Source: Oscillospiraceae bacterium
Lineage (GTDB): Bacteria; Bacillota; Clostridia; Oscillospirales; Acutalibacteraceae
NCBI GenBank assembly: GCA_902786285.1
Contig: CADABX010000009.1
Span: forward strand, 23,552 to 87,551
Length of the DNA stretch: 64,000 nt
Direction of reading: 5' to 3'
The translations under genes were made by a program, and so were the position numbers. Below the pieces are notes generated by a model. It worked only from the letters and a program-made list of their open reading frames with translations, did not search any database and was not told the origin of the DNA. This document shows positions 1 to 64,000 of the stretch, piece after piece. Position 1 is the stretch's first letter; every line of letters starts with the position of its first letter.

Positions 1-204
1 GCGCAGGTCTACGGCAAGTACAACACCACGCCGTATGACAAGGTGCAGATGGATCTGATCTATGTGGCGCGCCAGTCGATCATGGAGGATATCCGGCTGA
101 TGCTGATGACGTTCAAGATTCTCTTTGTGCCGTCGAGCACCGAGGGCGTCGGCGCCAACCAGCGCACCGCGCAGCGGTCGGCCGGCGACAAGGAAAAAGA
201 GTGA
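1..204 (+). CDS. Sugar transferase, C-terminal end (partial)
   Basis: Only the last 67 codons are present; the start lies upstream of the window. The peptide (YGKYNTTPYDKVQMDLIYV, then LMLMTFKILF and STEGV) matches the C-terminal tail of bacterial sugar transferases, the polyprenyl-phosphate hexose-1-phosphate transferases that place the first sugar of an exopolysaccharide or capsule unit on undecaprenyl phosphate at the inner membrane face. The catalytic part is missing, so the sugar cannot be named. A short basic/acidic tail (SAGDKEKE) precedes the TGA at 202-204. The next gene starts 17 nt downstream on the same strand, so the two may be co-transcribed. Identification rests on the tail alone. 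Confidence 0.75.
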   Translation, partial: AQVYGKYNTTPYDKVQMDLIYVARQSIMEDIRLMLMTFKILFVPSSTEGVGANQRTAQRSAGDKEKE

Positions 205-221
205 TACATGAGGTGACAACA

Positions 222-1199
222 ATGGAACCTGCGGCACCCTACGGCGCCGGTTTTCCGGTACAAAAATCCGAACGAAAACAAATCTGGCTGCTTGGCTCGC
301 TGTCCGGCGGCGCGGTTTTGTTATATGTTTTTTTGCAAAATCTGCTGGTCGGCGGCCTTGGCCTGATCGGGCTGTATGAGGATTACCGGTCGCAGCCGCT
401 GATGCAGGCGGGCGTGGATATTCTGCTGGTGGTTTTGTGTCTGCTGGTGCCGTTTTTGCTTTTGAGCGTGCCGATGGGCCGCGTTTCCGGCAACCGCGAT
501 GTGCTGGCGCTGGAGGCGCCGGGGCCGAAGGGCGAGGTGGTGCCGGCCGTCTTTGCCGGCATCGGCTTTTGCGTGCTGGCAAACCTTGTGACCGGCTATC
601 TCACACAGTTTATCATGGATTTCGGCGTGGAGCTTTCGTCGCCCGATCTGCCCATGCCGTCCGGCGTGCTCGGCGTTACGGTATCGTTTTTCCGCGTGGT
701 GGTCGTGGCTGCGCTGACGGAGGAGATCTGCTTCCGCGGCGTGGTGATGGGCCATCTGCGCCGGTTCGGCGATTTCTTTGCCGTGGCGATGGCGTCGGTG
801 GTGTTTGCCGTGATGCACTGCAATCTGATTCAGGCGCCGTTTGCGCTGATTGTCGGCTTCGCGCTGGGCTATCTGTGTATCCGCACCGGTTCGCTCTGGA
901 CGGGTATTCTTGTTCACGCGCTCAACAACACCATCTCGCTCGTGTTCTCCTATCTGCTTGAACGATACGACGAGGCGGCGGTCAATTTTGCCTATACCGT
1001 ATTGATCGACGCGCTGCTCGCAATCGGCGCGATCTGCTTTTGCGTCCTGCTTTTGCGCAGACGCCAAAAGCCGGCCTTGCCGCGCACAACGCTCGGCTTC
1101 TGGCGCAAGACGTTTTGGTTTTTCTGTAACCCGCCGATGATTGTGGCGCTGGGTCTGATGGTCTGGTTCACCATGCAGTTCGTCGGCCCGGCGGGGTGA
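222..1199 (+). CDS. CPBP family intramembrane metalloprotease
   Basis: A 325-residue polytopic membrane protein of the CPBP (CAAX protease/bacteriocin-processing, Abi) family. The family motifs are visible: TEEICFRG (Glu167, Glu168, Arg172 fitting EExxxR), a histidine in FAVMHCN (about residue 199) and a second in LVHALNN (about 232). These are the expected metal and catalytic residues, inside several hydrophobic segments. The ATG at 222 is preferred over a GTG at 201 because GAGGTGA at 210-216 is well placed for it. Family members process prenylated or peptide substrates or act in self-immunity; the substrate here is unknown. It lies between a sugar transferase and tadA, which gives no functional hint. 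Confidence 0.85.
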   Translation: MEPAAPYGAGFPVQKSERKQIWLLGSLSGGAVLLYVFLQNLLVGGLGLIGLYEDYRSQPLMQAGVDILLVVLCLLVPFLLLSVPMGRVSGNRDVLALEAPGPKGEVVPAVFAGIGFCVLANLVTGYLTQFIMDFGVELSSPDLPMPSGVLGVTVSFFRVVVVAALTEEICFRGVVMGHLRRFGDFFAVAMASVVFAVMHCNLIQAPFALIVGFALGYLCIRTGSLWTGILVHALNNTISLVFSYLLERYDEAAVNFAYTVLIDALLAIGAICFCVLLLRRRQKPALPRTTLGFWRKTFWFFCNPPMIVALGLMVWFTMQFVGPAG

Positions 1200-1203
1200 C
1201 GGG

Positions 1204-1686
1204 ATGACGGCATATATGGAAGAAGCGCTGCTGCTGGCAAAGCAGGCGGCGCAGGAAGGCGAAGTGCCGGTCGGCGCGGTGGTTGTCAAAGACGGCCGGA
1301 TCATCGGCCGCGGACGCAACGGCAGGGAGCGGAAAAACGACGTGTCGTCCCACGCGGAGCTCGAAGCGATCCGTGACGCGGCCCGAACGATCGGCGACTG
1401 GCGGCTCAGTGGCTGCGATTTATATGTCACGCTCGAGCCGTGCGCCATGTGCTGCGGCGCGATTTTGCACGCGCGGCTGAGCCGCGTGGTGTTCGGCGCG
1501 TATGACGCAACCGCCGGCGCTGTTGTCAGCAAAGCGCAGCTTTTGTCCGGCACCCTTGCGCCGGCGCCGCAGGTGATCGGCGGTCTTTGCAAAGCAAAAA
1601 GCGAAGCGCTGCTGCAGGCATTTTTTGCCGCAAGGCGCAAAAAAGCGGAGAATCCACTTGACAAACAGGTGGAGAAAAGTATATAA
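1204..1686 (+). CDS. tadA: tRNA-specific adenosine deaminase TadA
   Basis: A 160-residue zinc-dependent deaminase that converts the wobble adenosine of tRNA-Arg(ACG) to inosine in the cytoplasm. The zinc/catalytic motifs are complete: His50-Ala-Glu52 (SSHAELEA) and PCAMC with Cys80 and Cys83, in the order and spacing of the cytidine deaminase fold. Length is normal for the family. It starts 4 nt after the preceding stop. Its last codons contain the promoter of the next gene. The segment AYDATAGAVVS occupies the place where many TadA proteins read DPKAGA, a mild divergence. Guanine deaminase-type relatives are possible but less likely given length and motif context. Confidence 0.9.
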   Translation: MTAYMEEALLLAKQAAQEGEVPVGAVVVKDGRIIGRGRNGRERKNDVSSHAELEAIRDAARTIGDWRLSGCDLYVTLEPCAMCCGAILHARLSRVVFGAYDATAGAVVSKAQLLSGTLAPAPQVIGGLCKAKSEALLQAFFAARRKKAENPLDKQVEKSI

Positions 1687-1687
1687 T
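1658..1687 (+). promoter_or_regulatory. Promoter of metQ inside the end of tadA
   Basis: TTGACA (1658-1663) and TATAAT (1682-1687) separated by 18 nt, both perfect consensus for a vegetative sigma factor. The -10 box overlaps the tadA stop codon. Transcription would begin near 1694, giving a leader of about 40 nt before metQ. No riboswitch fits in that space. Confidence 0.85.
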
Positions 1688-1734
1688 CCGATTAAACTGA
1701 TAGGCAATCAGGAAAAACGAAAGGGGTACTCAAC

Positions 1735-2592
1735 ATGAAAAAAGCATTGTCCATCCTTCTGGCACTCGCTGTGCTGACCGTCAGCGTGTTTGCGCTTGCG
1801 GCCTGCGGCGGCAAAGACACACTCACCATCGCTGTGCCGAACGACACGACCAACGAAGCGCGCGCGCTGATCCTGTTGCAGGAAAACGGCATCATCAAGC
1901 TCAAAGACGGCGCCGGCATCACCGCCACGATCAACGACATCGTGGAAAATCCGCTCAACATCTCCTTCAAGGAAGTGGAAGCGGCGCAGATCCCGTCCAT
2001 CCTGCCCGATGTGGATTACGCGGTCATCAACTCGAACTATGCCATTGCCGCGGGTATGAAGCCGGCGGAGGAAAGCCTTCTGATCGAGGGCGCCTACAGC
2101 GCGTATTCCAACATCATTGCCGTCAAGAACGGCGACGAGACCAAGGATTCCATCAAAGCGTTGGTCGCTGCGCTCCAGAGCCAGGCGGTTGCCGATTACA
2201 TTGCCCAGTCGTATGACGGCGCTGTGATCTCCGTGGTGGAAAACCCGGGCGACGGTGTGGACCCGACCGTGGATTACGACGCGCTCAAGGGCACCGAGAT
2301 CTCCGTTGCCGCCTCTCCCGCGCCGCACGCAGAGATTCTTGAAGTGGCCAAATCGATCCTTGCCGACCTCGGCGTTACGCTCAAGATCGTGGAATTCACC
2401 GACTATGTCCAGCCGAACAAAGTGGTCGACAGCGGCGAAATGGACGCCAACTACTTCCAGCACTTCCCGTATCTCGACGACTTCAACAAAGAACAGGGCA
2501 CCGACCTTGTGAACGCGGCCGACATCCATGTGGAGCCGATGGGCCTGTATGGCGGTCAGCAAACCAATCTTGACGCACTGACTGTTCAATAA
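1735..2592 (+). CDS. metQ: MetQ/NlpA family substrate-binding lipoprotein
   Basis: A 285-residue lipoprotein: signal peptide followed by the lipobox LAAC with Cys24 as the lipidated residue. The mature part is the NlpA/MetQ type (DTLTIAVPNDTTNEARAL, later KVVDSGEMDANYFQH and PYLDDFN), which delivers methionine or related amino acids to the MetNI importer at the membrane. SD AAAGGGG lies ahead of the ATG. It has its own consensus promoter and its own terminator, so it is transcribed apart from metNI at 4758-6456, with an unrelated secreted protein gene between them. D-methionine, selenomethionine or other ligands are also possible within the family. Confidence 0.92.
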   Translation: MKKALSILLALAVLTVSVFALAACGGKDTLTIAVPNDTTNEARALILLQENGIIKLKDGAGITATINDIVENPLNISFKEVEAAQIPSILPDVDYAVINSNYAIAAGMKPAEESLLIEGAYSAYSNIIAVKNGDETKDSIKALVAALQSQAVADYIAQSYDGAVISVVENPGDGVDPTVDYDALKGTEISVAASPAPHAEILEVAKSILADLGVTLKIVEFTDYVQPNKVVDSGEMDANYFQHFPYLDDFNKEQGTDLVNAADIHVEPMGLYGGQQTNLDALTVQ

Positions 2593-2603
2593 ACAGTCGA
2601 CAG

Positions 2604-2632
2604 AACAGCCGCCTGCGGGCGGCTGTTTTCCG
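2604..2632 (+). terminator. Intrinsic terminator after metQ
   Basis: Perfect 10-bp stem (2604-2613 with 2618-2627), loop of four, followed by a T-rich run. It lies 12 nt after the metQ stop. Confidence 0.85.
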
Positions 2633-2660
2633 TTTACAGTGCATCGCGCACAGTGCACAG
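2633..2660. repeat. Degenerate heptamer repeat
   Basis: Four 7-nt words in register: TTTACAG, TGCATCG, CGCACAG, TGCACAG, directly after the metQ terminator. One member of a window-wide class of 7-nt period intergenic repeats; the most degenerate example. Confidence 0.5.
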
Positions 2661-2682
2661 CTTTTATTGTGCGCCGATACAC

Positions 2683-2711
2683 TTGACATTTTGCCGTTTG
2701 TTTCGTAGAAT
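2683..2711 (+). promoter_or_regulatory. Promoter of the lipase-like gene leader
   Basis: TTGACA (2683-2688), 17-nt spacer, TAGAAT (2706-2711). The start would be near 2718, giving a leader of about 190 nt before the coding sequence at 2907. Confidence 0.8.
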
Positions 2712-2745
2712 AGAATTAAAGTTTGCAAAGGAGTTGACAGGCAGT

Positions 2746-2889
2746 ATGATACGTGCGACAATCTGTCATACATACATACATACATACATACATACATACC
2801 GTAACTCTGCCTGTTTCTCCAAAACAACTGCATCTTTGGTAAAGTACCGCTCAAGTCCGTGCTGCACGGGCTTTGAGCGGTTTTTTTGA
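2746..2889 (+). CDS. Possible leader peptide (47 codons)
   Basis: A 47-residue ORF starting MIRATICH, with the CATA tract read as repeated Ile-His-Thr-Tyr, and ending just inside the terminator T-run. AAAGGAG lies 12 nt upstream, rather far for an efficient start. The peptide resembles no family. If translated it probably matters as a ribosome-position device and not as a product. The chance that one of three frames is open over this length is not small, so the call is tentative. Confidence 0.3.
   Translation: MIRATICHTYIHTYIHTYRNSACFSKTTASLVKYRSSPCCTGFERFF
2767..2799. repeat. Tetranucleotide microsatellite (CATA)8
   Basis: Eight exact CATA units plus one base. The only long simple-sequence tract seen in the window. 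Tetranucleotide tracts are a classic substrate for slipped-strand mispairing and, not being multiples of three, shift reading frame with each unit gained or lost. Confidence 0.95.
2847..2887 (+). terminator. Intrinsic terminator upstream of the lipase-like gene
   Basis: Stem 2847-2861 with 2865-2880 (one bulged T), followed by seven T. It stands between promoter and coding sequence, only 19 nt before the ATG at 2907, so it must act as an attenuator or end a small RNA. Confidence 0.8.
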
Positions 2890-2906
2890 TTAAAGGAGGA
2901 GAACCC

Positions 2907-4613
2907 ATGAAAAAAGCATTTCAAAAAGCACTGGCGCTTTCCCTCGCACTCATGCTGCTGCTCTCTCTTGCGACAACGGCGGCAGCCAAGGAAACGATGT
3001 GGATTTCGCAAAGCTACAGTGATATCCCCGTGATCCGCATTTCCGGCGACGGCGAAAAGCTGGTGGACGCGGACGGCAACAAGGTGTTTCACTACAAGGA
3101 CATTGCGTCCGTGCTGAAAAAGGACGATGATGATGACGGCGACAACAGAATTCTCGAAGCCATCGCCAACATCCTCAAGCCCTTTTTGCTCGACGGCGTT
3201 TTGAAAAACGACTGGGATCCGTATTACGAAAATCTGCAAAAGGAGATCAGCGATCTGTTCTCGCATTCACTGCTCGACAACGACGGCAATCCCCAATACG
3301 GCACCGGTTTGCGCCCGGAGCGGATGGAAAAGGTCGAAAAGATCCGCCACAACGATCAGGCCTGGCGCGACGAAAGCGGCCAAAAGTATTATGTGCACGA
3401 CCGGTACTGGTTCTACTACGACTGGCGGCTGGATCCGATTGAAACGGCGGGCGAATTCAAATCGTTTATTGACGATATCCTCGCCTCCACCGGCTGCGAA
3501 CAGGTCGGCGTGATAGCAAGCTGCCTCGGCACCAACGTGGTCACGGCCTATCTTGCTGTCTATCCCGAACACGCGGCCGCGCATATCCGCGGCGTTGCCT
3601 TTGACGGCAGCGTGGTCAGCGGCGCCGAGATGCTCAGCGAAGCGATCAGCGGCAAGTTCTGCGTCGATCTGACGGCGATCAACCGCACGCTGCGCGACTG
3701 CGCCGCCATCGGCATGTTTGACGTGGACGAATTCGTGACCATCACGCTGGACATGATCGACCGCACCGGCACCGACGAAGCGCTGCTCGCGTTTCCGCGC
3801 AAGGTGCTGTATGACAAGCTGGTCAAGGGCGTCACCTCTGCGCTGGCGCTTTCCACATTCTATACCTGGCCGAACTACTGGGCCTGCGTGTCCAAAGAGG
3901 ACTATCCCACCGCAATGGAATATGTCTTCGGCCCCGAGGGCAGCGAAAAACGGACGACCTATGCGGGCCTCATCGAAAAGCTCGACAACTATGACCGCGT
4001 GGTCCGTCAGCGTGTGCCCGAAATTTTGACCGCCACGGTGGAAAACGGCGTGCATTTTGGCGTGATCTCCAAATACGGCTTCCAGACGCTGCCGATCTGC
4101 AAAACGAACGATCAGGTATCCGACCAGTTTGCCTCTGTCAAGCGCTCGTCGTTCGGCGCGACCACGGGCACGATCTATCACGATTTGCCGGACGAATATC
4201 TTGCCGAACGCACGGCTGCGGGCTTTGGCGACTATCTGTCGCCCGACGGACAGATCGACGCGTCGACCTGTCTGTTCCCCGAAACCACCTGGTTCATCAA
4301 GGGCTCCAGCCATTCCAACTGGTCCGACTGGGAACTGCGGCTGCTGTATGATATTGCTTCTTCGAAAGAGGCTGTGACCGTAGAGAATAGTTGCTGGCCG
4401 TCGCGGTTTGTAACCTATACCTACACGAACCCCGACGAAGCCTCGGACGGCGAAATTGCGGCGATGACGACGGACAACTGCGACACCGAACACTGGGAGG
4501 CCAACGAAGAGACCGACCGTCCGGACGGCTTCTTTGCAAAGCTGCGCGTTGCGTTCACCGCATGGTTCCAATGGCTCAAGGCGCTGTTCAATAAACTGTT
4601 TGACCGCGGCTGA
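2907..4613 (+). CDS. Secreted LCAT/lipase-like alpha/beta hydrolase
   Basis: A 568-residue exported protein: signal peptide (hydrophobic to about residue 27, TTAAAK cleavage region), then an LCAT-like hydrolase core. FYYDWRLDP recalls the YDWR stretch of lecithin:cholesterol acyltransferase-type enzymes, and VGVIASCLGTNVVTAYL is a nucleophile elbow in which Cys206 takes the usual serine position (A-S-C-L-G against G-H-S-x-G). An acidic run (KKDDDDDGD) lies near residues 71-80. A candidate catalytic His is in GSSHSNWSDW. The C-terminus is an aromatic amphipathic stretch (TAWFQWLKALFNKLFDRG). The ATG at 2907 follows AAAGGAGG. It sits between metQ and metNI without an obvious link to methionine. 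Cysteine catalysis or loss of activity are both possible. Confidence 0.65.
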   Translation: MKKAFQKALALSLALMLLLSLATTAAAKETMWISQSYSDIPVIRISGDGEKLVDADGNKVFHYKDIASVLKKDDDDDGDNRILEAIANILKPFLLDGVLKNDWDPYYENLQKEISDLFSHSLLDNDGNPQYGTGLRPERMEKVEKIRHNDQAWRDESGQKYYVHDRYWFYYDWRLDPIETAGEFKSFIDDILASTGCEQVGVIASCLGTNVVTAYLAVYPEHAAAHIRGVAFDGSVVSGAEMLSEAISGKFCVDLTAINRTLRDCAAIGMFDVDEFVTITLDMIDRTGTDEALLAFPRKVLYDKLVKGVTSALALSTFYTWPNYWACVSKEDYPTAMEYVFGPEGSEKRTTYAGLIEKLDNYDRVVRQRVPEILTATVENGVHFGVISKYGFQTLPICKTNDQVSDQFASVKRSSFGATTGTIYHDLPDEYLAERTAAGFGDYLSPDGQIDASTCLFPETTWFIKGSSHSNWSDWELRLLYDIASSKEAVTVENSCWPSRFVTYTYTNPDEASDGEIAAMTTDNCDTEHWEANEETDRPDGFFAKLRVAFTAWFQWLKALFNKLFDRG

Positions 4614-4640
4614 ACCCTTTCCTTTCCCCGAAAAGAAGCA

Positions 4641-4678
4641 CCGAACCGTTTCCACCGCCGAAACGGTTCGGTTTTTTT
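4641..4678 (+). terminator. Intrinsic terminator after the lipase-like gene
   Basis: Perfect 12-bp stem (4641-4652 with 4660-4671) followed by a run of T to 4678. Confidence 0.92.
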
Positions 4679-4688
4679 GCCGCAGCTC

Positions 4689-4717
4689 TTGCAAGAAACG
4701 GCGCTTTCGACTATAAT
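4689..4717 (+). promoter_or_regulatory. Promoter of metNI
   Basis: TTGCAA (4689-4694), 17-nt spacer, TATAAT (4712-4717). Start near 4724, giving a short leader of about 34 nt; no room for a SAM riboswitch. Confidence 0.7.
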
Positions 4718-4757
4718 AGACCTATCATGTTTCGTATGGACCGAAGGAGAGACGGGA

Positions 4758-5762
4758 ATGATCCAACTACAGCATCTTTGCAAAACCTTCCGGACCGCCG
4801 ACGGCACCGTCGACGCGCTGCAGGATATCGACCTGACGATTGAAGACGGCGATATTTTCGGCATCATCGGGATGTCCGGCGCGGGTAAAAGCACGCTCGT
4901 GCGCTGCATCAATATGCTTGAGCGACCCACAAGCGGTACGGTGATTGTCGGCGGCGACGATATGACGGCGCTGTCGCCGGCCGCATTGCGGCAAAAGCGG
5001 CGCTCCATCACGATGATCTTTCAGCAGTTCAACCTGCTTATGCAGAGAAGCTGCCTGAAAAACGTCTGCTTCCCGATGGAACTCGAGGGCATGGGCAAAA
5101 AGCAGGCAAAGAAAAAGGCAAAGGAGCTGCTCGAGCTGGTCGGTCTGCCCGACAAGGCGCTGGCCTATCCCGCCCAGCTTTCCGGCGGCCAGCAGCAGCG
5201 TGTGGCCATTGCCCGCGCACTGGCAACGAACCCGCAGGTGCTGCTTTGCGACGAAGCCACCAGCGCGCTGGACCCCAACACGACCCACGCGATCCTCGAG
5301 CTGATCCGCGACATCAACCAAAAGCTCGGCATCACCGTGGTCGTCATCACGCACCAGATGAGCGTTGTGGAGGAAATCTGCAACCGTGTGGCCATCCTCG
5401 ACAACGGCCGTGTGGTGGAACAGGGCGACGTGGCGGCGGTGTTTTCCAATCCGCAGTCCGACGCGGCAAAGAAGCTCGTCTTCCCGAACGGCGAAGAGAC
5501 GGTATTGCCGCCGCAGCAAAACGAAGCGCGCATGCGCATTCTCTTTAACGGTTCCCAAACGGCGGATCAGCCGCTGATCGCCACGATGGCGGCGCAGCAC
5601 GGGATCCTTGCAACGATTCTGGGCGCGTCGACCCACGCGTTTCATCAGCAGGCGTTCGGCGAAATGCTGATCGGTGTGCCGATGCAGCAAAAACAGCAGG
5701 CGCTCGACTTTTTGCGCAGCGTCGAAGGGATCACAGTGGAGGAGGTGCCGCAGGATGCTTGA
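4758..5762 (+). CDS. metN: Methionine ABC transporter ATPase MetN
   Basis: A 334-residue ATPase that powers methionine import with MetI and MetQ at the cytoplasmic face of the membrane. Walker A GMSGAGKST (38-46), Q-loop in MIFQQF, signature LSGGQ (141-145), Walker B VLLCDEATSALD (161-172) and the H-loop in VITHQM are intact. The C-terminal region after about residue 260 (ARMRILFNG, then TILGAST) fits the NIL regulatory domain, which in the family binds methionine and inhibits transport when the cell is replete. GGAGA lies ahead of the ATG. It overlaps metI by 8 nt, indicating translational coupling. Confidence 0.95.
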   Translation: MIQLQHLCKTFRTADGTVDALQDIDLTIEDGDIFGIIGMSGAGKSTLVRCINMLERPTSGTVIVGGDDMTALSPAALRQKRRSITMIFQQFNLLMQRSCLKNVCFPMELEGMGKKQAKKKAKELLELVGLPDKALAYPAQLSGGQQQRVAIARALATNPQVLLCDEATSALDPNTTHAILELIRDINQKLGITVVVITHQMSVVEEICNRVAILDNGRVVEQGDVAAVFSNPQSDAAKKLVFPNGEETVLPPQQNEARMRILFNGSQTADQPLIATMAAQHGILATILGASTHAFHQQAFGEMLIGVPMQQKQQALDFLRSVEGITVEEVPQDA

Positions 5763-6456
5763 CAAGCTTTTTACACCCGAAGCGCTGCAGGAGGCGCTGC
5801 AGGTGATCAAAACCCAGATCCCGCTGGCGATCTGGGAAACGGTCTATGTGACCGTGTTGTCCACGGCGTTTGCCATCGTGCTCGGTCTGCCGCTGGGCGT
5901 GCTGCTGGTGGTCGGCGAAAAGAACGGCGTGCTGCCGCTGCCCAAAGGGCTGATGCATGTGCTCAACGTGGTCATCAACCTTTTGCGCTCGGTGCCGTTT
6001 CTGATCCTCATGATCATGGTCTTCCCGCTGACGCGCCTGATCGTCGGCACCACGGTCGGCACTGTGGCGTCCATCGTACCACTGGTGATCGCGGCGTTTC
6101 CGTTTGTGGCGCGGCTGGTGGAGGGCAGCTTGCGCGAAGTGAACCCCAACATCATCGAAGCCGCCCAGAGCATGGGCGCCACGCCGATGCAGATCATCTG
6201 CAAGGTGATGATCCCGGAAAGCGTGCCGTCGCTGATTTCCAACGCGACGATCGCCATCACCACGATCCTCGGCTATTCCGCCATGAGCGGCATCATCGGC
6301 GGCGGCGGGCTCGGCAAGATCGCCATCAACTACGGCTACTACCGCTACAAGTTCCTGATCATGCTGATTGCCGTTGTGCTGCTGATCGTGCTCGTGCAGA
6401 TCTTCCAGTCCGTCGGCACGAAGATTGCCGTGAAGAGCGACAAACGTTTGAAATAA
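5755..6456 (+). CDS. metI: Methionine ABC transporter permease MetI
   Basis: A 233-residue integral membrane permease with about five hydrophobic segments and the EAA coupling motif (EAAQSMGATPMQII) that docks on the ATPase. It begins inside the end of metN (GGAGGTG at 5740-5746 is its SD). LNVVINLLRSVPFLILMIM and GYSAMSGIIGGGGLG are typical of MetI. Together with metQ it completes a three-part importer, although metQ is encoded 3 kb upstream on a separate transcript. Followed by a terminator. Confidence 0.95.
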   Translation: MLDKLFTPEALQEALQVIKTQIPLAIWETVYVTVLSTAFAIVLGLPLGVLLVVGEKNGVLPLPKGLMHVLNVVINLLRSVPFLILMIMVFPLTRLIVGTTVGTVASIVPLVIAAFPFVARLVEGSLREVNPNIIEAAQSMGATPMQIICKVMIPESVPSLISNATIAITTILGYSAMSGIIGGGGLGKIAINYGYYRYKFLIMLIAVVLLIVLVQIFQSVGTKIAVKSDKRLK

Positions 6457-6474
6457 GTTTTATGCAAAGCGCAC

Positions 6475-6517
6475 AAGAAAGCTGTCGAAATTCACAAACG
6501 GCAGCTTCTTTTTTTAT
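6475..6517 (+). terminator. Intrinsic terminator after metI
   Basis: Stem with one bulge (6475-6487 with 6499-6510), loop of about 11, followed by a T-rich tract to 6517. Confidence 0.75.
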
Positions 6518-6543
6518 AAAATATGAACTTTCGCGGGAAATGC

Positions 6544-6572
6544 TTGACAAGGCGTGCCGATCATGTTATAGT
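6544..6572 (+). promoter_or_regulatory. Promoter of the marR operon
   Basis: TTGACA (6544-6549), 17-nt spacer, TATAGT (6567-6572). Confidence 0.85.
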
Positions 6573-6580
6573 AAGAAATC

Positions 6581-6618
6581 GTTAACAGGGTTAAAATTTA
6601 ACAGCGTTAAAATTTAAC
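6581..6618. promoter_or_regulatory. Tandem palindromic MarR operator
   Basis: Two identical copies of the odd palindrome GTTAAAATTTAAC (6590-6602 and 6606-6618), 16 bp apart, plus a half-size GTTAAC palindrome at 6581-6586. They lie directly downstream of the -10 box, at and after the likely start site, where a bound dimer would block initiation or escape. The spacing of about 1.5 helical turns would put two dimers on different faces. Autorepression by the MarR protein encoded next is the natural inference. Confidence 0.75.
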
Positions 6619-6646
6619 GGTGTTTCAAAACGAGAGGGAAAGATAT

Positions 6647-7084
6647 ATGGAAACGAACCAACTGATCGATGCGCTGTCCGCCATCTTCGGCGGCATCAGC
6701 CGCTCGCGTTTGTTTTGGGATATGCAGCAGAACATGCGCGGCGAACGGTTTTTGCTGTCCTATCTGTATGAGGTCGGATCGTGTGCGCAGGGCGCATTGG
6801 CGCCGATGCTGCATGTGTCGGCGGCGCGGATCACCAAAATGATTGCTTCGCTCGAAAGCAAACAGCTCGTTGTGCGCGAAGACGACCCGACCGACAAGCG
6901 CCGCGTCACGGTGCGGCTGACGGAAGACGGTGCCGACGCGGTGCGCACGGTGCAATCGCAGGCAACGGCCCACGCGTCACAGTTGTTTGAAAGCCTGGGC
7001 GAACAGGATACGCTGGAATTTTTGCGCATTGTCAACAAGATCTTGTCCATCGAAGAAAAGGTGGACGAGCCTGCCGCCGACTGA
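6647..7084 (+). CDS. MarR family transcriptional regulator
   Basis: A 145-residue winged-helix repressor. The DNA-binding part (LAPMLHVSAARITKMIASLE) and wing (REDDPTDKRRVTVRLTEDG) carry the MarR hallmark DxxDKR. Helices at both ends would form the dimer interface. The promoter directly ahead carries two palindromes that are good autoregulatory sites. The downstream surface protein and ABC transporter genes start only 30 nt later and are probably in the same transcript, an arrangement typical of MarR proteins sensing an antimicrobial or envelope stress. The inducer is unknown. Confidence 0.88.
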   Translation: METNQLIDALSAIFGGISRSRLFWDMQQNMRGERFLLSYLYEVGSCAQGALAPMLHVSAARITKMIASLESKQLVVREDDPTDKRRVTVRLTEDGADAVRTVQSQATAHASQLFESLGEQDTLEFLRIVNKILSIEEKVDEPAAD

Positions 7085-7114
7085 TTCTGACTTTACCATT
7101 GCAATAGGGGCGTG

Positions 7115-9739
7115 ATGATTCTGAAACGCAAGAGACAAACCCTCTGCAGCCTTGTGCTGACACTCGTTTTGTTTTTGCTGCCGCTTTGTGCACCGGCGGC
7201 CGCTGCCGCATACCCCGAAGGTGTGACGGCGCAGATGGCGTCGCAGGGCGTGCCGCGCAGCGATACACTGCTCAAAAACGCCGCGCTGTCGCTGACGGGC
7301 AAATCGCTGTCCGGCGCGATTTACAGCATGCTTTACAGCGACGAAACGCTGTCCGGCATCCTCACCGGACTGTATACCAATATTGAAGGGCAGGGCGGCG
7401 CGCTGTCCGCGCTGAATCTTGACACATCACCCGCTGCGGTCGCCGCGGGTCTGACGCACTATCCCGCCGTGCAGCGGCGTGTGGCTGCGGCGTCCGACTG
7501 GCAGTCGGTCAATCTTGCGGGCGCGTCGTGGAATGTGAGCAGCAAATCCGATTTTGCTGCCGCGGTCAGCGCCATGGCGATCCCGCTCAACGATCTTTTA
7601 TATACGCTTTTGTGTGAAGGCACCTATCAGGCGGGCCTTCTGACGTTGCGCGGCGACAACGGCTACAGCGACGGCGTTGTGCCGATTTTGCGTGCGCTCG
7701 GCTGCGAAAGCATTCCATCGGACGCGTCATTCCGCCAGAAGGCCGACAGCAACCGCACGATGATGCTCTATCAGATCGTGCTGAGTGTTGAATCGCTGAT
7801 CGATGCGCTGGCGGCGGCGCCGATGACGAAGCTGACCGCCACGCTGCCCGATCTTGCCGTCTTTATCCGCGACGGCGGTCTGGAGCAGGCCGTGGACGTG
7901 ATCCTCCGCCCGCTGTCGATCCGCATCGGACCGTATCTGCAGCTTGTGTCCGGCAGCCAGCTTTTGCGTATGGTGCTGTTTTTGCAGGACCCGGCGAGCA
8001 TCACCAAAAGCTTTGCCGACAACATCACCGGCTCGCTCAACGAAATGATGGCGCAGTCCGGCATTTTGCTGTCGGATATCCATCTGAATATCCTCGCGGC
8101 GGCCAAGGGCAAGCCCGGCGAATGCCTGGTGGAGGTGCTGCGCTGGTTTTTTGACACCCTCAAGCTCAACCGCGGCAAACTCAACGACCTGTTGTCGCAA
8201 AACGGCGCCGACGCCGCTGCGCTGACCGATCCGCTTCTGTCGCGCAGCGCGGGCGAGCTGACCTTTATTGTGCTGCATCTGATGACGAGCACCGAAACCA
8301 TGCCGCTGCTGTATCAGTGGAGCCGCTATGCCTTTACGCCCGTTTCGGTGGAATACACCAAAAAGCTCGGTAAAAAGCAGATGAAGCGCGTGCTCAAGGG
8401 CATCGACGCCACGATCGGCGAATTTACGGCGGAATTCGGTGGCACGGGCGATCTGAAAACGACGCTCGGCAAAGCGATTTATTCCTCCGAAACCGTAACG
8501 AATCTTGCAAAAATGCTCTACGGCGCCCTCGGCAACGAAGAGATGGGCATGGCCGCGGGGCTGGTCGGGCTGCCCGCGTCGCCTGCGGCGCTCGGTGCCA
8601 TGCTGCCCTCAGGCTACGGCGCCGTTGCAGCCGCGCTTTCACGGTATGCGAGCTGGGAAAAGCTGCCGGCAACCATCGGCTGGGGTGTGACAAAGGGCGA
8701 CCGCGCGTCGTTTCAGCGTGCGCTGACAGCCATGCTGCGGCCGTTCCGTCCGCTGCTGCAGGGCCTTTTGGCCAACGATTCCATCACGCTGTTCGGCGCG
8801 CTGCATCTGCCGGGCTCCAACGGCTACAACACCGGCGTGATTCCGCTGCTCGAAGCGCTCTCGTGTCCCGAAGACAGCATCAAGACCTATGTGGATTATT
8901 GCAAGGGCAAGGGCACCGACGCGATCATCGGCGATCTGCTGACGCCGATTCTGTCGCTCGTGGATCAACTGATTGCCCGACCGGTCTACACGCTGTGCAG
9001 CATTTTGCCGAATCTTGCCTATTGCATCGAAAACGGCGTTTTGATCCAGAGCGTGCAAAATCTGCTCTATCCGCTGACCGAAACGCTGCACCAGTACGGC
9101 TATGATCTCGAAAAGCTCGGCGTGGATCTGACAAAGCTCGATCAGATCGACCTGGCCGCGTTCTCCGGCACGCTCGGCACAAGCGGGCTGCAGCTCGATC
9201 TGTCGACGCTTGACCTTTCGCAGTTTGCCGGTATGGGCACGCTTGAACGGATGGAAAGCAAGCGTGTGACAGGCGGCAAGCGGGTGAAGATTGACGTGGT
9301 CAAAGCCGACAAAACGGCAGTGCTGATTACCATTTTGCGCTTTGCGGTTGATTTTGTGCGCGACGACAGCAACGGTGATCTGCTGGCAAATATGCTGTCG
9401 AACGACGACATGCCCGCCACGTTCCAGCAGTTTTCCGCCGGCATCGGCGACCGGTTTGCCGAAATGACGACGGACGAAACGATCGAATGGCTCTATCAGC
9501 TGTTTTTCCACGAACGGGCCACGAAGGATCTGCCCGAAGACGACGGCTATGTGCCGCATGTGATCTATGAACCAGAAAACTCCCACGTCGTGCGCAACGT
9601 GCTGCTGATCGCCGGCGGCGTGCTGCTGCTGGCGGCGTGTGTGATCGCGTTTTTGCGCCGCAGACAGATCGAACAATTCCTCAAACAGCGCAAAGCGCAA
9701 AAAACGCAGTCTCCCGCAGACGGGAACCCGGAGGTGTAA
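7115..9739 (+). CDS. Large membrane-anchored extracellular protein with internal duplication
   Basis: An 874-residue protein with an N-terminal signal peptide (about 1-32) and a C-terminal membrane anchor (about 827-848: LLIAGGVLLLAACVIAFLRRR) followed by a basic cytoplasmic tail. The bulk is predicted outside the cell. Two related segments are visible: about 152-285 (NGYSDGVVPILRALGCE, then LPDLAVFIRDGGLEQAV) and about 539-670 (NGYNTGVIPLLEALSCPE, then LPNLAYCIENGVLIQSV). No enzyme motif was recognised. ATG 7115 is chosen over the adjacent GTG 7112 because AGGGG at 7106-7110 is better spaced. It ends 2 nt before the fused ABC transporter, so a joint function is likely. Function unknown. Confidence 0.7.
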   Translation: MILKRKRQTLCSLVLTLVLFLLPLCAPAAAAAYPEGVTAQMASQGVPRSDTLLKNAALSLTGKSLSGAIYSMLYSDETLSGILTGLYTNIEGQGGALSALNLDTSPAAVAAGLTHYPAVQRRVAAASDWQSVNLAGASWNVSSKSDFAAAVSAMAIPLNDLLYTLLCEGTYQAGLLTLRGDNGYSDGVVPILRALGCESIPSDASFRQKADSNRTMMLYQIVLSVESLIDALAAAPMTKLTATLPDLAVFIRDGGLEQAVDVILRPLSIRIGPYLQLVSGSQLLRMVLFLQDPASITKSFADNITGSLNEMMAQSGILLSDIHLNILAAAKGKPGECLVEVLRWFFDTLKLNRGKLNDLLSQNGADAAALTDPLLSRSAGELTFIVLHLMTSTETMPLLYQWSRYAFTPVSVEYTKKLGKKQMKRVLKGIDATIGEFTAEFGGTGDLKTTLGKAIYSSETVTNLAKMLYGALGNEEMGMAAGLVGLPASPAALGAMLPSGYGAVAAALSRYASWEKLPATIGWGVTKGDRASFQRALTAMLRPFRPLLQGLLANDSITLFGALHLPGSNGYNTGVIPLLEALSCPEDSIKTYVDYCKGKGTDAIIGDLLTPILSLVDQLIARPVYTLCSILPNLAYCIENGVLIQSVQNLLYPLTETLHQYGYDLEKLGVDLTKLDQIDLAAFSGTLGTSGLQLDLSTLDLSQFAGMGTLERMESKRVTGGKRVKIDVVKADKTAVLITILRFAVDFVRDDSNGDLLANMLSNDDMPATFQQFSAGIGDRFAEMTTDETIEWLYQLFFHERATKDLPEDDGYVPHVIYEPENSHVVRNVLLIAGGVLLLAACVIAFLRRRQIEQFLKQRKAQKTQSPADGNPEV

Positions 9740-9741
9740 CC

Positions 9742-12501
9742 ATGCTCATTTTAAAAGATATTGTCAAAGACTATGTGACCGGTGACACCACGGTGCGCGC
9801 CATGAAGCACATGGATATCAGCTTCAGAGAAAACGAATTCGTCGCCATCCTCGGCCCGTCGGGCTGCGGCAAAACAACGATGCTCAACATCATCGGCGGC
9901 CTGGACCGCTACACAAGCGGCGATTTGATCATCAACGGCAAATCGACCAAGACCTTTACCGACAACGACTGGGACACCTACCGCAACCACTCGATCGGCT
10001 TTGTGTTCCAAAACTATAACCTGATCCCGCACCAGACCGTGCTTTCCAACGTCGAACTGGCGCTGACGCTGTCGGGTGTTTCCAAAAAGGAACGCCGCGA
10101 CCGTGCGCTGGAGGCGCTGAAGCGTGTGGGATTGGAAGAGCAGGCCAACAAGCGCCCGACCCAGATGTCCGGCGGCCAGATGCAGCGTGTGGCGATCGCC
10201 CGCGCCCTCATCAACAATCCCGACATCATCCTCGCCGACGAGCCGACCGGCGCGCTGGACAGCGAAACCAGCGTGCAGATCATGGAGCTGCTCAAGGAGA
10301 TCTCCAGCGACAAGCTCATCATCATGGTCACGCACAACCCGGAGCTGGCGTATCAGTATGCCAACCGCATCGTCGGCTGTCTCGACGGCGAGATCGTCAA
10401 CGACAGTAACCCCTTTGAGCCGCAGGACGCGGACTTCGCCGCCGAAAAGAAAAAGGCCGAGGAAGAGAAGGCCAAGGGCAAAAAGCCGTCCATGTCGATG
10501 AAAACGGCGTTTTCGCTGTCGCTGCGCAACCTGACCACCAAAAAGGGCCGCACATTTTTGACAGCCTTTGCCGGCTCCATCGGCATCATCGGCATCGCGC
10601 TGGTGCTGGCGCTTTCCAACGGCATTCAGGTCTATATCGACAAGGTGCAAAACGACACGCTGCTCGCGTTCCCGATGACGGTGGACAAGCAGACGATGGA
10701 CTTCAACTCCCTGATGAGCGACATGACGGGCATCGGCGCGCCGGGCAAGGCGAACCACGATATGGACAAGATCTATGTCAATAAGATGTTTGAAACGATG
10801 GTCAACACCTTTGTCACCCAGACGAGCTCCAACAACCTCGGCGCCTTCCGCACCTATGTGGAGGACAACAAGGACGCGTTTATGGAGCTTTGCAACGATG
10901 TGCAGTATAAATATTCCACGCCGCTCAATATCTATAAAGCCGACACGAAGGACGGCCTGATTCAGGTCAACCCCAACACGCTGATGGATCAGTTTGATAT
11001 GGGCGGCATGGGTCTGACCAGCTCCATGACCAGCTCCATCACCGATATGACGAGCGCGGGGCTGACGAGCATCTGGACCGAGTTGATCGGCGACAACAAC
11101 GTGATTTCCGGCCAGTACGACGTGCTGTACGGCAAGCTGCCCGAAAAGTATAACGAAGTGGTGCTTGTGGTCGATTCGCTCAACGAGATCAACGAAATGG
11201 TCGTCTACGGCCTCGGACTCAAGGATCAAAGCCAGTTTATGGCGAATATCATGCAGTCGTTTGAAACCGGCGAAGAGATCGAAAGCGCATCGGATCAGTC
11301 GTTTACCTACGACGAGATCCTCGGCATGAAGTTCAAGCTTGTGCTCAACTGCGAGTATATGCGCAAGGACAGCAAGACCGGCCTTTGGACCGACATGCGC
11401 GACAATTCGCTGTATGTCAAGGATCTTGTGGAAAACGGTGTGGATATCAACATCGTCGGCATTTTGCGTCCGCGCGAGGACAACGTGATCTCCATCGGCA
11501 CCGGCAACATCGGCTACACCAAGGCGCTGATGGACTACGCGCTGAAAAAGACCGCTTCCAGCCAGGTGGTCAAGGAGCAGCTCAAGGACACGACCAAAGA
11601 CGTGATCACAGGCGAAACGTTTGTCAATATGACAGTCAACGATTTCGATCTTGCGGATATCGACTTGACCAAGATCGACTATTCGCTTTTGAATCTGCAG
11701 CCGTTTTTGTCTATGGCGAGCGAAATGGATCTGTCGCAGGTCGACATCATGGATCTGTCGTCGCTGTTCGATTTCAGCAACGTGACCGATTTGCAGAAAA
11801 AGCTGATGGAGGGCTTCCTCAACGACGAGCAGGTGCTCGCGCTCAAGCAGGCCTATCTTGACACGATCAACAAGACCGCCTCGCTGCAAAGCACCTACAC
11901 CACGCTCGGCTATGCCACCGCCGATGCGCCGACGTCGATCTTTATCTATCCCAAGAGCTTTGAAGCCAAGGCGAAGGTCAACGATATGATCGACTATTAT
12001 AACGCGCAGGTCGCCGAAGACGGCCATCCCGAATACGGTATCACCTGCACGGACTATATCGGTCTGATCATGGACTCCGTGACAAAGATCCTCAACATCG
12101 TGACCTATGTGCTGGTGGCATTTGTCAGTATCTCGCTGGTGGTGTCGTCCATCATGATCGGCATCATCACCTACATTTCGGTGCTCGAACGCACGAAGGA
12201 GATCGGCATCCTGCGCGCCATCGGCGCCAGTAAGCGCGACATCTCCAACGTCTTCAATGCCGAAACGGTGACCATCGGTCTTGGCGCGGGCCTCATCGGT
12301 ATCCTGGTAACGCTGCTTTTGGAGATCCCGATCAATCTGGTGCTCCATTTCCTGACAAGCACCGACGCTGCCGCGTCGCTGCCGTTCATCGGCGGTGTGA
12401 TCCTCGTCATTATCAGCGTGTTCCTGACCTTTATCGCGGGCCTGATCCCGTCGTCGATGGCGGCAAAGAAGGATCCGGTCGAAGCGCTCAGAACAGAATA
12501 A
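9742..12501 (+). CDS. Fused ABC transporter ATPase-permease, MacB/FtsX type
   Basis: A 919-residue fusion. Residues 1 to about 225 form an ATPase with Walker A GPSGCGKT (38-45), signature MSGGQMQRVAIARA and Walker B IILADEPTGALD. A charged linker (EKKKAEEEKAKGKK) leads to a first membrane helix (about 270-292), then an extracellular domain of nearly 500 residues, then three helices (about 785-905) with the FtsX-type signature ERTKEIGILRAIGASKRDI. MacB-like proteins move substrates or force across the envelope by mechanotransmission and do not import. The start follows GGAGGTG. Co-transcription with the duplicated surface protein suggests an antimicrobial-peptide or lipoprotein export/resistance role, by analogy only. 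Confidence 0.88.
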   Translation: MLILKDIVKDYVTGDTTVRAMKHMDISFRENEFVAILGPSGCGKTTMLNIIGGLDRYTSGDLIINGKSTKTFTDNDWDTYRNHSIGFVFQNYNLIPHQTVLSNVELALTLSGVSKKERRDRALEALKRVGLEEQANKRPTQMSGGQMQRVAIARALINNPDIILADEPTGALDSETSVQIMELLKEISSDKLIIMVTHNPELAYQYANRIVGCLDGEIVNDSNPFEPQDADFAAEKKKAEEEKAKGKKPSMSMKTAFSLSLRNLTTKKGRTFLTAFAGSIGIIGIALVLALSNGIQVYIDKVQNDTLLAFPMTVDKQTMDFNSLMSDMTGIGAPGKANHDMDKIYVNKMFETMVNTFVTQTSSNNLGAFRTYVEDNKDAFMELCNDVQYKYSTPLNIYKADTKDGLIQVNPNTLMDQFDMGGMGLTSSMTSSITDMTSAGLTSIWTELIGDNNVISGQYDVLYGKLPEKYNEVVLVVDSLNEINEMVVYGLGLKDQSQFMANIMQSFETGEEIESASDQSFTYDEILGMKFKLVLNCEYMRKDSKTGLWTDMRDNSLYVKDLVENGVDINIVGILRPREDNVISIGTGNIGYTKALMDYALKKTASSQVVKEQLKDTTKDVITGETFVNMTVNDFDLADIDLTKIDYSLLNLQPFLSMASEMDLSQVDIMDLSSLFDFSNVTDLQKKLMEGFLNDEQVLALKQAYLDTINKTASLQSTYTTLGYATADAPTSIFIYPKSFEAKAKVNDMIDYYNAQVAEDGHPEYGITCTDYIGLIMDSVTKILNIVTYVLVAFVSISLVVSSIMIGIITYISVLERTKEIGILRAIGASKRDISNVFNAETVTIGLGAGLIGILVTLLLEIPINLVLHFLTSTDAAASLPFIGGVILVIISVFLTFIAGLIPSSMAAKKDPVEALRTE

Positions 12502-12527
12502 AAAAAGCCGCCTTGGGCGGCTTTTTT
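12501..12527. terminator. Bidirectional terminator between the ABC gene and ylmC
   Basis: A-run, GCCGCC stem, 3-nt loop, GGCGGC, T-run: symmetric, so it can serve both the + strand ABC gene and the convergent - strand ylmC. Confidence 0.9.
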
Positions 12528-12529
12528 CA

Positions 12530-12551
12530 GGGCCGAGGGCCTTGGCCCTTA
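12530..12551. repeat. Heptamer repeat, GGGCC class, palindromic
   Basis: GGGCCGA GGGCCTT GGCCCTT: 7-nt words folding back on themselves, directly after the terminator. Its last bases supply the TAA stop of the convergent ylmC (12549-12551 on the minus strand). Same word family as 19921-20087 and 47066-47248. Confidence 0.75.
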
Positions 12552-12833
12552 AAATGAAAACAGTCCGCCTTTTTCCGCGCGCGGCTCCTTTTCGGGCGGT
12601 GCGCAGCGCACAAGGATGGTGTCTTCGCCCAATACGGCGATGTCGTTCCAGGGGATGCGCAGATCCGGCTCCTTGGAAAACAGTCCGCCCTTGCGGCGCA
12701 TGTCCACAAGGATGGCGCACAGCTTGCCGTCGTGCAGATCGATCTCCACGTCCGACACAAAGCCGATGCGGCAGCCGTTTTTGGTGCTGATGACTTCCTT
12801 GCTTTGCAGCTGCGTGACACTGCAGCAGTGCAT
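12549..12833 (-). CDS. ylmC: YlmC/YmxH family PRC-barrel protein
   Basis: A 94-residue protein beginning MHCCSVTQLQSKEVI, with the PRC-barrel pattern of the YlmC/YmxH family (GCRIGFVSDVEIDLHDGKL, then DLRIPWNDIAVLGEDTILV). YlmC/YmxH proteins are widespread in spore-forming Firmicutes; their molecular role is not established. GGAGGGAT precedes the ATG (12831-12833 on the reverse strand), which is why this start is chosen over an upstream one that adds 31 non-conserved residues. The C-terminus (EKEPRAEKGGLFSF) is an extension, and the stop codon is formed by the edge of an intergenic repeat. Confidence 0.85.
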   Translation of the reverse strand: MHCCSVTQLQSKEVISTKNGCRIGFVSDVEIDLHDGKLCAILVDMRRKGGLFSKEPDLRIPWNDIAVLGEDTILVRCAPPEKEPRAEKGGLFSF

Positions 12834-12933
12834 AAGATCCCTCCGTTCGGTGATACTGACAGTGATAAGACGTCCGGCGTCGGCAAAATGAAACATCTTT
12901 TTGCCGTTTGTGTGAATTTTTGTCAAAAAAGAA

Positions 12934-12962
12934 TTGCAAAACGCAGACGTTTAAGGTACAAT
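12934..12962 (+). promoter_or_regulatory. Promoter of the Mrp gene
   Basis: TTGCAA (12934-12939), 17-nt spacer, TACAAT (12957-12962). Confidence 0.75.
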
Positions 12963-13012
12963 TATATTATTCATCCTATAGTATGCATATTCTTGAAAGG
13001 TTGTGTAATCCC

Positions 13013-13825
13013 ATGTCTTCCTGCAATGGTGATTGCGGCTCCTGCAACTCCGACTGCAAAGACCGCGATCTGACATTAAAACCCAACGAATTCAGCCATA
13101 TCGGCAAGATCTATGCCGTTGTCTCCGGTAAAGGCGGCGTCGGCAAATCGTCCGTGACCTGCATGCTCGCTTCGGCGATGCAGCAGCGCGGCAAACAGAC
13201 CGCCGTGCTCGACGCGGACGTCACCGGCCCGTCGGTACCCAAAATGTTCGGCATCCACACCCGCGCCGAAGCGGATGCGGCGGGATTGCTGCCCGTAGAA
13301 ACGAGCACGGGGATCCGCGTGATGTCGATCAATCTCCTGCTCGAAGAGGAGGACGCGCCGGTTGTGTGGCGCGGCCCGGTGATCAGCGGCGCCATTCAGC
13401 AGTTCTTTACCGAGGTTTGCTGGGGCGACGTGGACTATATGTTCGTCGATATGCCGCCGGGCACGGGCGATGTGCCGCTGACGGTGTTTCAAAGCCTCAA
13501 GGTGGACGGCATCATCGTTGTCACCACGCCGCAGGATCTGGTCGGCCTGATCGTGAAAAAGGCGGTCAACATGGCCAACATGATGCACGTGCCGGTGGTC
13601 GGCATTGTGGAAAACATGAGTGTGTTCACCTGCCCGGACTGCGGCAAGCAGCACCACATCTTCGGCGAAAGCACCGCAAAGAACGCCGCTTCGCAGCTCG
13701 GCACCGAGGTGCTCGCGTCGCTGCCGATCGATCCGCGCACGCCCGCGCTGGCCGACAAGGGCGCCATTGAGCTGGCCGACACCGACGCGCTGCAGCCGGT
13801 GGTTGAAAAGCTGTTGCAGTCATAA
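13013..13825 (+). CDS. mrp: Mrp/NBP35-type iron-sulfur carrier ATPase
   Basis: A 270-residue P-loop ATPase of the Mrp/ApbC family that holds and transfers [4Fe-4S] clusters in the cytoplasm. The deviant Walker A VVSGKGGVGKSSVT is at about residues 39-52. A cysteine-rich N-terminus (CNGDCGSCNSDC) resembles the extra cluster site of NBP35-type members. ENMSVFTCPDCGKQHHIFG carries the CxxC that bridges a cluster between subunits. VWRGPVISGAIQQF and DMPPGTGDVPLT are family signatures. The ATG at 13013 follows GAAAGG at a slightly long distance. The gene has its own promoter and stands alone between ylmC (opposite strand) and an unrelated membrane protein. Confidence 0.92.
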   Translation: MSSCNGDCGSCNSDCKDRDLTLKPNEFSHIGKIYAVVSGKGGVGKSSVTCMLASAMQQRGKQTAVLDADVTGPSVPKMFGIHTRAEADAAGLLPVETSTGIRVMSINLLLEEEDAPVVWRGPVISGAIQQFFTEVCWGDVDYMFVDMPPGTGDVPLTVFQSLKVDGIIVVTTPQDLVGLIVKKAVNMANMMHVPVVGIVENMSVFTCPDCGKQHHIFGESTAKNAASQLGTEVLASLPIDPRTPALADKGAIELADTDALQPVVEKLLQS

Positions 13826-13938
13826 ATTTTTAATATCATTTCACACAAGGTTTACACTTTTGCACACCCGAACGCACAGTTTCGGCGTATCATGAAAACA
13901 GAAACTGGGAAAGAATCCCGCACAGGAGGCATCCGCGT

Positions 13939-15096
13939 ATGAAAAAAATCATCCGGGGGATCCTGATCGGCCTGCTCGCCGTTATCGTGATCGGCGGCGT
14001 TTCGGTCTGGTTTTTCCTCTTCCACAGCAAAAAGCCCGAAATCAACACTCAGGCGTATGTGACCGACCCGCAGGGCAGCTCGTACCTCGCGGTGGTCAAC
14101 GAAGAAGGCACGACCTATGCGGCTGTGACGGACGCGCAGGGCAATATCTATGCCGCCGAGATCCAGGACAACGGTGAGATCGGCGAAAAGGTCGGCCAGA
14201 TCAACGATCAGGTGGATCTGACGGATATTCCCACCAACTACCAGGGTGCGCATATTGCGGAATCCGCCGACGTCAACGCCTTTACCGGCAATGCCGAAGT
14301 GGTGCCCGGCGCAGACACCCAGCCGGTGCAGCCGGCCAACAGCGATGTGACCGATGTGGCACAGCCCAGCAGCGAAAACACCCGGCAGGGCAGCGCCCAG
14401 TCGCCGACGCAGTCAAGCGGCAGCCAGTCGACACAGACCACAAAACAGAACACGCAAAACGGCCAGCAGGCGACCCAGCCGACCAGCGCCATTCCGGGCT
14501 ATCAGGGTCAGGCGGAGATCACCACAACCGCCGCACCCAAGACCTACCGGATCACGAAATATCAGGAGATGTTCAACACCGGCACCTATCTGATGGAGTT
14601 TAAAACAAGCGATCCAGAGCTCGGCGATTCGCCGATCACCGCGGCCGCGAAAAACGGCAACTTCGTGATCGACACCAAGATCCAGAACTACAAATGCAAG
14701 ATGCTCTATCTCGCCAAGGACAAGACGACCTATCTGATTATCGACGACTTTAAAAAGTATACCAAGCTTCCCGAAGACATGATGGGCGAGGATTTCGATA
14801 TGAGCTCCATGATGTCGAGCTTCGGCAAGGCCGTTGACACCAGCAATGTGGAGACGTCCACGGTCAAGATCGGCGACCAGACGCTCAACTGCGAAACGAT
14901 CAAGGACGACAAGGGCGAAATGCGCTATTACTTCAACGGCGACACGCTGGTGCGCATGGACTCCGTTGACAACGACGGTACGGTGGATTCCACCTATATC
15001 TCCAAGCTCACAAGCGACGTGCCCGACTCCGCGTTCCAGATCCCGAGCAATTACGGCTATCTGAACCTGTCGTGGCTCGAAGCGCTGGCAGGATAA
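13939..15096 (+). CDS. Membrane-anchored extracellular protein, possible LolA-like fold
   Basis: A 385-residue protein with one N-terminal membrane helix (IIRGILIGLLAVIVIGGVSV) and no clear cleavage site, so probably an uncleaved anchor. A short domain repeating Tyr-Val-Thr-Asp/Ala-Ala-Val-Thr-Asp phrases follows. Next comes a Gln/Ser/Thr-rich stalk (about 130-195), then a beta-rich C-terminal domain (TGTYLMEFKTSD, NYKCKMLYLAKDKTTYLIID, CETIKDDKGEMRYYFNGD). The last pattern recalls LolA/outer-membrane-lipoprotein-sorting-like folds found in Gram-positive surface proteins, but the resemblance is loose. CAGGAGG lies ahead of the ATG. Function unknown. Confidence 0.65.
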   Translation: MKKIIRGILIGLLAVIVIGGVSVWFFLFHSKKPEINTQAYVTDPQGSSYLAVVNEEGTTYAAVTDAQGNIYAAEIQDNGEIGEKVGQINDQVDLTDIPTNYQGAHIAESADVNAFTGNAEVVPGADTQPVQPANSDVTDVAQPSSENTRQGSAQSPTQSSGSQSTQTTKQNTQNGQQATQPTSAIPGYQGQAEITTTAAPKTYRITKYQEMFNTGTYLMEFKTSDPELGDSPITAAAKNGNFVIDTKIQNYKCKMLYLAKDKTTYLIIDDFKKYTKLPEDMMGEDFDMSSMMSSFGKAVDTSNVETSTVKIGDQTLNCETIKDDKGEMRYYFNGDTLVRMDSVDNDGTVDSTYISKLTSDVPDSAFQIPSNYGYLNLSWLEALAG

Positions 15097-15098
15097 GT

Positions 15099-15134
15099 AA
15101 AAAACGCTGTTGCAGTATGCAACAGCGTTTTTTA
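15099..15134. terminator. Bidirectional terminator
   Basis: A perfect 16-bp stem (15099-15114 with 15118-15133) with 3-nt loop, A-run on one side and T-run on the other. It can end the gene at 15096 and, read backwards, the convergent acetyltransferase. Confidence 0.93.
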
Positions 15135-15271
15135 GTTTACAGTTTACAGTGATGATGCAGCTTCGCTGCAGTTATGAGCACTTCGTGCGTGAATAAAACA
15201 AAACGATGGCGCCGAAGCGCCATCTCATCACTTTTTGCGCAGCAAAAATCATAACTGTAAACTGCAAACTG
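15134..15271. repeat. Inverted heptamer repeat element, AGTTTAC class
   Basis: Left arm AGTTTAC AGTTTAC AGTGATG (15134-15154); right arm ATAACTG TAAACTG CAAACTG (15251-15271), the inverse of the left. Between them lie four short hairpins with stems such as GCAGC/GCTGC, GCAC/GTGC and ATGGCG/CGCCAT, several with CTTCG-like loops. The element fills the gap between two convergent genes. The right arm is followed by a hairpin CTCCGG-TGCG-CCGGAG before the acetyltransferase stop. Confidence 0.8.
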
Positions 15272-15292
15272 AACCTCCGGTGCGCCGGAGGT

Positions 15293-16396
15293 TCACACGC
15301 TGTCCACGTGCGGGATCGACAGCGGGCACAGCGGCGCCCAGGCGTTGAACAGCGCGTTTGCCGTGGGCGCGGCAAACGGCGACGTGAGGGCCATCGTTGC
15401 GGCTTCTTTTGTCAGCGTCAGGTCTGCTTTGTCCGCGGTCGGCGCGGCGGTGCAGCAGTTGTCTTTGACGGTGACGCGCAATTTTTCGCCGTCAATGTCC
15501 AAAACGAGCGATCCCTCCGGCAGCGCACAGTGCTGCGCCTTCCAGGCGCCGAGCGTTTCAATGGTGTGGGAAAAGTTGAAAATCTTGAACATGGCCGGCG
15601 CTTCCATGGTCGGATGCTCGGCGAACTGCAGCAGTTCCCGCTGCAGTCCGATCTGCCCGGCGGTGAGCGTGACGCGCAAACTGCGCAGATGCCGGTCGCG
15701 GGCAAAACTGACCAAAACGTCGGCGGCACATACACCTTCCCCGAGCACCAGCTCGCCGATCTCGCGGCGCCAGCGCTCGTTGATCAGATAGCCGGCCACG
15801 GCGCCCGCTTCGTCGCGGACGGTCCAGCCGTGGCAGTACCAGGAGGACGCGATCAGAAAAAAGTCGTCGCGCGCCCAGCGGTAGTCCTGCGCGCTGTGCA
15901 GCGAAAGCAAATCGGGTAGGGCGCCGGGGTCCTTGCGAAACGGCAAAAAGCGATAGCGCTTTGCCGATTTGTGGCGGGCAACAAAATAGTCGCTGACCTC
16001 AAACGTATGCCTGACGCCGCCGGGCACATAGCCGTAGTGGTCGTAGCGCTGGCGGTAGCCGCTGAGATACCCCACGTCGGCGTTTTGCGCTTTGGCAATC
16101 TCGTCGCAGCAAAGCATCATGTCGCGCATATAGCCCTTGCCGCGGCAACCGGGATCGACCGCCACGGAGCCGATGCCCACGGCGTGCAGTGTGCCGTCCG
16201 GCGTTTGCAGCTCGCCCGGCCACGCGGCGATGGCGGCAACAATTTTGCCGTTTTCTTTCACAATGCGGTGGCTTTCGGTACAGACGGCCGGGTCGCGGTA
16301 CAGCTTTGGCACTTTGCGCAAAAACGGAACATGGAACACGCGGTTTTCAAACGAAAGCAGTTCATGGTAATCGGATAACGCCGCTTTTTCAATCAT
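15293..16396 (-). CDS. Eis-like GNAT acetyltransferase with SCP2-like domain
   Basis: A 367-residue cytoplasmic enzyme. The N-terminal half is a GNAT domain with the acetyl-CoA loop in VDPGCRGKGYMRDMM (about 100-115). A second GNAT-like segment follows, and the C-terminal ~100 residues (PEGSLVLDIDGEKLRVTV) resemble the sterol-carrier-protein-like domain of the Eis family. Eis proteins acetylate aminoglycosides or peptide/protein amines, often at several positions. The real substrate here is unknown. GGAGGGAT precedes the chosen ATG; a longer ORF upstream adds 66 non-conserved residues. A TTGCAA-17-TACAAT promoter drives it, divergent from the response regulator at 16663. Confidence 0.8.
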   Translation of the reverse strand: MIEKAALSDYHELLSFENRVFHVPFLRKVPKLYRDPAVCTESHRIVKENGKIVAAIAAWPGELQTPDGTLHAVGIGSVAVDPGCRGKGYMRDMMLCCDEIAKAQNADVGYLSGYRQRYDHYGYVPGGVRHTFEVSDYFVARHKSAKRYRFLPFRKDPGALPDLLSLHSAQDYRWARDDFFLIASSWYCHGWTVRDEAGAVAGYLINERWRREIGELVLGEGVCAADVLVSFARDRHLRSLRVTLTAGQIGLQRELLQFAEHPTMEAPAMFKIFNFSHTIETLGAWKAQHCALPEGSLVLDIDGEKLRVTVKDNCCTAAPTADKADLTLTKEAATMALTSPFAAPTANALFNAWAPLCPLSIPHVDSV

Positions 16397-16429
16397 GGAT
16401 GATCCCTCCGTTGTGCGTTTCTTTGGCTC

Positions 16430-16458
16430 ATTGTAACAGATTTTTTGCGCCCTTGCAA
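16430..16458 (-). promoter_or_regulatory. Promoter of the Eis-like gene
   Basis: On the minus strand TTGCAA (16458-16453), 17-nt spacer, TACAAT (16435-16430). Confidence 0.75.
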
Positions 16459-16511
16459 GCACAAGACGCCTTTTTTCCGTTCTTTCGGAAAAGGGCTTTT
16501 CGTTTTGTAAG

Positions 16512-16525
16512 AAATCTGTTATAAT
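16512..16525 (+). promoter_or_regulatory. Extended -10 promoter of the VanR-like regulator
   Basis: TGTTATAAT (TG at 16517-16518, TATAAT 16520-16525); the -35 region is poor, as expected for an extended -10 promoter. The 14 nt 16512-16525 match the -10 region of the divergent promoter (16443-16430 on the minus strand) at 13 positions. Confidence 0.65.
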
Positions 16526-16593
16526 TTTTTGGCAGGAGTTGTAAACAATCCGCGGTAAGATATCCATGGATTCGGGAAACCGCCGGCACCTCA

Positions 16594-16620
16594 TCCGTCT
16601 CGCCCGCAGGGCGAGACGGA
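16594..16620. repeat. Perfect hairpin in the leader of the VanR-like gene
   Basis: 12-bp perfect stem (16594-16605 with 16609-16620), GCA loop, no T-run, followed by AGGGGCAG. The same hairpin-plus-GACGGAAGGGG layout recurs at about 27559-27583, so it is probably an intergenic repeat module and not a dedicated regulatory structure. It lies 42 nt before the start codon and would be transcribed. Confidence 0.7.
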
Positions 16621-16662
16621 AGGGGCAGCGGCTGCTGATCCGATCTTTGAAGGAGGAGTTTC

Positions 16663-17352
16663 ATGTATCAGGTTCTGGTGTGCGACGACGACAAGGCGAT
16701 TGTGGACGCGGCGCGGATCTATCTGGAAAGCGAGGGCTATGCGGTTTTGACCGCGTATAACGGCCGCGAGGCTGTGGATATCGCAAACAAGGAGACGCTG
16801 CACTGTATCATCCTCGACATCATGATGCCCGTCATGGACGGCATCGCGGCGACGGTGGAGATCCGCAAAAGCAGTAACGTGCCGATCATTTTTCTCTCCG
16901 CCAAAAGCGAGGACACCGACAAGATCACAGGTCTGAGCCTCGGCGCGGACGACTATGTGACCAAGCCGTTTTCTCCGCTCGAGCTGCTCGCGCGGGTCAA
17001 ATCGCAGATCCGCCGCTATGTCGCGTTCGGGTCGCTGGTGGAAAAGCAGGGTGTGCTCACGACCGGCGGGCTGTCGATCGACACCGAAGCGCACCAGGTC
17101 ACCGTGGACGGAGAGGAAGTGCATCTGACCGCCACGGAATACAAGATCGTGGAATACCTCATGCGCAACATGGGCCGCACGCTGTCGAGCACGCAGATCT
17201 ATGAAAACGTGTGGAACGAAAACGCGTTTGCGTCCGACAAAACCGTGACGGTGCACATCCGGCGCATCCGCGAAAAGATCGAGATCGATTCACGCAATCC
17301 GAAATATCTGAAGGTGGTGTGGGGCATTGGATACAAAATCGAAAAAATTTGA
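16663..17352 (+). CDS. VanR-like OmpR-family response regulator
   Basis: A 229-residue two-domain regulator. The receiver domain has the acidic pocket (CDDD), phosphoacceptor Asp52 in IILDIMMPVMDG, and Lys in TKPFSP. The C-terminal winged helix (about 130-229; LTATEYKIVEYLMRNMGRTLSS, then SDKTVTVHIRRIREKIE) is of OmpR/VanR type. The sequence ends GIGYKIEKI as in VanR-like proteins. AAGGAGGA precedes the ATG. The kinase gene overlaps by 26 nt but is broken, so this regulator may now lack its cognate sensor. Target genes are unknown; the Eis-like gene is divergent and shares a promoter inverted repeat. Confidence 0.92.
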   Translation: MYQVLVCDDDKAIVDAARIYLESEGYAVLTAYNGREAVDIANKETLHCIILDIMMPVMDGIAATVEIRKSSNVPIIFLSAKSEDTDKITGLSLGADDYVTKPFSPLELLARVKSQIRRYVAFGSLVEKQGVLTTGGLSIDTEAHQVTVDGEEVHLTATEYKIVEYLMRNMGRTLSSTQIYENVWNENAFASDKTVTVHIRRIREKIEIDSRNPKYLKVVWGIGYKIEKI

Positions 17353-19910
17353 CCGTACATGGGTCACAAAAACGATCGCCTTTCTGCTGGCGGTGGTACT
17401 CACGGCATACGCGGCGGTCAACACCGTGGGCACGCTGTGGGATCTGCACGAAACGACGGAGGGCATCAGCATCTATCTGGAGGATGTTTTGCGCGGCGTC
17501 GGGAAAGACGACCTGACAAAAACAACGGCATTTGCCAACGAAACCCGGACGGTGGAAGATCTGGCGCTGCAGCGCTATCTCTATGGCGACGGCAGCGAAA
17601 CGGCGTATGCGGCCTATTTGGAAAACGGGGAAAACGCACAGGCGACTTATGTTGAAAACTACAGCCGGACAGTGCTGCAAAACTGTTTGGGCGTCAGCGG
17701 ACACGGTTCGCCCGTGGCGCTGCAGCGGTACTTGAACGACGGTATAATCACGCTCGAAAAGATTACCGACCATTCGAAGCACTTTGTGCAGGGTCACATT
17801 TATGTTTCGGACGGTGACTATTCTTATGAGGACACGGATGGAAACGAGGAATATTATGACACCGGCTGGATAGAAGCAAGCGAAGCCTACGACGGGGAAG
17901 ATACGTTTCCGACAACCACGTTCATTGCCACGGAATCGCAGGCATTTCCGAACACGGACTTCAATTTTCAAAGCAGCTTTGCTATCCCGCAGTCGGTGAC
18001 AAAACAGCTCAAAGACGGCGAAGTTGCCGTGGAGCTTTGCCACACGAATCTGGACTACGGGCGTTCGGGTGTGCAGACCTATGACGGCTACTATGCGCTG
18101 AAGATCAACAATCGCGCCATTGCTGCGCGCGCTGACGTGAACAGAACGAATTATGGGCAATCTTTCGATTCCTTTGAGTCGTTCCATACGACTTACGAGA
18201 TCGCCCGTAAAGAGGCGAACAAATATAAAAACATGCAGTTTGCCGTTGTGGATAACCGCACCGGTCTGGTCGTCTCCAATGTTGCAAAACTGGACGGCAA
18301 GACGCTGACACAGGGTGATCTGGAGCAGTTCACGAAAGCAAAATGGTATTTCAGCATCGACCTGCTCAGTGGCGCGCGGACGTTTTCCAAAGCGGCGCAA
18401 AAGACCGCGGACAGCAGCAGCTATCTGCGCGATAGCCTGACGTACTTTTTAACAGAGGGCGAACTCAACGGCACGCTGTATGTGTCGTTTGACGAAAGCC
18501 TTGCGGCAAAGGATGTGTTCCGCACCCATCGAACCGTCTATCAAGGCGTATATGAAACGGTTGCCAATGTGGTGAAGCTGGATCTGATCTGCCTTGCCGG
18601 CATTCTGCTGTGTCTGGTCTATCTTGTGATCCGTGCCGGCCGCCGGCACGATGACGACGAACTCCACATGCTGCCGCTTGACCGGATCTTTACGCTGCTG
18701 CGTCTGGCGCTGCATGTCAGCGCGATTGCCGGCGTGGTTGCGCTGGCGGTGTGGTTTTTCGACGAGCTTGTCGGCCAGCACTGGTTGGTGGCAACGCCAC
18801 TGGTGCATACCTTCGTCGCCCTGTGCGCCGCGGTGGTGATGGCGATCTTCATTGACGGGCTGCTGTTTGTCGTCCGCCACATCAAGGCGCACACGCTGCT
18901 CAAGAACCTCTTCCTCGTGTGGCTCATCCGCAAGATCCGCACGTGGTACAAGGCGTACCGGGAAGCGCATCCCAAAAAAGAAAAGCAGCCGGTGGAATAC
19001 GCCGACCTTTATAAAGACGCGAAAAAGCGCGTGCTGCTCTTCGGCTTTTTGCCGAACGCCGTTCTCGGCATCCTCGTCGTGATCTTCATGGCCTCCGAGG
19101 CGCAGTTCCTTGCCGTTCCGCTGTTGTTTGTCATCTTCGGCTACGACGTGTGGCTGGCGGTCTACGCGCTGCGCTACGCCTACCGTGTGCGCGCCGGGAT
19201 CGAAGCCGTGCACCGCATCCGCGGCGGCGACTATGACGTGCATCTGGCCGTCGACGACCGCAGTCCCGCGCTGGCCGTGTTTGCCCGCGACGTCAATTCG
19301 ATCAACGACGGACTGCGCATCGCCGTTTCCAATGCGATCAAGGACGAGCACATGCGCACCGAGCTGATTACCAACGTGTCGCACGATCTCAAAACGCCGC
19401 TGACGAGCATCATCAATTATGTCGATCTGCTCTCGCGCGAAGAGCTGCCGGATCCGCGTGGATCTTGTGGATCTGCGGCTGGCGGAGCTGGCGAACCAGA
19501 TCGCCGGCGAATACGAAGACGCGTTCCGCGAGCGAAACCTCGAGCTGATTACGTCGGCGGACAGCGATGTGGTCGTCCGCGCCGACAGCAAGCTGTGCTA
19601 CCGCGTGCTCGATAATCTGATGAACAACGTCAAAAAATACGCCATGCCCGGCACGCGCGTCTATCTCAGTCTGACACAGGAGGACACCTGGGGCGTGTTG
19701 ACGCTGCTGAATGTGTCGCAGACGCAGCTCAATATCCCGGTGGAGGAGCTGATGGAGCGCTTTGTGCGCGGCGACGCGTCGCGTTCCACCGACGGCAGCG
19801 GCCTCGGCCTTTCGATCGCGCAAAACCTGTGTGAGCTGCAGGGCGCAAAGCTGGAGCTTTCCATCAGCGGCGATCTGTTTACCGCGAAGGTGAAGTTTCA
19901 AAAAGCGTAG
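17327..19910 (+). pseudogene. Sensor histidine kinase, broken by internal deletion and frameshift
   Basis: Starts at a TTG inside the regulator gene. Residues up to about 710 form a multi-helix sensor: one N-terminal helix, a long extracellular part, then about five helices. They end in the dimerisation helix with the phospho-His in ITNVSHDLKTPLT (about residue 686). After DLLSREELPDP near 19455 the frame is lost. The ATPase part continues in another frame (RVDLVDLRLAELANQ onward) with the N box DNLMNNVKKYAM, and a GSGLGLSIAQN G box to the stop at 19910. Comparison with VanS-like kinases suggests about 35-40 residues (second dimerisation helix) are missing at the junction, so this is more than a single-base slip. 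An assembly error is possible. Confidence 0.8.
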
Positions 19911-19920
19911 AATGAGTGAA

Positions 19921-20088
19921 GGGCCAAGGGCCGAGGGCCGAGGGACGCGATGAAACAAATCATGCCTTTTTAAGATTCTCCGCGAAAAAATGACCGCCAC
20001 ACCCAACGGTATGGCGGTTTTTCTTATGGCAAGCCGATCTGTACGGTTGAAATCCCTTGGCCCTATGCCCTCGGCCCTTGGCCCTCAG
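19921..20088. repeat. Inverted heptamer repeat element, GGGCCAA class
   Basis: Left arm GGGCCAA GGGCCGA GGGCCGA GGGACGC (19921-19948); right arm TTGGCCC TATGCCC TCGGCCC TTGGCCC (20057-20084). About 108 bp lie between, including a terminator. The element occupies the whole gap between the broken kinase and the convergent dehydrogenase, whose TGA stop (20085-20087) abuts the right arm. The left arm shares GGGCCGAGGGACGCG with the element at 47066-47248. Confidence 0.85.
19993..20022. terminator. Terminator inside the convergent gap
   Basis: Stem 19993-20003 with 20008-20018 (one mismatch), CAAC loop, T-run to 20022; A-run upstream makes it usable in both directions. Confidence 0.75.
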
Positions 20089-21044
20089 TTTACCACATTG
20101 CGCGGCTGACCGGCCAAAAACGCTTCGAGATTCCCTTTGAAAATTTCCATCAACCGGCTGCGCGCTTCAAAGCTCGCCCACGCGATGTGCGGCGTGATGA
20201 TGCAGGTTTTGCATTGCAGCAGCGGATTGTCCTTTTTCGGCGGCTCGCACGACAGCACGTCCACACCCGCGCCGGCAAGACGGCCGCTCCGGAGCGCCGC
20301 GGCAAGCGCCGCTTCGTCCACCACGGGACCGCGCGACGTGTTGATGAGATAGGCGGTGGGCTTCATCTTTTTGAGAAAGTCCGCGTTGACCAGCGCCGTG
20401 GTGGCGGGTGTCAGCGGGCAGTGGAGCGACACGACGTCACTTTCCCGAAGCAGGGTGTCAAGGTCAACGAACTCCACGCTGCCGAAGCCGTCATAGCTGC
20501 GTGTATGCGGCGACACGGCGAGCACCCGCATCCCCATCGCGTTGGCAATCTGCGCCACAGCTTTGCCGATCCGGCCGAAGCCGATGATGCCGAAGGTTTT
20601 GCCGAAAAGCTCCGTGAGCGGCTGCTTCCAGTAGCAGAAATGCTTGGAGCGTACCCAGTCGCCACTTTTGACACTGTCGTTGTGCAGCCCGACGGCGGTG
20701 GTCAGCTCGAGCAGCAGCGCAAACACCAACTGCGCCACGCCGTTGGTGGAATAGGCCGGAATATTGCACACGGGGATGCCCCGTTTGCGGGCGGCTTTGC
20801 CGTCGATCACGTTGTAGCCTGTCGAAAGCAACAGGATACATTTGAGGTCGGGCAGGGCGCGGATGGTGTCGGCACAGAGCACGGTTTTGTTGGACACGAG
20901 AATATCGGCGCCGGCGCTTCTCTCGAGCACCAGTGCGGGCGGCGTGACGTCATAGACGTCGACTTCGTCCACCAGGTCTTTCAGCCAGTCCCACGACAGA
21001 TCGCCCGGGTTTTCGGCATAGCCGTCGAGAATCACAAGTTTCAT
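20085..21044 (-). CDS. D-2-hydroxyacid dehydrogenase (NAD-dependent)
   Basis: A 319-residue cytoplasmic oxidoreductase of the D-isomer 2-hydroxyacid dehydrogenase family, reducing a 2-oxoacid (hydroxypyruvate, glyoxylate or a relative) with NAD(P)H. The Rossmann motif GFGRIGKAV, the catalytic Arg in INTSRGPVVDE, the Glu in GVDVLSCEPP and the His in CIITPHIAWAS are present. N-terminal MKLVILDGYAENPGDLSW is typical of glycerate/hydroxypyruvate reductase-like members, so that is the best guess. The start at 21044 is chosen because upstream codons are not conserved. Promoter TTGGCA-17-TATAAT lies ahead. Confidence 0.9.
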   Translation of the reverse strand: MKLVILDGYAENPGDLSWDWLKDLVDEVDVYDVTPPALVLERSAGADILVSNKTVLCADTIRALPDLKCILLLSTGYNVIDGKAARKRGIPVCNIPAYSTNGVAQLVFALLLELTTAVGLHNDSVKSGDWVRSKHFCYWKQPLTELFGKTFGIIGFGRIGKAVAQIANAMGMRVLAVSPHTRSYDGFGSVEFVDLDTLLRESDVVSLHCPLTPATTALVNADFLKKMKPTAYLINTSRGPVVDEAALAAALRSGRLAGAGVDVLSCEPPKKDNPLLQCKTCIITPHIAWASFEARSRLMEIFKGNLEAFLAGQPRNVVN

Positions 21045-21075
21045 AGGGATCATCCTTTCAGCGGTCGTTTTTCCC

Positions 21076-21104
21076 ATTATAGCACACAATCGCAATTTTG
21101 CCAA
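21076..21104 (-). promoter_or_regulatory. Promoter of the hydroxyacid dehydrogenase
   Basis: On the minus strand TTGGCA (21104-21099), 17-nt spacer, TATAAT (21081-21076). Confidence 0.75.
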
Positions 21105-21160
21105 ACTTTTGGCAAGGAAAAAAATTCTGTGAAAACATTTTGAAATTTTCCAAAAAACCG

Positions 21161-21190
21161 TTGACCGATTGCATGGATTCATAGTAGAAT
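21161..21190 (+). promoter_or_regulatory. Promoter of the VTT-domain gene
   Basis: TTGACC (21161-21166), 18-nt spacer, TAGAAT (21185-21190). Confidence 0.7.
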
Positions 21191-21229
21191 AATAGCATGT
21201 ATCATTGTCTGTGAGCGGGAGGCGGACAG

Positions 21230-21955
21230 GTGAAAAGGAAAAGAAGCCGAAGCAGCGTTATGAACTTCGCCGCGTTCGTCTGTTTTCTGCTGGCGCTGAT
21301 TCTGATCGTGTTTCTGCGCCTGTCACAGATCGACCGCGTGATCGAATGGTATCACAAATATACCGATGCGCTCTCTTCGTTTGAACAATGGATCCAGCAA
21401 AACGGCGCCACCTGGTATTCCGTGGCGATCATATTGGCAAACTTTGTGCTCAAGGCCGTTATTCCGTGGTTCCCGCTTTCATGCATCTGCGTGGCGTGCG
21501 GCGTGCTGTTTCCGGCCTATTACGCGATCCCGATCAATGCGTGCGGCGCGGCGCTGTTGTTTACCATCAAATACTTTTGGGGTAAACGCTTCGGCGGCGG
21601 CAACGCCGAAAAACTGCTCGCCAAAAACGAAAAAGCCGAAAATCTGGTGGAGCGCAACAAGCTCGGCTCCGCCGTGGTGCTGTTTTTTCTGCGGCTGTTT
21701 CCGTGCATCCCGATCAACGCGGTCAGCCAGCTTTACGGCACAAGCGACATCGAATACTGGAAGTATCTGGTCGTGTCGCTGGTGGGCTTTTCCTACAAGC
21801 TGTTTTCCTACACGATCATCGGCCGCAGCGTCTATGATCCGATGAGCGCGAGCTTTTTGCTGCCGTTCATTTTGCTGTTTTTGCTCTCCGGGCTGGTGCT
21901 GCTCGCGTTCAACGGCGTGATCAGCCTGTCGAAGGGCGAAGTCAATCTCGGCTAA
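21230..21955 (+). CDS. VTT (TVP38/TMEM64, DedA-like) membrane protein
   Basis: A 241-residue polytopic membrane protein with a GTG start preceded by GGGAGG. Hydrophobic segments at about 12-30, 68-115, 150-190 and 205-235 surround the VTT/SNARE-associated pattern: LKAVIPWFPLSCICVACGVLF, later FFLRLFPCIPINAVSQLYGTS. The Arg followed by Pro in the second half is a conserved feature of the family. Relatives act as lipid scramblases or undecaprenyl-phosphate/phospholipid flippases, or influence membrane potential. No partner gene is close; galactokinase follows after an 80-nt gap. Confidence 0.8.
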   Translation: MKRKRSRSSVMNFAAFVCFLLALILIVFLRLSQIDRVIEWYHKYTDALSSFEQWIQQNGATWYSVAIILANFVLKAVIPWFPLSCICVACGVLFPAYYAIPINACGAALLFTIKYFWGKRFGGGNAEKLLAKNEKAENLVERNKLGSAVVLFFLRLFPCIPINAVSQLYGTSDIEYWKYLVVSLVGFSYKLFSYTIIGRSVYDPMSASFLLPFILLFLLSGLVLLAFNGVISLSKGEVNLG

Positions 21956-22034
21956 TGCGTGTCTGCGGCGGTTTGCCATGGCGGACACCTGAAATTAAGA
22001 AGCATAAAAACGGACGAAAGGTAGATGAGCTTTT

Positions 22035-23321
22035 ATGGCATCCTATCAGCAGCTCAAAACGCTGCTTTCCTCCCGTGCGCTGGACGACGCGTTTGCGTGC
22101 GCCTATACGCCGGCCCAGTACGACCAACAGTATGAACGCTTCCTCAAGGTGCTTGAGGAGTTCCATACGCGCTTTGACGCCGCAGGCAAAAAGGACGTCG
22201 GACTGTTTTCCGCGCCCGGCCGCAGCGAGATCGGCGGCAACCACACCGACCACAACCACGGCAAGGTGCTGGCGGCGTCGATCAGTCTGGACGTTGTTGC
22301 AGCGGCGGCCAAGAACGACGAGGGCGTGGTTCGCATCAAATCCGCGGGCTATCCGATGGACATGGTGTCCGTGGCGGATCTTGCCGTGCGCGATAGTGAC
22401 GCCGGCCGCAGCCGTGCGCTGGTGCGCGGCATGCTCGACCGGTTTGTCCAGCTCGGCTACAAGATCGGCGGCTTCGACGCGGCAACGGCCTCGCAGGTGC
22501 TGTCGGGTTCGGGTCTGTCGTCTTCGGCGGCATTCGAGGTGCTGATCGGCACGCTGATCAACGAGCTGTACAACGACGGCAAGGTTTCGCCGGTCGAAAT
22601 CGCCAAGATCGCGCAATATGCCGAAAACGTCCATTTCAAAAAGCCCTGCGGTCTGCTCGACCAGATGGCGTGCTCCGTCGGCGGCTTTGTGTCGATCGAC
22701 TTTGCCGACCCGCAATCGCCGGTCGTCGGCAAGGTGGCGTTCGATTTCGCGTCGTGCGGCCACGCGCTGTGCATTGTGGACACCAAGGGCAGCCACTCCG
22801 ATCTGACCGACGACTACGCCGCCATCCGCAGCGAGATGGAGGCTGTGGCCGGCTTCTTCGGCAAACAGGTGCTGCGCGACATTGACAAACAGCAGGTGCT
22901 CGACAACGCCGGCGCCATCGCGAAGCAGCTCGGCGAACGCGCGGTGCTGCGCGCGCTGCATTTCTTCCGCGAAAACGAACGCGTGGACAAGGAATTCGAC
23001 GCGTTGCAAAACGGTGATTTCGAACAGTTCAAGCAGCTCGTGATCGAAAGCGGCTATTCGTCCTATCTCTATAACCAGAACGTGTTCACATCCAAGCGTC
23101 CCACCAGCCAGCCGCTGTCGCTTGCGCTGCTGATCAGCGAAGAGATTTTGCGCGGGCGCGGCGCGTGGCGGGTCCACGGCGGCGGCTTTGCCGGCACGAT
23201 TCAGGCGTTCGTGCCGCTCGATATGCTCGACACCTACAAAAAAGCCATGTGCGCCCTGTTCGGCGCTGACGCCTGCTATGTACTCAACATCCGCCCGGTC
23301 GGCGGTGTCCGACTCATATAA
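22035..23321 (+). CDS. galK: Galactokinase (GHMP kinase family)
   Basis: A 428-residue cytoplasmic GHMP kinase. The galactokinase signature is present in altered form (GRSEIGGNHTDHNHGKVLA; the usual form is GRVNLIGEHTDYN). The glycine/serine ATP loop reads VLSGSGLSSSAAFEV, and the third GHMP motif is WRVHGGGFAGTIQAFV. The catalytic region contains CGLLDQMACSVGG. The Glu-to-Asn change in the signature (G-N-H-T-D) means sugar preference should not be taken for granted; arabinose, fucose or N-acetylgalactosamine kinases are related. GAAAGG lies ahead of the ATG. A GH29 fucosidase and a secreted FN3 protein follow, consistent with use of host or dietary glycans. Confidence 0.85.
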   Translation: MASYQQLKTLLSSRALDDAFACAYTPAQYDQQYERFLKVLEEFHTRFDAAGKKDVGLFSAPGRSEIGGNHTDHNHGKVLAASISLDVVAAAAKNDEGVVRIKSAGYPMDMVSVADLAVRDSDAGRSRALVRGMLDRFVQLGYKIGGFDAATASQVLSGSGLSSSAAFEVLIGTLINELYNDGKVSPVEIAKIAQYAENVHFKKPCGLLDQMACSVGGFVSIDFADPQSPVVGKVAFDFASCGHALCIVDTKGSHSDLTDDYAAIRSEMEAVAGFFGKQVLRDIDKQQVLDNAGAIAKQLGERAVLRALHFFRENERVDKEFDALQNGDFEQFKQLVIESGYSSYLYNQNVFTSKRPTSQPLSLALLISEEILRGRGAWRVHGGGFAGTIQAFVPLDMLDTYKKAMCALFGADACYVLNIRPVGGVRLI

Positions 23322-23346
23322 CCAAGCAAAAAATGGAGGAGATCAC

Positions 23347-25839
23347 ATGAACAAAACCATGAAACGCAGCCTTGCCGTTTTGCTGGCGGTGCTGATGCTT
23401 TTGAGCGTTTGCGCCTCGCAGCTTGCGTTTGCCGCAACGGCAATCGGCAAAGTGGAAACCTTGAAAGTTGCGTCTGTAACCCAGAGCCAGGTCAAGCTGA
23501 AATGGTCCAAGGTCAGCAAAGCCAGCGGCTATTGCGTCTATTCCTATGACGCGAAAAAGGATCAGTGGCTTGTGGAAACCTATACCACGGCCAACACCTT
23601 CACCGACAAGGGCCTGAGCGCAGGCACCAAATATACCTATAAGGTCGCGGCCTATGTGAAAACCGGCACGACCCGCACCTTCGGCAAGGATTCCGCCAAG
23701 GCGGACGCTTTGACGTTGCCCGCACGCGTCGGCAAGCTGACCGCAAAGCAGGTGACGCCGGCAAAGATCAAGCTGACCTGGAGCGCCGCGGCGGGCGCCA
23801 CAGGCTATCTTCTGTATGGCAGAACGGCCGACGGCAAGTATAAAAAGATCAAGGCGACCAAAGCGCGCACCTATACGGTGACCTATCCGGCAGCGCCCGG
23901 CGTGATGTATTACAAAGTCCGCGCCTTTGCCAAAAACGGCAAGATCACCCGCTATGCCGCCAAGTTCAGCCCGACAGCCAAGGTGAGCACAAAGCCGGCC
24001 CAAGTGGAAAGCCTGACCGCGACCAACATCACCGGCGCAACCGCAACGCTCAAATGGGCGGCCGCGGCCGGCGCATCGGAATATATCATCTTTAAAAAGG
24101 ATATCAGCACGGGCGACGATTTTGTGAAGGTTGCAACGACAAAGAAAACAACCTATGAGGTCAAGTATCCCGCGTCGCCGCGCACGGTGCATTTCAGTGT
24201 GCAGGCGAGCGCCACGGTGAACGGCAAAACCACGCTGGCAGCGGTCAGCGCACCGGTCTATGTCTCCATGTGGCCGAAGGCGGTTACAACGCTGAATCTG
24301 AAAAAGGCCGGCCACGATTCCCTGACGCTCACATGGCCGGCGGCCTCCGGCGCGTCGGAATACCGTGTCTATCAGTATATCGACGGCCAGCTCACAGAGA
24401 TCGGCAAAACCGAAAAAACAACCTATGTGGTGAAGAATCTGGAGCCCGAAACGTCCTACAGCTTCCGTGTGCGTGCGGTTGCGGACTTTGCCGGCCAGAT
24501 CACCGAAACCGAAATCAGCCCGGTGCTGACCGCGGAAACCTCGTTCGGCAGCATCAAGGGCGCGACGGTCGTGCTCAACACGAACAACACGGCGGTCCTG
24601 TCGTGGAACGCGCTGGAGGGCGCACGCGGCTACGAGATTGAAAAGAAGGACGGCAGCGACTGGAAAAAGATCGGCGACAGCAAAACCACAATGTTCAGCG
24701 TGTCCGATCAGGAAAGCGGCAAGACGCTCGGCGTCGGCAAAACCTATGAATACCGCATCCGCGCCTATCTGGAAGAGAACGGCGAAACGGTCTATTCCCC
24801 GTATACCAAGACGATTGAAGTCCATTCCATTCCCGCAAAGCCCGAAAAGCCGATCATCGCAGCCGGCGCGGACCACAGCATTGTGGTCGACTGGCCGACC
24901 GTGCCCGGCGCGGACAGCTATCATCTGCAGTTCTACAGCAGCCAGGGCAAATGGGTCGACGACACGGTGATGGGCGAGATCCACAAGTATACCTATAACG
25001 GCCAGGAGCGCACCTCCTACCGCTTTATCATGGATGATACCAGCGATTCCGGCACCCATCAGTACCGCGTGGCGTCTGCCGTGCAAAACGACGGCCGCTG
25101 GACCTACGGCGCCTACAGCCAGCCGGCGTCGATCCAGTACACCTATGAACCGGAGCCGGATTATGGCTACAGCGAATCGTTCAAAAAAGCCGGTATGGTC
25201 GGCTATCTGCTGGACGGCCAGGAGGGTGTGTTCTTTACCGCGGACGATCCGTGGCAGCGCAACTTCGGCTTCAACAAGCTGTATGACGTTGCGTCGCAGT
25301 TCTTCTGGATCCAGTATGACACCATCCGCTTCTACTTCAGCTATCAGGGCTCCGACTGGATGCTGCAGCCGTGGAAGGGCCAGTACGGTGCAATCCTCTA
25401 CGGCGCGGAGCTCGGCGTCTACAAGAAATACACCGAGCGCGACGCGGACCATTACGACTGTGCGCAGGATCAGGATCTGCTGATGATGTCGATGGATTTC
25501 GAACGCTATTACTGGAACGAGGATCAGACCGCCGGCGAATGGAAGCATGAGTTCAGCCGTCCCTACGGCAGCTACTGGTGGTGCACCGGCTTCAAACTCG
25601 GCTATATTCGTCTTGCAAAGCCGACTGAGATCATTACGATTAACGAAAACAAAGACAAGCAGACCTTCCCCGAAATCCGTGCAAACTATCGTGTGACGGT
25701 AAAGGATTTCGAAATGCTCCACGGCTTCGTTCAGGGATTGAAGGACGCCGGCTATAAACAGATAGAGTACAAACCGGGCGTGAAACCCGACAATTTGGAA
25801 TTTGCCTATCACGATCTGGACGTCTACTTCCCGTTCTGA
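23347..25839 (+). CDS. Secreted fibronectin-III repeat protein with DUF4474-like domain
   Basis: An 831-residue exported protein. The signal peptide (about 1-31, ending AFAA) is followed by six or more fibronectin type III-like repeats of about 90 residues, each with the phrase V..L.W....GA.GY.VY (VKLKWSKVSKASGYCVY, IKLTWSAAAGATGYLLYG, LTLTWPAASGASEYRVYQ). From about residue 605 a distinct aromatic-rich domain follows (WQRNFGFNKLYDVASQFFW, then WMLQPWKGQYGAILYGAE), which fits DUF4474 as remembered, a domain of unknown function in Firmicutes surface proteins. No anchor was seen, so it is probably released or held by binding. GGAGGAG is the SD; a UUCG-loop terminator follows. Possible glycan or polymer binding is an inference. 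Confidence 0.8.
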   Translation: MNKTMKRSLAVLLAVLMLLSVCASQLAFAATAIGKVETLKVASVTQSQVKLKWSKVSKASGYCVYSYDAKKDQWLVETYTTANTFTDKGLSAGTKYTYKVAAYVKTGTTRTFGKDSAKADALTLPARVGKLTAKQVTPAKIKLTWSAAAGATGYLLYGRTADGKYKKIKATKARTYTVTYPAAPGVMYYKVRAFAKNGKITRYAAKFSPTAKVSTKPAQVESLTATNITGATATLKWAAAAGASEYIIFKKDISTGDDFVKVATTKKTTYEVKYPASPRTVHFSVQASATVNGKTTLAAVSAPVYVSMWPKAVTTLNLKKAGHDSLTLTWPAASGASEYRVYQYIDGQLTEIGKTEKTTYVVKNLEPETSYSFRVRAVADFAGQITETEISPVLTAETSFGSIKGATVVLNTNNTAVLSWNALEGARGYEIEKKDGSDWKKIGDSKTTMFSVSDQESGKTLGVGKTYEYRIRAYLEENGETVYSPYTKTIEVHSIPAKPEKPIIAAGADHSIVVDWPTVPGADSYHLQFYSSQGKWVDDTVMGEIHKYTYNGQERTSYRFIMDDTSDSGTHQYRVASAVQNDGRWTYGAYSQPASIQYTYEPEPDYGYSESFKKAGMVGYLLDGQEGVFFTADDPWQRNFGFNKLYDVASQFFWIQYDTIRFYFSYQGSDWMLQPWKGQYGAILYGAELGVYKKYTERDADHYDCAQDQDLLMMSMDFERYYWNEDQTAGEWKHEFSRPYGSYWWCTGFKLGYIRLAKPTEIITINENKDKQTFPEIRANYRVTVKDFEMLHGFVQGLKDAGYKQIEYKPGVKPDNLEFAYHDLDVYFPF

Positions 25840-25848
25840 TGCAACACG

Positions 25849-25877
25849 AACGCCACTGCTTCGGCAGTGGCGTTTTT
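25849..25877 (+). terminator. Intrinsic terminator with UUCG loop
   Basis: Stem CGCCACTGC/GCAGTGGCG (25851-25859 with 25864-25872), TTCG loop, T-run. Confidence 0.9.
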
Positions 25878-25893
25878 CTGAAAGGAGCTTAAC

Positions 25894-27363
25894 ATGCAGC
25901 CTTTGATTTCCGACCCGGCCGCCGCCTTCGGCACGCCGCAGATCGGCGGCAAAACGCCCGAAGAAGCCGCCTTTCTTGCCCGGCTCGTCGCCGTTCAACC
26001 GTCGGCGCGGCAGCTTTCGCACAGCCGTCTTCCCTATTACAGCTTCATCCATTTCGGCATGAACACCATGACGGGGCGCGAATGGGGATTGGGCGACGAA
26101 GCCCTTTCGCTGTTTCACCCCGACGCGCTCGACACTGACGGGTGGTGCCGCGTGCTCAAAGCAAGCGGCAGCCGCGGCGTGATTCTGACCGCGAAGCACC
26201 ACGACGGCTTTTGCCTGTGGGACACAAAAACCACGACCCACAGTGTGATGCACACGCCCTACGGCAAGGACATCCTCGCCCAACTGCGCCAAAGCTGCGA
26301 CAAATACGGCCTGCGTCTCGGCGTCTATCTGTCGCCGTGGGACCGCAACGCGCCGCAGTACGGCACCGAACGCTACAACGATTTCTTTGTCGCGCAGCTC
26401 ACGGAGCTTTGCTCGGGCTACGGCGAATTGTTCGAGGTCTGGTTTGACGGCGCGTGCGGTGAGGGCAAAAACGGCAAAAAGCAGCGCTACGACTGGCAGC
26501 GCTATTACGCCGTGATCCGCAAGCTGCAGCCGAACGCTGTGATCGCCGTCAGCGGACCCGACGTGCGCTGGATCGGCAACGAGGGCGGCAACGTGCGCGA
26601 AAGCGAGTGGAGCGTGGTGGGCGCGCCGGCGATCCTCACGGAAAAGGTTGCCGCGCAGTCGCAGACGGACGAACAGGATCTTAGCTTTGACCGCTGCGAA
26701 GACGACCTCGGCAGCCGGGACGCGCTGAAAGGGGAAACCGACCTCATCTGGAGCCCCGCGGAGGCGGACGTTTCTGTGACGACCGGGTGGTTTTATCACG
26801 ATTGGAAATACTATCTTTTCCGCAAAAAGCGCACGGCAAAGCAGCTCGCCGACATTTATTTCAACACCGTCGGCGGCAACGCGACGCTGCTTTTGAATGT
26901 GCCGCCCGACAAGCACGGCCGCATTTCGCGCCGCGAACAGCGCACGCTCCGGCGGTTTACCGCGCGGACGCAGGCGCCGTTCCGCCATCCGCTGGATGCG
27001 TCCTGTGCCTTGTTGAAAGCGGACGGCACCGTCCTCGACGGCGACGACGTGCAAGCGCTGAAAGACGGCGCGCGCGTCGCGTTCCCGACCGGCGCGTTCG
27101 TTTTGCAGCTGACCTTTGACGGCGCAAAGACCGTGCGCACGCTCTCGCTCAAAGAGGACATCGCTTGCAGCCAGCGCGTGGAACGCTTTTCCGTTTGGGC
27201 CGATACGGCAAAAGGCAAGCTGCAAAAGTTGGAAAGCCACACCGTGATCGGGCGGCAAAAGATCGTGCGGTTCAAACGGCCGGTCAAAGCGCAGGCGGTC
27301 TTTGTCGTGATCGAGCAGGCGAGGGCGGAGCCGGTGATTGCGGAAGCGAAGGCGTTTGGGTAA
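25894..27363 (+). CDS. GH29 alpha-L-fucosidase
   Basis: A 489-residue glycoside hydrolase family 29 enzyme. Typical stretches include FIHFGMNTMTGREWG near the N-terminus, ILTAKHHDGFCLW, GVYLSPWDRN and FEVWFDGACG, where Asp185 is the expected nucleophile. LLLNVPPDKHG also matches the family. The C-terminal part from about 375 looks like an attached beta-sandwich domain. No signal peptide is present, so it should cleave fucosylated oligosaccharides after import; it lies downstream of galactokinase and the secreted FN3 protein. Start chosen from AAAGGAG. The preceding terminator implies partial separation from the FN3 gene, though only 16 nt remain for any separate promoter. Confidence 0.88.
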   Translation: MQPLISDPAAAFGTPQIGGKTPEEAAFLARLVAVQPSARQLSHSRLPYYSFIHFGMNTMTGREWGLGDEALSLFHPDALDTDGWCRVLKASGSRGVILTAKHHDGFCLWDTKTTTHSVMHTPYGKDILAQLRQSCDKYGLRLGVYLSPWDRNAPQYGTERYNDFFVAQLTELCSGYGELFEVWFDGACGEGKNGKKQRYDWQRYYAVIRKLQPNAVIAVSGPDVRWIGNEGGNVRESEWSVVGAPAILTEKVAAQSQTDEQDLSFDRCEDDLGSRDALKGETDLIWSPAEADVSVTTGWFYHDWKYYLFRKKRTAKQLADIYFNTVGGNATLLLNVPPDKHGRISRREQRTLRRFTARTQAPFRHPLDASCALLKADGTVLDGDDVQALKDGARVAFPTGAFVLQLTFDGAKTVRTLSLKEDIACSQRVERFSVWADTAKGKLQKLESHTVIGRQKIVRFKRPVKAQAVFVVIEQARAEPVIAEAKAFG

Positions 27364-27370
27364 AGAAAAA

Positions 27371-27406
27371 GGCAGAGGAAACGGCAGTGCCGATCCTCTG
27401 CTTTTG
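27371..27406 (+). terminator. Intrinsic terminator after the fucosidase
   Basis: Stem GCAGAGGA/TCCTCTGC (27372-27379 with 27394-27401), T-run after it. Confidence 0.8.
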
Positions 27407-27452
27407 TTACGTCGCTCGAGCTCTATCATATTTCCCCCGAAAAAGCAAGCGT

Positions 27453-27862
27453 TTGCATAAAAATAGCGCCCGTAGCGTCGAATACGATGCTGCCGCAGGC
27501 AGCCACCGAAGACGCCGTCCCCAGCGCACGCAGTGCGCGTTGGGGAAGGTGTCAGTGCGCCAAAGCGCACTGACGGAAGGGGGTCGATCGACTGGGCGCG
27601 GACGTTATGGCAATTTAGCCGATCACTGATCGGCGCTACAATGTGGACGGCGAAGAAAAAAGCCGAACACTGATCGGCGCTACAAGGAACGCCCGGAAAA
27701 AAAGGCGGGCGACCACGCAGGGTCGCCCCTACGCGACAAAAACCAAACCGCTTCCCTTCGCGGGTGTGTGTTTCGGCTTTGTAAAACCTGCTTCGCGTCC
27801 CTAGCCCCTAGCCCCTCAATCCCTTCCCTTGTTCTGTTTCGCAACGCTTTTGCATAAAAATA
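27453..27862. repeat. Non-coding repeat cluster between the fucosidase and asnS
   Basis: A gene-free stretch (27364-27989). Its contents are: a 14-nt direct repeat TTTGCATAAAAATA at 27452-27465 and 27849-27862; two strong hairpins (about 27515-27545 and 27550-27573); two near-identical copies of CACTGATCGGCGCTACAA (27624-27641, 27668-27685); a hairpin GGGCGACC/GGTCGCCC (about 27705-27731); and heptamers CCCTAGC CCCTAGC CCCTCAA (27799-27819). The GGGCG(A/G)CC..GG(T/C)CGCCCCTAC module recurs at 63833-63863. No ORF with coding character was seen. It looks like stacked REP-like elements. Confidence 0.75.
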
Positions 27863-27913
27863 TCCACACAGCATTCTTCAAATTGTCGCAACTTCCAAAC
27901 TTCCCGCGAACGC

Positions 27914-27941
27914 TTGATTTTTGAACAAAGTATGCTATAAT
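27914..27941 (+). promoter_or_regulatory. Promoter of asnS
   Basis: TTGATT (27914-27919), 16-nt spacer, TATAAT (27936-27941). The leader is only about 40 nt, so no T-box is present. Confidence 0.7.
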
Positions 27942-27989
27942 ATTTTGTAACTACAGAATGGAAAGACAGGCTCGTTTGGGGGTAATTCT

Positions 27990-29384
27990 ATGAAACGCAC
28001 CGAAATTGCAAAACTTTATGCGTCGCCCGAAAGCTATACGGTGTCGCCCGTCACCGTCTGCGGCTGGATCCGTACCAACCGCGACAGCAAGACGCTCGGC
28101 TTTATGGACGTCAACGACGGCTCCTGCTTCAAGGGCGTGCAGGTCGTGTTTGAGGCGAATAAGGTCGCCGACTTTGCCGCAGTTGCCAAGCTCAACGTCG
28201 GCACCGCCGTCATCGTCACGGGCGATCTGATTTTGACGCCGGAAGCAAAGCAGCCGTTCGAGATCAACGCCAATACCGTGGAGGTTGAAGGCGCGTCCAC
28301 GCCCGACTACCCGCTGCAAAAAAAGCGGCACTCCGTGGAATATCTGCGCACCATCGCGCATCTGCGTCCGCGCACCAATCTCTATTCTGCGGCGTTTCGC
28401 GTGCGGTCGGCAGCGGCGTTTGCGCTGCACCGCTTCTTCAACGAAAACGGCTTTATCTATGCCCACACGCCGCTCATTTCCTGCTCCGACGCCGAGGGCG
28501 CGGGCGAAATGTTCCGCGTGACCACGCTCGATATGGAAAACCCGCCGAGAAACGAGGACGGCACGGTTGATTTCAGCCAGGACTTTTTCGGCAAAAGCGC
28601 GTTTCTGACCGTGTCCGGCCAGTTGCAGGGCGAGATCATGGCGCAGGCGTTCGGCAAGATCTATACCTTCGGTCCGACCTTCCGCGCCGAAAAGAGCTAT
28701 ACCCAGCGCCACGCGGCGGAGTTCTGGATGATCGAACCGGAAATCGCGTTCGCCGATCTGAACGACGATATGGCGCTCGCGGAAGCGATGATCAAATACG
28801 TCATCCGCTATGTGCTCGATACCTGTCCGCAGGATATGGCGTTTCTCAACCAGTTTGTGGACAAGGGCCTGATCGAACGGCTCGAAGCTGTGGCGTCGAG
28901 TGAGTTCGGCCGCGTGACCTACACCGACGCGGTGGAGATTCTCAAACAGCACAACGACCAGTTTGAATACAAAGTGGAGTGGGGCAGCGATCTGCAAACC
29001 GAGCATGAACGGTTCCTCACCGAGCAGGTATTTAAAAAGCCGGTCTTTGTCACCGACTATCCGAAGGAGATCAAGGCGTTCTATATGCGCCTCAATGACG
29101 ACGGCAAAACCGTGGCCGCGTGCGACTGCCTGGTGATGGGCATCGGCGAGATCATCGGCGGCAGCCAGAGAGAGGAGCGCTACGACGTGCTGCTTGACCG
29201 CATCCACGAGCTGGGGCTCAAGGAGGAGGACTACTGGTGGTATCTCGATTTGCGCAAATACGGCGGCACCAAGCACGCCGGCTTCGGTCTGGGCTTTGAA
29301 CGGCTGGTGATGTACCTGACGGGCATCTCCAACATCCGCGACGTTTTGCCGTTCCCGCGTACCACGGGCTCCGCGGATTTCTAA
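27990..29384 (+). CDS. asnS: Asparaginyl-tRNA synthetase
   Basis: A 464-residue class IIb aminoacyl-tRNA synthetase that charges tRNA-Asn. The N-terminal OB-fold anticodon domain ([25 protein letters not shown]) leads to the catalytic core. Motif 2 appears in [21 protein letters not shown] and motif 3 in [15 protein letters not shown]. The body reads like AsnRS ([18 protein letters not shown]) and lacks an archaeal-type AspRS pattern, so asparagine is the expected substrate. Length is normal. GGGGGT precedes the ATG. An aspartate-type aminotransferase follows after 31 nt, a plausible metabolic pairing. Confidence 0.95.
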
Positions 29385-29415
29385 GATTATCTTTTCACAG
29401 TAAGGGGTGCGGCAC

Positions 29416-30708
29416 ATGCCGGATTACAAATCATTGACAAAAGACGAACTGCGGCAGGAACAAAAGGAACTCATGGAGGCCTACCGCAACTATCAGGCGA
29501 TGGGGCTCACGCTCGATATGTCGCGCGGCAAGCCCGGCACCGATCAGCTTTCGGTGTCCAACGGTCTGCTTGACGCGATCACCTCGCGCGACTGGGACGA
29601 CGACAACAACCACTCCCTTCGCTACCTCAACTACGGCCTTTTGACCGGCATTGACGAATGCAAGGAGATTTTTGCCGCGCTGCTGGACGTGCCGATGGAC
29701 AACGTGATCGTCTGCGGCAACTCGAGCCTCAACCAGATGTTTGACTATATCACCCAGTGCATGCTCACCGGGTCCGACGGCACGCCGTGGAAGGATCAGG
29801 GCGAGATCAAGTTCATCTGCCCGTCGCCGGGCTATGACCGCCATTTCGCCATCTGCGAATACTACGGCATCAAGATGATCCCCGTGGCGATGAACGACGA
29901 AGGTCCCGACATGAACGCCGTGGAAACGCTGATTCAGGATCCGTCCGTCAAGGGCATGTTCTGTGTGCCGAAATATTCCAACCCCACCGGCGTGACCTAT
30001 TCCCACAACACCGTCGAGCGCATCGCGGCGATGGAGCCGGCGGCGAAGGATTTTCGCATCATCTGGGACAACGCCTACATCGTCCACGATCTGACGAGCA
30101 AGGGCGACGTGCTGGACAATATCTTTGAATCGCTCCACCGCTACGGCCACGACGATATGGTGATCGAGTTCACCTCCACGTCGAAGATCAGCTTCCCGGG
30201 CGCGGGCGTGGCTGCGCTGGCGGCTTCCGACCGCAATATCCAGATCATCAAAAACCGCCTGAAATATCAGACGATCGGCTACGACAAGCTCAACCAGTAC
30301 CGCCATGTGAAATTTTATAAAAACGTGGACGGCCTCAAAAACTATATGCGGCTGCACCGCAACATCCTCGGTCCGAAGTTCAAGATCGTGCTGTATGAGT
30401 TTGAACACAAGCTCGGCGGTTACAACATCGCCAAATGGTCCAACCCGAAGGGTGGCTATTTCATCAACCTCGACGTCTATCCCGGCACGGCCAAACGCGT
30501 GTGGGAGCTTTGCCGCGACGCGGGCGTGACATTGACCAACGCCGGCGCGACCTATCCCTACGGCATCGACCCGGAGGACAAGAATCTCCGCATCGCGCCG
30601 TCCTATCCGCCGGTGGACGAACTGCTGACAGCGACCAAGCTGCTGTGTCTGTGCGTCAAGATTGCCGCGACGGAAAAGCTTTTGGAGGAGCCGGAAGAAG
30701 AGGACTAA
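29416..30708 (+). CDS. PLP-dependent aspartate aminotransferase-like enzyme
   Basis: A 430-residue PLP enzyme of fold type I. The Schiff-base lysine is Lys257 in STSKISFPGAG. MSRGKPGTDQL near the N-terminus, CPSPGYDRHFAICEYYGI, FCVPKYSNPTGVTYS and WDNAYIVHDL are the expected cofactor and substrate contacts. The overall pattern resembles the Asp aminotransferase subgroup once called alanine-glyoxylate-like (PF12897 as remembered). It probably interconverts aspartate and oxaloacetate in the cytoplasm. ATG 29416 is preferred over GTG 29407 because AGGGG at 29403-29407 fits. It probably shares the asnS transcript. Confidence 0.88.
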   Translation: MPDYKSLTKDELRQEQKELMEAYRNYQAMGLTLDMSRGKPGTDQLSVSNGLLDAITSRDWDDDNNHSLRYLNYGLLTGIDECKEIFAALLDVPMDNVIVCGNSSLNQMFDYITQCMLTGSDGTPWKDQGEIKFICPSPGYDRHFAICEYYGIKMIPVAMNDEGPDMNAVETLIQDPSVKGMFCVPKYSNPTGVTYSHNTVERIAAMEPAAKDFRIIWDNAYIVHDLTSKGDVLDNIFESLHRYGHDDMVIEFTSTSKISFPGAGVAALAASDRNIQIIKNRLKYQTIGYDKLNQYRHVKFYKNVDGLKNYMRLHRNILGPKFKIVLYEFEHKLGGYNIAKWSNPKGGYFINLDVYPGTAKRVWELCRDAGVTLTNAGATYPYGIDPEDKNLRIAPSYPPVDELLTATKLLCLCVKIAATEKLLEEPEEED

Positions 30709-30710
30709 GA

Positions 30711-30742
30711 TTGCAAGATAGCAAGAAGCAAGATAGCAAGAA
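30711..30742. repeat. Short 7/8-nt word repeat
   Basis: GCAAGATA GCAAGAA GCAAGATA GCAAGAA starting 5 nt after the aminotransferase stop. Related in style to the heptamer repeats but alternating 8 and 7 nt. Confidence 0.7.
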
Positions 30743-30785
30743 CGCTGCCGCGGCTGCCGATCATCGGTGCCGCGGTTGTCTTTTT
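30743..30785 (+). terminator. Terminator after the aminotransferase
   Basis: Nested palindrome: CCGCGG arms around CCGATCATCGG, then TTGTCTTTTT. Confidence 0.65.
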
Positions 30786-30795
30786 CGCAGGAGCC

Positions 30796-30824
30796 TTGAA
30801 AAGGGCAGGGCGGTTGTGTATAAT
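30796..30824 (+). promoter_or_regulatory. Promoter of the AT-rich hydrolase
   Basis: TTGAAA (30796-30801), 17-nt spacer, TATAAT (30819-30824). Confidence 0.8.
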
Positions 30825-30873
30825 GGACAGGGAAAAGTGTGAAATAAATCGGGATTTGTGGAGGTGATGTGCC

Positions 30874-31599
30874 GTGTACGTTGAAGAATACGGCAAAGAT
30901 AACAAAAGCGTGATCGTTATGCTTCACGGAGCTAATTTTGTTCATTGTTTCGGGAGACAGTATTCCCTTGCGGAGAAATATCACATTGTTGTTCCACATA
31001 TTATGGGCTTTGGTAAGGAAGCCGGAAGGGTGTTTGACACCGATATTTGCATCCGGGAACTTGCCGGTTATATTCGGTCTATTGACAGTAAAGTACTTTT
31101 GATCGGGTTCTCGCTGGGGGCGCAGCTCGCATTCAAACTGATATCAGAATACCCTGATCTATTCTACGCGGCGATTATAGTGAGTCCGTGGTTGAATAAA
31201 GAACAACCCGAATTATCGGAAGTTCTGCGTATGAACGAAAAGCAGTTTTATTCTTTGAAGAAAAAATGGCTTTGCAACATCATCGGCATGATGAACGGTT
31301 TGCCGTCAGCGCAAAGAAAAGAGTTTGTCAGGCAAATGCAGGAAGTTAAGGTTGAAACGATCAGGAACTCAGTCGATAATGGCATCACCTTTGACGGCGT
31401 TCGAGGATTTGAAAACGTTGACTTTCCTGTTATAGCTCTGGCAGGCGCAAAAGAACAGCAAAGCGTGCTGAACAGTGTAAAAGAAATGGCAGAAAAAAAC
31501 AATAACTGCAGATATGAAATATGGGAAAAAGCGGCGCACAATATTCCGCCGATGTTTTCCAAGCGTTTTAATATACTGATCACGGAAACGGCTCGATAA
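30874..31599 (+). CDS. Alpha/beta hydrolase, AT-rich
   Basis: A 241-residue cytoplasmic alpha/beta hydrolase with a GTG start preceded by GGAGGTGA. VIVMLHGANF gives the oxyanion strand, LIGFSLGAQLAFKL the nucleophile elbow (GFSLG, serine), and EKAAHNIPPMF the C-terminal histidine. The fold fits small esterases or thioesterases; the substrate cannot be told. Base composition is clearly lower in GC than its neighbours and codon choice is relaxed (many AAA, ATT, TTT), suggesting recent acquisition. It has its own promoter and no partner genes. Confidence 0.8.
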   Translation: MYVEEYGKDNKSVIVMLHGANFVHCFGRQYSLAEKYHIVVPHIMGFGKEAGRVFDTDICIRELAGYIRSIDSKVLLIGFSLGAQLAFKLISEYPDLFYAAIIVSPWLNKEQPELSEVLRMNEKQFYSLKKKWLCNIIGMMNGLPSAQRKEFVRQMQEVKVETIRNSVDNGITFDGVRGFENVDFPVIALAGAKEQQSVLNSVKEMAEKNNNCRYEIWEKAAHNIPPMFSKRFNILITETAR

Positions 31600-31712
31600 A
31601 TTCCGGTTTGCGTCGCTGTTTTCGATCACCGCGAAAAGACGACCCAGCCGCCCGACACCCCGCCCGAAAACCCGTAACCAATTAGGTAAGCCAGTTTGTC
31701 AAAGCAACCCGC

Positions 31713-31745
31713 TGTCGACTGATGACTGTCGACTGTTGACTGCAC
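31713..31745. repeat. Heptamer repeat, TGTCGAC class
   Basis: TGTCGAC TGATGAC TGTCGAC TGTTGAC TGCAC in exact 7-nt register, ending just before the SD of the glycosylase gene. The flanking 31600-31712 shows no gene. Confidence 0.85.
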
Positions 31746-31757
31746 CGGAGGTGTCCC

Positions 31758-32258
31758 ATGCCGATCATCCACCCTATCCCGCCCGTCTTTGACGAACACA
31801 GCCGCGTGCTGATCCTCGGCTCGTTCCCATCTGTGAAATCCCGCGAAGCCGCGTTCTTTTACGGCCATCCGCAAAACCGCTTCTGGCGTGTCTTGTCGAA
31901 TCTTTTCGGCGAGCCGGCAGGGGAGACGCCCGAAGAAAAAACCGCCTTCCTCTTGCGGCACCATCTCGCGCTGTGGGATGTGATCCGATCGTGCGAGATC
32001 ACCGGCAGCGCCGACAGCTCCATCCGCAACGCCGTGCCGAATGATCTGTCCGCCGTTTTGCAGGCGGCGCCGGGCGTGCAGATTTTTACCAACGGCAAAA
32101 CCGCCGACCGGCTCTACCGGCAGTATCTGCTGCCCCTCACGGGAAAAGACGCGGTCTGCCTGCCGTCCACCAGCCCCGCCAATGCGCAATGGTCGCTTGA
32201 AAAGCTGCTGGATGCGTGGCAGGTTGTGTGCGATGCCGCGCAAAGGGGAGACATTTGA
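31758..32258 (+). CDS. DNA-deoxyinosine glycosylase (UDG superfamily)
   Basis: A 166-residue member of the uracil-DNA glycosylase superfamily, hypoxanthine-DNA glycosylase type. The first motif LILGSFPSVKSREAAFFYGH with PQNRFWRVL is characteristic of this subgroup, which removes deaminated adenine (hypoxanthine) from DNA. The second motif is in CLPSTSPANAQWS. Length matches. GGAGGTG is the SD. It stands alone behind a heptamer repeat; no other repair gene is nearby. Assignment within the superfamily rests on the first motif. Confidence 0.85.
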   Translation: MPIIHPIPPVFDEHSRVLILGSFPSVKSREAAFFYGHPQNRFWRVLSNLFGEPAGETPEEKTAFLLRHHLALWDVIRSCEITGSADSSIRNAVPNDLSAVLQAAPGVQIFTNGKTADRLYRQYLLPLTGKDAVCLPSTSPANAQWSLEKLLDAWQVVCDAAQRGDI

Positions 32259-32344
32259 GACAAATCTGTTTTTTTTGTTCGAATTTTTAGTTTCGTGCTT
32301 TAACTTATGAAAGTAAATTTAAAGTTTGTTTAAGGTAGCGTGCA

Positions 32345-32491
32345 TATAATCCAATTGTGCAATGGGGAATGTAAGATGTTTTTTTCCGATTTTTCTTCTT
32401 ACAACCCTCCTCTCCATTGCACTCCCCTCTCCTTTCAATTTTATTTTGAAAACAGCACACGCCTGTTCCGGTGTGTGTTGTTTTCGTTTTT
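32345..32491 (+). ncRNA. Candidate structured RNA or leader with terminator
   Basis: The AT-rich stretch 32259-32629 holds no convincing gene. A TATAAT at 32345-32350 lacks a good -35. Downstream, GTGCAATGG (32357-32365) pairs with CCATTGCAC (32414-32422), enclosing a second stem TGTAAGA/TCTTACA (32370-32376 with 32397-32403). A 15-bp G-U-containing terminator stem (32449-32463 with 32470-32484) and a T-rich tail follow. This is a plausible RNA of about 135 nt or a regulated leader of the two-component operon at 32630. It matches no RNA family known to me (not 6S, SRP or T-box by inspection). The remaining 140 nt to the start codon look AT-rich and unstructured. Confidence 0.45.
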
Positions 32492-32629
32492 CAGGGGAAA
32501 ACAAGACGGATTGCGGTTTTTTCGTCACAGTTTTTTTACAATTTATTGTTTATTTTAAGTTTTACAGGTATCCTAAAATAGAATCCGATGAAACGCGGCG
32601 CTTTTTTGTGTGCCGAAAGGAGAACCATC

Positions 32630-33307
32630 ATGAGACTTTTACTTGCCGAAGACGAAAAAGATTTGTCCAAAGCGCTGTGTGCGATCCTCAAGCACAACAA
32701 CTATTCCGTGGACGCTGTCTACGACGGCCAGGACGCGCTGGATTACGGCATGGACGAAAACTACGACGGCATCATCCTCGATCTGATGATGCCCAAAAAG
32801 AACGGCCTCGAGGTGCTCGAAGCGCTGCGCAAGGCCGGGGTGGACACGCCGGTTTTGATTCTCACCGCCAAGGCGGAAACCGAAGACAAGATCCTCGGCC
32901 TCGACAAGGGCGCCGACGACTATCTGACCAAGCCCTTTTCCACCGGCGAGCTGCTTGCGCGCATCCGGGCGATGACGCGGCGCAAAACGGCGTTTACGCC
33001 GAATCTTTTGACGCTGGGCAATCTGTCGCTCAACCGCGAAACGTTTGAGCTGTCCACCGAGCACGCGTCGCTGCGGCTGGGCAACAAGGAGTTCCAGATG
33101 ATCGAGCTGTTGATGGACAATCCCGGCCGGCTGATCTCCACCGAACAGTTTATGGAGCGCATCTGGGGCTATGAGACCGAAGCGGAGATCAACGTCGTGT
33201 GGGTCTATATCTCCTATATCCGTAAAAAGCTCCAGACGCTGCAGGCAAATGTCGAAATCAAAGCGACGCGCGGCGTCGGCTACACGCTGGAGGAAATCAA
33301 ATGCTGA
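32630..33307 (+). CDS. OmpR-family response regulator
   Basis: A 225-residue regulator. The receiver has the AEDEKD acidic pair, phosphoacceptor Asp51 in IILDLMMPKKNG, and the Lys in TKPFST. The effector winged helix (from about 125; LRLGNKEFQMIELLMDNPGRLIS, then NVVWVYISYIRKKLQTL) is OmpR type with RGVGYTLEE at the end. GAAAGGAGA precedes the ATG. It overlaps the kinase by 7 nt and heads an operon with VTC, DUF4956 and Cthe_2159 genes, which are its likely targets. Confidence 0.93.
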   Translation: MRLLLAEDEKDLSKALCAILKHNNYSVDAVYDGQDALDYGMDENYDGIILDLMMPKKNGLEVLEALRKAGVDTPVLILTAKAETEDKILGLDKGADDYLTKPFSTGELLARIRAMTRRKTAFTPNLLTLGNLSLNRETFELSTEHASLRLGNKEFQMIELLMDNPGRLISTEQFMERIWGYETEAEINVVWVYISYIRKKLQTLQANVEIKATRGVGYTLEEIKC

Positions 33308-34539
33308 AACGACTGCAGCGCAAATTTGTCGCCATCGCGATCCTCGCGCTGTTTACGGTTGTGTTTGTGGAGCTGTTTTCGGTCAACGTCGTCAACGTCT
33401 ATCAGCGCGACAGCGACTCCAAAAGCCTGCTTTATCTGATCGCGCAAAACGACGGCGTGCTGCCCAACACGGCGCGTGACGACAGCTTCGGCGCGTTTTG
33501 GAATCCCTTCGGCCGCACAACGGTCACGGTGGAAACGCCCTATGCCACACGCTATTTTGTGGTCAAGCTCCACGGCAACGTGGTGACCGATATTTCCACC
33601 AAGAACATCGCCTCGGTCAGCGACCAGACCGCGTTTGAATACGCCGCCAAGGTCTACGGCGAGGAGCCGGGCTACGGCTTTCTGGACATCTACCGCTATT
33701 ACTATGTGAAGGACGCGGCCACCGGCAATGCGATCATGGTCTTTCTCGATTTTGAACGCGAACTGGAGGAGACCTTCGCGCTGGCCTCGATCTCGTTTCT
33801 TGTGGGCGTGATCTTTGTTATTTTGCTCTCGTTCCCGGTCTATCTGCTCACACGCTCCGCGCTCGCGCCCGTGCGCCGCAGCATCGAGCAGCAAAAGCAG
33901 TTTATCACCGACGCCGGCCACGAATTGAAAACGCCGCTGGCCATCATTTCGGCCGACGCGGACGTACTGGAGATGTGCGAGGGCGAAAACGAATGGGTCA
34001 GCTCCATCAAGAGCCAGACCGTGCGCATGAACACGCTGGTGCGCAATCTGGTGTCGCTGTCCAAGCTCGACGAGATGGCGAGCGATATCGAGCATGTGGA
34101 GTTCAATATCAGCGAAGCGGTGCTCGACACGGCGCTCAACTTTGAGCCGATGGCAAAATCCCGACAGTTGTCGTTCACCCTTGACGTTGCGCCCGATCTG
34201 ACGCTCAAGGGCAACGAGGGCGAGATCCGTCAGCTCGTGTCGATCCTGTGCGACAACGCGCTCAAATATACGAACGAACAGGGCGAGATCAAAATTTCGC
34301 TTTACAAATCCGGCAAAACGCTGACGCTCGACGCCTACAACACCTGCGACGGGATCGAAAAAGAAAAGCTGCCGCATCTGTTCGACCGCTTCTATCGCGC
34401 CGACCCGGCGCGCGCACGGGAGACCGGCGGCTACGGGATCGGCCTGTCGATCGCCAAAGCGATCGTGGAGCGCCACAAGGGCAAGATCAGCGCTTCGTCC
34501 GCGGACGGCAAATCCATTTTATTCCATATCACCCTGTAA
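33301..34539 (+). CDS. Sensor histidine kinase
   Basis: A 412-residue membrane kinase: first helix about 9-30, extracellular sensor of about 120 residues, second helix about 160-185, then dimerisation helix with phospho-His207 in ITDAGHELKTPLA. The N box CDNALKYTN, the DGIEKEKLPHLFDRFYR F box and the GGYGIGLSIAKAI G box are intact. It autophosphorylates and passes phosphate to the regulator encoded just upstream. No recognised sensor domain, so the signal is unknown. Confidence 0.93.
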   Translation: MLKRLQRKFVAIAILALFTVVFVELFSVNVVNVYQRDSDSKSLLYLIAQNDGVLPNTARDDSFGAFWNPFGRTTVTVETPYATRYFVVKLHGNVVTDISTKNIASVSDQTAFEYAAKVYGEEPGYGFLDIYRYYYVKDAATGNAIMVFLDFERELEETFALASISFLVGVIFVILLSFPVYLLTRSALAPVRRSIEQQKQFITDAGHELKTPLAIISADADVLEMCEGENEWVSSIKSQTVRMNTLVRNLVSLSKLDEMASDIEHVEFNISEAVLDTALNFEPMAKSRQLSFTLDVAPDLTLKGNEGEIRQLVSILCDNALKYTNEQGEIKISLYKSGKTLTLDAYNTCDGIEKEKLPHLFDRFYRADPARARETGGYGIGLSIAKAIVERHKGKISASSADGKSILFHITL

Positions 34540-34630
34540 ACAAAACTGAAAGAATTTCTTCCCGCTTTTCAGAACGATTTCAGCATCACCCGATATACTT
34601 GGGGCAACAAAACGAAAGGAGATGCGTGCT

Positions 34631-35356
34631 GTGAAACCCTTTAAAACGATCTTTTCGCGCTACGAAAAGAAGTACGTGCTCACGGGCCGGCAGTATGTGC
34701 AGCTGATGCAGTGCATTGGCAGCCGCCTGCAGGACGACGAATACGGCAAAAGCACCGTCTGCAATATCTATTTTGACACCCCGGATTACCGGCTGATCCG
34801 CGCCTCGATTGAAAAGCCCGTTTTCAAGGAAAAGCTGCGCATGCGCGTGTATAACATTCCTTGTGCGGATTCGACAGCCTTTGTGGAGATCAAGCGCAAG
34901 TACAAAGGCATCGTCTACAAGCGCCGCGTGAGCATGCGCTATGCCGACGCAGTCGCCTGGCTGTGCCGCGGGCAGCAGCCGCCGTTTGACGCCCAGATCC
35001 CGCAGGAGATCGAATACTGCCGCACCTGCTACGGCACGCTGCAGCCGAAGGTCTCGCTGTTCTATGACCGGATCGCCTTTATCGGCAAAGAGGACGAAAA
35101 CCTGCGCGTCACGTTCGACAGCAACATCCGCTACCGCGACACACGGCTGGATCTGTCGCTGGGCGACGGCGGGTGCACCCGGATCGACGACGGCAATATC
35201 GTCATGGAGATCAAATGCGAACACGCGTTCCCGCTCTGGCTGAGCGAAGCGCTGAGCAGCCTTTCGATCTTCCCGGCAACCTTTTCAAAATACGGTATCG
35301 CGTATCAGCAGATGACGGAGCAAAAGGCCGCAAAGGCCGCGCTCGAAATCGCTTGA
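34631..35356 (+). CDS. VTC-domain protein (polyphosphate polymerase-like)
   Basis: A 241-residue protein with the VTC tunnel fold, known from the catalytic part of the yeast vacuolar transporter chaperone that makes polyphosphate. Positively charged or acidic tunnel residues lie where expected: SRYEKKYVL, KLRMRVYN, FVEIKRKYKG, VSLFYDR, VMEIKCE. The GTG at 34631 is preferred over the ATG at 34622 because AAAGGAG ends directly at 34621, too close for the ATG. Bacterial VTC proteins commonly sit beside DUF4956 and CotH or Cthe_2159 genes, as here. Whether they make polyphosphate or modify another polymer is not settled. Confidence 0.85.
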   Translation: MKPFKTIFSRYEKKYVLTGRQYVQLMQCIGSRLQDDEYGKSTVCNIYFDTPDYRLIRASIEKPVFKEKLRMRVYNIPCADSTAFVEIKRKYKGIVYKRRVSMRYADAVAWLCRGQQPPFDAQIPQEIEYCRTCYGTLQPKVSLFYDRIAFIGKEDENLRVTFDSNIRYRDTRLDLSLGDGGCTRIDDGNIVMEIKCEHAFPLWLSEALSSLSIFPATFSKYGIAYQQMTEQKAAKAALEIA

Positions 35357-35400
35357 ACGCATCTTGTTTGTTTTTTCAGTTCTGAAACGGAGGAATTCTC

Positions 35401-36081
35401 ATGTCTACCATTTTTCAATCGATTTTAACTTCCACGCTGACCCCGGCCACCTTCTTCATCTGTACGGCCGTTTCCGTCGTGCTCGGTCTTCTGATCGCGC
35501 TTTGCTATATGAAAACATGCAAAAAACACAACGCGGGCTTCGTCACCACCATCGCGCTGCTGCCGGCCGTGGTGCAGATCGTGATCATGCTCGTCAACGG
35601 CAACCTCGGCGCAGGCGTCGCTGTGGCAGGCGCGTTTTCGCTGGTACGCTTCCGTTCCATTCCGGGCACGGCGCGCGAGATCTGCATGATCTTTATCGCG
35701 TTGGCCGCAGGCCTTGCAACGGGCATGGGTTATCTGGCGTTTGCGGTGTGCTTCGTGATCGTCACAGCGCTGCTGGCGCTGATCTATGCAAAAATGGGGC
35801 TCGGCGAAAAGGCGTCCAAAGGCAAAAAGAGCCTCGTCATCGTGATCCCGGAAACGCTCAACTACACCGAGGTGTTTGACGATCTGTTCAAGGAATACAC
35901 CGAATCAAACGAACTCGTTTCGGTCAAAACGACCAACATGGGCTCGCTGTTCAAGCTGAGCTATGAAGTCAAGCTCAAGGACGCGTCGCGCGAAAAGGAA
36001 TTCATCGACGCGCTGCGCACCCGCAACGGCAATCTGGAGATCCAGTGCGCAAAGCTGCCGGACAACCAGATCAATCTTTGA
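35401..36081 (+). CDS. DUF4956 membrane protein
   Basis: A 226-residue protein with about four N-terminal membrane helices (to about 135), the conserved loop GAFSLVRFRSIPGTAREICMI (family signature of DUF4956), and a soluble C-terminal domain (about 145-226; ETLNYTEVFDDLF, then SLFKLSYEVKLKD) resembling a small ferredoxin-like fold. GGAGG lies ahead of the ATG. DUF4956 regularly accompanies VTC-domain genes; it may form the membrane part that receives or moves the VTC product. Function not established. Confidence 0.85.
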   Translation: MSTIFQSILTSTLTPATFFICTAVSVVLGLLIALCYMKTCKKHNAGFVTTIALLPAVVQIVIMLVNGNLGAGVAVAGAFSLVRFRSIPGTAREICMIFIALAAGLATGMGYLAFAVCFVIVTALLALIYAKMGLGEKASKGKKSLVIVIPETLNYTEVFDDLFKEYTESNELVSVKTTNMGSLFKLSYEVKLKDASREKEFIDALRTRNGNLEIQCAKLPDNQINL

Positions 36082-36101
36082 GAAAGGCGGCGACAAAGGC
36101 T

Positions 36102-38090
36102 ATGACCATTTCCCGGCGCAGGATCTGTGCCGCCGCGCTCGCGCTGCTGTTTGCGGCGCTGGGGCTGTGCGGCTGCGCAGCCAACCGGACACAAAGCGAT
36201 CCGTCCGATGTTTTGACCACCACGGCGCCGCTGTCCGGTGATGTGACAACGACCCAACCGCAGGCGGACGAAGACACCGGCGAAAACGAAAATCTCGAAA
36301 TCGACACCTATGTCATCCTTAACGACGACGCGACCGCCATCAAGGGCAGCGGCGCGGCGTATGCAGACAGCGTGCTCACCGTCAGCGCCCCGGGCGTTTA
36401 TTCGATCAAGGGCAAGCTGACCGACGGGCAGATCCGCGTGGACACCGACGACGAGAACGCCAAGGTAAAGCTCTATTTTGACGGCGTGGAGATCTATTGC
36501 AGCACGAGCGCGCCGGTCTATATTGAAAATTCGCCCAAAGAGACGCAGATCATTCTGGCAAAGGGCAGCGAAAACAAGCTGTCGGACAACGCCGACCGCA
36601 CGATGACCGAGGCGCAGGCGGAGGATAACGACTTCGCCACGGCGGTCATCTACAGCAAGGACGACCTGCAGATCGAGGGCACCGGCACGCTGACGATCGA
36701 AGCAAATTTCAACAAGGGCATCTTTTCGCGTGACGATCTGCAGCTGCGCGGCGGCACGCTCAACATCACCGCGGCGGACGACGGTATCCGCGGCAAAGAC
36801 AGTGTGGAGATCTCCGGCGGTACGCTGAACATCACGTCCGGCGGCGACGGCATCCGCACGAGCAACGAAGAAAAGGGCGACGTCAGCATCTCGGGCGGCG
36901 ACATCACTGTGATCAGCACGCTCGACAGCATCCAGGCCGTGGGCAATGTCGCTATTGCGGGCGGCACGCTGCGGCTGCAAAGCGGCGGCGGTTATCAGGC
37001 GTCGCTGGCGTCGCAGGGCAACGGCACGGGCACGTTTGGCGGCTTCGGGTTTGGCGAACGCCGGCCGGAGGGCGGCACGACCGAGGATACGAATACCGTG
37101 TCCGCCAAGGGCATCAAGGCAGACGGCTCCATCGCCGTGTCGGGCGGCACGTTCCGGCTCAACTGTCTGGACGACGCGCTGCACGCGGACGAAAACGTGG
37201 CCGTTTCGGGCGGCATGTTCCGCATCAACACCAACGACGACGGCATCCACGCCGGCAAAGCGCTCGCGATTGCGGGCGGCGAGATTTTGATCGAAGCGTC
37301 GTATGAGGGCCTGGAGGGCAACACGATCGACGTGTCCGGCGGCACGCTGGATATTACCGCGCAGGACGACGGCTTCAACGCCGCGTCGCCGGATGACCAG
37401 AACGACATGACCTTCTTCCGCGGCGCACCCGACGCACAAAACGGCAACGGCGAAACCGCACAGCCGCAGACGCCGGACAGCGGTGTGCCGACCGGAGAGC
37501 TATCCTTCGGCGGGCCGCAGGGCGATGGCCGGCAGGGTGACCGCACGCCGCCGACAGGCGACGGCCAAACGTCCGACGGCGAAAACGCACAGGGCTCGTT
37601 CGGCTTCCGCCGGCAGGGCGGCGGCAACCCGGGCGGCCGCGGCGGGATGGATCAGGCGGACGAAAGCTGCCTCATCACGATCAGCGCCGGCACGGTCAAA
37701 GTGAACGCCGCAGGCGACGGTCTCGATTCCAACGGCAGCATTCAAATGTCCGGCGGCACGGTGCTGGTGCTCGGCCCGACAAACAGCGGCAACGGCGCGC
37801 TTGATTACGCGGGTACCTGTGTGGTTTCGGGCGGTTCGCTGTGCGCAATCGGCAGCGCAGGCATGGCGCAGGGCGTATCAAACGGTTCCATCGCATCGCT
37901 GACCGTGCAGACGCAGATCCCTGCGGGCGCAACGGTCACAGTCATCGACAGCGCCGGCAACACGCTGTATCAGATCAAAAGCGAAAAGGCGGCGTCCCAC
38001 TTCGTGCTGGCGGACGCGGCGCTTGTGAGCGGCCGCAGCTACACGCTGGCGGTGAACGGCGCGCAGGCCGGCAGCTATACGGCGCAGTAA
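36102..38090 (+). CDS. Cthe_2159-like carbohydrate-binding lipoprotein
   Basis: A 662-residue surface lipoprotein: N-terminal basic/hydrophobic signal and lipobox LCGC with Cys25. An acidic Thr-rich linker is followed by repeated 20-25-residue phrases of the form ISGGTLNITS.GDGI (about residues 190-460 and again near 540-610), a right-handed beta-helix as in Cthe_2159, a Clostridium thermocellum protein shown to bind cellulose and acidic sugars with calcium. A Gly/Gln/Arg-rich insertion (about 430-520) breaks the helix, with another Gly-rich insert near 310-330. SD AAAGGCGG. Last gene of the two-component/VTC operon, so likely the exported partner. Confidence 0.85.
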   Translation: MTISRRRICAAALALLFAALGLCGCAANRTQSDPSDVLTTTAPLSGDVTTTQPQADEDTGENENLEIDTYVILNDDATAIKGSGAAYADSVLTVSAPGVYSIKGKLTDGQIRVDTDDENAKVKLYFDGVEIYCSTSAPVYIENSPKETQIILAKGSENKLSDNADRTMTEAQAEDNDFATAVIYSKDDLQIEGTGTLTIEANFNKGIFSRDDLQLRGGTLNITAADDGIRGKDSVEISGGTLNITSGGDGIRTSNEEKGDVSISGGDITVISTLDSIQAVGNVAIAGGTLRLQSGGGYQASLASQGNGTGTFGGFGFGERRPEGGTTEDTNTVSAKGIKADGSIAVSGGTFRLNCLDDALHADENVAVSGGMFRINTNDDGIHAGKALAIAGGEILIEASYEGLEGNTIDVSGGTLDITAQDDGFNAASPDDQNDMTFFRGAPDAQNGNGETAQPQTPDSGVPTGELSFGGPQGDGRQGDRTPPTGDGQTSDGENAQGSFGFRRQGGGNPGGRGGMDQADESCLITISAGTVKVNAAGDGLDSNGSIQMSGGTVLVLGPTNSGNGALDYAGTCVVSGGSLCAIGSAGMAQGVSNGSIASLTVQTQIPAGATVTVIDSAGNTLYQIKSEKAASHFVLADAALVSGRSYTLAVNGAQAGSYTAQ

Positions 38091-38099
38091 GACAAGAAG

Positions 38100-38130
38100 A
38101 AAGCACCACCCGCAACGGATGGTGCTTTTT
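38100..38130. terminator. Terminator shared by convergent genes
   Basis: Stem AAAGCACCA/TGGTGCTTT (38100-38108 with 38120-38128) with T-run on the + side and A-rich sequence on the other, so usable by both the lipoprotein gene and the minus-strand peptide gene. Confidence 0.85.
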
Positions 38131-38141
38131 GCTGCAATGGG

Positions 38142-38270
38142 TTATGCTTTGGGGGTCTCTTCGCCCGTTTCTTCGTCATTTTTGCTGAACCAGCTGAAGA
38201 TTGTTTTAATGAAATCGACCAGCCATTTCACAAAATTGATCGCGTCGCCGACGGTTGTAACTTTTTTCAT
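38142..38270 (-). CDS. 42-residue amphipathic peptide
   Basis: A 42-residue ORF beginning MKKVTTVGDAINFVKWL and continuing into FIKTIFSWF before an acidic tail (NDEETGEETPKA). It has a full gene layout: promoter TTGATA-17-TATGAT on the same strand, AAGGCG before the ATG, and the shared terminator after the stop. The middle would form an amphipathic aromatic helix, with no signal peptide. It resembles the C-terminal tails of three secreted proteins in this window (4613, 48756, 49374). It could be a membrane-active or membrane-associated small protein; no family is recognised. Confidence 0.6.
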   Translation of the reverse strand: MKKVTTVGDAINFVKWLVDFIKTIFSWFSKNDEETGEETPKA

Positions 38271-38319
38271 CAAGGTCGCCTTCTTTCTGTAATTTTGAAT
38301 GGATGCATTCATTATTTTT

Positions 38320-38348
38320 ATCATAGCATATCATGCCGGAATTATCAA
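38320..38348 (-). promoter_or_regulatory. Promoter of the 42-residue peptide gene
   Basis: On the minus strand TTGATA (38348-38343), 17-nt spacer, TATGAT (38325-38320). Confidence 0.75.
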
Positions 38349-38409
38349 GCCCCGCAGCGGGGAAGTTTTCAAAAATGCGGGGAAAAATTGAAAAATGTGA
38401 AAAAAGGAC

Positions 38410-38438
38410 TTGACGAAAAAAGATTTCTGTGTTATAGT
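38410..38438 (+). promoter_or_regulatory. Promoter of the tRNA pair
   Basis: TTGACG (38410-38415), 17-nt spacer, TATAGT (38433-38438); start near 38445, just before tRNA-Thr. Confidence 0.8.
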
Positions 38439-38458
38439 ATTCGAGCGTTGAGAGACTC

Positions 38459-38534
38459 GCTGGTGTAGCTCAGTTGGTAGAGCAGCTGATTTGTAATCAG
38501 CAGGTCGGGGGTTCGAGTCCGTCCACCAGCTCCA
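38459..38534 (+). tRNA. tRNA-Thr (UGU)
   Basis: Cloverleaf fits: acceptor GCTGGTG with CACCAGC, D-arm, anticodon stem CTGAT/ATCAG with loop TTTGTAA (anticodon TGT), T-arm GGTTCGAGTCC and encoded CCA at 38532-38534. Confidence 0.95.
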
Positions 38535-38554
38535 TTCAACGAAAAACAGAATAT

Positions 38555-38639
<85 letters not shown>

Positions 38640-38641
38640 GG

Positions 38642-38671
38642 AAAAAAGCACTGCTTCGGCAGTGCTTTTTT
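38642..38671 (+). terminator. Terminator after the tRNA pair
   Basis: Perfect 13-bp stem (38642-38654 with 38659-38671), TTCG loop, T-run. Confidence 0.93.
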
Positions 38672-38905
38672 CAGTTATATTCGCCTGCGGCGAGTTTTAT
38701 TGCGTTGCAGTTATTATGAGCGAAGCGAATAACAAGGTTCTGCCCGCAGGGCAGGTTCTTATATTCGGCTTGCGCCGAGTGATATTGCGCTGCGCGCAGT
38801 TTGATGGCGAATAGAATATCACTTTGCGGCACAGCCGCAAAATTTAACTGTCCCGAAGGGACAATAGAACTGCGCCGCAGGCGCAATATCACTTGAAAAG
38901 CTTTC
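38672..38905. repeat. Chain of short hairpins
   Basis: At least eight consecutive small palindromes, for example CGCC-TG-CGGCG, CCTGCCC-GC-AGGGCAGG, TTTGCGGC-ACA-GCCGCAAA, TGTCCC-GA-AGGGACA and TGCGCC-GC-AGGCGCA, joined by AT-rich links such as AATATCACTT and TTATATTC. The same linker (GCAATATCA) occurs at 63904-63912. No gene was seen. It resembles the composite REP-like repeats of GC-rich gut Firmicutes. The following 38906-38950 is featureless. Confidence 0.75.
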
Positions 38906-38950
38906 AGTCTTATGATATACTTTGCGCGGGGTGCGTACAATGTCAGATAG

Positions 38951-39112
38951 CGTTGGCTTGAATTGCTGTTTGAAACCGGATATATGGATGAGCAAACGTA
39001 CAAACCAATTCAGAACAACTGCGGTGCAATCAGACGTATGCTGATTTCATCTATCAAAACCATAAAAGAAAAATATTTCAACAAATCAGTAGGTGAGGAA
39101 ACCGATTTATGA
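38951..39112 (+). pseudogene. Remnant of a four-helix-bundle (S23-type) protein
   Basis: In frame from 38951 to a TGA at 39110-39112 the translation RWLELLFETGYMDEQTY, then IRRMLISSIKTIKEKYFN, matches the C-terminal third of the four-helix-bundle proteins first known from 23S rRNA intervening sequences, where the usual text reads like YWLELLYKTGYI...LTSIIKT. A stop precedes it directly at 38948, and no N-terminal part can be found upstream. Its end overlaps the next gene's ATG by 4 nt. AT-rich like that gene, so both may have arrived together. Confidence 0.6.
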
Positions 39113-39873
39113 ATGCTTGGTTCACCGTTGAGAAAATTGACGCGCAAACATTTGCCATAAGTGAATATCGGCATTGGGAAGAAACCCATTGCTATCTGCT
39201 TTACGGGCAGGACAAGTCCGTTTTGATTGACACGGGTCTCGGTATTTCAAACATAAAACGCATTGTCGATTGTCTGACGACGCTGCCTGTTACTGTGCTG
39301 ACAACGCATGTGCATTGGGATCACATCGGCGGGCACGGGTTTTTTGACCGCATCGCAGTACATGAGGCGGAAAAGGATTGGATCAACGGAAGTTTCCCTT
39401 TGCCATTGCATGAGGTGAAGAAGCAGTTAACAAAACTACCTTGTGCATTTCCGGAAGAGTTCGACCCCGACGCATACCAGCTCTTTCAGGGTGAACCGCA
39501 GATTCTTTTGCATGACGGCGACTGTTTTGATTTGGGTGGACGAACAATCCGGGTGCTGCACACGCCGGGGCATTCTCCCGGGCACTGTTGTTTTTACGAA
39601 CAGGAGAGAATGTATTTGTATTCCGGTGATCTGGTTTACAAAGGTTGTCTGGACGCCTTTTATCCAAGCACAGACCCATTGCTTTTTTATCAGTCAGTAA
39701 AGCGTCTGTTGGAACTTGATGTCAGCCGTGTTTTTCCCGGTCATCATAACTTGGAGATACCCGTTTCACTGATTGGTGAGATCCATGAATGTTTTTCGCA
39801 GATTGAGCAGAACGGGCAACTGAAACAAGGAATGGGATTTTTTGATTTTGGTGACGTTAAAATCCATATCTGA
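39109..39873 (+). CDS. MBL-fold metallo-hydrolase
   Basis: A 254-residue cytoplasmic metallo-beta-lactamase-fold hydrolase. The metal motif HVHWDHIGGH, the later His in HTPGHSPGHCC, the Asp in YLYSGDLVY and the terminal His in VFPGHHNLE give a complete two-metal site. Resembles glyoxalase II-like or general MBL hydrolases; substrate unknown. SD GGTGAGG. GC is visibly lower than the surrounding chromosome, and it follows a decayed four-helix-bundle gene, suggesting an acquired pair. Confidence 0.85.
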   Translation: MNAWFTVEKIDAQTFAISEYRHWEETHCYLLYGQDKSVLIDTGLGISNIKRIVDCLTTLPVTVLTTHVHWDHIGGHGFFDRIAVHEAEKDWINGSFPLPLHEVKKQLTKLPCAFPEEFDPDAYQLFQGEPQILLHDGDCFDLGGRTIRVLHTPGHSPGHCCFYEQERMYLYSGDLVYKGCLDAFYPSTDPLLFYQSVKRLLELDVSRVFPGHHNLEIPVSLIGEIHECFSQIEQNGQLKQGMGFFDFGDVKIHI

Positions 39874-39933
39874 GTGACAAATTCCGGTTTGTTGCCGCCT
39901 CGCGCGTGTATCATTTTGGCGGATTTACACAAG

Positions 39934-39963
39934 AAAAAAGCACTTCTCCGGAAGTGCTTTTTT
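39934..39963. terminator. Bidirectional terminator
   Basis: A-run, GCACTTC/GAAGTGC stem with TCCG loop, T-run. Confidence 0.9.
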
Positions 39964-40140
39964 GTTTTTCCCGGGCTTCTCCACGCAGCGGGGGTAGCTT
40001 TTTCGCGCGGACTGTGCTGCTATAGAGCCGAAAGCGGTTCTGACCGTTTTTTGCATCGGCTTTGTGCAAAAAGCGAACCACCCTCCACCACCTTTGAACG
40101 CCCGAACGGCGGGCGTTGCGGGGCACTGTGTTTTCAAAAT

Positions 40141-40192
40141 CGAACCACGCGCGAACCACAAGCGAACCACGCGCGAACCACGCGCGAACACA
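40141..40192. repeat. 11-nt tandem repeat
   Basis: CGAACCAC recurs at 40141, 40152, 40163 and 40174, and as CGAACAC at 40185: an exact 11-nt period with GCG/AAG spacers. Not CRISPR (no unique spacers). Confidence 0.85.
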
Positions 40193-40285
40193 TATTAAGA
40201 ATGAAAAGAATGACAACAATGAAAGATGTATTTGCGCGCACGCGCGCGAAAAAACGAAAGGGAACAAGTTTTGATTTTGCCTTCG

Positions 40286-40310
40286 GCGCGGCTGCGGCCG
40301 CGCTTTTTTT
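40286..40310 (+). terminator. Intrinsic terminator
   Basis: GCGCGGC/GCCGCGC stem (40286-40292 with 40297-40303), TGCG loop, seven T. No upstream gene is evident. Confidence 0.7.
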
Positions 40311-40331
40311 GTTGTCTGCGGCTTCAGCACA

Positions 40332-40354
40332 CGCGGCGTTTGCCGCGCTTTTTT
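40332..40354 (+). terminator. Second intrinsic terminator
   Basis: CGCGGC-GTTT-GCCGCG followed by C and six T. Confidence 0.65.
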
Positions 40355-40617
40355 ATGCCTTTTTTGCCGGTTGCGGCGACAGGGAAGCGGATGGATTATT
40401 TTTCCGAAATAGAATCATGGTGTCCGGAAAAGCGGACTTTGCGCACGCAAATGTGAACAATTTATGAAATTGTCAATTTTGTTGCAGGTTTTCCGCACAA
40501 AAACGGCTTCTCGGGCCTTATTATGGGAGGACTTTTTTCCGGTGACTTAAAACACCGGACACTTTTTGCGGCATCGCCGCGCGGTCAGAACCGATATTTT
40601 TCGAAAGGAGTTTTTCT

Positions 40618-41091
40618 TTGAGCCAATCACTTTCACCAAAACAACTGCTGTTCTGCACCTACTTTGTGCAAACACGCAACGCACGGGAGGCGGCGGCAAA
40701 ATGCGGCTACCGGTTTGCCCAGCGCACCGCGGCAAGACTGCTGCGCCGATCAGATATTCGCGCGCAGATCACAGCGCTTGACCGCGAGATGCTTCGGACG
40801 CAAACCGACATTGCCGCCGGCTACGCCCGTCTGGCGTTCGGCTGTGTCAGCGACGCGGTGGCGCTGGCGCTGCATCCCGACGGCGAAACGGTTCCGCTGG
40901 AGGAGATGGATCTGTTCGCGGTGTCGGAGATCAAGTGCGGCAAAAACGGCGTCGAGATCAAGTTTTTCGACCGTCTGAAGGCGCTCGAAAAGCTGGAAGC
41001 ATTGACAAACAGCCGGGAAAGCGACAGCGCCAAAGAGCTGTTTTCGGCCATCGGCAAAGGCGCGGCGGCGCTGCAGGAGGCAACCCTATGA
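40618..41091 (+). CDS. terS: Phage terminase small subunit
   Basis: A 157-residue protein with a TTG start behind GAAAGGAG. The N-terminal helix-turn-helix (SPKQLLFCTYFVQTRNAREAA, then AAKCGYRFAQRTAARLL) and following coiled-coil fit the Terminase_2-type small subunit that recognises the packaging site and feeds DNA to the large subunit. It ends in a 4-nt overlap with terL. Both family and position support the call; without the packaging site the DNA it selects is unknown. Confidence 0.85.
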   Translation: MSQSLSPKQLLFCTYFVQTRNAREAAAKCGYRFAQRTAARLLRRSDIRAQITALDREMLRTQTDIAAGYARLAFGCVSDAVALALHPDGETVPLEEMDLFAVSEIKCGKNGVEIKFFDRLKALEKLEALTNSRESDSAKELFSAIGKGAAALQEATL

Positions 41092-42377
41092 CCCCGGCCT
41101 TCCGTTCGTTTTCCGAAAAGCAGACCACGGTGCTCTCCTGGTGGCACCCGTCGTCGCCCTACGCACAAAAGGATGCGATCATCTGCGACGGCGCGGTGCG
41201 CAGCGGCAAAACGACCTGCATGGCGCTGTCATTCGTCCTTTGGGCGTTCTTTTCGTTTCATGACGGCATGTTCGCGCTGTGCGGCAAAACAATCACGTCG
41301 CTGCGGCGCAACATTGTGGAGTCGCTGCTGGCGCTGCTGCGCTCGCTCGGCTTTTGTGTGCAGGAAAAGCTGTCGCAAAACAAGATCACGCTCTCGTTCG
41401 GCGGCCGCGAAAACCGGTTTTACCTTTTCGGCGGGCGCGACGAAGCGTCGGCGTCGTTCATTCAGGGCATGACGCTTTGCGGCGTTTTGTTTGACGAAGT
41501 GGCGCTGATGCCGCGCTCGTTTGTGGAGCAGGCGCTCGCGCGCTGCTCCGTGGCGGGTGCAAAGTTCTGGTTCAACTGCAACCCGGAGCATCCGCAGCAC
41601 TGGTTTTATCAGACGTGGATCCAGCAGGCAGACAAACGCAACTGTCTGTATCTCCATTTTCTGATGACCGACAACCCGTCGCTGAGCGAAGATGTGATCC
41701 GCCGCTACGAGTCGCTGTATACCGGCGCGTTTTACGACCGGTTCATCCGCGGCAAATGGGTGGCGGCCGAAGGGCTCGTCTACCCCGAAGCGGCGGCCGG
41801 TGCGTTCACCAAAGCGCCGCCGGCAGACAAAGCCGAACGGTGGGTCGTCTCGTGCGATTACGGCACGGTCAACCCGATGAGCATGGGGCTTTGGGGCAAA
41901 TTCGGCGACAGCTGGTACCGCGTGCGGGAGTATTATTACGATTCCAAAGCGGAAGGCCGGCAGAAAACGGACGAAGAATACTACGACGACCTGTGCGATC
42001 TGACCGCAGATCTTGCGGTCGAGTGCGTGGTGGTCGACCCGTCCGCGGCGTCGTTCCTTGCCACACTGCGCGCCCACAAAAAGTTTAGAGTTCTCCCCGC
42101 CAGAAACGACGTTTTGCCCGGCATCCGCCGGGTGCATGAGGCGTTTCGGCAACACAGACTGTTCATCTCCCCGGCCTGCACGGCGGCACTGCGTGAGTTT
42201 TCGCTCTACCGCTGGGCAGAAAACGAATCGAAGGACACCGTCTTAAAAGTCCACGACCACGCGATGGACGATATCCGCTATTTCGTTTCCACGATTCTTT
42301 CACAGCAGACGCAGACGCCGTTTATTGCGATTGCGGTGGACCGGGCGGACGGACAGAACACCCACAGAAAGGAGTAA
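41088..42377 (+). CDS. terL: Phage terminase large subunit
   Basis: A 429-residue packaging motor and nuclease. Walker A GAVRSGKTT (about 38-46), Walker B CGVLFDEVALM and the coupling stretch FWFNCNPEHPQHWFY form the ATPase. The C-terminal RNase H-like nuclease carries acidic residues in VSCDYGTVNP, CVVVDPSAASF and HDHAMDDIRYF. All key residues remain, so the motor could be active. It starts within the terS stop (ATGA). Confidence 0.93.
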   Translation: MTPAFRSFSEKQTTVLSWWHPSSPYAQKDAIICDGAVRSGKTTCMALSFVLWAFFSFHDGMFALCGKTITSLRRNIVESLLALLRSLGFCVQEKLSQNKITLSFGGRENRFYLFGGRDEASASFIQGMTLCGVLFDEVALMPRSFVEQALARCSVAGAKFWFNCNPEHPQHWFYQTWIQQADKRNCLYLHFLMTDNPSLSEDVIRRYESLYTGAFYDRFIRGKWVAAEGLVYPEAAAGAFTKAPPADKAERWVVSCDYGTVNPMSMGLWGKFGDSWYRVREYYYDSKAEGRQKTDEEYYDDLCDLTADLAVECVVVDPSAASFLATLRAHKKFRVLPARNDVLPGIRRVHEAFRQHRLFISPACTAALREFSLYRWAENESKDTVLKVHDHAMDDIRYFVSTILSQQTQTPFIAIAVDRADGQNTHRKE

Positions 42378-42381
42378 TCGT

Positions 42382-43542
42382 TTGGCAATCGGAAAAAAGA
42401 AAACGCCGCCGTCGGGCGGCACAGCCGTTGCGTCGCCGCAAACCGGCAAACACACCCACCCCTACGGGATGCTCTCGTCGCTCGCCGTGAGCCGCGCCGG
42501 GTCGCTCGAATTGTTCCGGCTGCTGCGCGAGGCGGTGCCGATCATCGACGCCGCCGTGATGAAGACCGTGCGGCTGCTGGGTACGTTTGACGTCTGCTGC
42601 GACGATCCGCGGGCCCAGACGGCGCTGCGCCGGTTTTTGCGCACGGTGCCGGTCGGCTCGCTGCGATACGGGATCGACGCGTTTTTGTCCACCTATTTCG
42701 AACAGCTTCTGACCTACGGTACCGCCATCGGCGAAATGGTGCTGACCGACGGACATCTGACGGATCTTTACAACGCCGATCTGCGCCGCGTGGCGCTCAG
42801 CTTCGGCGACAGTCCGCTGGATATCATCGTCAGCGCACAGGACGACAAGGGCCATTTCAGCCCGGTGCCCTGGCCGGCGCTGATCCTCAAAAGCGTCCAC
42901 GACCCCGAACCCGGCGCGGTTTACGGCACGTCGATCCTCAAGGGCCTGCCGTTTGTCAGCAATATTCTGCTGACCGTTTTTCAGACCACCGGCGTCAACT
43001 GGGAGCGGCTCGGCAATGTGCGCTTCGCCGTGACCTACAAGCCGCAGAACGACGCGCTGGACAAGGCCTATGCCGCCGACCGCGCAAAACAGATCGCCGA
43101 GGCCTGGAGCACCGCGATGCGCGAGGAGGGCGCCGTGCGCGACTTTATCGCCGTGGGCGACGTGCAGGTGCAGGCCATCGGCAGCGACAACCAGATCCTG
43201 TCCAGCGAAATCCCGGTGCGCCAGCTATTGGAACAGATCGTTGCAAAGCTCGGTATCCCGCCGTTTTTGCTGGGTCTGAGCTGGTCGACCACGGAGCGCA
43301 TGAGCTCGCAGCAGGCGGATATCCTCACCAGCGAGATCGACGCCTACCGGCGCGAGCTCGAGCCGGTGGTGCTGCAGATCTGCAACACGTTTTTGCGCCT
43401 GGAAGGGTTCGACTGCCCGGTTTCGGTCGACTGGGAGCCGTTGACGCTGCAGGACATCACGGCGCTGTCGCAGTCGGCGCTGCTGGACGCACAGACAGAA
43501 AAAATCAGACGCGAGATCGGAGAAGACAAGCATGACATTTGA
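42382..43542 (+). CDS. Phage portal protein
   Basis: A 386-residue protein with a TTG start 7 nt behind AAAGGAG. The pattern (FLSTYFEQLLTYGTAIGEM; later LGLSWSTTERMSSQQADILTSEIDAYRRELEP) fits portal proteins, the dodecameric ring at the capsid vertex through which DNA is pumped. An upstream longer reading frame starts inside terL and is not preferred. Overlaps the next gene by 11 nt. Confidence 0.85.
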   Translation: MAIGKKKTPPSGGTAVASPQTGKHTHPYGMLSSLAVSRAGSLELFRLLREAVPIIDAAVMKTVRLLGTFDVCCDDPRAQTALRRFLRTVPVGSLRYGIDAFLSTYFEQLLTYGTAIGEMVLTDGHLTDLYNADLRRVALSFGDSPLDIIVSAQDDKGHFSPVPWPALILKSVHDPEPGAVYGTSILKGLPFVSNILLTVFQTTGVNWERLGNVRFAVTYKPQNDALDKAYAADRAKQIAEAWSTAMREEGAVRDFIAVGDVQVQAIGSDNQILSSEIPVRQLLEQIVAKLGIPPFLLGLSWSTTERMSSQQADILTSEIDAYRRELEPVVLQICNTFLRLEGFDCPVSVDWEPLTLQDITALSQSALLDAQTEKIRREIGEDKHDI

Positions 43543-44467
43543 TATCGAACAGGAACTCGAACAGATCAATCAGTACACCCGCAAGGCGGTGGCGCAGGAC
43601 GACGTGTATATCTTTACACTGACGCTGTGCGACAACGAAGTGGACCGCGATTTCGAACGCTTTACGCCCGAAGCGCTCGCACAGCTCGCAGAACTGTTTA
43701 AGGGCAAGACCGGGCTGTTTGACCATAGCTGCAAAAGCGAGCAGCAGTCGGCGCGTGTGTTTGCCACCTGGGTGGAAGCCGACCCGGTGCGCAAAACGAG
43801 TCAGGGCGAACCCTACACGACACTCAAGGCGCGCGCCTATATGATCCGCACCAAAGAAAACGAGGCGCTGATCGCCGAGATTGAGGGCGGGATCAAAAAG
43901 GAGGTCAGCGTCGGCTGCGCCATGGGCTCGCTTTGCTGCTCCGTGTGCGGCGCCGACCGCCGTACCGAAGGCTGCGACCACCGCAAGGGACACACCTATA
44001 ACGGTCAGCTTTGCCACGATGTGCTGCGTGACGCACGCGACGCCTATGAATGGTCGTTTGTCGCCGTGCCGGCGCAGCGCGAGGCGGGCGTGACCAAAGC
44101 ATTTTTGAAGGAGGCACCCATGAAACCCGATATTCTCGAAACCGTGAAGGCGGCGGACAATGGCCTGTCGCTTTCCAAACCGCAGCTCCGACAGTTGCAA
44201 AAGGAGATCGCACAGCTCGAGCAGGCCGGCGCAGAGGCGGCCGCCTATCGCGCAAAGCTGCTTTCTGAAATCGGCCGCGGCGTGACGCTCGCGCTGCCGC
44301 AGATCGACAAGTCGCTGTTTCTCGAAGGTTGCAAGGCGATGCACGCGCAGGACCTCGAGCGCCTTTGCGACACGCTGAACAAGCAGACAAGGGATATGCA
44401 GCGCCGCCCGCAGCTGTTTGCAAAAACCGAACAGACACCGACCGACAACCAAGCATTTTGTATTTAA
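43532..44467 (+). CDS. Putative capsid maturation protease-scaffold with zinc-knuckle insertion
   Basis: A 311-residue protein between portal and capsid, the usual place of the prohead protease. The N-terminal part (TLTLCDNEVDRDFERFTPEAL, KTGLFDHSCKS, IKKEVSVGCAMGS, AYEWSFVAVPAQREAGV) resembles the protease-like phage proteins in which a His and Ser form the active site. A cysteine cluster CCSVCGADRRTEGCDH about residues 131-146 looks like a metal-binding insertion. From about 195 on the chain is helical and charged, as in a scaffold (delta) domain. SD GGAGAAG. Catalytic residues are only inferred (His in FDHS, Ser in EVSVG). Confidence 0.65.
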   Translation: MTFDIEQELEQINQYTRKAVAQDDVYIFTLTLCDNEVDRDFERFTPEALAQLAELFKGKTGLFDHSCKSEQQSARVFATWVEADPVRKTSQGEPYTTLKARAYMIRTKENEALIAEIEGGIKKEVSVGCAMGSLCCSVCGADRRTEGCDHRKGHTYNGQLCHDVLRDARDAYEWSFVAVPAQREAGVTKAFLKEAPMKPDILETVKAADNGLSLSKPQLRQLQKEIAQLEQAGAEAAAYRAKLLSEIGRGVTLALPQIDKSLFLEGCKAMHAQDLERLCDTLNKQTRDMQRRPQLFAKTEQTPTDNQAFCI

Positions 44468-44481
44468 CAGGAGGTACGACT

Positions 44482-45498
44482 ATGGCAGCATTTGAAAACA
44501 TCAAACTCGAAAAAGGTCTTTACACAACCGGCAAATCCTTTACCCAGGCGCTCGAAGCGCTCGACCCGTCCGAAAACTATATCGGCACGCCGCTCGAGGG
44601 CCTCGACGCCTATCAGCGCCAGCTCAAGCGTTTTGACATCAAGGTCAGCGGCCGCGGAAGCGACCGGGTGGAAAAATTCTTCAAAACCACCGATTCCGCC
44701 GCGCTGTTTCCGGAATACGTCAGCCGCGCTGTCTGGGCAGGCGTGGAGGAAAACAACCTGCTTCCGAACATCGTGGCGACCGTGACGGATATCGAAGGGC
44801 TCGACTACCGCACGATTGCGTCCACGCTCTCGGACGAAGACAACGACGCCGCCCATGAGATCGGCGAGGGCGAAGAGATTCCGACCACCGTCATCAACAC
44901 CACCGAGCATCTGGTTTCGCTCAAAAAACGCGGCCGCATGCTGGTTGCGTCCTATGAGGCGATCCGCTTCCAGCGCCTGGACCTTTTTACCGTGGCGCTG
45001 CGCCAGATCGGCGCCTATATTGCGCGCCGACAGCTCCAGGACGCCGTGAACGTGCTGATGAACGGCGACGGCACCGGCAACGACAACGCCATCACCACCA
45101 CCTCCACCGCCGCGTCCGGCACGCTGAGCTACAGCGACCTTGTCGATCTTTGGAACAGCTTTGACCCCTATACGCTCAACGCGATCATCGCGTCGCCCAC
45201 GGCGATGGCGCAGATCCTCAAGCTGTCCGAAATGCGCGACGGCACCGCCGGGCTCAACTTCCACGCCTCGGGCAACCTCGTCACACCGTTTGGCGCCCAG
45301 CTGATGAAAAGCAGCGCCGTGGACAGCGGCAAGCTGATCGGCCTTGACAACACCTGCGCACTCGAACAGGTGCAGGCCGGCGGCATTCTGACGGAATTCG
45401 ACAAGCTGATCGACCGCCAGCTCGAACGCGCGGCTGTGACAAGCATCACGGGCTTCGCCAAGATCTATACCGGCGCGTCCAAGGCGCTGTCGATGTAA
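44482..45498 (+). CDS. Major capsid protein (HK97 fold)
   Basis: A 338-residue protein behind AGGAGGT. The text SAALFPEYVSRAVWAGVEEN, then EIGEGEEIPTT and KKRGRMLVASYEAIRFQRLD, with the late segment AVTSITGFAKIYTGASKAL, fits HK97-fold capsid proteins of Clostridial siphophages. The N-terminal arm of about 65 residues could be the part trimmed during maturation. It is the shell subunit; the intact frame supports assembly potential. Confidence 0.85.
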   Translation: MAAFENIKLEKGLYTTGKSFTQALEALDPSENYIGTPLEGLDAYQRQLKRFDIKVSGRGSDRVEKFFKTTDSAALFPEYVSRAVWAGVEENNLLPNIVATVTDIEGLDYRTIASTLSDEDNDAAHEIGEGEEIPTTVINTTEHLVSLKKRGRMLVASYEAIRFQRLDLFTVALRQIGAYIARRQLQDAVNVLMNGDGTGNDNAITTTSTAASGTLSYSDLVDLWNSFDPYTLNAIIASPTAMAQILKLSEMRDGTAGLNFHASGNLVTPFGAQLMKSSAVDSGKLIGLDNTCALEQVQAGGILTEFDKLIDRQLERAAVTSITGFAKIYTGASKALSM

Positions 45499-45508
45499 GG
45501 AGGCGCCT

Positions 45509-45868
45509 ATGGACGCAACGCAGGTGCTGGCCGTGTTGAGAGGGATCCGCCTGTTTGACGAGATCCCGGAACAGGTTTTGCTGCTCGAAAGCGTCCGTGC
45601 GCTCGGCGAAGTCAAAGAACAACTGCGTGACGGTGCGGACGAAAGTGATCCGCGCGTTGCGCAGACCGCCGCCGCACTGGCGCGCTACCGGCTGTTTTGC
45701 AACATGCTCGAGGGCGGCGACCGGTTTTCGAGCTACAAGGCCGGCGACATCACGATCGCCCGCGATCTGAAGGCGGAGTTTGAACTGGAACGGCAGCTGC
45801 GGCAGCAGGCGCTGCTGGACGCTGTGCCCATCTTAAAGGACGGAGGGTTCTTCGTTGCGGTACAATAA
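45509..45868 (+). CDS. Probable head-tail connector protein
   Basis: A 119-residue, largely helical protein behind AAGGAGG, directly after the capsid gene. Position, size and helical character match head-completion (gp6/adaptor-type) proteins that bind the portal ring. Sequence identity to a named family was not recognised, so the call rests mainly on context. Confidence 0.6.
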   Translation: MDATQVLAVLRGIRLFDEIPEQVLLLESVRALGEVKEQLRDGADESDPRVAQTAAALARYRLFCNMLEGGDRFSSYKAGDITIARDLKAEFELERQLRQQALLDAVPILKDGGFFVAVQ

Positions 45869-46211
45869 AAACATCACCCTGCCTTTTTTCAAAAAGTTCG
45901 GGCGCACCATGACCTATACCGATCCGCACGGCAGCGTGGAATTCAAAGCGTTTTTGCAGCCGCTGCGCTACAAAAACAAGATGTATCTGAGCGGCACGCT
46001 GACCGAGATCGGCTACGACACGCTGCGCAAATTCGTTTTGATCTGCCCGGTGTCGGTCAACATTCCGGCTGTGGACGGCACACGCGCCACGCTGGTGTTT
46101 GACGGCGATTCGTTTTGCGTGGACCATTGCGAAAAGGTCTTTTTCGGCGAAACGCCGCTGTATTACTGGGCGATCGTGCACCAGAACAACGACTGGAGGG
46201 TGACGGTATGA
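45855..46211 (+). CDS. Probable head-closure protein
   Basis: A 118-residue beta-rich protein with a TTG start preceded by GGAGGG, overlapping the previous gene by 14 nt. The order connector then small beta-rich protein matches stopper/head-closure proteins in siphophages (SPP1 gp16-like). No decisive motif. Ends in a 4-nt overlap with the next gene. Confidence 0.5.
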   Translation: MRYNKNITLPFFKKFGRTMTYTDPHGSVEFKAFLQPLRYKNKMYLSGTLTEIGYDTLRKFVLICPVSVNIPAVDGTRATLVFDGDSFCVDHCEKVFFGETPLYYWAIVHQNNDWRVTV

Positions 46212-47032
46212 CAACAGCCAATCTCGTGCGCGAAATCGTAACGATGATCAATACGCAGGTGCTCGACGACCTCGACACCGTGGAGGCGGTGCTCTCGTTT
46301 GACGACCGCACCGTGCCGCAGCCGCTGACCAAGATCTACTTCGCCTTTCTCATCGGCGAAGACACCGTGTCGCTGCTGGAGGACAGCACGCAATACGCCT
46401 GCCAGATGACGGATCTGACGATCTCCATGAACTGCTATGCGCCGCCGGGAGAAAACGCGATCGACATCGCCGCCCACGCGGAGGCCGTTCTGGGCAAGGT
46501 CAACGAGAATTATGCGGGACTGATGACAGGCTACGAGATCGGTACCGCCGCAATCGACGACTATCTCAAGGCGCTCAAGGTGCCGTGCAGGATGTTCTTT
46601 AAATTTGAGCAGTGTCCGGCGTTTCAGATCAGCGATTCCGTGATTTTGCCGTTTGCCGATTTCATGTGCAAAACGCATGTGATGGACACCACGCTCCATC
46701 TTTCGGCGGCCGAACGCGAACAGATCAGCACGCCCTATGCCGTCGGGACCTATGTGGGTCTCGGCGCGTATAACCCCGTGACGGTGGCGCTGGCGTTCAC
46801 GCCGCGTGCGGTGCTGATTTTTCCGGTGAACGATGCGCCGTTTTCGCTCGACACGGCGCACAACACCTTTCTTTGCCGCACTGCCGTGGCGGCGTCGGGC
46901 GTCAGCGACAGCCTTATCACGCTGCAAAGCGGCGGCTTTCGCGTCAGCCAGCCCGAAACGGTCCCCTATGACAGCGCCATCCGCTCGCTCAACGAATCAA
47001 ACCGGACGTACGGCTACGTCGCGTTCCGGTAA
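46208..47032 (+). CDS. Last phage structural gene, tail-terminator-like N-terminus
   Basis: A 274-residue protein. Residues 1 to about 140 (helical start, then QMTDLTISMNCYAPPGENA and an alpha/beta pattern) are compatible with a tail-terminator or completion protein. The remaining half (TPRAVLIFPVNDAPFSLDT, ending SNRTYGYVAFR) reads like the beta-rich distal domain seen in phage and tailocin proteins. A two-part protein at the point where tail genes should begin is unusual. It is followed by a terminator 4 nt after the stop. Confidence 0.5.
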   Translation: MTTANLVREIVTMINTQVLDDLDTVEAVLSFDDRTVPQPLTKIYFAFLIGEDTVSLLEDSTQYACQMTDLTISMNCYAPPGENAIDIAAHAEAVLGKVNENYAGLMTGYEIGTAAIDDYLKALKVPCRMFFKFEQCPAFQISDSVILPFADFMCKTHVMDTTLHLSAAEREQISTPYAVGTYVGLGAYNPVTVALAFTPRAVLIFPVNDAPFSLDTAHNTFLCRTAVAASGVSDSLITLQSGGFRVSQPETVPYDSAIRSLNESNRTYGYVAFR

Positions 47033-47036
47033 CAAC

Positions 47037-47062
47037 AAAAGCGCCCGCAAGGGCGCTTTTTT
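47037..47062 (+). terminator. Terminator ending the phage cassette
   Basis: AAAAGCGCCC-GCAA-GGGCGCTTTT (47037-47060) plus T-run to 47062. Confidence 0.9.
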
Positions 47063-47065
47063 GGA

Positions 47066-47248
47066 GGGCCAAGGGCCAAGGGATAAGGGCCGAGGGACGC
47101 GGAGAAAAGCGTTGCAACGGGAAACGCCGTACCGCGCCGGAAAGCGCATCAAAAGTTTTGAACGCAAAGTCGTTGCGTGGTCGCATCCTTTTGTTTGCCC
47201 GCAATACGAAGCGCGTTCCCTTTCCTCTATGCCCTTGGCCCTGGGCCC
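47066..47248. repeat. Inverted heptamer repeat element, GGGCCAA class
   Basis: Left arm GGGCCAA GGGCCAA GGGATAA GGGCCGA GGGACGC (47066-47100); right arm TATGCCC TTGGCCC TGGGCCC (47228-47248). About 127 bp between the arms show no gene. It lies between the phage cassette and convergent yebC, flanked by a terminator on each side. The arms share words and order with the element at 19921-20088. Confidence 0.85.
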
Positions 47249-47250
47249 TA

Positions 47251-47278
47251 AAAAAAGCCGCCCGCAGGCGGCTTTTTT
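47251..47278. terminator. Bidirectional terminator next to yebC
   Basis: A-run, GCCGCC/GGCGGC stem with CGCA loop, T-run; ends just before the yebC stop codon. Confidence 0.9.
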
Positions 47279-47279
47279 A

Positions 47280-48017
47280 TCAGGGAAGGTCGTCGGTGTT
47301 TTCCAGGTTGTGCCACACGCCCTGGACGTCGTCGTTGTCCTCCATCATTTCGAGCAGGCGGCCCATCATTTTGAGGTCCTCCTCGTCGGTGAGCTTGACC
47401 GTGGTGGACGGCACATATTCCACCTCGGCGGACACGAATTTGTAGCCCTTGGCGCTCAGATCGTCGCGCACGCCGCCCAGATCGTTGGGCTCGGTGCGGA
47501 TGATGTAGACGTCCTCGTCGTTGATGAAATCCACGGCGCCGGCTTCCAGCGCGTCTTCCATCAGCTTGTCTTCGTCCATATCCTCGGCGTCGATCACGAT
47601 TTCACCGTAGCGGGTGAACAGGAACGACACGCAGCCGCTCTGGCCCATGTTGCCCTTGTTTTTGTCAAAGTAGTGGCGCATTTCACCGGCGGTGCGGTTG
47701 CGGTTGTCGGTCAGCGTTTCCACGATCACGGCGATGCCGGAGGGACCGTAGCCTTCATAGACGATTTCTTCATAGTGGGCGCTGTTGCCTTCGCCCGAGG
47801 CTTTTTTGATGATGCGCTCGATATTGTCGTTGGGCACGTTGTTGGCCTTCGCTTTCGCGATTACGTCCTTAAGCTTGGAGTTGGACGCCGGATCCGGGCC
47901 GCCTTCGCGCACGGCGATGGCGATTTCGCGGCCGATCTTGGTAAAGACCTTGGCGCGCGCGTTATCGGTCTTTTCTTTTTTGCGTTTGATGGTACTCCAT
48001 TTGGAATGTCCAGACAT
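47280..48017 (-). CDS. yebC: YebC/PmpR family DNA-binding protein
   Basis: A 245-residue YebC/PmpR protein: MSGHSKWSTIKRKKEKTDN at the N-terminus, YEGYGPSGIAVIVETLTDNRNRT and GCVSFLFTRYG in the middle are diagnostic. Members act as transcriptional regulators, and YebC-type proteins have also been linked to relief of ribosome stalling; which applies here is not visible. The start at 48017 is chosen because conservation begins at MSGHSKW; the longer frame upstream is not conserved. Conserved chromosomal gene bounding the phage cassette. Confidence 0.95.
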   Translation of the reverse strand: MSGHSKWSTIKRKKEKTDNARAKVFTKIGREIAIAVREGGPDPASNSKLKDVIAKAKANNVPNDNIERIIKKASGEGNSAHYEEIVYEGYGPSGIAVIVETLTDNRNRTAGEMRHYFDKNKGNMGQSGCVSFLFTRYGEIVIDAEDMDEDKLMEDALEAGAVDFINDEDVYIIRTEPNDLGGVRDDLSAKGYKFVSAEVEYVPSTTVKLTDEEDLKMMGRLLEMMEDNDDVQGVWHNLENTDDLP

Positions 48018-48120
48018 CGTTTCACCAGTCCTTCTGATAGAATAGATTAACATATCTACTTTACCATGAAACAGCCGATTTGTCAAGGGAGGGCGCCGGG
48101 GGATTTCCGGACGGTTACGG

Positions 48121-48148
48121 TTGACATTTATGAACATTGTGTTAAAAT
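48121..48148 (+). promoter_or_regulatory. Promoter of the secreted paralogue pair
   Basis: TTGACA (48121-48126), 16-nt spacer, TAAAAT (48143-48148), 33 nt before the first ATG. Confidence 0.75.
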
Positions 48149-48180
48149 TAAGTTAAGAAATATACGGAAGGAGCATCCCT

Positions 48181-48756
48181 ATGAAAAAACGAATCCTGGC
48201 ACTGGCACTTTCCCTGGCTTTATTGCTTTCCCTTGTCCCGTTCGCCCTGGCGGCGGACACCGCAGACCCCGAAATCGTCTATAACCTTGACAGCCGTCTG
48301 CTTGGCTACGGCTATATCATGGACGACAGCGAAAAAGAGATCGCCGTCGGCGACGTGCTTTTTGTTCACTATGCGGGCAGCGCGGCGGCAACGCTGTATT
48401 GCAACGGCGAAAAAGTCTTTGACTACACCGCCGGCAGCGAAGACTATGAGTATTGCAACATCCCTGCAACAAAGACCGGCACGCTCGAGCTTTCGCTCAA
48501 ACAGGGCGACAGCGAGATCGCGCACCGCACGTTTACCGTGATTGCGTCGAAGGATATGTATCCGAAGGTTGTCAAACGTGCGTTTGCCGAATTCTTCTCG
48601 ACGCGGATCAATCCGTTTGTGTCGGTCGATGAGCTGAAAGACGCCGCGGCCCACGGCTTCCCGGTTGGCAATCCGTTTTTGCCGCTGGCAACATTTGCAA
48701 TGCTGTTTTCCAACCTGTTCAGCGCGATCTTCTCGTTCGTGCGCATCGCGCGGTAG
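48181..48756 (+). CDS. Small secreted protein, paralogue A, with amphipathic tail
   Basis: A 191-residue exported protein: signal peptide to about residue 25 (ending ALAA), a beta-rich domain (VGDVLFVHYAGSAAATLYCNGEKVFDYTAG) of about 90 residues that looks immunoglobulin-like, then a linker and an aromatic amphipathic C-terminus (MLFSNLFSAIFSFVRIAR). GGAGC precedes the ATG. The next gene has the same length, layout and related phrases, so the two arose by duplication. No anchor or enzyme motif; the C-terminal helix could bind membrane or a partner. Function unknown. Confidence 0.7.
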   Translation: MKKRILALALSLALLLSLVPFALAADTADPEIVYNLDSRLLGYGYIMDDSEKEIAVGDVLFVHYAGSAAATLYCNGEKVFDYTAGSEDYEYCNIPATKTGTLELSLKQGDSEIAHRTFTVIASKDMYPKVVKRAFAEFFSTRINPFVSVDELKDAAAHGFPVGNPFLPLATFAMLFSNLFSAIFSFVRIAR

Positions 48757-48810
48757 TTTTTACGCCCGGTGCTGTGATAATAAAAAAACGGGAAAAAAGG
48801 AGAATTTGTT

Positions 48811-49374
48811 ATGAAGAAAAGAATCGTTGCAATCTGCCTGACGCTCGTCCTGCTGCTTTGCGCGCTGCCGTTTGCAGCGGCGGCGGAAGACGCAACCACA
48901 ACCGCCTATCTGGTTTTGACCGACCATCTGCTGAACGACATGCATATCGAGCAGGATGGCTGCACCAAGCTTGCCGTCGGCGACACGATCCGTGTGACCT
49001 ATGACGGCAGCACGCCGGCGGATGTGATCATCAACGGTCAGGCCGTGCATACCTTTGCTGCGAACGATTGGCAGGTCTATGTTTGGGAAGTCAAGTCCGC
49101 CCAGCCAGTGAATATCAAGCTCTGCGCGGGTGATCAGACATTCATTGACCGCAATTTCACCATCATCTCCGACAAAGAGATGTATCGAGAAAACCTGTCG
49201 GCGGGCTTCAAAGATCTCGGCGAGAGCCTGAAAATCGCGCTGTTCCCGAGTTATGCGCTCAAGGTGTTTGAGGGCACTGCTGTTCCGGTCGGCAATGCAA
49301 TGCTGGGCCCGGTGCTGATCGGCGAATCGCTGGTCAAGCTGTTCAAGGCGCTGTTTTCCTTCACACGCCTGTAA
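48811..49374 (+). CDS. Small secreted protein, paralogue B, with amphipathic tail
   Basis: A 187-residue exported protein starting MKKRIVAICLTLVLLLCALP, with cleavage near residue 24. VGDTIRVTYDGSTPADVIINGQAVHTF aligns with the same region of the gene before it. DKEMYRENL matches KDMYPKVV there, and the end GESLVKLFKALFSFTRL matches its tail. AAAGGAG lies ahead of the ATG. Encoded 54 nt after its paralogue, most likely on one transcript. Sequence divergence between the copies is high, so the duplication is old or the proteins evolve fast. Confidence 0.7.
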   Translation: MKKRIVAICLTLVLLLCALPFAAAAEDATTTAYLVLTDHLLNDMHIEQDGCTKLAVGDTIRVTYDGSTPADVIINGQAVHTFAANDWQVYVWEVKSAQPVNIKLCAGDQTFIDRNFTIISDKEMYRENLSAGFKDLGESLKIALFPSYALKVFEGTAVPVGNAMLGPVLIGESLVKLFKALFSFTRL

Positions 49375-49401
49375 AAAGAAAGGCTTTTTTCCGAAAAACC
49401 C

Positions 49402-49430
49402 TTGATATTTGCGGCAAAAGGTGGTACAAT
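49402..49430 (+). promoter_or_regulatory. Promoter of the rimP-nusA-infB operon
   Basis: TTGATA (49402-49407), 17-nt spacer, TACAAT (49425-49430). Confidence 0.75.
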
Positions 49431-49456
49431 ACCGATAATCCGTAATGTAAACCGTT

Positions 49457-49490
49457 GAGTGGGCTTGCAAAAGCCCGCTCCTTCTTTTTG
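49457..49490 (+). promoter_or_regulatory. rimP leader hairpin with T-run
   Basis: Stem 49457-49466 with 49471-49480 (one G-U pair), GNRA-type loop GCAA, followed by CTTCTTTTTG. It resembles a weak terminator 15 nt before the rimP ATG, in the operon that encodes NusA, so attenuation with NusA feedback is an attractive but untested reading. Confidence 0.6.
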
Positions 49491-49504
49491 AAAGGGGAAG
49501 ATCT

Positions 49505-49984
49505 ATGGCAAAAGGCGGCAACACCGTCGCCGCAGTGCGCGCGCTGGCGCAGCCTGTGGCAGAAGCCCTCGGCCTTCGGTTGTGGGACGTGCGGTTTCTC
49601 AAAGAGGGCGCAACGTGGTATCTGCGCATATTTATCGACAAGCCCGGCGGCGTTTCGATCGACGACTGTGTGGACATGACCCACGCGCTGAATCCCGTTT
49701 TGGACGAGGCGGACCCGATCGAGCAGGCCTACTGCCTGGAGGTCAGCTCCCCGGGCGTCGAGCGCGAGCTGACGCGCGACGAGCATTTTGAGGCGTATCG
49801 CGGCGCAAAGATCAAGGTACGCACCATCCGTCCGGTCGACGGGGCGCGCGATTTCAATGGCACGCTCGAGGATTTTGACGACGGACAGATCACCTTGCGC
49901 ACGGCAGACGGCGCAGGCATCAGTTTTCAGAAAAAAGAGGTCTCCTGGGTGAAGCTCGACGATTTCGAAGGCTTCGGCGACTGA
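49505..49984 (+). CDS. rimP: Ribosome maturation factor RimP
   Basis: A 159-residue two-domain protein for 30S subunit maturation. GLRLWDVRFLKEGATWYLRIFIDKPGGVSIDDC and LEVSSPGVERELTRDEHFE are signature regions of the N-terminal domain, followed by a small SH3-like C-terminal domain (AKIKVRTI, LEDFDDGQITLR). Start chosen from AAAGGGGAAG. First gene of the classical rimP-nusA-ylxR-ylxQ-infB-rbfA operon. Confidence 0.95.
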   Translation: MAKGGNTVAAVRALAQPVAEALGLRLWDVRFLKEGATWYLRIFIDKPGGVSIDDCVDMTHALNPVLDEADPIEQAYCLEVSSPGVERELTRDEHFEAYRGAKIKVRTIRPVDGARDFNGTLEDFDDGQITLRTADGAGISFQKKEVSWVKLDDFEGFGD

Positions 49985-50019
49985 GACCTCCTGCGATACA
50001 GAAAGGATTGATTTGGAAA

Positions 50020-51093
50020 ATGAGCAAGGAATTTATCAACAAGGAGTTTTTTGACGCGCTCAAGGCGCTGGTGGAAGAAAAGGGCATTCCCGCCGATTAT
50101 ATGTTTGAAAAGATTCAGGCTGCCATTATTTCCGCCACCCGCAACCAGTTCGGCAACCGCGAAAATGTGGTGTGCGACATTGACCCCGACGAACAGAGCA
50201 TGCGCGTGTATGTGCGCATCCCCGTGATGGAAGCGGACGAAATCGAGGAGCCCGCCGCGGAATGGACGGTGGAACAGGCTGCGGCCCACGGCTTTGACAA
50301 AGCCAAGATCGGCGACATCCTCGAATACAACCTCGACCCGATGAAGTTCGGCCGCATCGTTGCGCAGACCGCAAAGAGCGTGATCCGTCAGGGTATCCGC
50401 GAAGCCGAACGCGAAAAGGCGTCGCAGGAATTCCAGAGCCGCAACCAGGAGGCTGTCACGGCGACCGTCAAGGACGTCAACCCCGAAACGCTCGACTGCA
50501 CGATCGAGATCGGCCACGCGTCGGCCTTCTTCCCGCGCGCCGACCAATTGCCCAACGACCACTTCCGTCCGGGGCAGCTCATCAAGGTTTACGTCGCGTC
50601 CATCACCGAAAACGGCGGCATCGGCTACGCCAACATCTCGCGCCGCCACCCGGGCTTTGTCAAGCGGCTGTTTGAAACCCAGGTACCCGAAATTTACGAC
50701 GGTGTGGTGGAGATCGTCTCCGTTTCGCGCGAAGCCGGCTCCCGCACCAAGATCGCCGTCAAATCCAACGACGAAAACGTCGATCCCGTCGGCGCGTGCA
50801 TCGGTCCCCGCGGCCAGCGTGTCAACGACATCATCGAAATTCTTTGCGGCGAAAAGATCGACATCGTGCCGTTCAGCGAGGATCCCGCCGCCTATATTGC
50901 CGCCGCGCTCGCGCCGGCGCAGGTGCTGGCTGTGGATGTGGATCCCGACGGCGCGCGCACCTGCCGTGTGACCGTGCCCGACAACCAGCTTTCGCTCGCC
51001 ATCGGCAACAAGGGCCAGAACGTCCGTCTTGCCGCAAAGCTGACCGGCTGGAAGATCGATATCAAGCCGCTTTCGGCGATGCAGGCGGAATAA
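50020..51093 (+). CDS. nusA: Transcription factor NusA
   Basis: A 357-residue NusA that modulates pausing, termination and antitermination on RNA polymerase. Domains in order: N-terminal polymerase-binding domain (to about 125), S1 (about 135-200), KH1 (about 230-285, with [16 protein letters not shown]) and KH2 (about 300-350, with [21 protein letters not shown]). No acidic repeats, as in Firmicutes. ATG 50020 is chosen from conservation; a TTG at 50008 is too close to the SD. Confidence 0.96.
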
Positions 51094-51103
51094 GGAGGAC
51101 ACG

Positions 51104-51391
51104 ATGCACACGAGAAAAGAACCCCAACGCAAATGCATGGGCTGCTCGGAAATGTTTCCCAAACGGACGCTCGTGCGCGTGGTCAAAACCAAAGTGTCCG
51201 ACGATCCCGAAGCGTATGAGATCACGCTGGATCTGACCGGCAAAAAAGCCGGCCGCGGCGCCTATGTCTGCAGAAACCTCGCCTGCTTGCAAAAGGCGCG
51301 CAAAGCGAAGCGGATCGAACGTGCGCTCGATTGCAAAATCCCCGACGACGTTTACGACAGAATGGAACAGGAGATGACAGCGGATGGCTGA
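51104..51391 (+). CDS. rnpM: YlxR/RnpM family protein
   Basis: A 95-residue YlxR (DUF448) protein: [20 protein letters not shown] at the start and [20 protein letters not shown] with RALDCKIP later. In Bacillus, YlxR (RnpM) was reported to bind and modulate RNase P RNA; earlier work treated it as a nucleoid-associated RNA binder. AAGGAGG is the SD. It overlaps ylxQ by 8 nt. Confidence 0.92.
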
Positions 51392-51716
51392 GCAAAAGAT
51401 CCTCTCTTTGCTCGGCATGGCGCGCCGGGCCGGCCGGCTTTCGCTCGGCCACGACGCCGCCGAGGAAGCGATTGTCAAAAACAAAGCGAAGCTTTGCCTG
51501 TGCTGTGCCGACGCGTCGGCGCGGCTGCAGCGCGAAATGCAGCATGGTTGTTGCTATGCGCATAAATCCATCCCCTATCTTACGATGACGTTTTCCATGG
51601 CCGCGCTTTCAAAGGCCATCGGCAGCAAGGCTGCGGTCGTTACAGTGGACGACGAGGGCTTTGCCAAACGGATCGAATCTTTGTATGAAGAGATCCAGAA
51701 TACAGGAAAGGAATGA
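51384..51716 (+). CDS. ylxQ: YlxQ, L7Ae-family RNA-binding protein
   Basis: A 110-residue L7Ae/L30e-family protein ([22 protein letters not shown], then [22 protein letters not shown]). L7Ae-type proteins bind kink-turn RNA. YlxQ is a standard member of this operon; its RNA target is unknown. Starts inside the ylxR end, indicating coupling. Confidence 0.9.
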
Positions 51717-51720
51717 TACG

Positions 51721-54180
51721 ATGCCGAGAGACAGATATAAGGTACACGAAGTTGCCAAAGACTTCGGCACAACCAGCAAGAAGATTTTGGAGATTCTTGC
51801 GAAATACAGCGAAACGGAGCGCAAACATACCACCGTGCTCGAGGAGGCGGAGCTGGATTTTCTGTTTGAATCCATGACGCAGTCGAACGAAGTGGAGTCG
51901 TTCGACGCCTATTTTGCCGCGGCCGCCGCCGAACCGGAGAAAAAAGAGGAGGCGCCCGCCGCGCCCGAAACACCGGCAAAGCCGGAGGCGCCGAAGGGAG
52001 AACCGGCAAAGAAGCCGGCCGCAAAAGGCGCGCCGAAGGCTGCACAGCAGCCGCAGCAGCCGGCCGCAAAGCCGGCGTCCAAAGCTGCGGAAAAACCGCA
52101 GCAGCCCGCTGCCGCCGCAAAGCCGCAGCCGCAACCCGCGCCGCAGCCGCCCAAAAAGAAAGAAAAAGACAAAAACAAGCCCATGCAGGCGCGCACCAAG
52201 GGCGAAGTCAAGCGTGTGGATACCCGCCAGAGCAACGTCGATCTCGACAAGTACAACGAACGCTATGAAGAGATCGCGCCGGCGAACCGCATGAACAACG
52301 ACAACACCCAGCGCAAGCAAAAGCTCAACCAGAAGAGCAAGCAATACCGCAAGCAGGGCGCCGGCCGGTCGCAAAAGCGCGAAACCGAGGCCGAACGCCT
52401 CAAGCGCATTGCCGCCGAACGCGCCAAGCACCAGATCACGATCAAGGTGCCCGACGAGATCACCGTGGGCGAATTGGCCGCCATGCTGAAAATGACGGCC
52501 GCCGAGGTCATCAAGAAGCTGTTTTCGCTCGGCGTGATGGCAACGGTCAACGAGGTGATCGACTTTGACACCGCCGAAATCGTGGCGACCGAGCTGGGCG
52601 CCAAGGTGGAAAAGCAGGTCGTTGTGACGATCGAGGAGCAGATCATCGACGACAGCGAAGACAAGGAAGAGGATCTGCAAAAGCGCGACCCCGTTGTGGT
52701 CGTCATGGGTCACGTGGACCACGGCAAGACCAGTATCCTCGACGCGATCCGCAACACCGCCGTGACCGAAACCGAGGCCGGCGGCATCACCCAGCATATC
52801 GGTGCCTACCGCGTCGAGATCAACGGCCAGATGATCACCTTCCTCGACACCCCGGGCCACGCGGCCTTCACCTCGATGCGTGCGCGCGGCGCCATGGCAA
52901 CGGATATTGCCGTTCTGGTTGTGGCCGCGGACGACGGCATCATGCCGCAGACGATCGAAGCGATCAACCACGCGAAAGCGGCGGGCGTGCAGATCATCGT
53001 TGCCATCAACAAGATGGACAAAGAGGGCGCGAATCCCGACCGGATCAAGCAGCAGCTCACCGAATACAACCTCGTGCCCGAAGAATGGGGCGGCGACACG
53101 ATCTGCGTGCCGGTGTCCGCAAAGACCCAGATGGGCATCGATTCGCTGCTGGAATCGATTTTGCTCGTTGCCGAGATGGCCGAGCTCAAGGCCAACCCGA
53201 ACCGCGCCGCCAAGGGCGTTGTGATTGAAGCGCGTCTCGACAAGGGCCGCGGCCCGATCGCGACACTGCTTGTCCAGAACGGTACGCTCAAAACGGGCGA
53301 CATCATTGTGGCCGGCACGGCCGTCGGCCGTGTGCGTGTGATGGTCAACGAGCGCGGCCAGCGGATGAAGAGCGCGGGTCCGTCGGTTCCGGCCGAGGTC
53401 ATGGGTCTTGCCGAAACGCCCAACGCCGGTGATTCGTTCGACGCCGTGAGCGACGAACGGCTGGCGCGCGAGCTGGTGGAACAGCGCAAGCAAAAGGAAA
53501 AAGAAGACAAATTCAACGCCCAGCACAAGGTCACGCTCGACAACCTGTTCTCGTCGCTCAAGGAGGGCGAGATGAAGGAATTGAACATTGTGGTCAAGGC
53601 GGACGTCCAGGGCTCCGTGGAAGCGGTGACCCAGAACCTTGAAAAACTCTCCAACGACGAAGTGCGCGTGCGCGTCATCCACGGCGGCGTCGGCGCCATC
53701 AACGATTCCGACGTTATGCTCGCCGGCGTGTCCAACGCGATCATCGTCGGCTTCAACGTCCGTCCCGACTCTAACGCGCAGGCCGCCGCCGAACGCGACG
53801 GGGTGGAAATGCGCATGTACCGTGTGATCTACGACTGCATCGAAGAGATCGAAGCCGCCATGAAGGGCATGCTCGCGCCGAAGTTCCGCGAGGTTCCGCT
53901 CGGCAAGGTCGAAGTCCGCACGGTGATGAACCTCTCCTCCGCCGGCAAGATCGCGGGCTCCTATGTGCTCGAAGGCAAGGTCACCCGCAGCGCCCGGATC
54001 CGCGTGGTGCGCGACGGCATCGTTGTGACCGAGGATGAGATCGCTTCTCTGCGCCGCTTCAAGGACGATGTGAAGGAAGTCGCGTCCGGCTTCGAATGCG
54101 GCATCGGTCTTGCCAAGTTCAACGACATCAAGGAAGGCGACATTTTCGAAGCCTTTGTGATGGAGGAATACAGAGATTGA
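51721..54180 (+). CDS. infB: Translation initiation factor IF-2
   Basis: An 819-residue GTPase that places initiator tRNA on the 30S subunit and promotes subunit joining. N-terminal IF2N domain ([21 protein letters not shown]), an Ala/Lys/Pro-rich linker (about 85-180), a second IF2N (about 240-290), and the G domain with G1 GHVDHGKT (about 329-336), DTPGHAAF and NKMD. Domains II and III and the C-terminal tRNA-binding domain follow. ATG chosen 4 nt after ylxQ with GGAAAGGAA ahead. Confidence 0.97.
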
Positions 54181-54201
54181 CGCGTTTCGGCTGTGCCGAA
54201 A

Positions 54202-54474
54202 CAATTCGGAATTCGGAATGCGGAATTCGGAATTGCGGTCGCGGGTTTCCGTTTCATCAAAGGAAACCAATCATGCCGCGGCAAAAGCGATTTTCCGCCG
54301 GGAACGGCCAAATCATATTTTGCTGCAGAAAACGTACCTGCAAATCCGATTCCGCCAACGAACCGATAGGGAATCTTTCATATGTAAAAAAGAGCTTTCA
54401 TGAATACGTTTTGGCGCATCGCGCACAGCGCGGCGCCCCTCAATTCCGAATTCCGCATTCCGAATTCCGAATTG
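54202..54474. repeat. Perfect 34-bp inverted heptamer repeat inside the infB-rbfA gap
   Basis: Left arm C-AATTCGG-AATTCGG-AATGCGG-AATTCGG-AATTG (54202-54235). The right arm (54441-54474) is its exact reverse complement over 34 bp, including the odd AATGCGG word. The 205 bp between the arms carry no gene and no transposase. The 333-nt gap 54181-54513 breaks an otherwise tightly packed operon, so this looks inserted, like a MITE, although no target-site duplication was recognised. Upstream, GTTTCGG/CCGAAAC forms a small hairpin at about 54184-54202. Confidence 0.9.
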
Positions 54475-54513
54475 ATGTTCTCATCTTAGCCCGGAAGGAA
54501 GAAACGAGGTACT

Positions 54514-54879
54514 ATGCCAAGCTTTAAACATAACAGAACAGCCGAAGACATCCGCCGCGAGATCACGCTTCTGATCCGCGAGCTGAAGGATCCGCGCGTC
54601 AAGGACAAAATGCTTACCGTCGTGCGCGTGGAGGTCAGCACGGACGCGTCGTTTGCCAAGGTCTATGTCAGCGACCTCAAGGGCATCGACAGCGCGAAGG
54701 AAGCGGTGGAGGGTCTGACCGCCGCGACCGGCCGGATCCGGCGCGAGGTGGGCCAAAAGCTGCATCTGCGTAAAACACCGGAAATCAAATTTATTGCCGA
54801 CGACTCCGTGGAGCAGGGCGTTGCCCTGTTTCAAAAGCTCGAAAAGCACGACGGCAGAGGAACGAACGATGAAAATTGA
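54514..54879 (+). CDS. rbfA: Ribosome-binding factor A
   Basis: A 121-residue KH-fold factor for 16S rRNA 5'-end maturation and cold growth. HNRTAEDIRREITLLIRELKDPRV and VRVEVSTDASFAKVYVS are typical, with the TPEIKFIADDSVEQG end. SD GGAAGAAACGAGG upstream. It overlaps nrnA by 11 nt. The inserted repeat element lies just upstream. Confidence 0.95.
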   Translation: MPSFKHNRTAEDIRREITLLIRELKDPRVKDKMLTVVRVEVSTDASFAKVYVSDLKGIDSAKEAVEGLTAATGRIRREVGQKLHLRKTPEIKFIADDSVEQGVALFQKLEKHDGRGTNDEN

Positions 54880-55816
54880 CTTTAAAACGGCGATGCACCG
54901 GCTGCAGAGTGCCGAGGATGTGCTGATTCTGGCGCATGCGAACCCGGACGGCGACACGCTCGGCGCGGCCTATGCGCTGCTTTTGGCGTTGCAAGACTTA
55001 GGCAAACGCGCCAAGGTCGTGTGCGCCGACGGCGTGCCCGAACGCTACCGCTTTCTCTATGTGGAGCCGCAGGACGATTTCGAAGAAAAATATATCGTCA
55101 GTGTGGACGTGGCCGACCGCGCGCTGCTGGGCAAGGCGGTGGAGGAAAGCTACGGCGACCGGGTGGATCTTTCCATCGACCACCACGGCACCAACCGCCT
55201 GTTTGCGAAGGAAAGCTATGTGGAGCCCGACGCCGCGAGTGCGTGCGAAGTGGTCTATCTGCTGCTGCTGTCCATGAACGTGCATATCACCAAAGACATC
55301 GCCGACCGCCTGTATACCGGCGTTTCCACCGATACGGGCTGCTTTTGCTATTCCAATGTGACCCCGCGCACCTTCCGCATTGCCGCCGATCTGATGGAGC
55401 GCGGCGCGGACGCGGCCGGGATCAATGTCAAGATGTTTGAAACCAAAAAGCCCGGCTTTCTGCAGCTTGAACAGATGGTGCTGCAGGGGATGGAGCTGTA
55501 TGAAAACGGCCGCATCAGCGTGCTGACCATATCGCGCGCCATGCTCGACAAAACCGGCTGCAAGGACGAGGAGATCGACGCTATTGTGGCGCTTTCGCGC
55601 CAGATTGAGGGCGTGGTGATCGGCATCACCTGCAAGGAAAAGGCCGACGGAAGCTGGAAGGTTTCCGTGCGCACCCATGAAGGCGCCGACGCATCGAGGC
55701 TTTGCGCCCTGTTTGGCGGCGGCGGCCACAAACGCGCCGCGGGCTGCTCGTTCGACTGCTCCCGCGACGAAGCCGTGCGCGCGCTGCTCTCGGCTGCGCC
55801 GTCGTTTTTGCCGTGA
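54869..55816 (+). CDS. nrnA: DHH/DHHA1 phosphoesterase NrnA
   Basis: A 315-residue nanoRNase/pAp phosphatase. DHH motifs AHANPDGDTLGAA (Asp pair), VSVDVADRA and SIDHHGTN bind two metals. The DHHA1 domain ends in LFGGGGHKRAAGCSF, the GGGH substrate loop. It degrades short RNA and 3'-phosphoadenosine 5'-phosphate in the cytoplasm. Translationally coupled to rbfA and followed by truB after 8 nt. Confidence 0.93.
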   Translation: MKIDFKTAMHRLQSAEDVLILAHANPDGDTLGAAYALLLALQDLGKRAKVVCADGVPERYRFLYVEPQDDFEEKYIVSVDVADRALLGKAVEESYGDRVDLSIDHHGTNRLFAKESYVEPDAASACEVVYLLLLSMNVHITKDIADRLYTGVSTDTGCFCYSNVTPRTFRIAADLMERGADAAGINVKMFETKKPGFLQLEQMVLQGMELYENGRISVLTISRAMLDKTGCKDEEIDAIVALSRQIEGVVIGITCKEKADGSWKVSVRTHEGADASRLCALFGGGGHKRAAGCSFDCSRDEAVRALLSAAPSFLP

Positions 55817-55824
55817 GGCGGACT

Positions 55825-56736
55825 ATGAACGGATTTTTATTACTGGACAAGCCTGCCGGCATGACGAGCTTTTTCGCGGTTGCAAAATGCCGCAGACTTT
55901 GCGGCGAAAAAAAGGCCGGCCACACCGGCACACTCGACCCGATGGCCACCGGCGTGCTCGTGGTGGCGCTCGGCACCGCCACGCGGTTTATCGATCTTTT
56001 GCCCCACAGCGAAAAAAGCTACCGCGCGTCGTTCCGGCTGGGCGAAACGACCGACACGCTCGACGTGACCGGCACGGTTCTGACACGCACGGACGTGCGC
56101 TGCGGCAGGGCCGACGTGGAAGCGGCGCTGGCGGCTTTTCGCGGCGAAATAAAGCAGGTGCCGCCGATGTATTCCGCGCTGCGCAAGGACGGCGTGCGGC
56201 TGTATGCCCTCGCCCGGCAGGGTGTGGAGGTGCCGCGTGAAGCGCGCAGTGTCACGATCAGCACGCTCACACTCGCGGACGCGGACGAACAAACGCAGAC
56301 CTACACGATCGACGTGACCTGCAGCGCCGGCACCTATATCCGCTCGCTGATCGCCGATCTCGGCGACGCGCTCGGCACGGGCGCCGTGATGACAGCCTTG
56401 CGCCGCACAAACGCCAACGGGCAGTCCATTGCACAGTGCCATACGCTCGAACAGCTCGAGGCGATGGCGGCAAAAGGCACGCTCGCCGACGCCATGCTGC
56501 AGGCAGAGGACGTGCTCACCTATGACCGGCTGACCGTGACAAGCGCGCAAGCAAGACGCTTTCACAACGGCGGCGAATTGTCGCTCGACCGGCTGCAGGG
56601 CGCCGAAACAGACGGCTGCTACTGCGTGTTTTCGCCCGACGGGACGTTTCTCGGTGTGGGCGAAGCGCAGCAGGCAACCGGCGTGCTGCGGGTCAAAAAG
56701 ACGCTGCCGCACGACACAGAAGGACAAAAAGCATGA
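55825..56736 (+). CDS. truB: tRNA pseudouridine-55 synthase TruB
   Basis: A 303-residue enzyme making pseudouridine 55 in the T-loop of tRNAs. The catalytic Asp lies in HTGTLDPMATGVLVVALG. MNGFLLLDKPAGMTS, QVPPMYSALRKDGVRLYALAR and SAGTYIRSLIADLG are characteristic. Length is normal. The ATG after GAGGCGG is 8 nt past nrnA. Overlaps ribF by 4 nt. Confidence 0.96.
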   Translation: MNGFLLLDKPAGMTSFFAVAKCRRLCGEKKAGHTGTLDPMATGVLVVALGTATRFIDLLPHSEKSYRASFRLGETTDTLDVTGTVLTRTDVRCGRADVEAALAAFRGEIKQVPPMYSALRKDGVRLYALARQGVEVPREARSVTISTLTLADADEQTQTYTIDVTCSAGTYIRSLIADLGDALGTGAVMTALRRTNANGQSIAQCHTLEQLEAMAAKGTLADAMLQAEDVLTYDRLTVTSAQARRFHNGGELSLDRLQGAETDGCYCVFSPDGTFLGVGEAQQATGVLRVKKTLPHDTEGQKA

Positions 56737-57665
56737 AACAACAGATCACAGCGCCGACCGCGTTGGCGCTCGGCAATTTTGATGGCCTGCACCGCGGCCA
56801 CGCGCTGGTGCTGCAGGGCGCAAAACAGATGGCACAACAGGCGGGCCTTGTGCCCGGCGTGCTGCTGTTTGACGAGCACCCGAAGCAGGTGCTCTGCGGC
56901 AAAGCGCCGCCGCTGCTGATGACGGGTGAAGAAAAGAAAGCGCGGCTCGAAACCGCGGGCTTTCGCGTGCTGACGCTCTCGTTCCGGCAAACAAAGGATC
57001 TGTCGCCCGCGGCGTTTGCCGATCTGCTTCGGACGCAGTTTCACGCCAAAGCGGTCTGCTGCGGCAAAAACTACCGCTTCGGCAAAGACGCCGCCGGCAC
57101 GGCCGAAACGCTGCAAGCCCTGTGCGACAGCCGGGGTATCACGGTACAGATTGTGGACGACGCACGCTACAAGGGCGAACTGATCAGCGCGACGCGCATC
57201 CGCCGCGCGATTGAAAGCGGCAATATGGAAGACGCCAACGCGATGCTGCTGCATCCGTTTTCCTATACGCTCCCGGTCGTTTCCGGCGACAAACGCGGCC
57301 GCACCCTCGGGTTCCCGACAGCCAACCAGTTCTTTTTGCCGCAAATGATCCGGCCGCGCGCCGGCGTCTATGCGTCAAAGGTTCATTTAAACGGCGTGTG
57401 GTATCCTGCGGTTACCAACATCGGCGTTCGCCCGACGATCGGCACCGAAACATTTCGCAGCGAAACGTGTATCCTCGGCTTTTCCGGCGATCTGTACGGC
57501 AAGCTTCTCACGGTGTTCCCGCTGCATTATCTGCGACAGGAGCAGAAATTCAAAGATCTTGCCGCCTTGCGCACGGCGATGGAAGCCGACGCCGCGGCGG
57601 CGAAGGAAGTGTTAAAACAGGATGAGCAGTCAAACGAAACTGCCGGTCAAAGCAGTCTTCTTTGA
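56733..57665 (+). CDS. ribF: Bifunctional riboflavin kinase/FAD synthetase
   Basis: A 310-residue enzyme that makes FMN and then FAD from riboflavin. The N-terminal adenylyltransferase has ALALGNFDGLHRGH and ISATRIRRAI. The C-terminal kinase has DKRGRTLGFPTAN and GVYASKV...YPAVTNIGVRPT. It starts inside truB. The C-terminal about 15 residues overlap the HAD gene start by 44 nt, an unusually long overlap. Confidence 0.95.
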   Translation: MKQQITAPTALALGNFDGLHRGHALVLQGAKQMAQQAGLVPGVLLFDEHPKQVLCGKAPPLLMTGEEKKARLETAGFRVLTLSFRQTKDLSPAAFADLLRTQFHAKAVCCGKNYRFGKDAAGTAETLQALCDSRGITVQIVDDARYKGELISATRIRRAIESGNMEDANAMLLHPFSYTLPVVSGDKRGRTLGFPTANQFFLPQMIRPRAGVYASKVHLNGVWYPAVTNIGVRPTIGTETFRSETCILGFSGDLYGKLLTVFPLHYLRQEQKFKDLAALRTAMEADAAAAKEVLKQDEQSNETAGQSSLL

Positions 57666-58308
57666 TTTTGACGATACCTTGCAAAGCAGAAAGGGCGCCT
57701 ACCGCCTGTATTGCGAAGCATTTTTAGACAAATATTTTCCCGGTGTCAGTGACGCCGAACGTGAAAAAAAGCTAGACGAGATGGAAGAACATGTCGACGG
57801 CGGCTACAAGGACAGGGAAGTTTATTTCCCCGAGATGATCGAATTGTGGCAATGGCACGACCATCCGCCGCTGCAGGAGCTTTACGATTCGTTTAACCTC
57901 GACTTCGGCAAATACATCGTGCTTTTGCCCGGCGCGGTGGAAACGCTGCAAACGCTCAAGCGCCGCGGCTATATTCTCGGCGCCGTGACCAACGGGGTGT
58001 CGAGTCTGCAAAACATCAAGCTTGACACGGCGGGCATCCGCGAGCTGTTTGACGTGGTGGTCGTGTCCGGCGACATCGGGATCTACAAGCCCGACCGGCG
58101 CATCTTTGACGAAGCGTGTCGCCGCGCCGGGGTCAAAAACGAAGAAGCGCTCTTTGTGGGCGACCATCCGGTCAACGATATCGACGGCGCGCTCGGCGCC
58201 GGGATGCCGGCGATCCGGATGAACTACGGCGATTTTTATAACAAAGGGCTCGGCAAAAACACCGTTGCCGAGATCGAAGATATCCGACAAGTCCTCGACT
58301 ATGTATAA
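57622..58308 (+). CDS. HAD-family hydrolase (YjjG/Gph-like)
   Basis: A 228-residue HAD phosphatase. Motif I FFDFDDTLQ gives the nucleophile and acid aspartates, motif II is in GAVTNGVSS, motif III Lys is in GIYKPDRRIF and motif IV in FVGDHPVNDIDGA. The helical cap spans about 20-85. It likely dephosphorylates a small metabolite or nucleotide in the cytoplasm. It begins within ribF, suggesting coupled expression and possibly a role in flavin-phosphate turnover, which is speculation. Confidence 0.88.
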   Translation: MSSQTKLPVKAVFFDFDDTLQSRKGAYRLYCEAFLDKYFPGVSDAEREKKLDEMEEHVDGGYKDREVYFPEMIELWQWHDHPPLQELYDSFNLDFGKYIVLLPGAVETLQTLKRRGYILGAVTNGVSSLQNIKLDTAGIRELFDVVVVSGDIGIYKPDRRIFDEACRRAGVKNEEALFVGDHPVNDIDGALGAGMPAIRMNYGDFYNKGLGKNTVAEIEDIRQVLDYV

Positions 58309-58322
58309 ACAGGAGGGTCTTT

Positions 58323-60233
58323 ATGTTTTGTAAAGCATGCGGCAACCGTCTGGGCGCCGAAGATACAGTCTGTCCGCACTGCGGCGTGCCCGTGCCGGGC
58401 GCAAAGCAGCCGGATGCGCAGCCGCAAAAAGCGGCAGAGCCGCACACCGATCTGCCCAAAAAGCCAGCGGCGCCCGGCGAACTGTTTGCCGGCGCACCGG
58501 CAGCAGAAGCCGCACCGGCACCGGAAGAAACACCGCAAGAACCGGCTGCGCAGTCTGAAACACTGCCCGCAGCGGCAGACGCACCGGCGGAACCAACCGC
58601 ACCGGCAGAACCGGAAGCCGCGCCCGTACCGGCGGAAACACCCGAACCGGCGGCAGAAGCCGCCGCGGACGAAAACCCGGCAAACGCACAGCCGGAACCG
58701 CAAGTGGAAACGCCACCGGCACCTGCCGCACCGGAAGCAGCGCCGATCGCGCTGCAGGTGCAGCCGGAACCGCAGACATCTGCCGCTCCGGCCGTTTCGA
58801 CAGCAAAACCCGTGCGCGAAACGCCGAAGGCCCGCCGCGCCGCCGCGTGGGTCAAGGCGCTGTGCATCCTTTGCGCGATTGCCATCGCCGCGTTGACGAG
58901 CGTCAACGCGTTTACCGATGTGTTCAAGACCGACAACGACGCGGTCCGCACCGTGGCGCTCTCCGCATTGCCGGAAACCGAAAAGGAAAGCTGTCTGCAA
59001 TTCCTTTCAAAGTTTGCGCCGTTTTACGGCAAAACGATCGATTTTGAGGAGCTGGGCCACTACGCGTTTCTGGATCTGCTCGAGCCGGGCAATCCGGGCG
59101 GACTGTATGCCGCGTTTTACGGTGTGCCCGAACCCGAAACGCAAAAGGCCGACCCCGCCGAACGCTTCGCGCTGCCGGACGGCGGCTGGCGCTATTACAA
59201 GCTTCCGTTTTCCAATCTGTCCGCCATCGCGTCGCAGTTCGATCTGGACCTGATCGGCTTTGCCAACCGCGCGGACTACTATTTCTATGACGGCAGCTAC
59301 TATTTTTCCGCCGCCGATGTGCAATCCGGCGAAGCGCGCAACGCGCAGTTGTCGCTTCTGTCTTCCAAACGCACCGAGGACGGCAGCTACTATCTTGTGT
59401 GTCAGACGTCCGACGGCACCGACGTCTATTGTCTCGTTACGCTCACGAAGGAGGGCGAAGCGAGCGTCTGGGATCTGCTGCAGTTGTCGGAAACGCCGCT
59501 GTTCAGCGAGGACGGTATGCCCGCGACGCAGGAAAGCGGCAACACCCTCGACTATGAGATGCGCCAGCGCGTGATCACCGCCAAGACGGCGGACAAAACC
59601 GAATACGCCACCTATGTGATCGATTATCCCTATTTCACCGACCTTGCCGACCGCACGGCGAATACGATCAACACGCTCTATGGCGAGATCATCAAATCCT
59701 ATAAGGAAAAGGCGCAGCAGGCTGAGGAGAACTATCAGAAATATCTGCGCCGCGGCTACAACACGAAGCTGCTGCCGGCCTATACCTATGTGCTTTCAAC
59801 CGTGACCTACGACCGGAACGGCCACATTTCGCTGCTCGACGAGGTGGTCTCCTATACGCCGGAAACCATTGCCAAGGCGCAAAAGAAGGCGCAGCAGGCG
59901 GCTGAACAAAACGGCACAACGCCCGAGGAGGTGCCGGTGCCGCTGTTCCCGACGGTGACCTATTCCGGCGTCACTGTGGACACGTCGACCGGCGAGATTC
60001 TCAAAAAGGAAGACGTGTTCGGCACGGATTTCCAAACCTATCAGGAAAAGCTCGCCGCGATCTACAGCGAAACGCACGACGTGGCGGCAGATTCGTTGGC
60101 GACGGTGGGACAGGCGATCTATGAGTCCACCTGGTACCTTGCCGAGGACGGCATCCGCTTTTGCTATCAGGGCGACGGCGACTGTGTGCAGTTTGTGACG
60201 CTGCCGGTTTCCGAAGTGCCGTATACTTTTTAA
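58323..60233 (+). CDS. Zinc-ribbon membrane protein with Pro/Ala/Glu linker and DUF3298-like domain
   Basis: A 636-residue protein. An N-terminal zinc ribbon (FCKACGNRLGAEDTVCPHCG) is followed by a Pro/Ala/Glu-rich low-complexity linker (about 25-165), one membrane helix (about 175-198, ALCILCAIAIAALTSVNAFT), and an extracellular part. Its end (FPTVTYSGVTVDTSTGEIL, then EDVFGTDFQ) resembles the DUF3298/RsiV-like domain. Topology would put the zinc ribbon inside and the DUF3298-like domain outside, as in some envelope sensors. AGGAGG precedes the ATG. No sigma factor gene is adjacent, so an anti-sigma role is unsupported. Confidence 0.65.
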   Translation: MFCKACGNRLGAEDTVCPHCGVPVPGAKQPDAQPQKAAEPHTDLPKKPAAPGELFAGAPAAEAAPAPEETPQEPAAQSETLPAAADAPAEPTAPAEPEAAPVPAETPEPAAEAAADENPANAQPEPQVETPPAPAAPEAAPIALQVQPEPQTSAAPAVSTAKPVRETPKARRAAAWVKALCILCAIAIAALTSVNAFTDVFKTDNDAVRTVALSALPETEKESCLQFLSKFAPFYGKTIDFEELGHYAFLDLLEPGNPGGLYAAFYGVPEPETQKADPAERFALPDGGWRYYKLPFSNLSAIASQFDLDLIGFANRADYYFYDGSYYFSAADVQSGEARNAQLSLLSSKRTEDGSYYLVCQTSDGTDVYCLVTLTKEGEASVWDLLQLSETPLFSEDGMPATQESGNTLDYEMRQRVITAKTADKTEYATYVIDYPYFTDLADRTANTINTLYGEIIKSYKEKAQQAEENYQKYLRRGYNTKLLPAYTYVLSTVTYDRNGHISLLDEVVSYTPETIAKAQKKAQQAAEQNGTTPEEVPVPLFPTVTYSGVTVDTSTGEILKKEDVFGTDFQTYQEKLAAIYSETHDVAADSLATVGQAIYESTWYLAEDGIRFCYQGDGDCVQFVTLPVSEVPYTF

Positions 60234-60240
60234 TCCGTAA

Positions 60241-60272
60241 CAAAGCGCATCCTGCCCGGGTGCGCTTTTTTC
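60241..60272 (+). terminator. Intrinsic terminator
   Basis: AAGCGCA/TGCGCTT stem around TCCTGCCCGGG, then a T-run. Confidence 0.85.
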
Positions 60273-60283
60273 TTTCGTCTGCG

Positions 60284-60312
60284 TTGCAAACGGATGCAGA
60301 ATATGGTATAAT
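60284..60312 (+). promoter_or_regulatory. Promoter of the P-type ATPase
   Basis: TTGCAA (60284-60289), 17-nt spacer, TATAAT (60307-60312); start near 60319, short leader. Confidence 0.8.
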
Positions 60313-60340
60313 CCTGTCAGATAAAAACAAGGAGGCAGTT

Positions 60341-62713
60341 ATGGAACCTTTGACGCCGATTCCGATCGGCGGGATGCAGGGCCTGTCCGACGCCGAGGTG
60401 CAACAACGCCGCAACGCCGGCAAGACCAACGCGCTGCCCGACGACAGCACGCAAAGCGTATCCGCCATCGTCAAGAAAAACGTATTCACCTATTTCAACC
60501 TGATCTTCGCCATCATCGCCGTGCTGCTGATCGTGGCCGGGTCGTTCAAGAATCTGTCGTTTCTGCCGGTCGTCATCGCCAACACCGTGATCGGCATCGT
60601 GCAGCAGATCCGCTCCAAAAAGGTGCTCGACCAGCTTTCGCTGCTCTCTAAAACGATGTGCACCGTGGTGCGTGGCGGCAGCGAAAAGAAAGTGCCCACC
60701 GATGCGCTGGTGCTCGACGATCTGGTTGTGCTCGGCGAAGGGCAGCAGATCCCGGCCGACGCCGTGGTGGTCGACGGGCGTGTGAGCGTCAACGAATCGC
60801 TGCTGACGGGCGAAGCGGACGAAATTGAAAAGACCGCGGGCGACGTTTTGCGTTCCGGTTCGTTCATCGTAAACGGCAGCTGCCGCGCAAAGCTGACCCA
60901 TGTGGGCAAAGACTCCTATGCGGCAAAGCTGACGGCCAAAGCCAAGCAGGTGCAGGAAAAGCCGAGCGAAATCATCCGCGGCATCGAGCTCATCATCAAG
61001 GTCGCCGGCATCGCCATCATCCCGATCGGCGTGACGCTGTTTGTGGAAGAGCTGGTCATCAACCACAAAACCTTCGCGGAGGGCATCGCCTCGTCGGTCG
61101 GCGCCGTGATCGGCATGATCCCCGAAGGGCTCTATCTGCTGGTTACGATCGCGCTCGCGCTGGGCGCTATGCGGCTGGCGAAGCAAAAGATTTTGCTGCA
61201 CGACATGCGATCTATCGAAACGCTCGCGGGCGTCGATGTGCTGTGTGTGGATAAGACCGGCACCATCACCGACAACACGATGAAGGTTGCGGAGATCTTT
61301 GCGCCCGAGGGCTTGTCGGACGACGGCAAAAAAGCCAACGAACGCCTGCTCTCGCAATACGTCCACACGGTCACCGACGGCAACGCCACCATGCAGGCGC
61401 TGCGCGCGCACTATCCGCAGAGTACACCGCTCCAAACGCTGTCTGTCACACCGTTTACATCGCGCAACAAATATTCCGAGGTGGCAACGGCCTCCGGCGT
61501 CTACCGGCTCGGCGCGCCCGAAATCCTGCTCTCGCCCCAAAGCTTTGCGCGCAACCGCGCCGCAATCGAAGCCCGGGCGGCGAAGGGCAACCGTGTTTTG
61601 GCGCTTGTGATCGTGCGCGAACAGGTGTCGCCGCTGCTGTTTGTCAGCCTCGAAAACTCCATCCGCGAAAACGCGGCGGAGACCTTCCGGTTCTTTGCCG
61701 AACAGGGTGTGCAGATCAAGGTCATCTCCGGCGACAATCCGCTGACCGTGTCGCGCATCGCCGGGTCGGTCAACATCCCCGACGCCGACAAATATGTGGA
61801 CGCCACCACGCTCACCGACGCGCAGTCGATCCGCCAGGCGGTGGAGGACTACACCGTGTTCGGCCGGGTGAAGCCCGAACAGAAAAAAGCCATCGTCCAA
61901 GCCTACAAGGCCGCCGGCAAACGCGTGGCCATGACCGGCGACGGCGTCAACGACATCCTTGCCATGAAGGAGGCCGACTGTTCCATCGCCATGGGCGCCG
62001 GGTCCGACGCGGCGCGGCAGGCGGCGCAGGTGGTGCTTTTGGATTCCGATTTTTCCAAAATGCGGCCCATCGTGGCGCAGGGACGCCAGATCATCAACAA
62101 CATCACCCGGTCGGCAACGCTGTTCCTGTATAAAAACATGTTCTCCATGTTCCTTGCGGCGTTTTCCATCATCACCGCGTTTTCCTATCCGCTCAAGCCC
62201 TCGCAGGTGTCGCTGGTGTCGGGCTTCAATATCGGCGTGCCGGCGTTTCTCTTGTCGCTCGAGCCGAACATCGTCAAGCAGGAGGGGCGGTTCCTCAAAC
62301 GGGTGCTGCTCACGGCGCTGCCCGCGTCGCTGACGTCGTTCTTCTCCATCGCGGCGATGGTCGTGTTCGGCAACGTGTTCCAGATCAGCGACCTCGACAT
62401 CGGCGTGGCGAGCACCTATCTGCTGGCCGTGGTCGGCTTCCTGATTCTCCGAAACGTCTCCAAGCCGCTCAACCTTTACCGCACCGTCGTGATCGTCGGG
62501 TGTATCGTGGGCTTTGTGGTGTGCGCGTGTGTGCCGATGCTGCGCAGCCTCTTTATGATCGACGAGTTCGGCACCAAGGGTATCATGCTGTGTGTGGTCT
62601 TCGTGATCGCGGAAGCGAACGTGATGCGCTACATCACTTTCCTGTTTAACAAAGCGCCCGAATTCGTGCTGCAAAAACGCGCCGCCTGGGCGGCAAAGCA
62701 GCAGAGCCTGTAA
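60341..62713 (+). CDS. CtpE-like cation-transporting P-type ATPase
   Basis: A 790-residue P-type ATPase. Phosphorylation site Asp304 in CVDKTGTITDN, actuator TGEADEIEK, nucleotide-domain KVISGDNPLTVSRIAG and hinge VAMTGDGVNDILAMKEADCSIAM are complete. The membrane motif is PEGLYLLVTIALALG, with PEGL as in CtpE-type ATPases (mycobacterial CtpE is reported to import calcium). C-terminal helices number about six. Probable substrate is a divalent cation such as calcium. GGAGG precedes the ATG; a longer upstream frame overlaps the promoter and is rejected. Confidence 0.88.
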   Translation: MEPLTPIPIGGMQGLSDAEVQQRRNAGKTNALPDDSTQSVSAIVKKNVFTYFNLIFAIIAVLLIVAGSFKNLSFLPVVIANTVIGIVQQIRSKKVLDQLSLLSKTMCTVVRGGSEKKVPTDALVLDDLVVLGEGQQIPADAVVVDGRVSVNESLLTGEADEIEKTAGDVLRSGSFIVNGSCRAKLTHVGKDSYAAKLTAKAKQVQEKPSEIIRGIELIIKVAGIAIIPIGVTLFVEELVINHKTFAEGIASSVGAVIGMIPEGLYLLVTIALALGAMRLAKQKILLHDMRSIETLAGVDVLCVDKTGTITDNTMKVAEIFAPEGLSDDGKKANERLLSQYVHTVTDGNATMQALRAHYPQSTPLQTLSVTPFTSRNKYSEVATASGVYRLGAPEILLSPQSFARNRAAIEARAAKGNRVLALVIVREQVSPLLFVSLENSIRENAAETFRFFAEQGVQIKVISGDNPLTVSRIAGSVNIPDADKYVDATTLTDAQSIRQAVEDYTVFGRVKPEQKKAIVQAYKAAGKRVAMTGDGVNDILAMKEADCSIAMGAGSDAARQAAQVVLLDSDFSKMRPIVAQGRQIINNITRSATLFLYKNMFSMFLAAFSIITAFSYPLKPSQVSLVSGFNIGVPAFLLSLEPNIVKQEGRFLKRVLLTALPASLTSFFSIAAMVVFGNVFQISDLDIGVASTYLLAVVGFLILRNVSKPLNLYRTVVIVGCIVGFVVCACVPMLRSLFMIDEFGTKGIMLCVVFVIAEANVMRYITFLFNKAPEFVLQKRAAWAAKQQSL

Positions 62714-62731
62714 AAAGGAGGGACAGACGCC

Positions 62732-63229
62732 ATGCATGACTGGAGTGGTATGCGCAAGAAGCTGGAGCAAGACTATCTGGCAGAACCGTTGCGCGGACAT
62801 ATCCGCTATTTTGTAACCACCTATAAGCATAGCCATGACCAGGAGGGGCGAGTTGCAATTCTGTTGGATGACCGCGAAATTTTCGGCGGCAACTACTGGG
62901 ATGCCTGGCCGGACGAGATTCTGTATCCGGACGAGGATCCCTTCGTTATGATGATGCAATGCTATGAAGGACTGAATCAAAGAGACTTCTATGAGGCTTT
63001 TCATATCTTTGACACGCAGTCCGTTCAAGAAAGTCTCTGCAGCGAAAACCGGATTGTCCGTCTCTTTGCGGTGCTGGACCGCAGAGTCGGCAAGCGAACC
63101 TTGATGAAACTGCGGGATTCGCTCCCTACGCAGACACCTGCATTTCAGATGCTATACGAGATCCGCATGCGGGCGGAAGCACAGAGCCGGGAAGAACCGC
63201 GCGATGAAGAAGCCGGAAGGACAGAATGA
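62732..63229 (+). CDS. Conserved protein, SF0329-like
   Basis: A 165-residue soluble protein behind AAAAGGAGGG. The opening WSGMRKKLEQDYLAEPLRGH with IRYFVTTYKHSHDQEGRVAI and the acidic aromatic centre (WDAWPDEILYPDED) resemble a family I recall as SF0329, whose function is unknown. GC is lower than the preceding ATPase gene and codon use is more relaxed. It lies 18 nt after the ATPase stop, so read-through co-transcription is possible. Confidence 0.55.
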   Translation: MHDWSGMRKKLEQDYLAEPLRGHIRYFVTTYKHSHDQEGRVAILLDDREIFGGNYWDAWPDEILYPDEDPFVMMMQCYEGLNQRDFYEAFHIFDTQSVQESLCSENRIVRLFAVLDRRVGKRTLMKLRDSLPTQTPAFQMLYEIRMRAEAQSREEPRDEEAGRTE

Positions 63230-63273
63230 AAGGAATCGCGTTGTTGGCAAATATGTATACGAGGTGAGCGTCC

Positions 63274-63693
63274 ATGAGCTTAATGCGGCAGCTATTATCT
63301 GTATTGCTGATAGGTTTGCTGATGTTTGGCTTTTGGAGAAGCTTCTTCTTCGGCTTAAAACATTATCAGTTAAACAAGAGTGCCTACAAAAAAAGAAAAG
63401 CCGAAGAAACGATATTAGACTGGTTTCTATATCGCAAATATAGAAAAGAATTCCCGAAAGGGCTATTGATTTGCTATTTCGTTTTTCTGGGTCTTCATCC
63501 GGTAATCATGCTGGTTTGTCTTCTGCTTTGGCTTTTGAAGGTGCCGGAAAGCATCGGCGGCACCGTTGCAAAAGTCACCGTCATTTTCGGCTGGACATGG
63601 ATTTTGATTTTTGGCCTGCTGTTTTGGACCCGGGGTCCTGATTTGGATTATGGACGGTGGATCAAAAAACGGCGCGGTCAAACGAAAAGATGA
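63274..63693 (+). CDS. Small membrane protein of unknown function
   Basis: A 139-residue protein with three hydrophobic segments (about 5-27, 63-87, 98-117) and basic loops (KKRKAEETILDWFLYRKYRK; tail YGRWIKKRRGQTKR). GAGGTGAG precedes the ATG. No family is recognised. AT-richer than average, like the gene before it; the two may be one acquired unit. Confidence 0.6.
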   Translation: MSLMRQLLSVLLIGLLMFGFWRSFFFGLKHYQLNKSAYKKRKAEETILDWFLYRKYRKEFPKGLLICYFVFLGLHPVIMLVCLLLWLLKVPESIGGTVAKVTVIFGWTWILIFGLLFWTRGPDLDYGRWIKKRRGQTKR

Positions 63694-63777
63694 CACAACA
63701 TGAGGGGTAAACCTTCAGAATAAAAATAATACAAGGGGACAAATCATTTACAGTATCATATCACAGAGGTGAATGAC

Positions 63778-63826
63778 ACAAGGAACACATCTGCGGCAGA
63801 ATTCGCGCAGACGTGTTCCTTGTTTT
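63778..63826. terminator. Long hairpin terminator
   Basis: Outer stem 63778-63788 with 63813-63823, inner stem TCTGCG/CGCAGA, then TTTT. A-rich on the left, so possibly bidirectional. Confidence 0.8.
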
Positions 63827-63832
63827 CCGGGC

Positions 63833-63886
63833 CGAACGGCGGGCGGCCAATGGCCGCCCCTACTGCACACTGCAAACTGCACACTG
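63833..63886. repeat. REP-like hairpin plus heptamer repeat
   Basis: GGGCGGCC-AAT-GGCCGCCC then CTACTG CACACTG CAAACTG CACACTG (63866-63886) in 7-nt register. The hairpin module with trailing CCCCTAC matches one at about 27705-27733. The gene-free end of the window (63694-64000) otherwise holds only the terminator at 63778 and a hairpin at 63941. Confidence 0.8.
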
Positions 63887-63940
63887 AAAAAGCACCCCGC
63901 GGGGCAATATCATTAAGATAAGGAAATAAAAACAGACAGA

Positions 63941-63972
63941 AATGCAGTCGAGATGAGAAACTCGACTGCATT
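63941..63972. repeat. Perfect 12-bp hairpin near the window end
   Basis: AATGCAGTCGAG (63941-63952) pairs with CTCGACTGCATT (63961-63972), 8-nt loop, followed by an AT-rich stretch. A terminator for a gene beyond the window or on the minus strand is possible. Confidence 0.6.
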
Positions 63973-64000
63973 ATCATTATGAAAACACGAGAATAAGACC

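What the first reader, a model, noticed from the sequence alone, without database searches (positions are those of the whole stretch)
12530..47248. A class of 7-nt-period intergenic repeats placed at convergent gene ends
Read directly: at least eight intergenic sites are built from words repeated in exact 7-nt register but with different word sequences: GGGCCAA/GGGCCGA (12530, 19921, 20057, 47066, 47228), AGTTTAC (15134, 15251), AATTCGG (54202, 54441), TGTCGAC (31713), CCCTAGC (27799), CACACTG (63866), and degenerate TTTACAG (2633). The window has five convergent gene pairs; four (12501/12549, 15096/15293, 19910/20085, 47032/47280) contain such an element, three of them as two inverted arms. 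One period shared across unrelated words suggests a common generating mechanism or a structural role (transcription collision, RNA 3'-end protection, nucleoid protein register). Heptamer STRR repeats are known from cyanobacteria; I know of no described counterpart here.
Basis: seen in the sequence. Interest (0 to 1): 0.75.

Follow-up and report, generated by a model that had tools for sequence, protein, structure and literature searches.

The report
Heptamer-armed relatives of ribosomal intervening sequences
Short seven-letter repeats scattered between the genes of this gut bacterium look like the mirrored ends of small DNA parasites, kin of elements known from ribosomal RNA genes, which offers an origin for seven-letter repeats that have puzzled people in other bacteria.

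Summary
Intergenic DNA of this genome carries tandem repeats with a strict 7-nt period (15 runs against 0.1 in shuffles, 1 in coding DNA). Four window sites are pairs of inverted arms around 102-207 bp.

Orthologous gaps in sister species led to the cause. At infB-rbfA two sisters carry heptamer arms around a small gene of the 23S rRNA-intervening-sequence family (PF05635, 'S23', four-helix bundle). Of 117 such genes tested (genus, phylum, mostly cyanobacterial plasmids) 66 have inverted 7-nt arms on both sides, 21 on one, 30 none; control windows 2 of 217 paired. Words drift with the protein. Insertions in 23S rRNA, and two in RNase P RNA, carry such arms too. The window's AATTCGG element is a gene-less relative of a coding element in the same genome.

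So the arrays are best read as arms, or remnants, of S23-type selfish elements. The excess at convergent gaps follows the number of gene 3' ends. Heptamers are in print (Xanthomonas, Nostoc, Beggiatoaceae, Coxiella's intervening sequence); my ten searches showed no paper joining intergenic heptamers to S23. How the elements move is unsolved.

The parts
12529..12549 (.). very short fused pair of GGGCC-type arms (AGGGCCGAGGGCC / TTGGCCCT) in a convergent gap
   Evidence: read; below the array threshold
15134..15271 (.). AGTTTAC-armed noncoding element (arms 15134-15150 and 15253-15271) right after a terminator, convergent gap
   Evidence: same element in G009, other heptamer-bearing sequences at the same site in G012 and G011; RNA fold z -5.6
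19919..20086 (.). GGGCCNA-armed noncoding element, convergent gap
   Evidence: no heptamers at the same site in G009 (upstream flank 97.5% identical, downstream 88.9% over 81 nt); fold z -6.9
27799..27816 (.). solo right-type array CCCTAGC
31712..31742 (.). solo right-type array (GACTGTC/GACTGAT) directly before a gene start
38891..39046 (+). decayed PF05635 (23S_rRNA_IVP / S23) gene fragment with two stop codons, near two tRNA genes; no heptamer array was detected beside it
   Evidence: G000:C9:62442-62597, 22.8 bits, below cut-off; tblastn to L229 63% over 41 aa; no array in L209 at threshold 8
47065..47249 (.). GGGCCNA-armed noncoding element, convergent gap, between two terminators
   Evidence: fold z -5.0
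54203..54473 (.). AATTCGG-armed noncoding element between infB and rbfA; arms are exact inverted copies including the deviant unit AATGCGG
   Evidence: dispersed family, its longest matches end at the arms; shares arm and right subterminal palindrome with the S23-coding element L207; fold z -9.3
63862..63886 (.). solo right-type array ACTGCAC/ACTGCAA

Best explanation
The 7-nt arrays are the inverted terminal arms, and solo remnants of arms, of small selfish elements related to 23S rRNA intervening sequences. The coding form is 408-771 bp (median 490): an arm of heptamers, one gene for an S23/IVP four-helix-bundle protein (PF05635, about 100-140 aa), then the same heptamers inverted. Most arrays in this genome lie outside its three intact S23 genes; they are gene-less copies, like MITEs, or single arms. 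Shown: the association, the shared word on both sides, the fixed polarity of the arms, the sense orientation of the gene, co-variation of word and protein, and differences in occupancy between close relatives. Inferred: the S23 protein recognises its own arm and takes part in the element's spread; the period is inherited rather than generated afresh; whole-unit slippage plus copying between the two arms keeps words uniform inside an element while they drift between elements. In RNA the arms can pair into a long stem; rRNA intervening sequences are cut out at such a stem by RNase III, and the same could make a sense-strand insertion harmless. How new copies are made is unknown.
For: Lag-7 inverted arms frame 49 of 77 S23 genes (24/32 genus, 15/29 phylum, 10/16 plasmid loci) and 17 of 40 more: 66 of 117; 21 one-sided, 30 none. 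Every one of the 66 loci with arrays on both sides has matching words, 62 with a perfect 7-mer; left arms of one locus against right arms of another match in 788 of 4290 combinations. Control windows 1 kb away: 2 of 217 paired, 20 one-sided. Other lags: 2 pairs in 693 tests, 0 in 280. Mean word distance rises with protein distance from 0.70 to 3.51, random 3.29; Mantel r 0.47, 0.64 in the genus, 0 of 2000 permutations as high. Two protein clades use AGN- and AAN-type words (29:4 and 2:25, 5 ties). Polarity: left arms richer in AG than CT in 52 of 65, reverse in 2, 11 ties; pairs in the own-genome sample, window and GGGCC loci 15 to 0, 5 ties. The own genome holds an S23 gene between AATTCGG arms with the subterminal palindrome of the window's gene-less element. 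Insertions in 23S rRNA (L252, L261) and RNase P RNA (L259, L262) have paired arms.
Against: 30 of 117 S23 genes show no 7-nt array within 300 bp, among them one of three intact genes of the own genome (L208) and the 23S insertion L281 (by eye it has degenerate units on the right). The GGGCC-armed elements, two of the window's four pairs, were not seen around an S23 gene (20 loci); their membership rests on form alone. No target-site duplication was found: at the compared sites the whole gap differs. Arm mismatches show no G-U excess over A-C (61 against 57, p 0.78), so pairing in RNA is not evidently what keeps the arms alike. Co-variation of word and protein may reflect joint descent and not recognition; it is weak inside one clade (r 0.20). 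Two plasmid loci pair at lag 8 (L277, L280; L280 also at lag 7), and two phylum loci have lag-11 arrays on both sides that are not inverted (by eye L256 and L258).
Confidence: 0.78

Rival explanations
1. Plain heptamer microsatellites: DNA polymerase slippage favours 7-nt units (hypothesis cited in PMC4692102 from earlier work), and intergenic DNA tolerates them. No element is involved.
For: Heptamer excess is reported for many bacteria (PMC4692102, passages). Unit number varies between strains in Coxiella (PMC4990558, passages).
Against: Slippage alone does not make two inverted arrays of the same word with fixed polarity around one gene family or dispersed copies whose homology ends at the arms.
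Confidence: 0.08
2. DNA transposons of a known type: the arms are terminal inverted repeats for a transposase acting in trans, and the S23 gene is only a passenger.
For: Dispersed copies with terminal inverted arms and gene-less derivatives; occupancy differs between near relatives; nested arms (L035:9585-9760).
Against: Words differ so widely between elements that one transposase could hardly bind them; word follows the S23 protein; no target duplication seen. No search for a trans-acting transposase was made.
Confidence: 0.12
3. Retroelement: the S23 protein, a relative of the DGR protein Avd, works with a reverse transcriptase supplied elsewhere in the genome.
For: Two S23 proteins score against bAvd PF22296 above cut-off (45.9 and 41.8 bits, cut-off 40; the third, from L207, does not). 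Sense-strand bias would fit insertion through RNA.
Against: RVT_1 found in only 6 of 34 same-genus genomes and in none of G000, G009, G012, G019, which hold the elements (the genomes are incomplete).
Confidence: 0.07
4. Host-selected structure: inverted heptamers are 3'-end or transcript-isolation devices kept by selection at gene ends.
For: Position after gene ends; long stems in the predicted RNA of the window's four pairs.
Against: At infB-rbfA no array in 73 of 79 gaps (one of the six hits there is a poly-C run); different words at the same site in sister species; no G-U excess; occurs inside operons.
Confidence: 0.06

Closest known systems
23S rRNA intervening sequences with S23/IVP gene (PF05635), e.g. 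Coxiella burnetii (PMC4990558, passages read)
   Same: Same protein family, similar size (428 nt in Coxiella), terminal inverted repeats, heptamer repeats before the gene; loci here that lie in 23S rRNA (L252, L257, L261, L265, L281): two with paired 7-nt arms, two one-sided, one without.
   Different: The window's elements lie between protein genes, the genome uses many words, and most copies hold no gene.
Heptameric intergenic repeats of Xanthomonas (GGGAATC) and Nostoc (GGGGAYT), PMC4692102 (section 10 and passages read)
   Same: 7-nt period, mostly intergenic; in Xanthomonas two arrays in convergent orientation close together in 70 cases (186 arrays, Xcc) and 75 cases (183 arrays, Xac).
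   Different: Chosen there as one word and studied as quadruplex-forming repeats; S23 not mentioned (0 hits). An S23-family protein of known structure, XCC0516 (2gsc), comes from Xanthomonas campestris (species recalled); its surroundings were not examined.
TAACTGA heptamer repeats of Beggiatoaceae, Cyanobacteria, Bacteroidetes (PMC4679880; abstract, outline, passages)
   Same: Short 7-nt intergenic arrays, patchy distribution; the author considers a mobile origin.
   Different: Described as direct repeats near start codons with a regulatory role; S23 not mentioned (0 hits).
STRR heptamers of cyanobacteria (name recalled; three heptanucleotides of Calothrix PCC 7601 cited in PMC4692102)
   Same: Several different 7-nt words in one genome.
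   Different: I found no account of their origin; here S23 genes on Nostoc, Calothrix and Anabaena plasmids lie between such arms.
MITEs
   Same: Gene-less, dispersed, terminal inverted repeats shared with a coding element (AATTCGG family).
   Different: No target duplication seen; terminal repeats are tandem heptamers whose word differs between families.
DGR accessory protein Avd
   Same: Distant sequence relation (PF22296 just above cut-off for two proteins; NF033474 below its cut-off).
   Different: No reverse transcriptase in the window's genome; template and variable repeats were not looked for.

Membership tests
23S rRNA intervening sequence (IVS) | located in a 23S rRNA helix | tested here: not met
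   window elements lie between protein genes; related loci L252, L257, L261, L265, L281 do lie in 23S rRNA
23S rRNA intervening sequence (IVS) | S23/IVP gene inside | tested here: not met
   the window's four armed elements hold none; coding elements in the same genome do (L206, L207); one decayed S23 fragment at 38891-39046
23S rRNA intervening sequence (IVS) | terminal inverted repeats forming a long stem | tested here: met
   fold z -5.0 to -9.3 for four elements
23S rRNA intervening sequence (IVS) | excision by RNase III | not testable with these tools
   needs RNA work
Heptameric intergenic SSR / STRR class | tandem 7-nt units, intergenic, many loci | tested here: met
MITE of an S23 element (AATTCGG family) | shares ends with a coding element | tested here: met
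   arms and subterminal palindrome shared with L207 and L220
MITE of an S23 element (AATTCGG family) | target-site duplication | tested here: inconclusive
   occupied and other sites compared in G009, G011, G012; whole gap differs
MITE of an S23 element (GGGCC family) | shares ends with a coding element | tested here: not met
   no S23-like match in 20 loci L186-L205; no GGGCC word among the genus S23 elements listed (72 of 109 genus matches examined)
Diversity-generating retroelement | reverse transcriptase | tested here: not met
   no RVT_1 match in G000, completeness 90%
REP/BIME with RAYT transposase | RAYT (TnpA_REP) gene in the genome | not tested
   no search made
Known Rfam RNA family | covariance-model match at the elements | tested here: not met
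   only two tRNAs in the window

The most novel reading that the evidence does not exclude
S23-type four-helix-bundle proteins define a widespread class of minimal mobile elements without any known transposase or polymerase; the protein reads its own heptamer word, and word and protein drift together. These elements and their gene-less remains are the source of intergenic heptamer repeats across bacteria, including cyanobacterial STRRs and the Xanthomonas GGGAATC pairs, and rRNA intervening sequences are just the copies that landed in rRNA genes.
Probability: 0.4. Interest if true: 0.93.

Novelty: new variant of a known kind. Interest (0 to 1): 0.85.

Why it matters
Two puzzles have stood apart: why heptamers are over-represented between bacterial genes, and what rRNA intervening sequences and their S23 protein are. 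The data join them: heptamers form the ends of S23 elements, between protein genes, in 23S rRNA and in RNase P RNA. That makes the origin of the repeats testable in any complete genome, gives a common protein family of unknown function a likely partner (its own heptamer), and suggests a mobile element with no recognised mobility enzyme.

Tried and rejected
Convergent-gene device: rejected, incidence follows gene 3' ends and elements also sit in operons. Selection for RNA pairing of the arms: mismatches show no wobble excess (61 G-U, 57 A-C). Reverse transcriptase in trans: not supported. Hairpin next to the arms as a general target: mean fold energy of the 45 nt before the left arm is that of controls (-7.9 against -7.5, 290 controls), after the right arm it is weaker (-4.6); hairpins stand out only in the window's own clade. 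A word grammar read by eye from rotations was dropped as nearly trivial; only polarity and the two-clade split were tested. The left-right distance of 0.58 against 3.11 between elements is partly forced by how pairs were picked, so I use the swapped-locus comparison. Same-genome copies fetched for finding ends were rRNA operons where near-identical (G163, G104, G228). Word drift at one orthologous site does not explain L216 and L219 (flanks 95% and 91%, protein 90 of 127 residues alike): the site seems re-occupied.

Limits: S23 loci are mainly the best-scoring hits per genome, not a random draw. 72 of 109 genus matches went through the test; L300, L301, L303 were fetched but not tested, L302 overlaps L355, and L158 was only read. 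The 29 phylum loci are those the tool returned (45 of 249 genomes had a match). 16 of 27 plasmid records were fetched. Neighbour orientation was tested on the first 77 loci only. The analyses use 65 of the 66 paired elements (one dropped by a protein-length filter). Genomes are drafts. Related loci are not independent, so permutation and p-values overstate.
Full report
What is in the sequence. In a sample of the same genome not chosen for repeats (12 stretches, all from contig starts; 148 gaps, 39.7 kb intergenic) lag 7 gives 15 match runs of at least 10 nt against a shuffled mean of 0.1, lags 14 and 21 give 9 and 7, lag 24 gives 6, all other lags from 3 to 30 give 0-2; coding DNA gives 1 at lag 7 in 198 kb. 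The genome uses many words (AATTCGG, AGGGCCA, AGTTTAC, AGTGCAC, AATTCTT, GCTAACT and others). In the window 8 of 10 arrays, in the unbiased sample 9 of 19, belong to inverted pairs.

Where they sit. Gaps with an array: convergent 5 of 22, tandem 8 of 89, divergent 1 of 27 in the unbiased sample; window 3 of 4, 3 of 21, 0 of 4. This fits the number of gene 3' ends (two, one, none), so the convergent preference needs no special role.

How the cause was found. The window's AATTCGG element lies between infB and rbfA. A DNA search of 34 same-genus genomes showed a dispersed family whose longest matches end at the arms. The gap itself, compared across the genus, holds the same element in G000 and G009, other heptamers in several relatives, nothing in many, and in G012 and G019 heptamer arms around a small open frame. 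Both frames belong to PF05635, 23S rRNA-intervening sequence protein (140 and 138.8 bits, cut-off 33.8), and TIGR02436, four helix bundle protein. Three such genes over the cut-off exist in the window's own genome, and a decayed piece below it lies in the window. One, L207, lies between AATTCGG arms, another, L206, between AGTCAGC/AGTTAGC arms; the third, L208, has no array. L207 and a G009 element L220 share arm and subterminal palindrome with the window's gene-less element.

How general it is. The first 77 S23 loci were tested with one rule: arrays within 300 bp of the gene, paired if a 7-mer of one side is within one mismatch of the reverse complement of the other side. Lag 7: 24 of 32 genus, 15 of 29 phylum, 10 of 16 plasmid loci paired; 12 one-sided; 16 none. 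Nine other lags: 2 pairs in 693 tests, both at lag 8. Windows 1 kb away: 2 of 147 paired, 17 one-sided. Forty more genus loci: 17 paired, 9 one-sided, 14 none; seven other lags 0 of 280 paired; controls 0 of 70 paired, 3 one-sided. All 66 loci with arrays on both sides have matching words, 62 perfectly; swapping loci gives 788 of 4290. Of the 16 plasmid loci 14 are cyanobacterial, among them Nostoc, Calothrix and Anabaena, the group for which heptamer repeats are known. Five loci lie in 23S rRNA: L252 and L261 paired, L257 and L265 one-sided, L281 none. Two, L259 and L262, lie inside RNase P RNA genes and are paired.

Properties of the arms. Left arms have more AG than CT in 52 of 65, the reverse in 2, 11 ties; 20 pairs in the window, the own-genome sample and the GGGCC loci (one left arm counted twice) go 15 to 0 with 5 ties. 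The S23 gene points the same way as both neighbours in 22 of 25 genus loci and 18 of 24 phylum loci with both neighbours called, opposite to both in 0 and 1; on the plasmids, by annotation, 10 with both, 3 against both, 1 mixed, 2 unannotated. Word distance rises with protein distance, from 0.70 below 0.2 to 3.51 above 0.8, random level 3.29; Mantel r 0.47 overall, 0.64 in the genus, 0.63 and 0.20 within the two protein clades, none of 2000 permutations as high. The two clades use AGN- and AAN-type words (29 to 4 with 1 tie, 2 to 25 with 4 ties). Paired elements are 408-771 bp, median 490, 7 of 66 over 600.

Turnover. At the L207 site G009 keeps one AATTCGG array without the gene, while G011 and G012 carry a gene-less element with AGTTAGC arms around a similar palindrome. 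At the window's 15134 site G009 has the same element, G012 and G011 other heptamers. The 19919 element is missing from G009 (upstream flank 97.5% identical). At another site five species carry S23 elements; two with flanks 95% and 91% alike have proteins 90 of 127 residues alike and different words, two others 119 of 120. Elements come and go and the same sites are re-used. Nested arms are seen at L035:9585-9760.

Mechanism, shown and inferred. Shown: unit, association, symmetry, polarity, orientation, co-variation, differing occupancy. Inferred: the protein recognises its arm; the period is inherited by descent; slippage of whole units and copying between arms homogenise the word. The lack of a G-U excess among arm mismatches (61 to 57) favours DNA-level copying over selection for RNA pairing, without proving it. 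A reverse transcriptase partner is not supported. The family has solved structures with five chains each (2gsc, XCC0516; 2rld); that they are pentamers is recalled, not tested.

What is in print. PMC4692102 (section 10 and passages read) describes Xanthomonas and Nostoc heptamers and inverted pairs; PMC4679880 (abstract, outline and passages) TAACTGA heptamers; PMC4990558 (passages) three GACAGAT heptamers before the S23 frame of the Coxiella intervening sequence, with two or three copies in different strains. The first two do not mention S23. Ten searches of the open-access library showed no paper joining intergenic heptamers with S23 genes; for all other papers only listings were seen, and subscription journals are mostly not held.

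Weak points. Thirty of 117 S23 genes lack arms; the GGGCC family has no coding relative yet; no target duplication was found; sampling favoured the best-scoring loci; loci are related to each other.

Noticed in passing
L259 and L262, 1229-2003: An S23 element with paired heptamer arms sits inside an RNase P RNA gene (RF00010 matched over its full length around the insert) in two genomes, G096 and G169.
   Followed up: partly
window 2767-2799: (CATA)8 tetranucleotide array about 110 bp before the gene at 2907; a possible phase-variable repeat.
   Followed up: no
L256 and L258, flanks of the S23 gene; L277: Arrays of another period beside S23 genes: by eye period 11 (AAACGATAGTT) on both sides, not inverted, in L256 and L258; period 8, paired, in L277 (Gemmatirosa).
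   Followed up: partly
L270, L271, L278: S23 genes between cas6 and cas4, and inside a cmr operon (there without detected 7-nt arms), on cyanobacterial plasmids.
   Followed up: no
infB-rbfA gap in L158, L159, L161, L163, L164; L207 site in L305, L306: In the window's own clade a hairpin after the stop codon consists of an inverted copy of the upstream gene's last 14 or so bases, differing between species together with the gene end.
   Followed up: partly
window 15150-15240, 38690-38900; L034:12800-12930: Rows of small CTTCG-type hairpins spaced by TGATGA/TGAAATA-like words, another intergenic repeat type.
   Followed up: no
G041:C41:67277, 67431, 67585: Three AATTCGG-arm matches at even 154-bp spacing, perhaps a tandem array of the element.
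   Followed up: no
G000 contigs C14:899, C51:169, C54:123, C62:168: GGGCC arrays lie close to contig ends, so the assembly may break at them and counts may be lower bounds.
   Followed up: no
L035:9585-9760: Nested arms: GGGCC-type outside, AATGAAG/AATTCTT-type inside, with CCTAGTT units between.
   Followed up: partly
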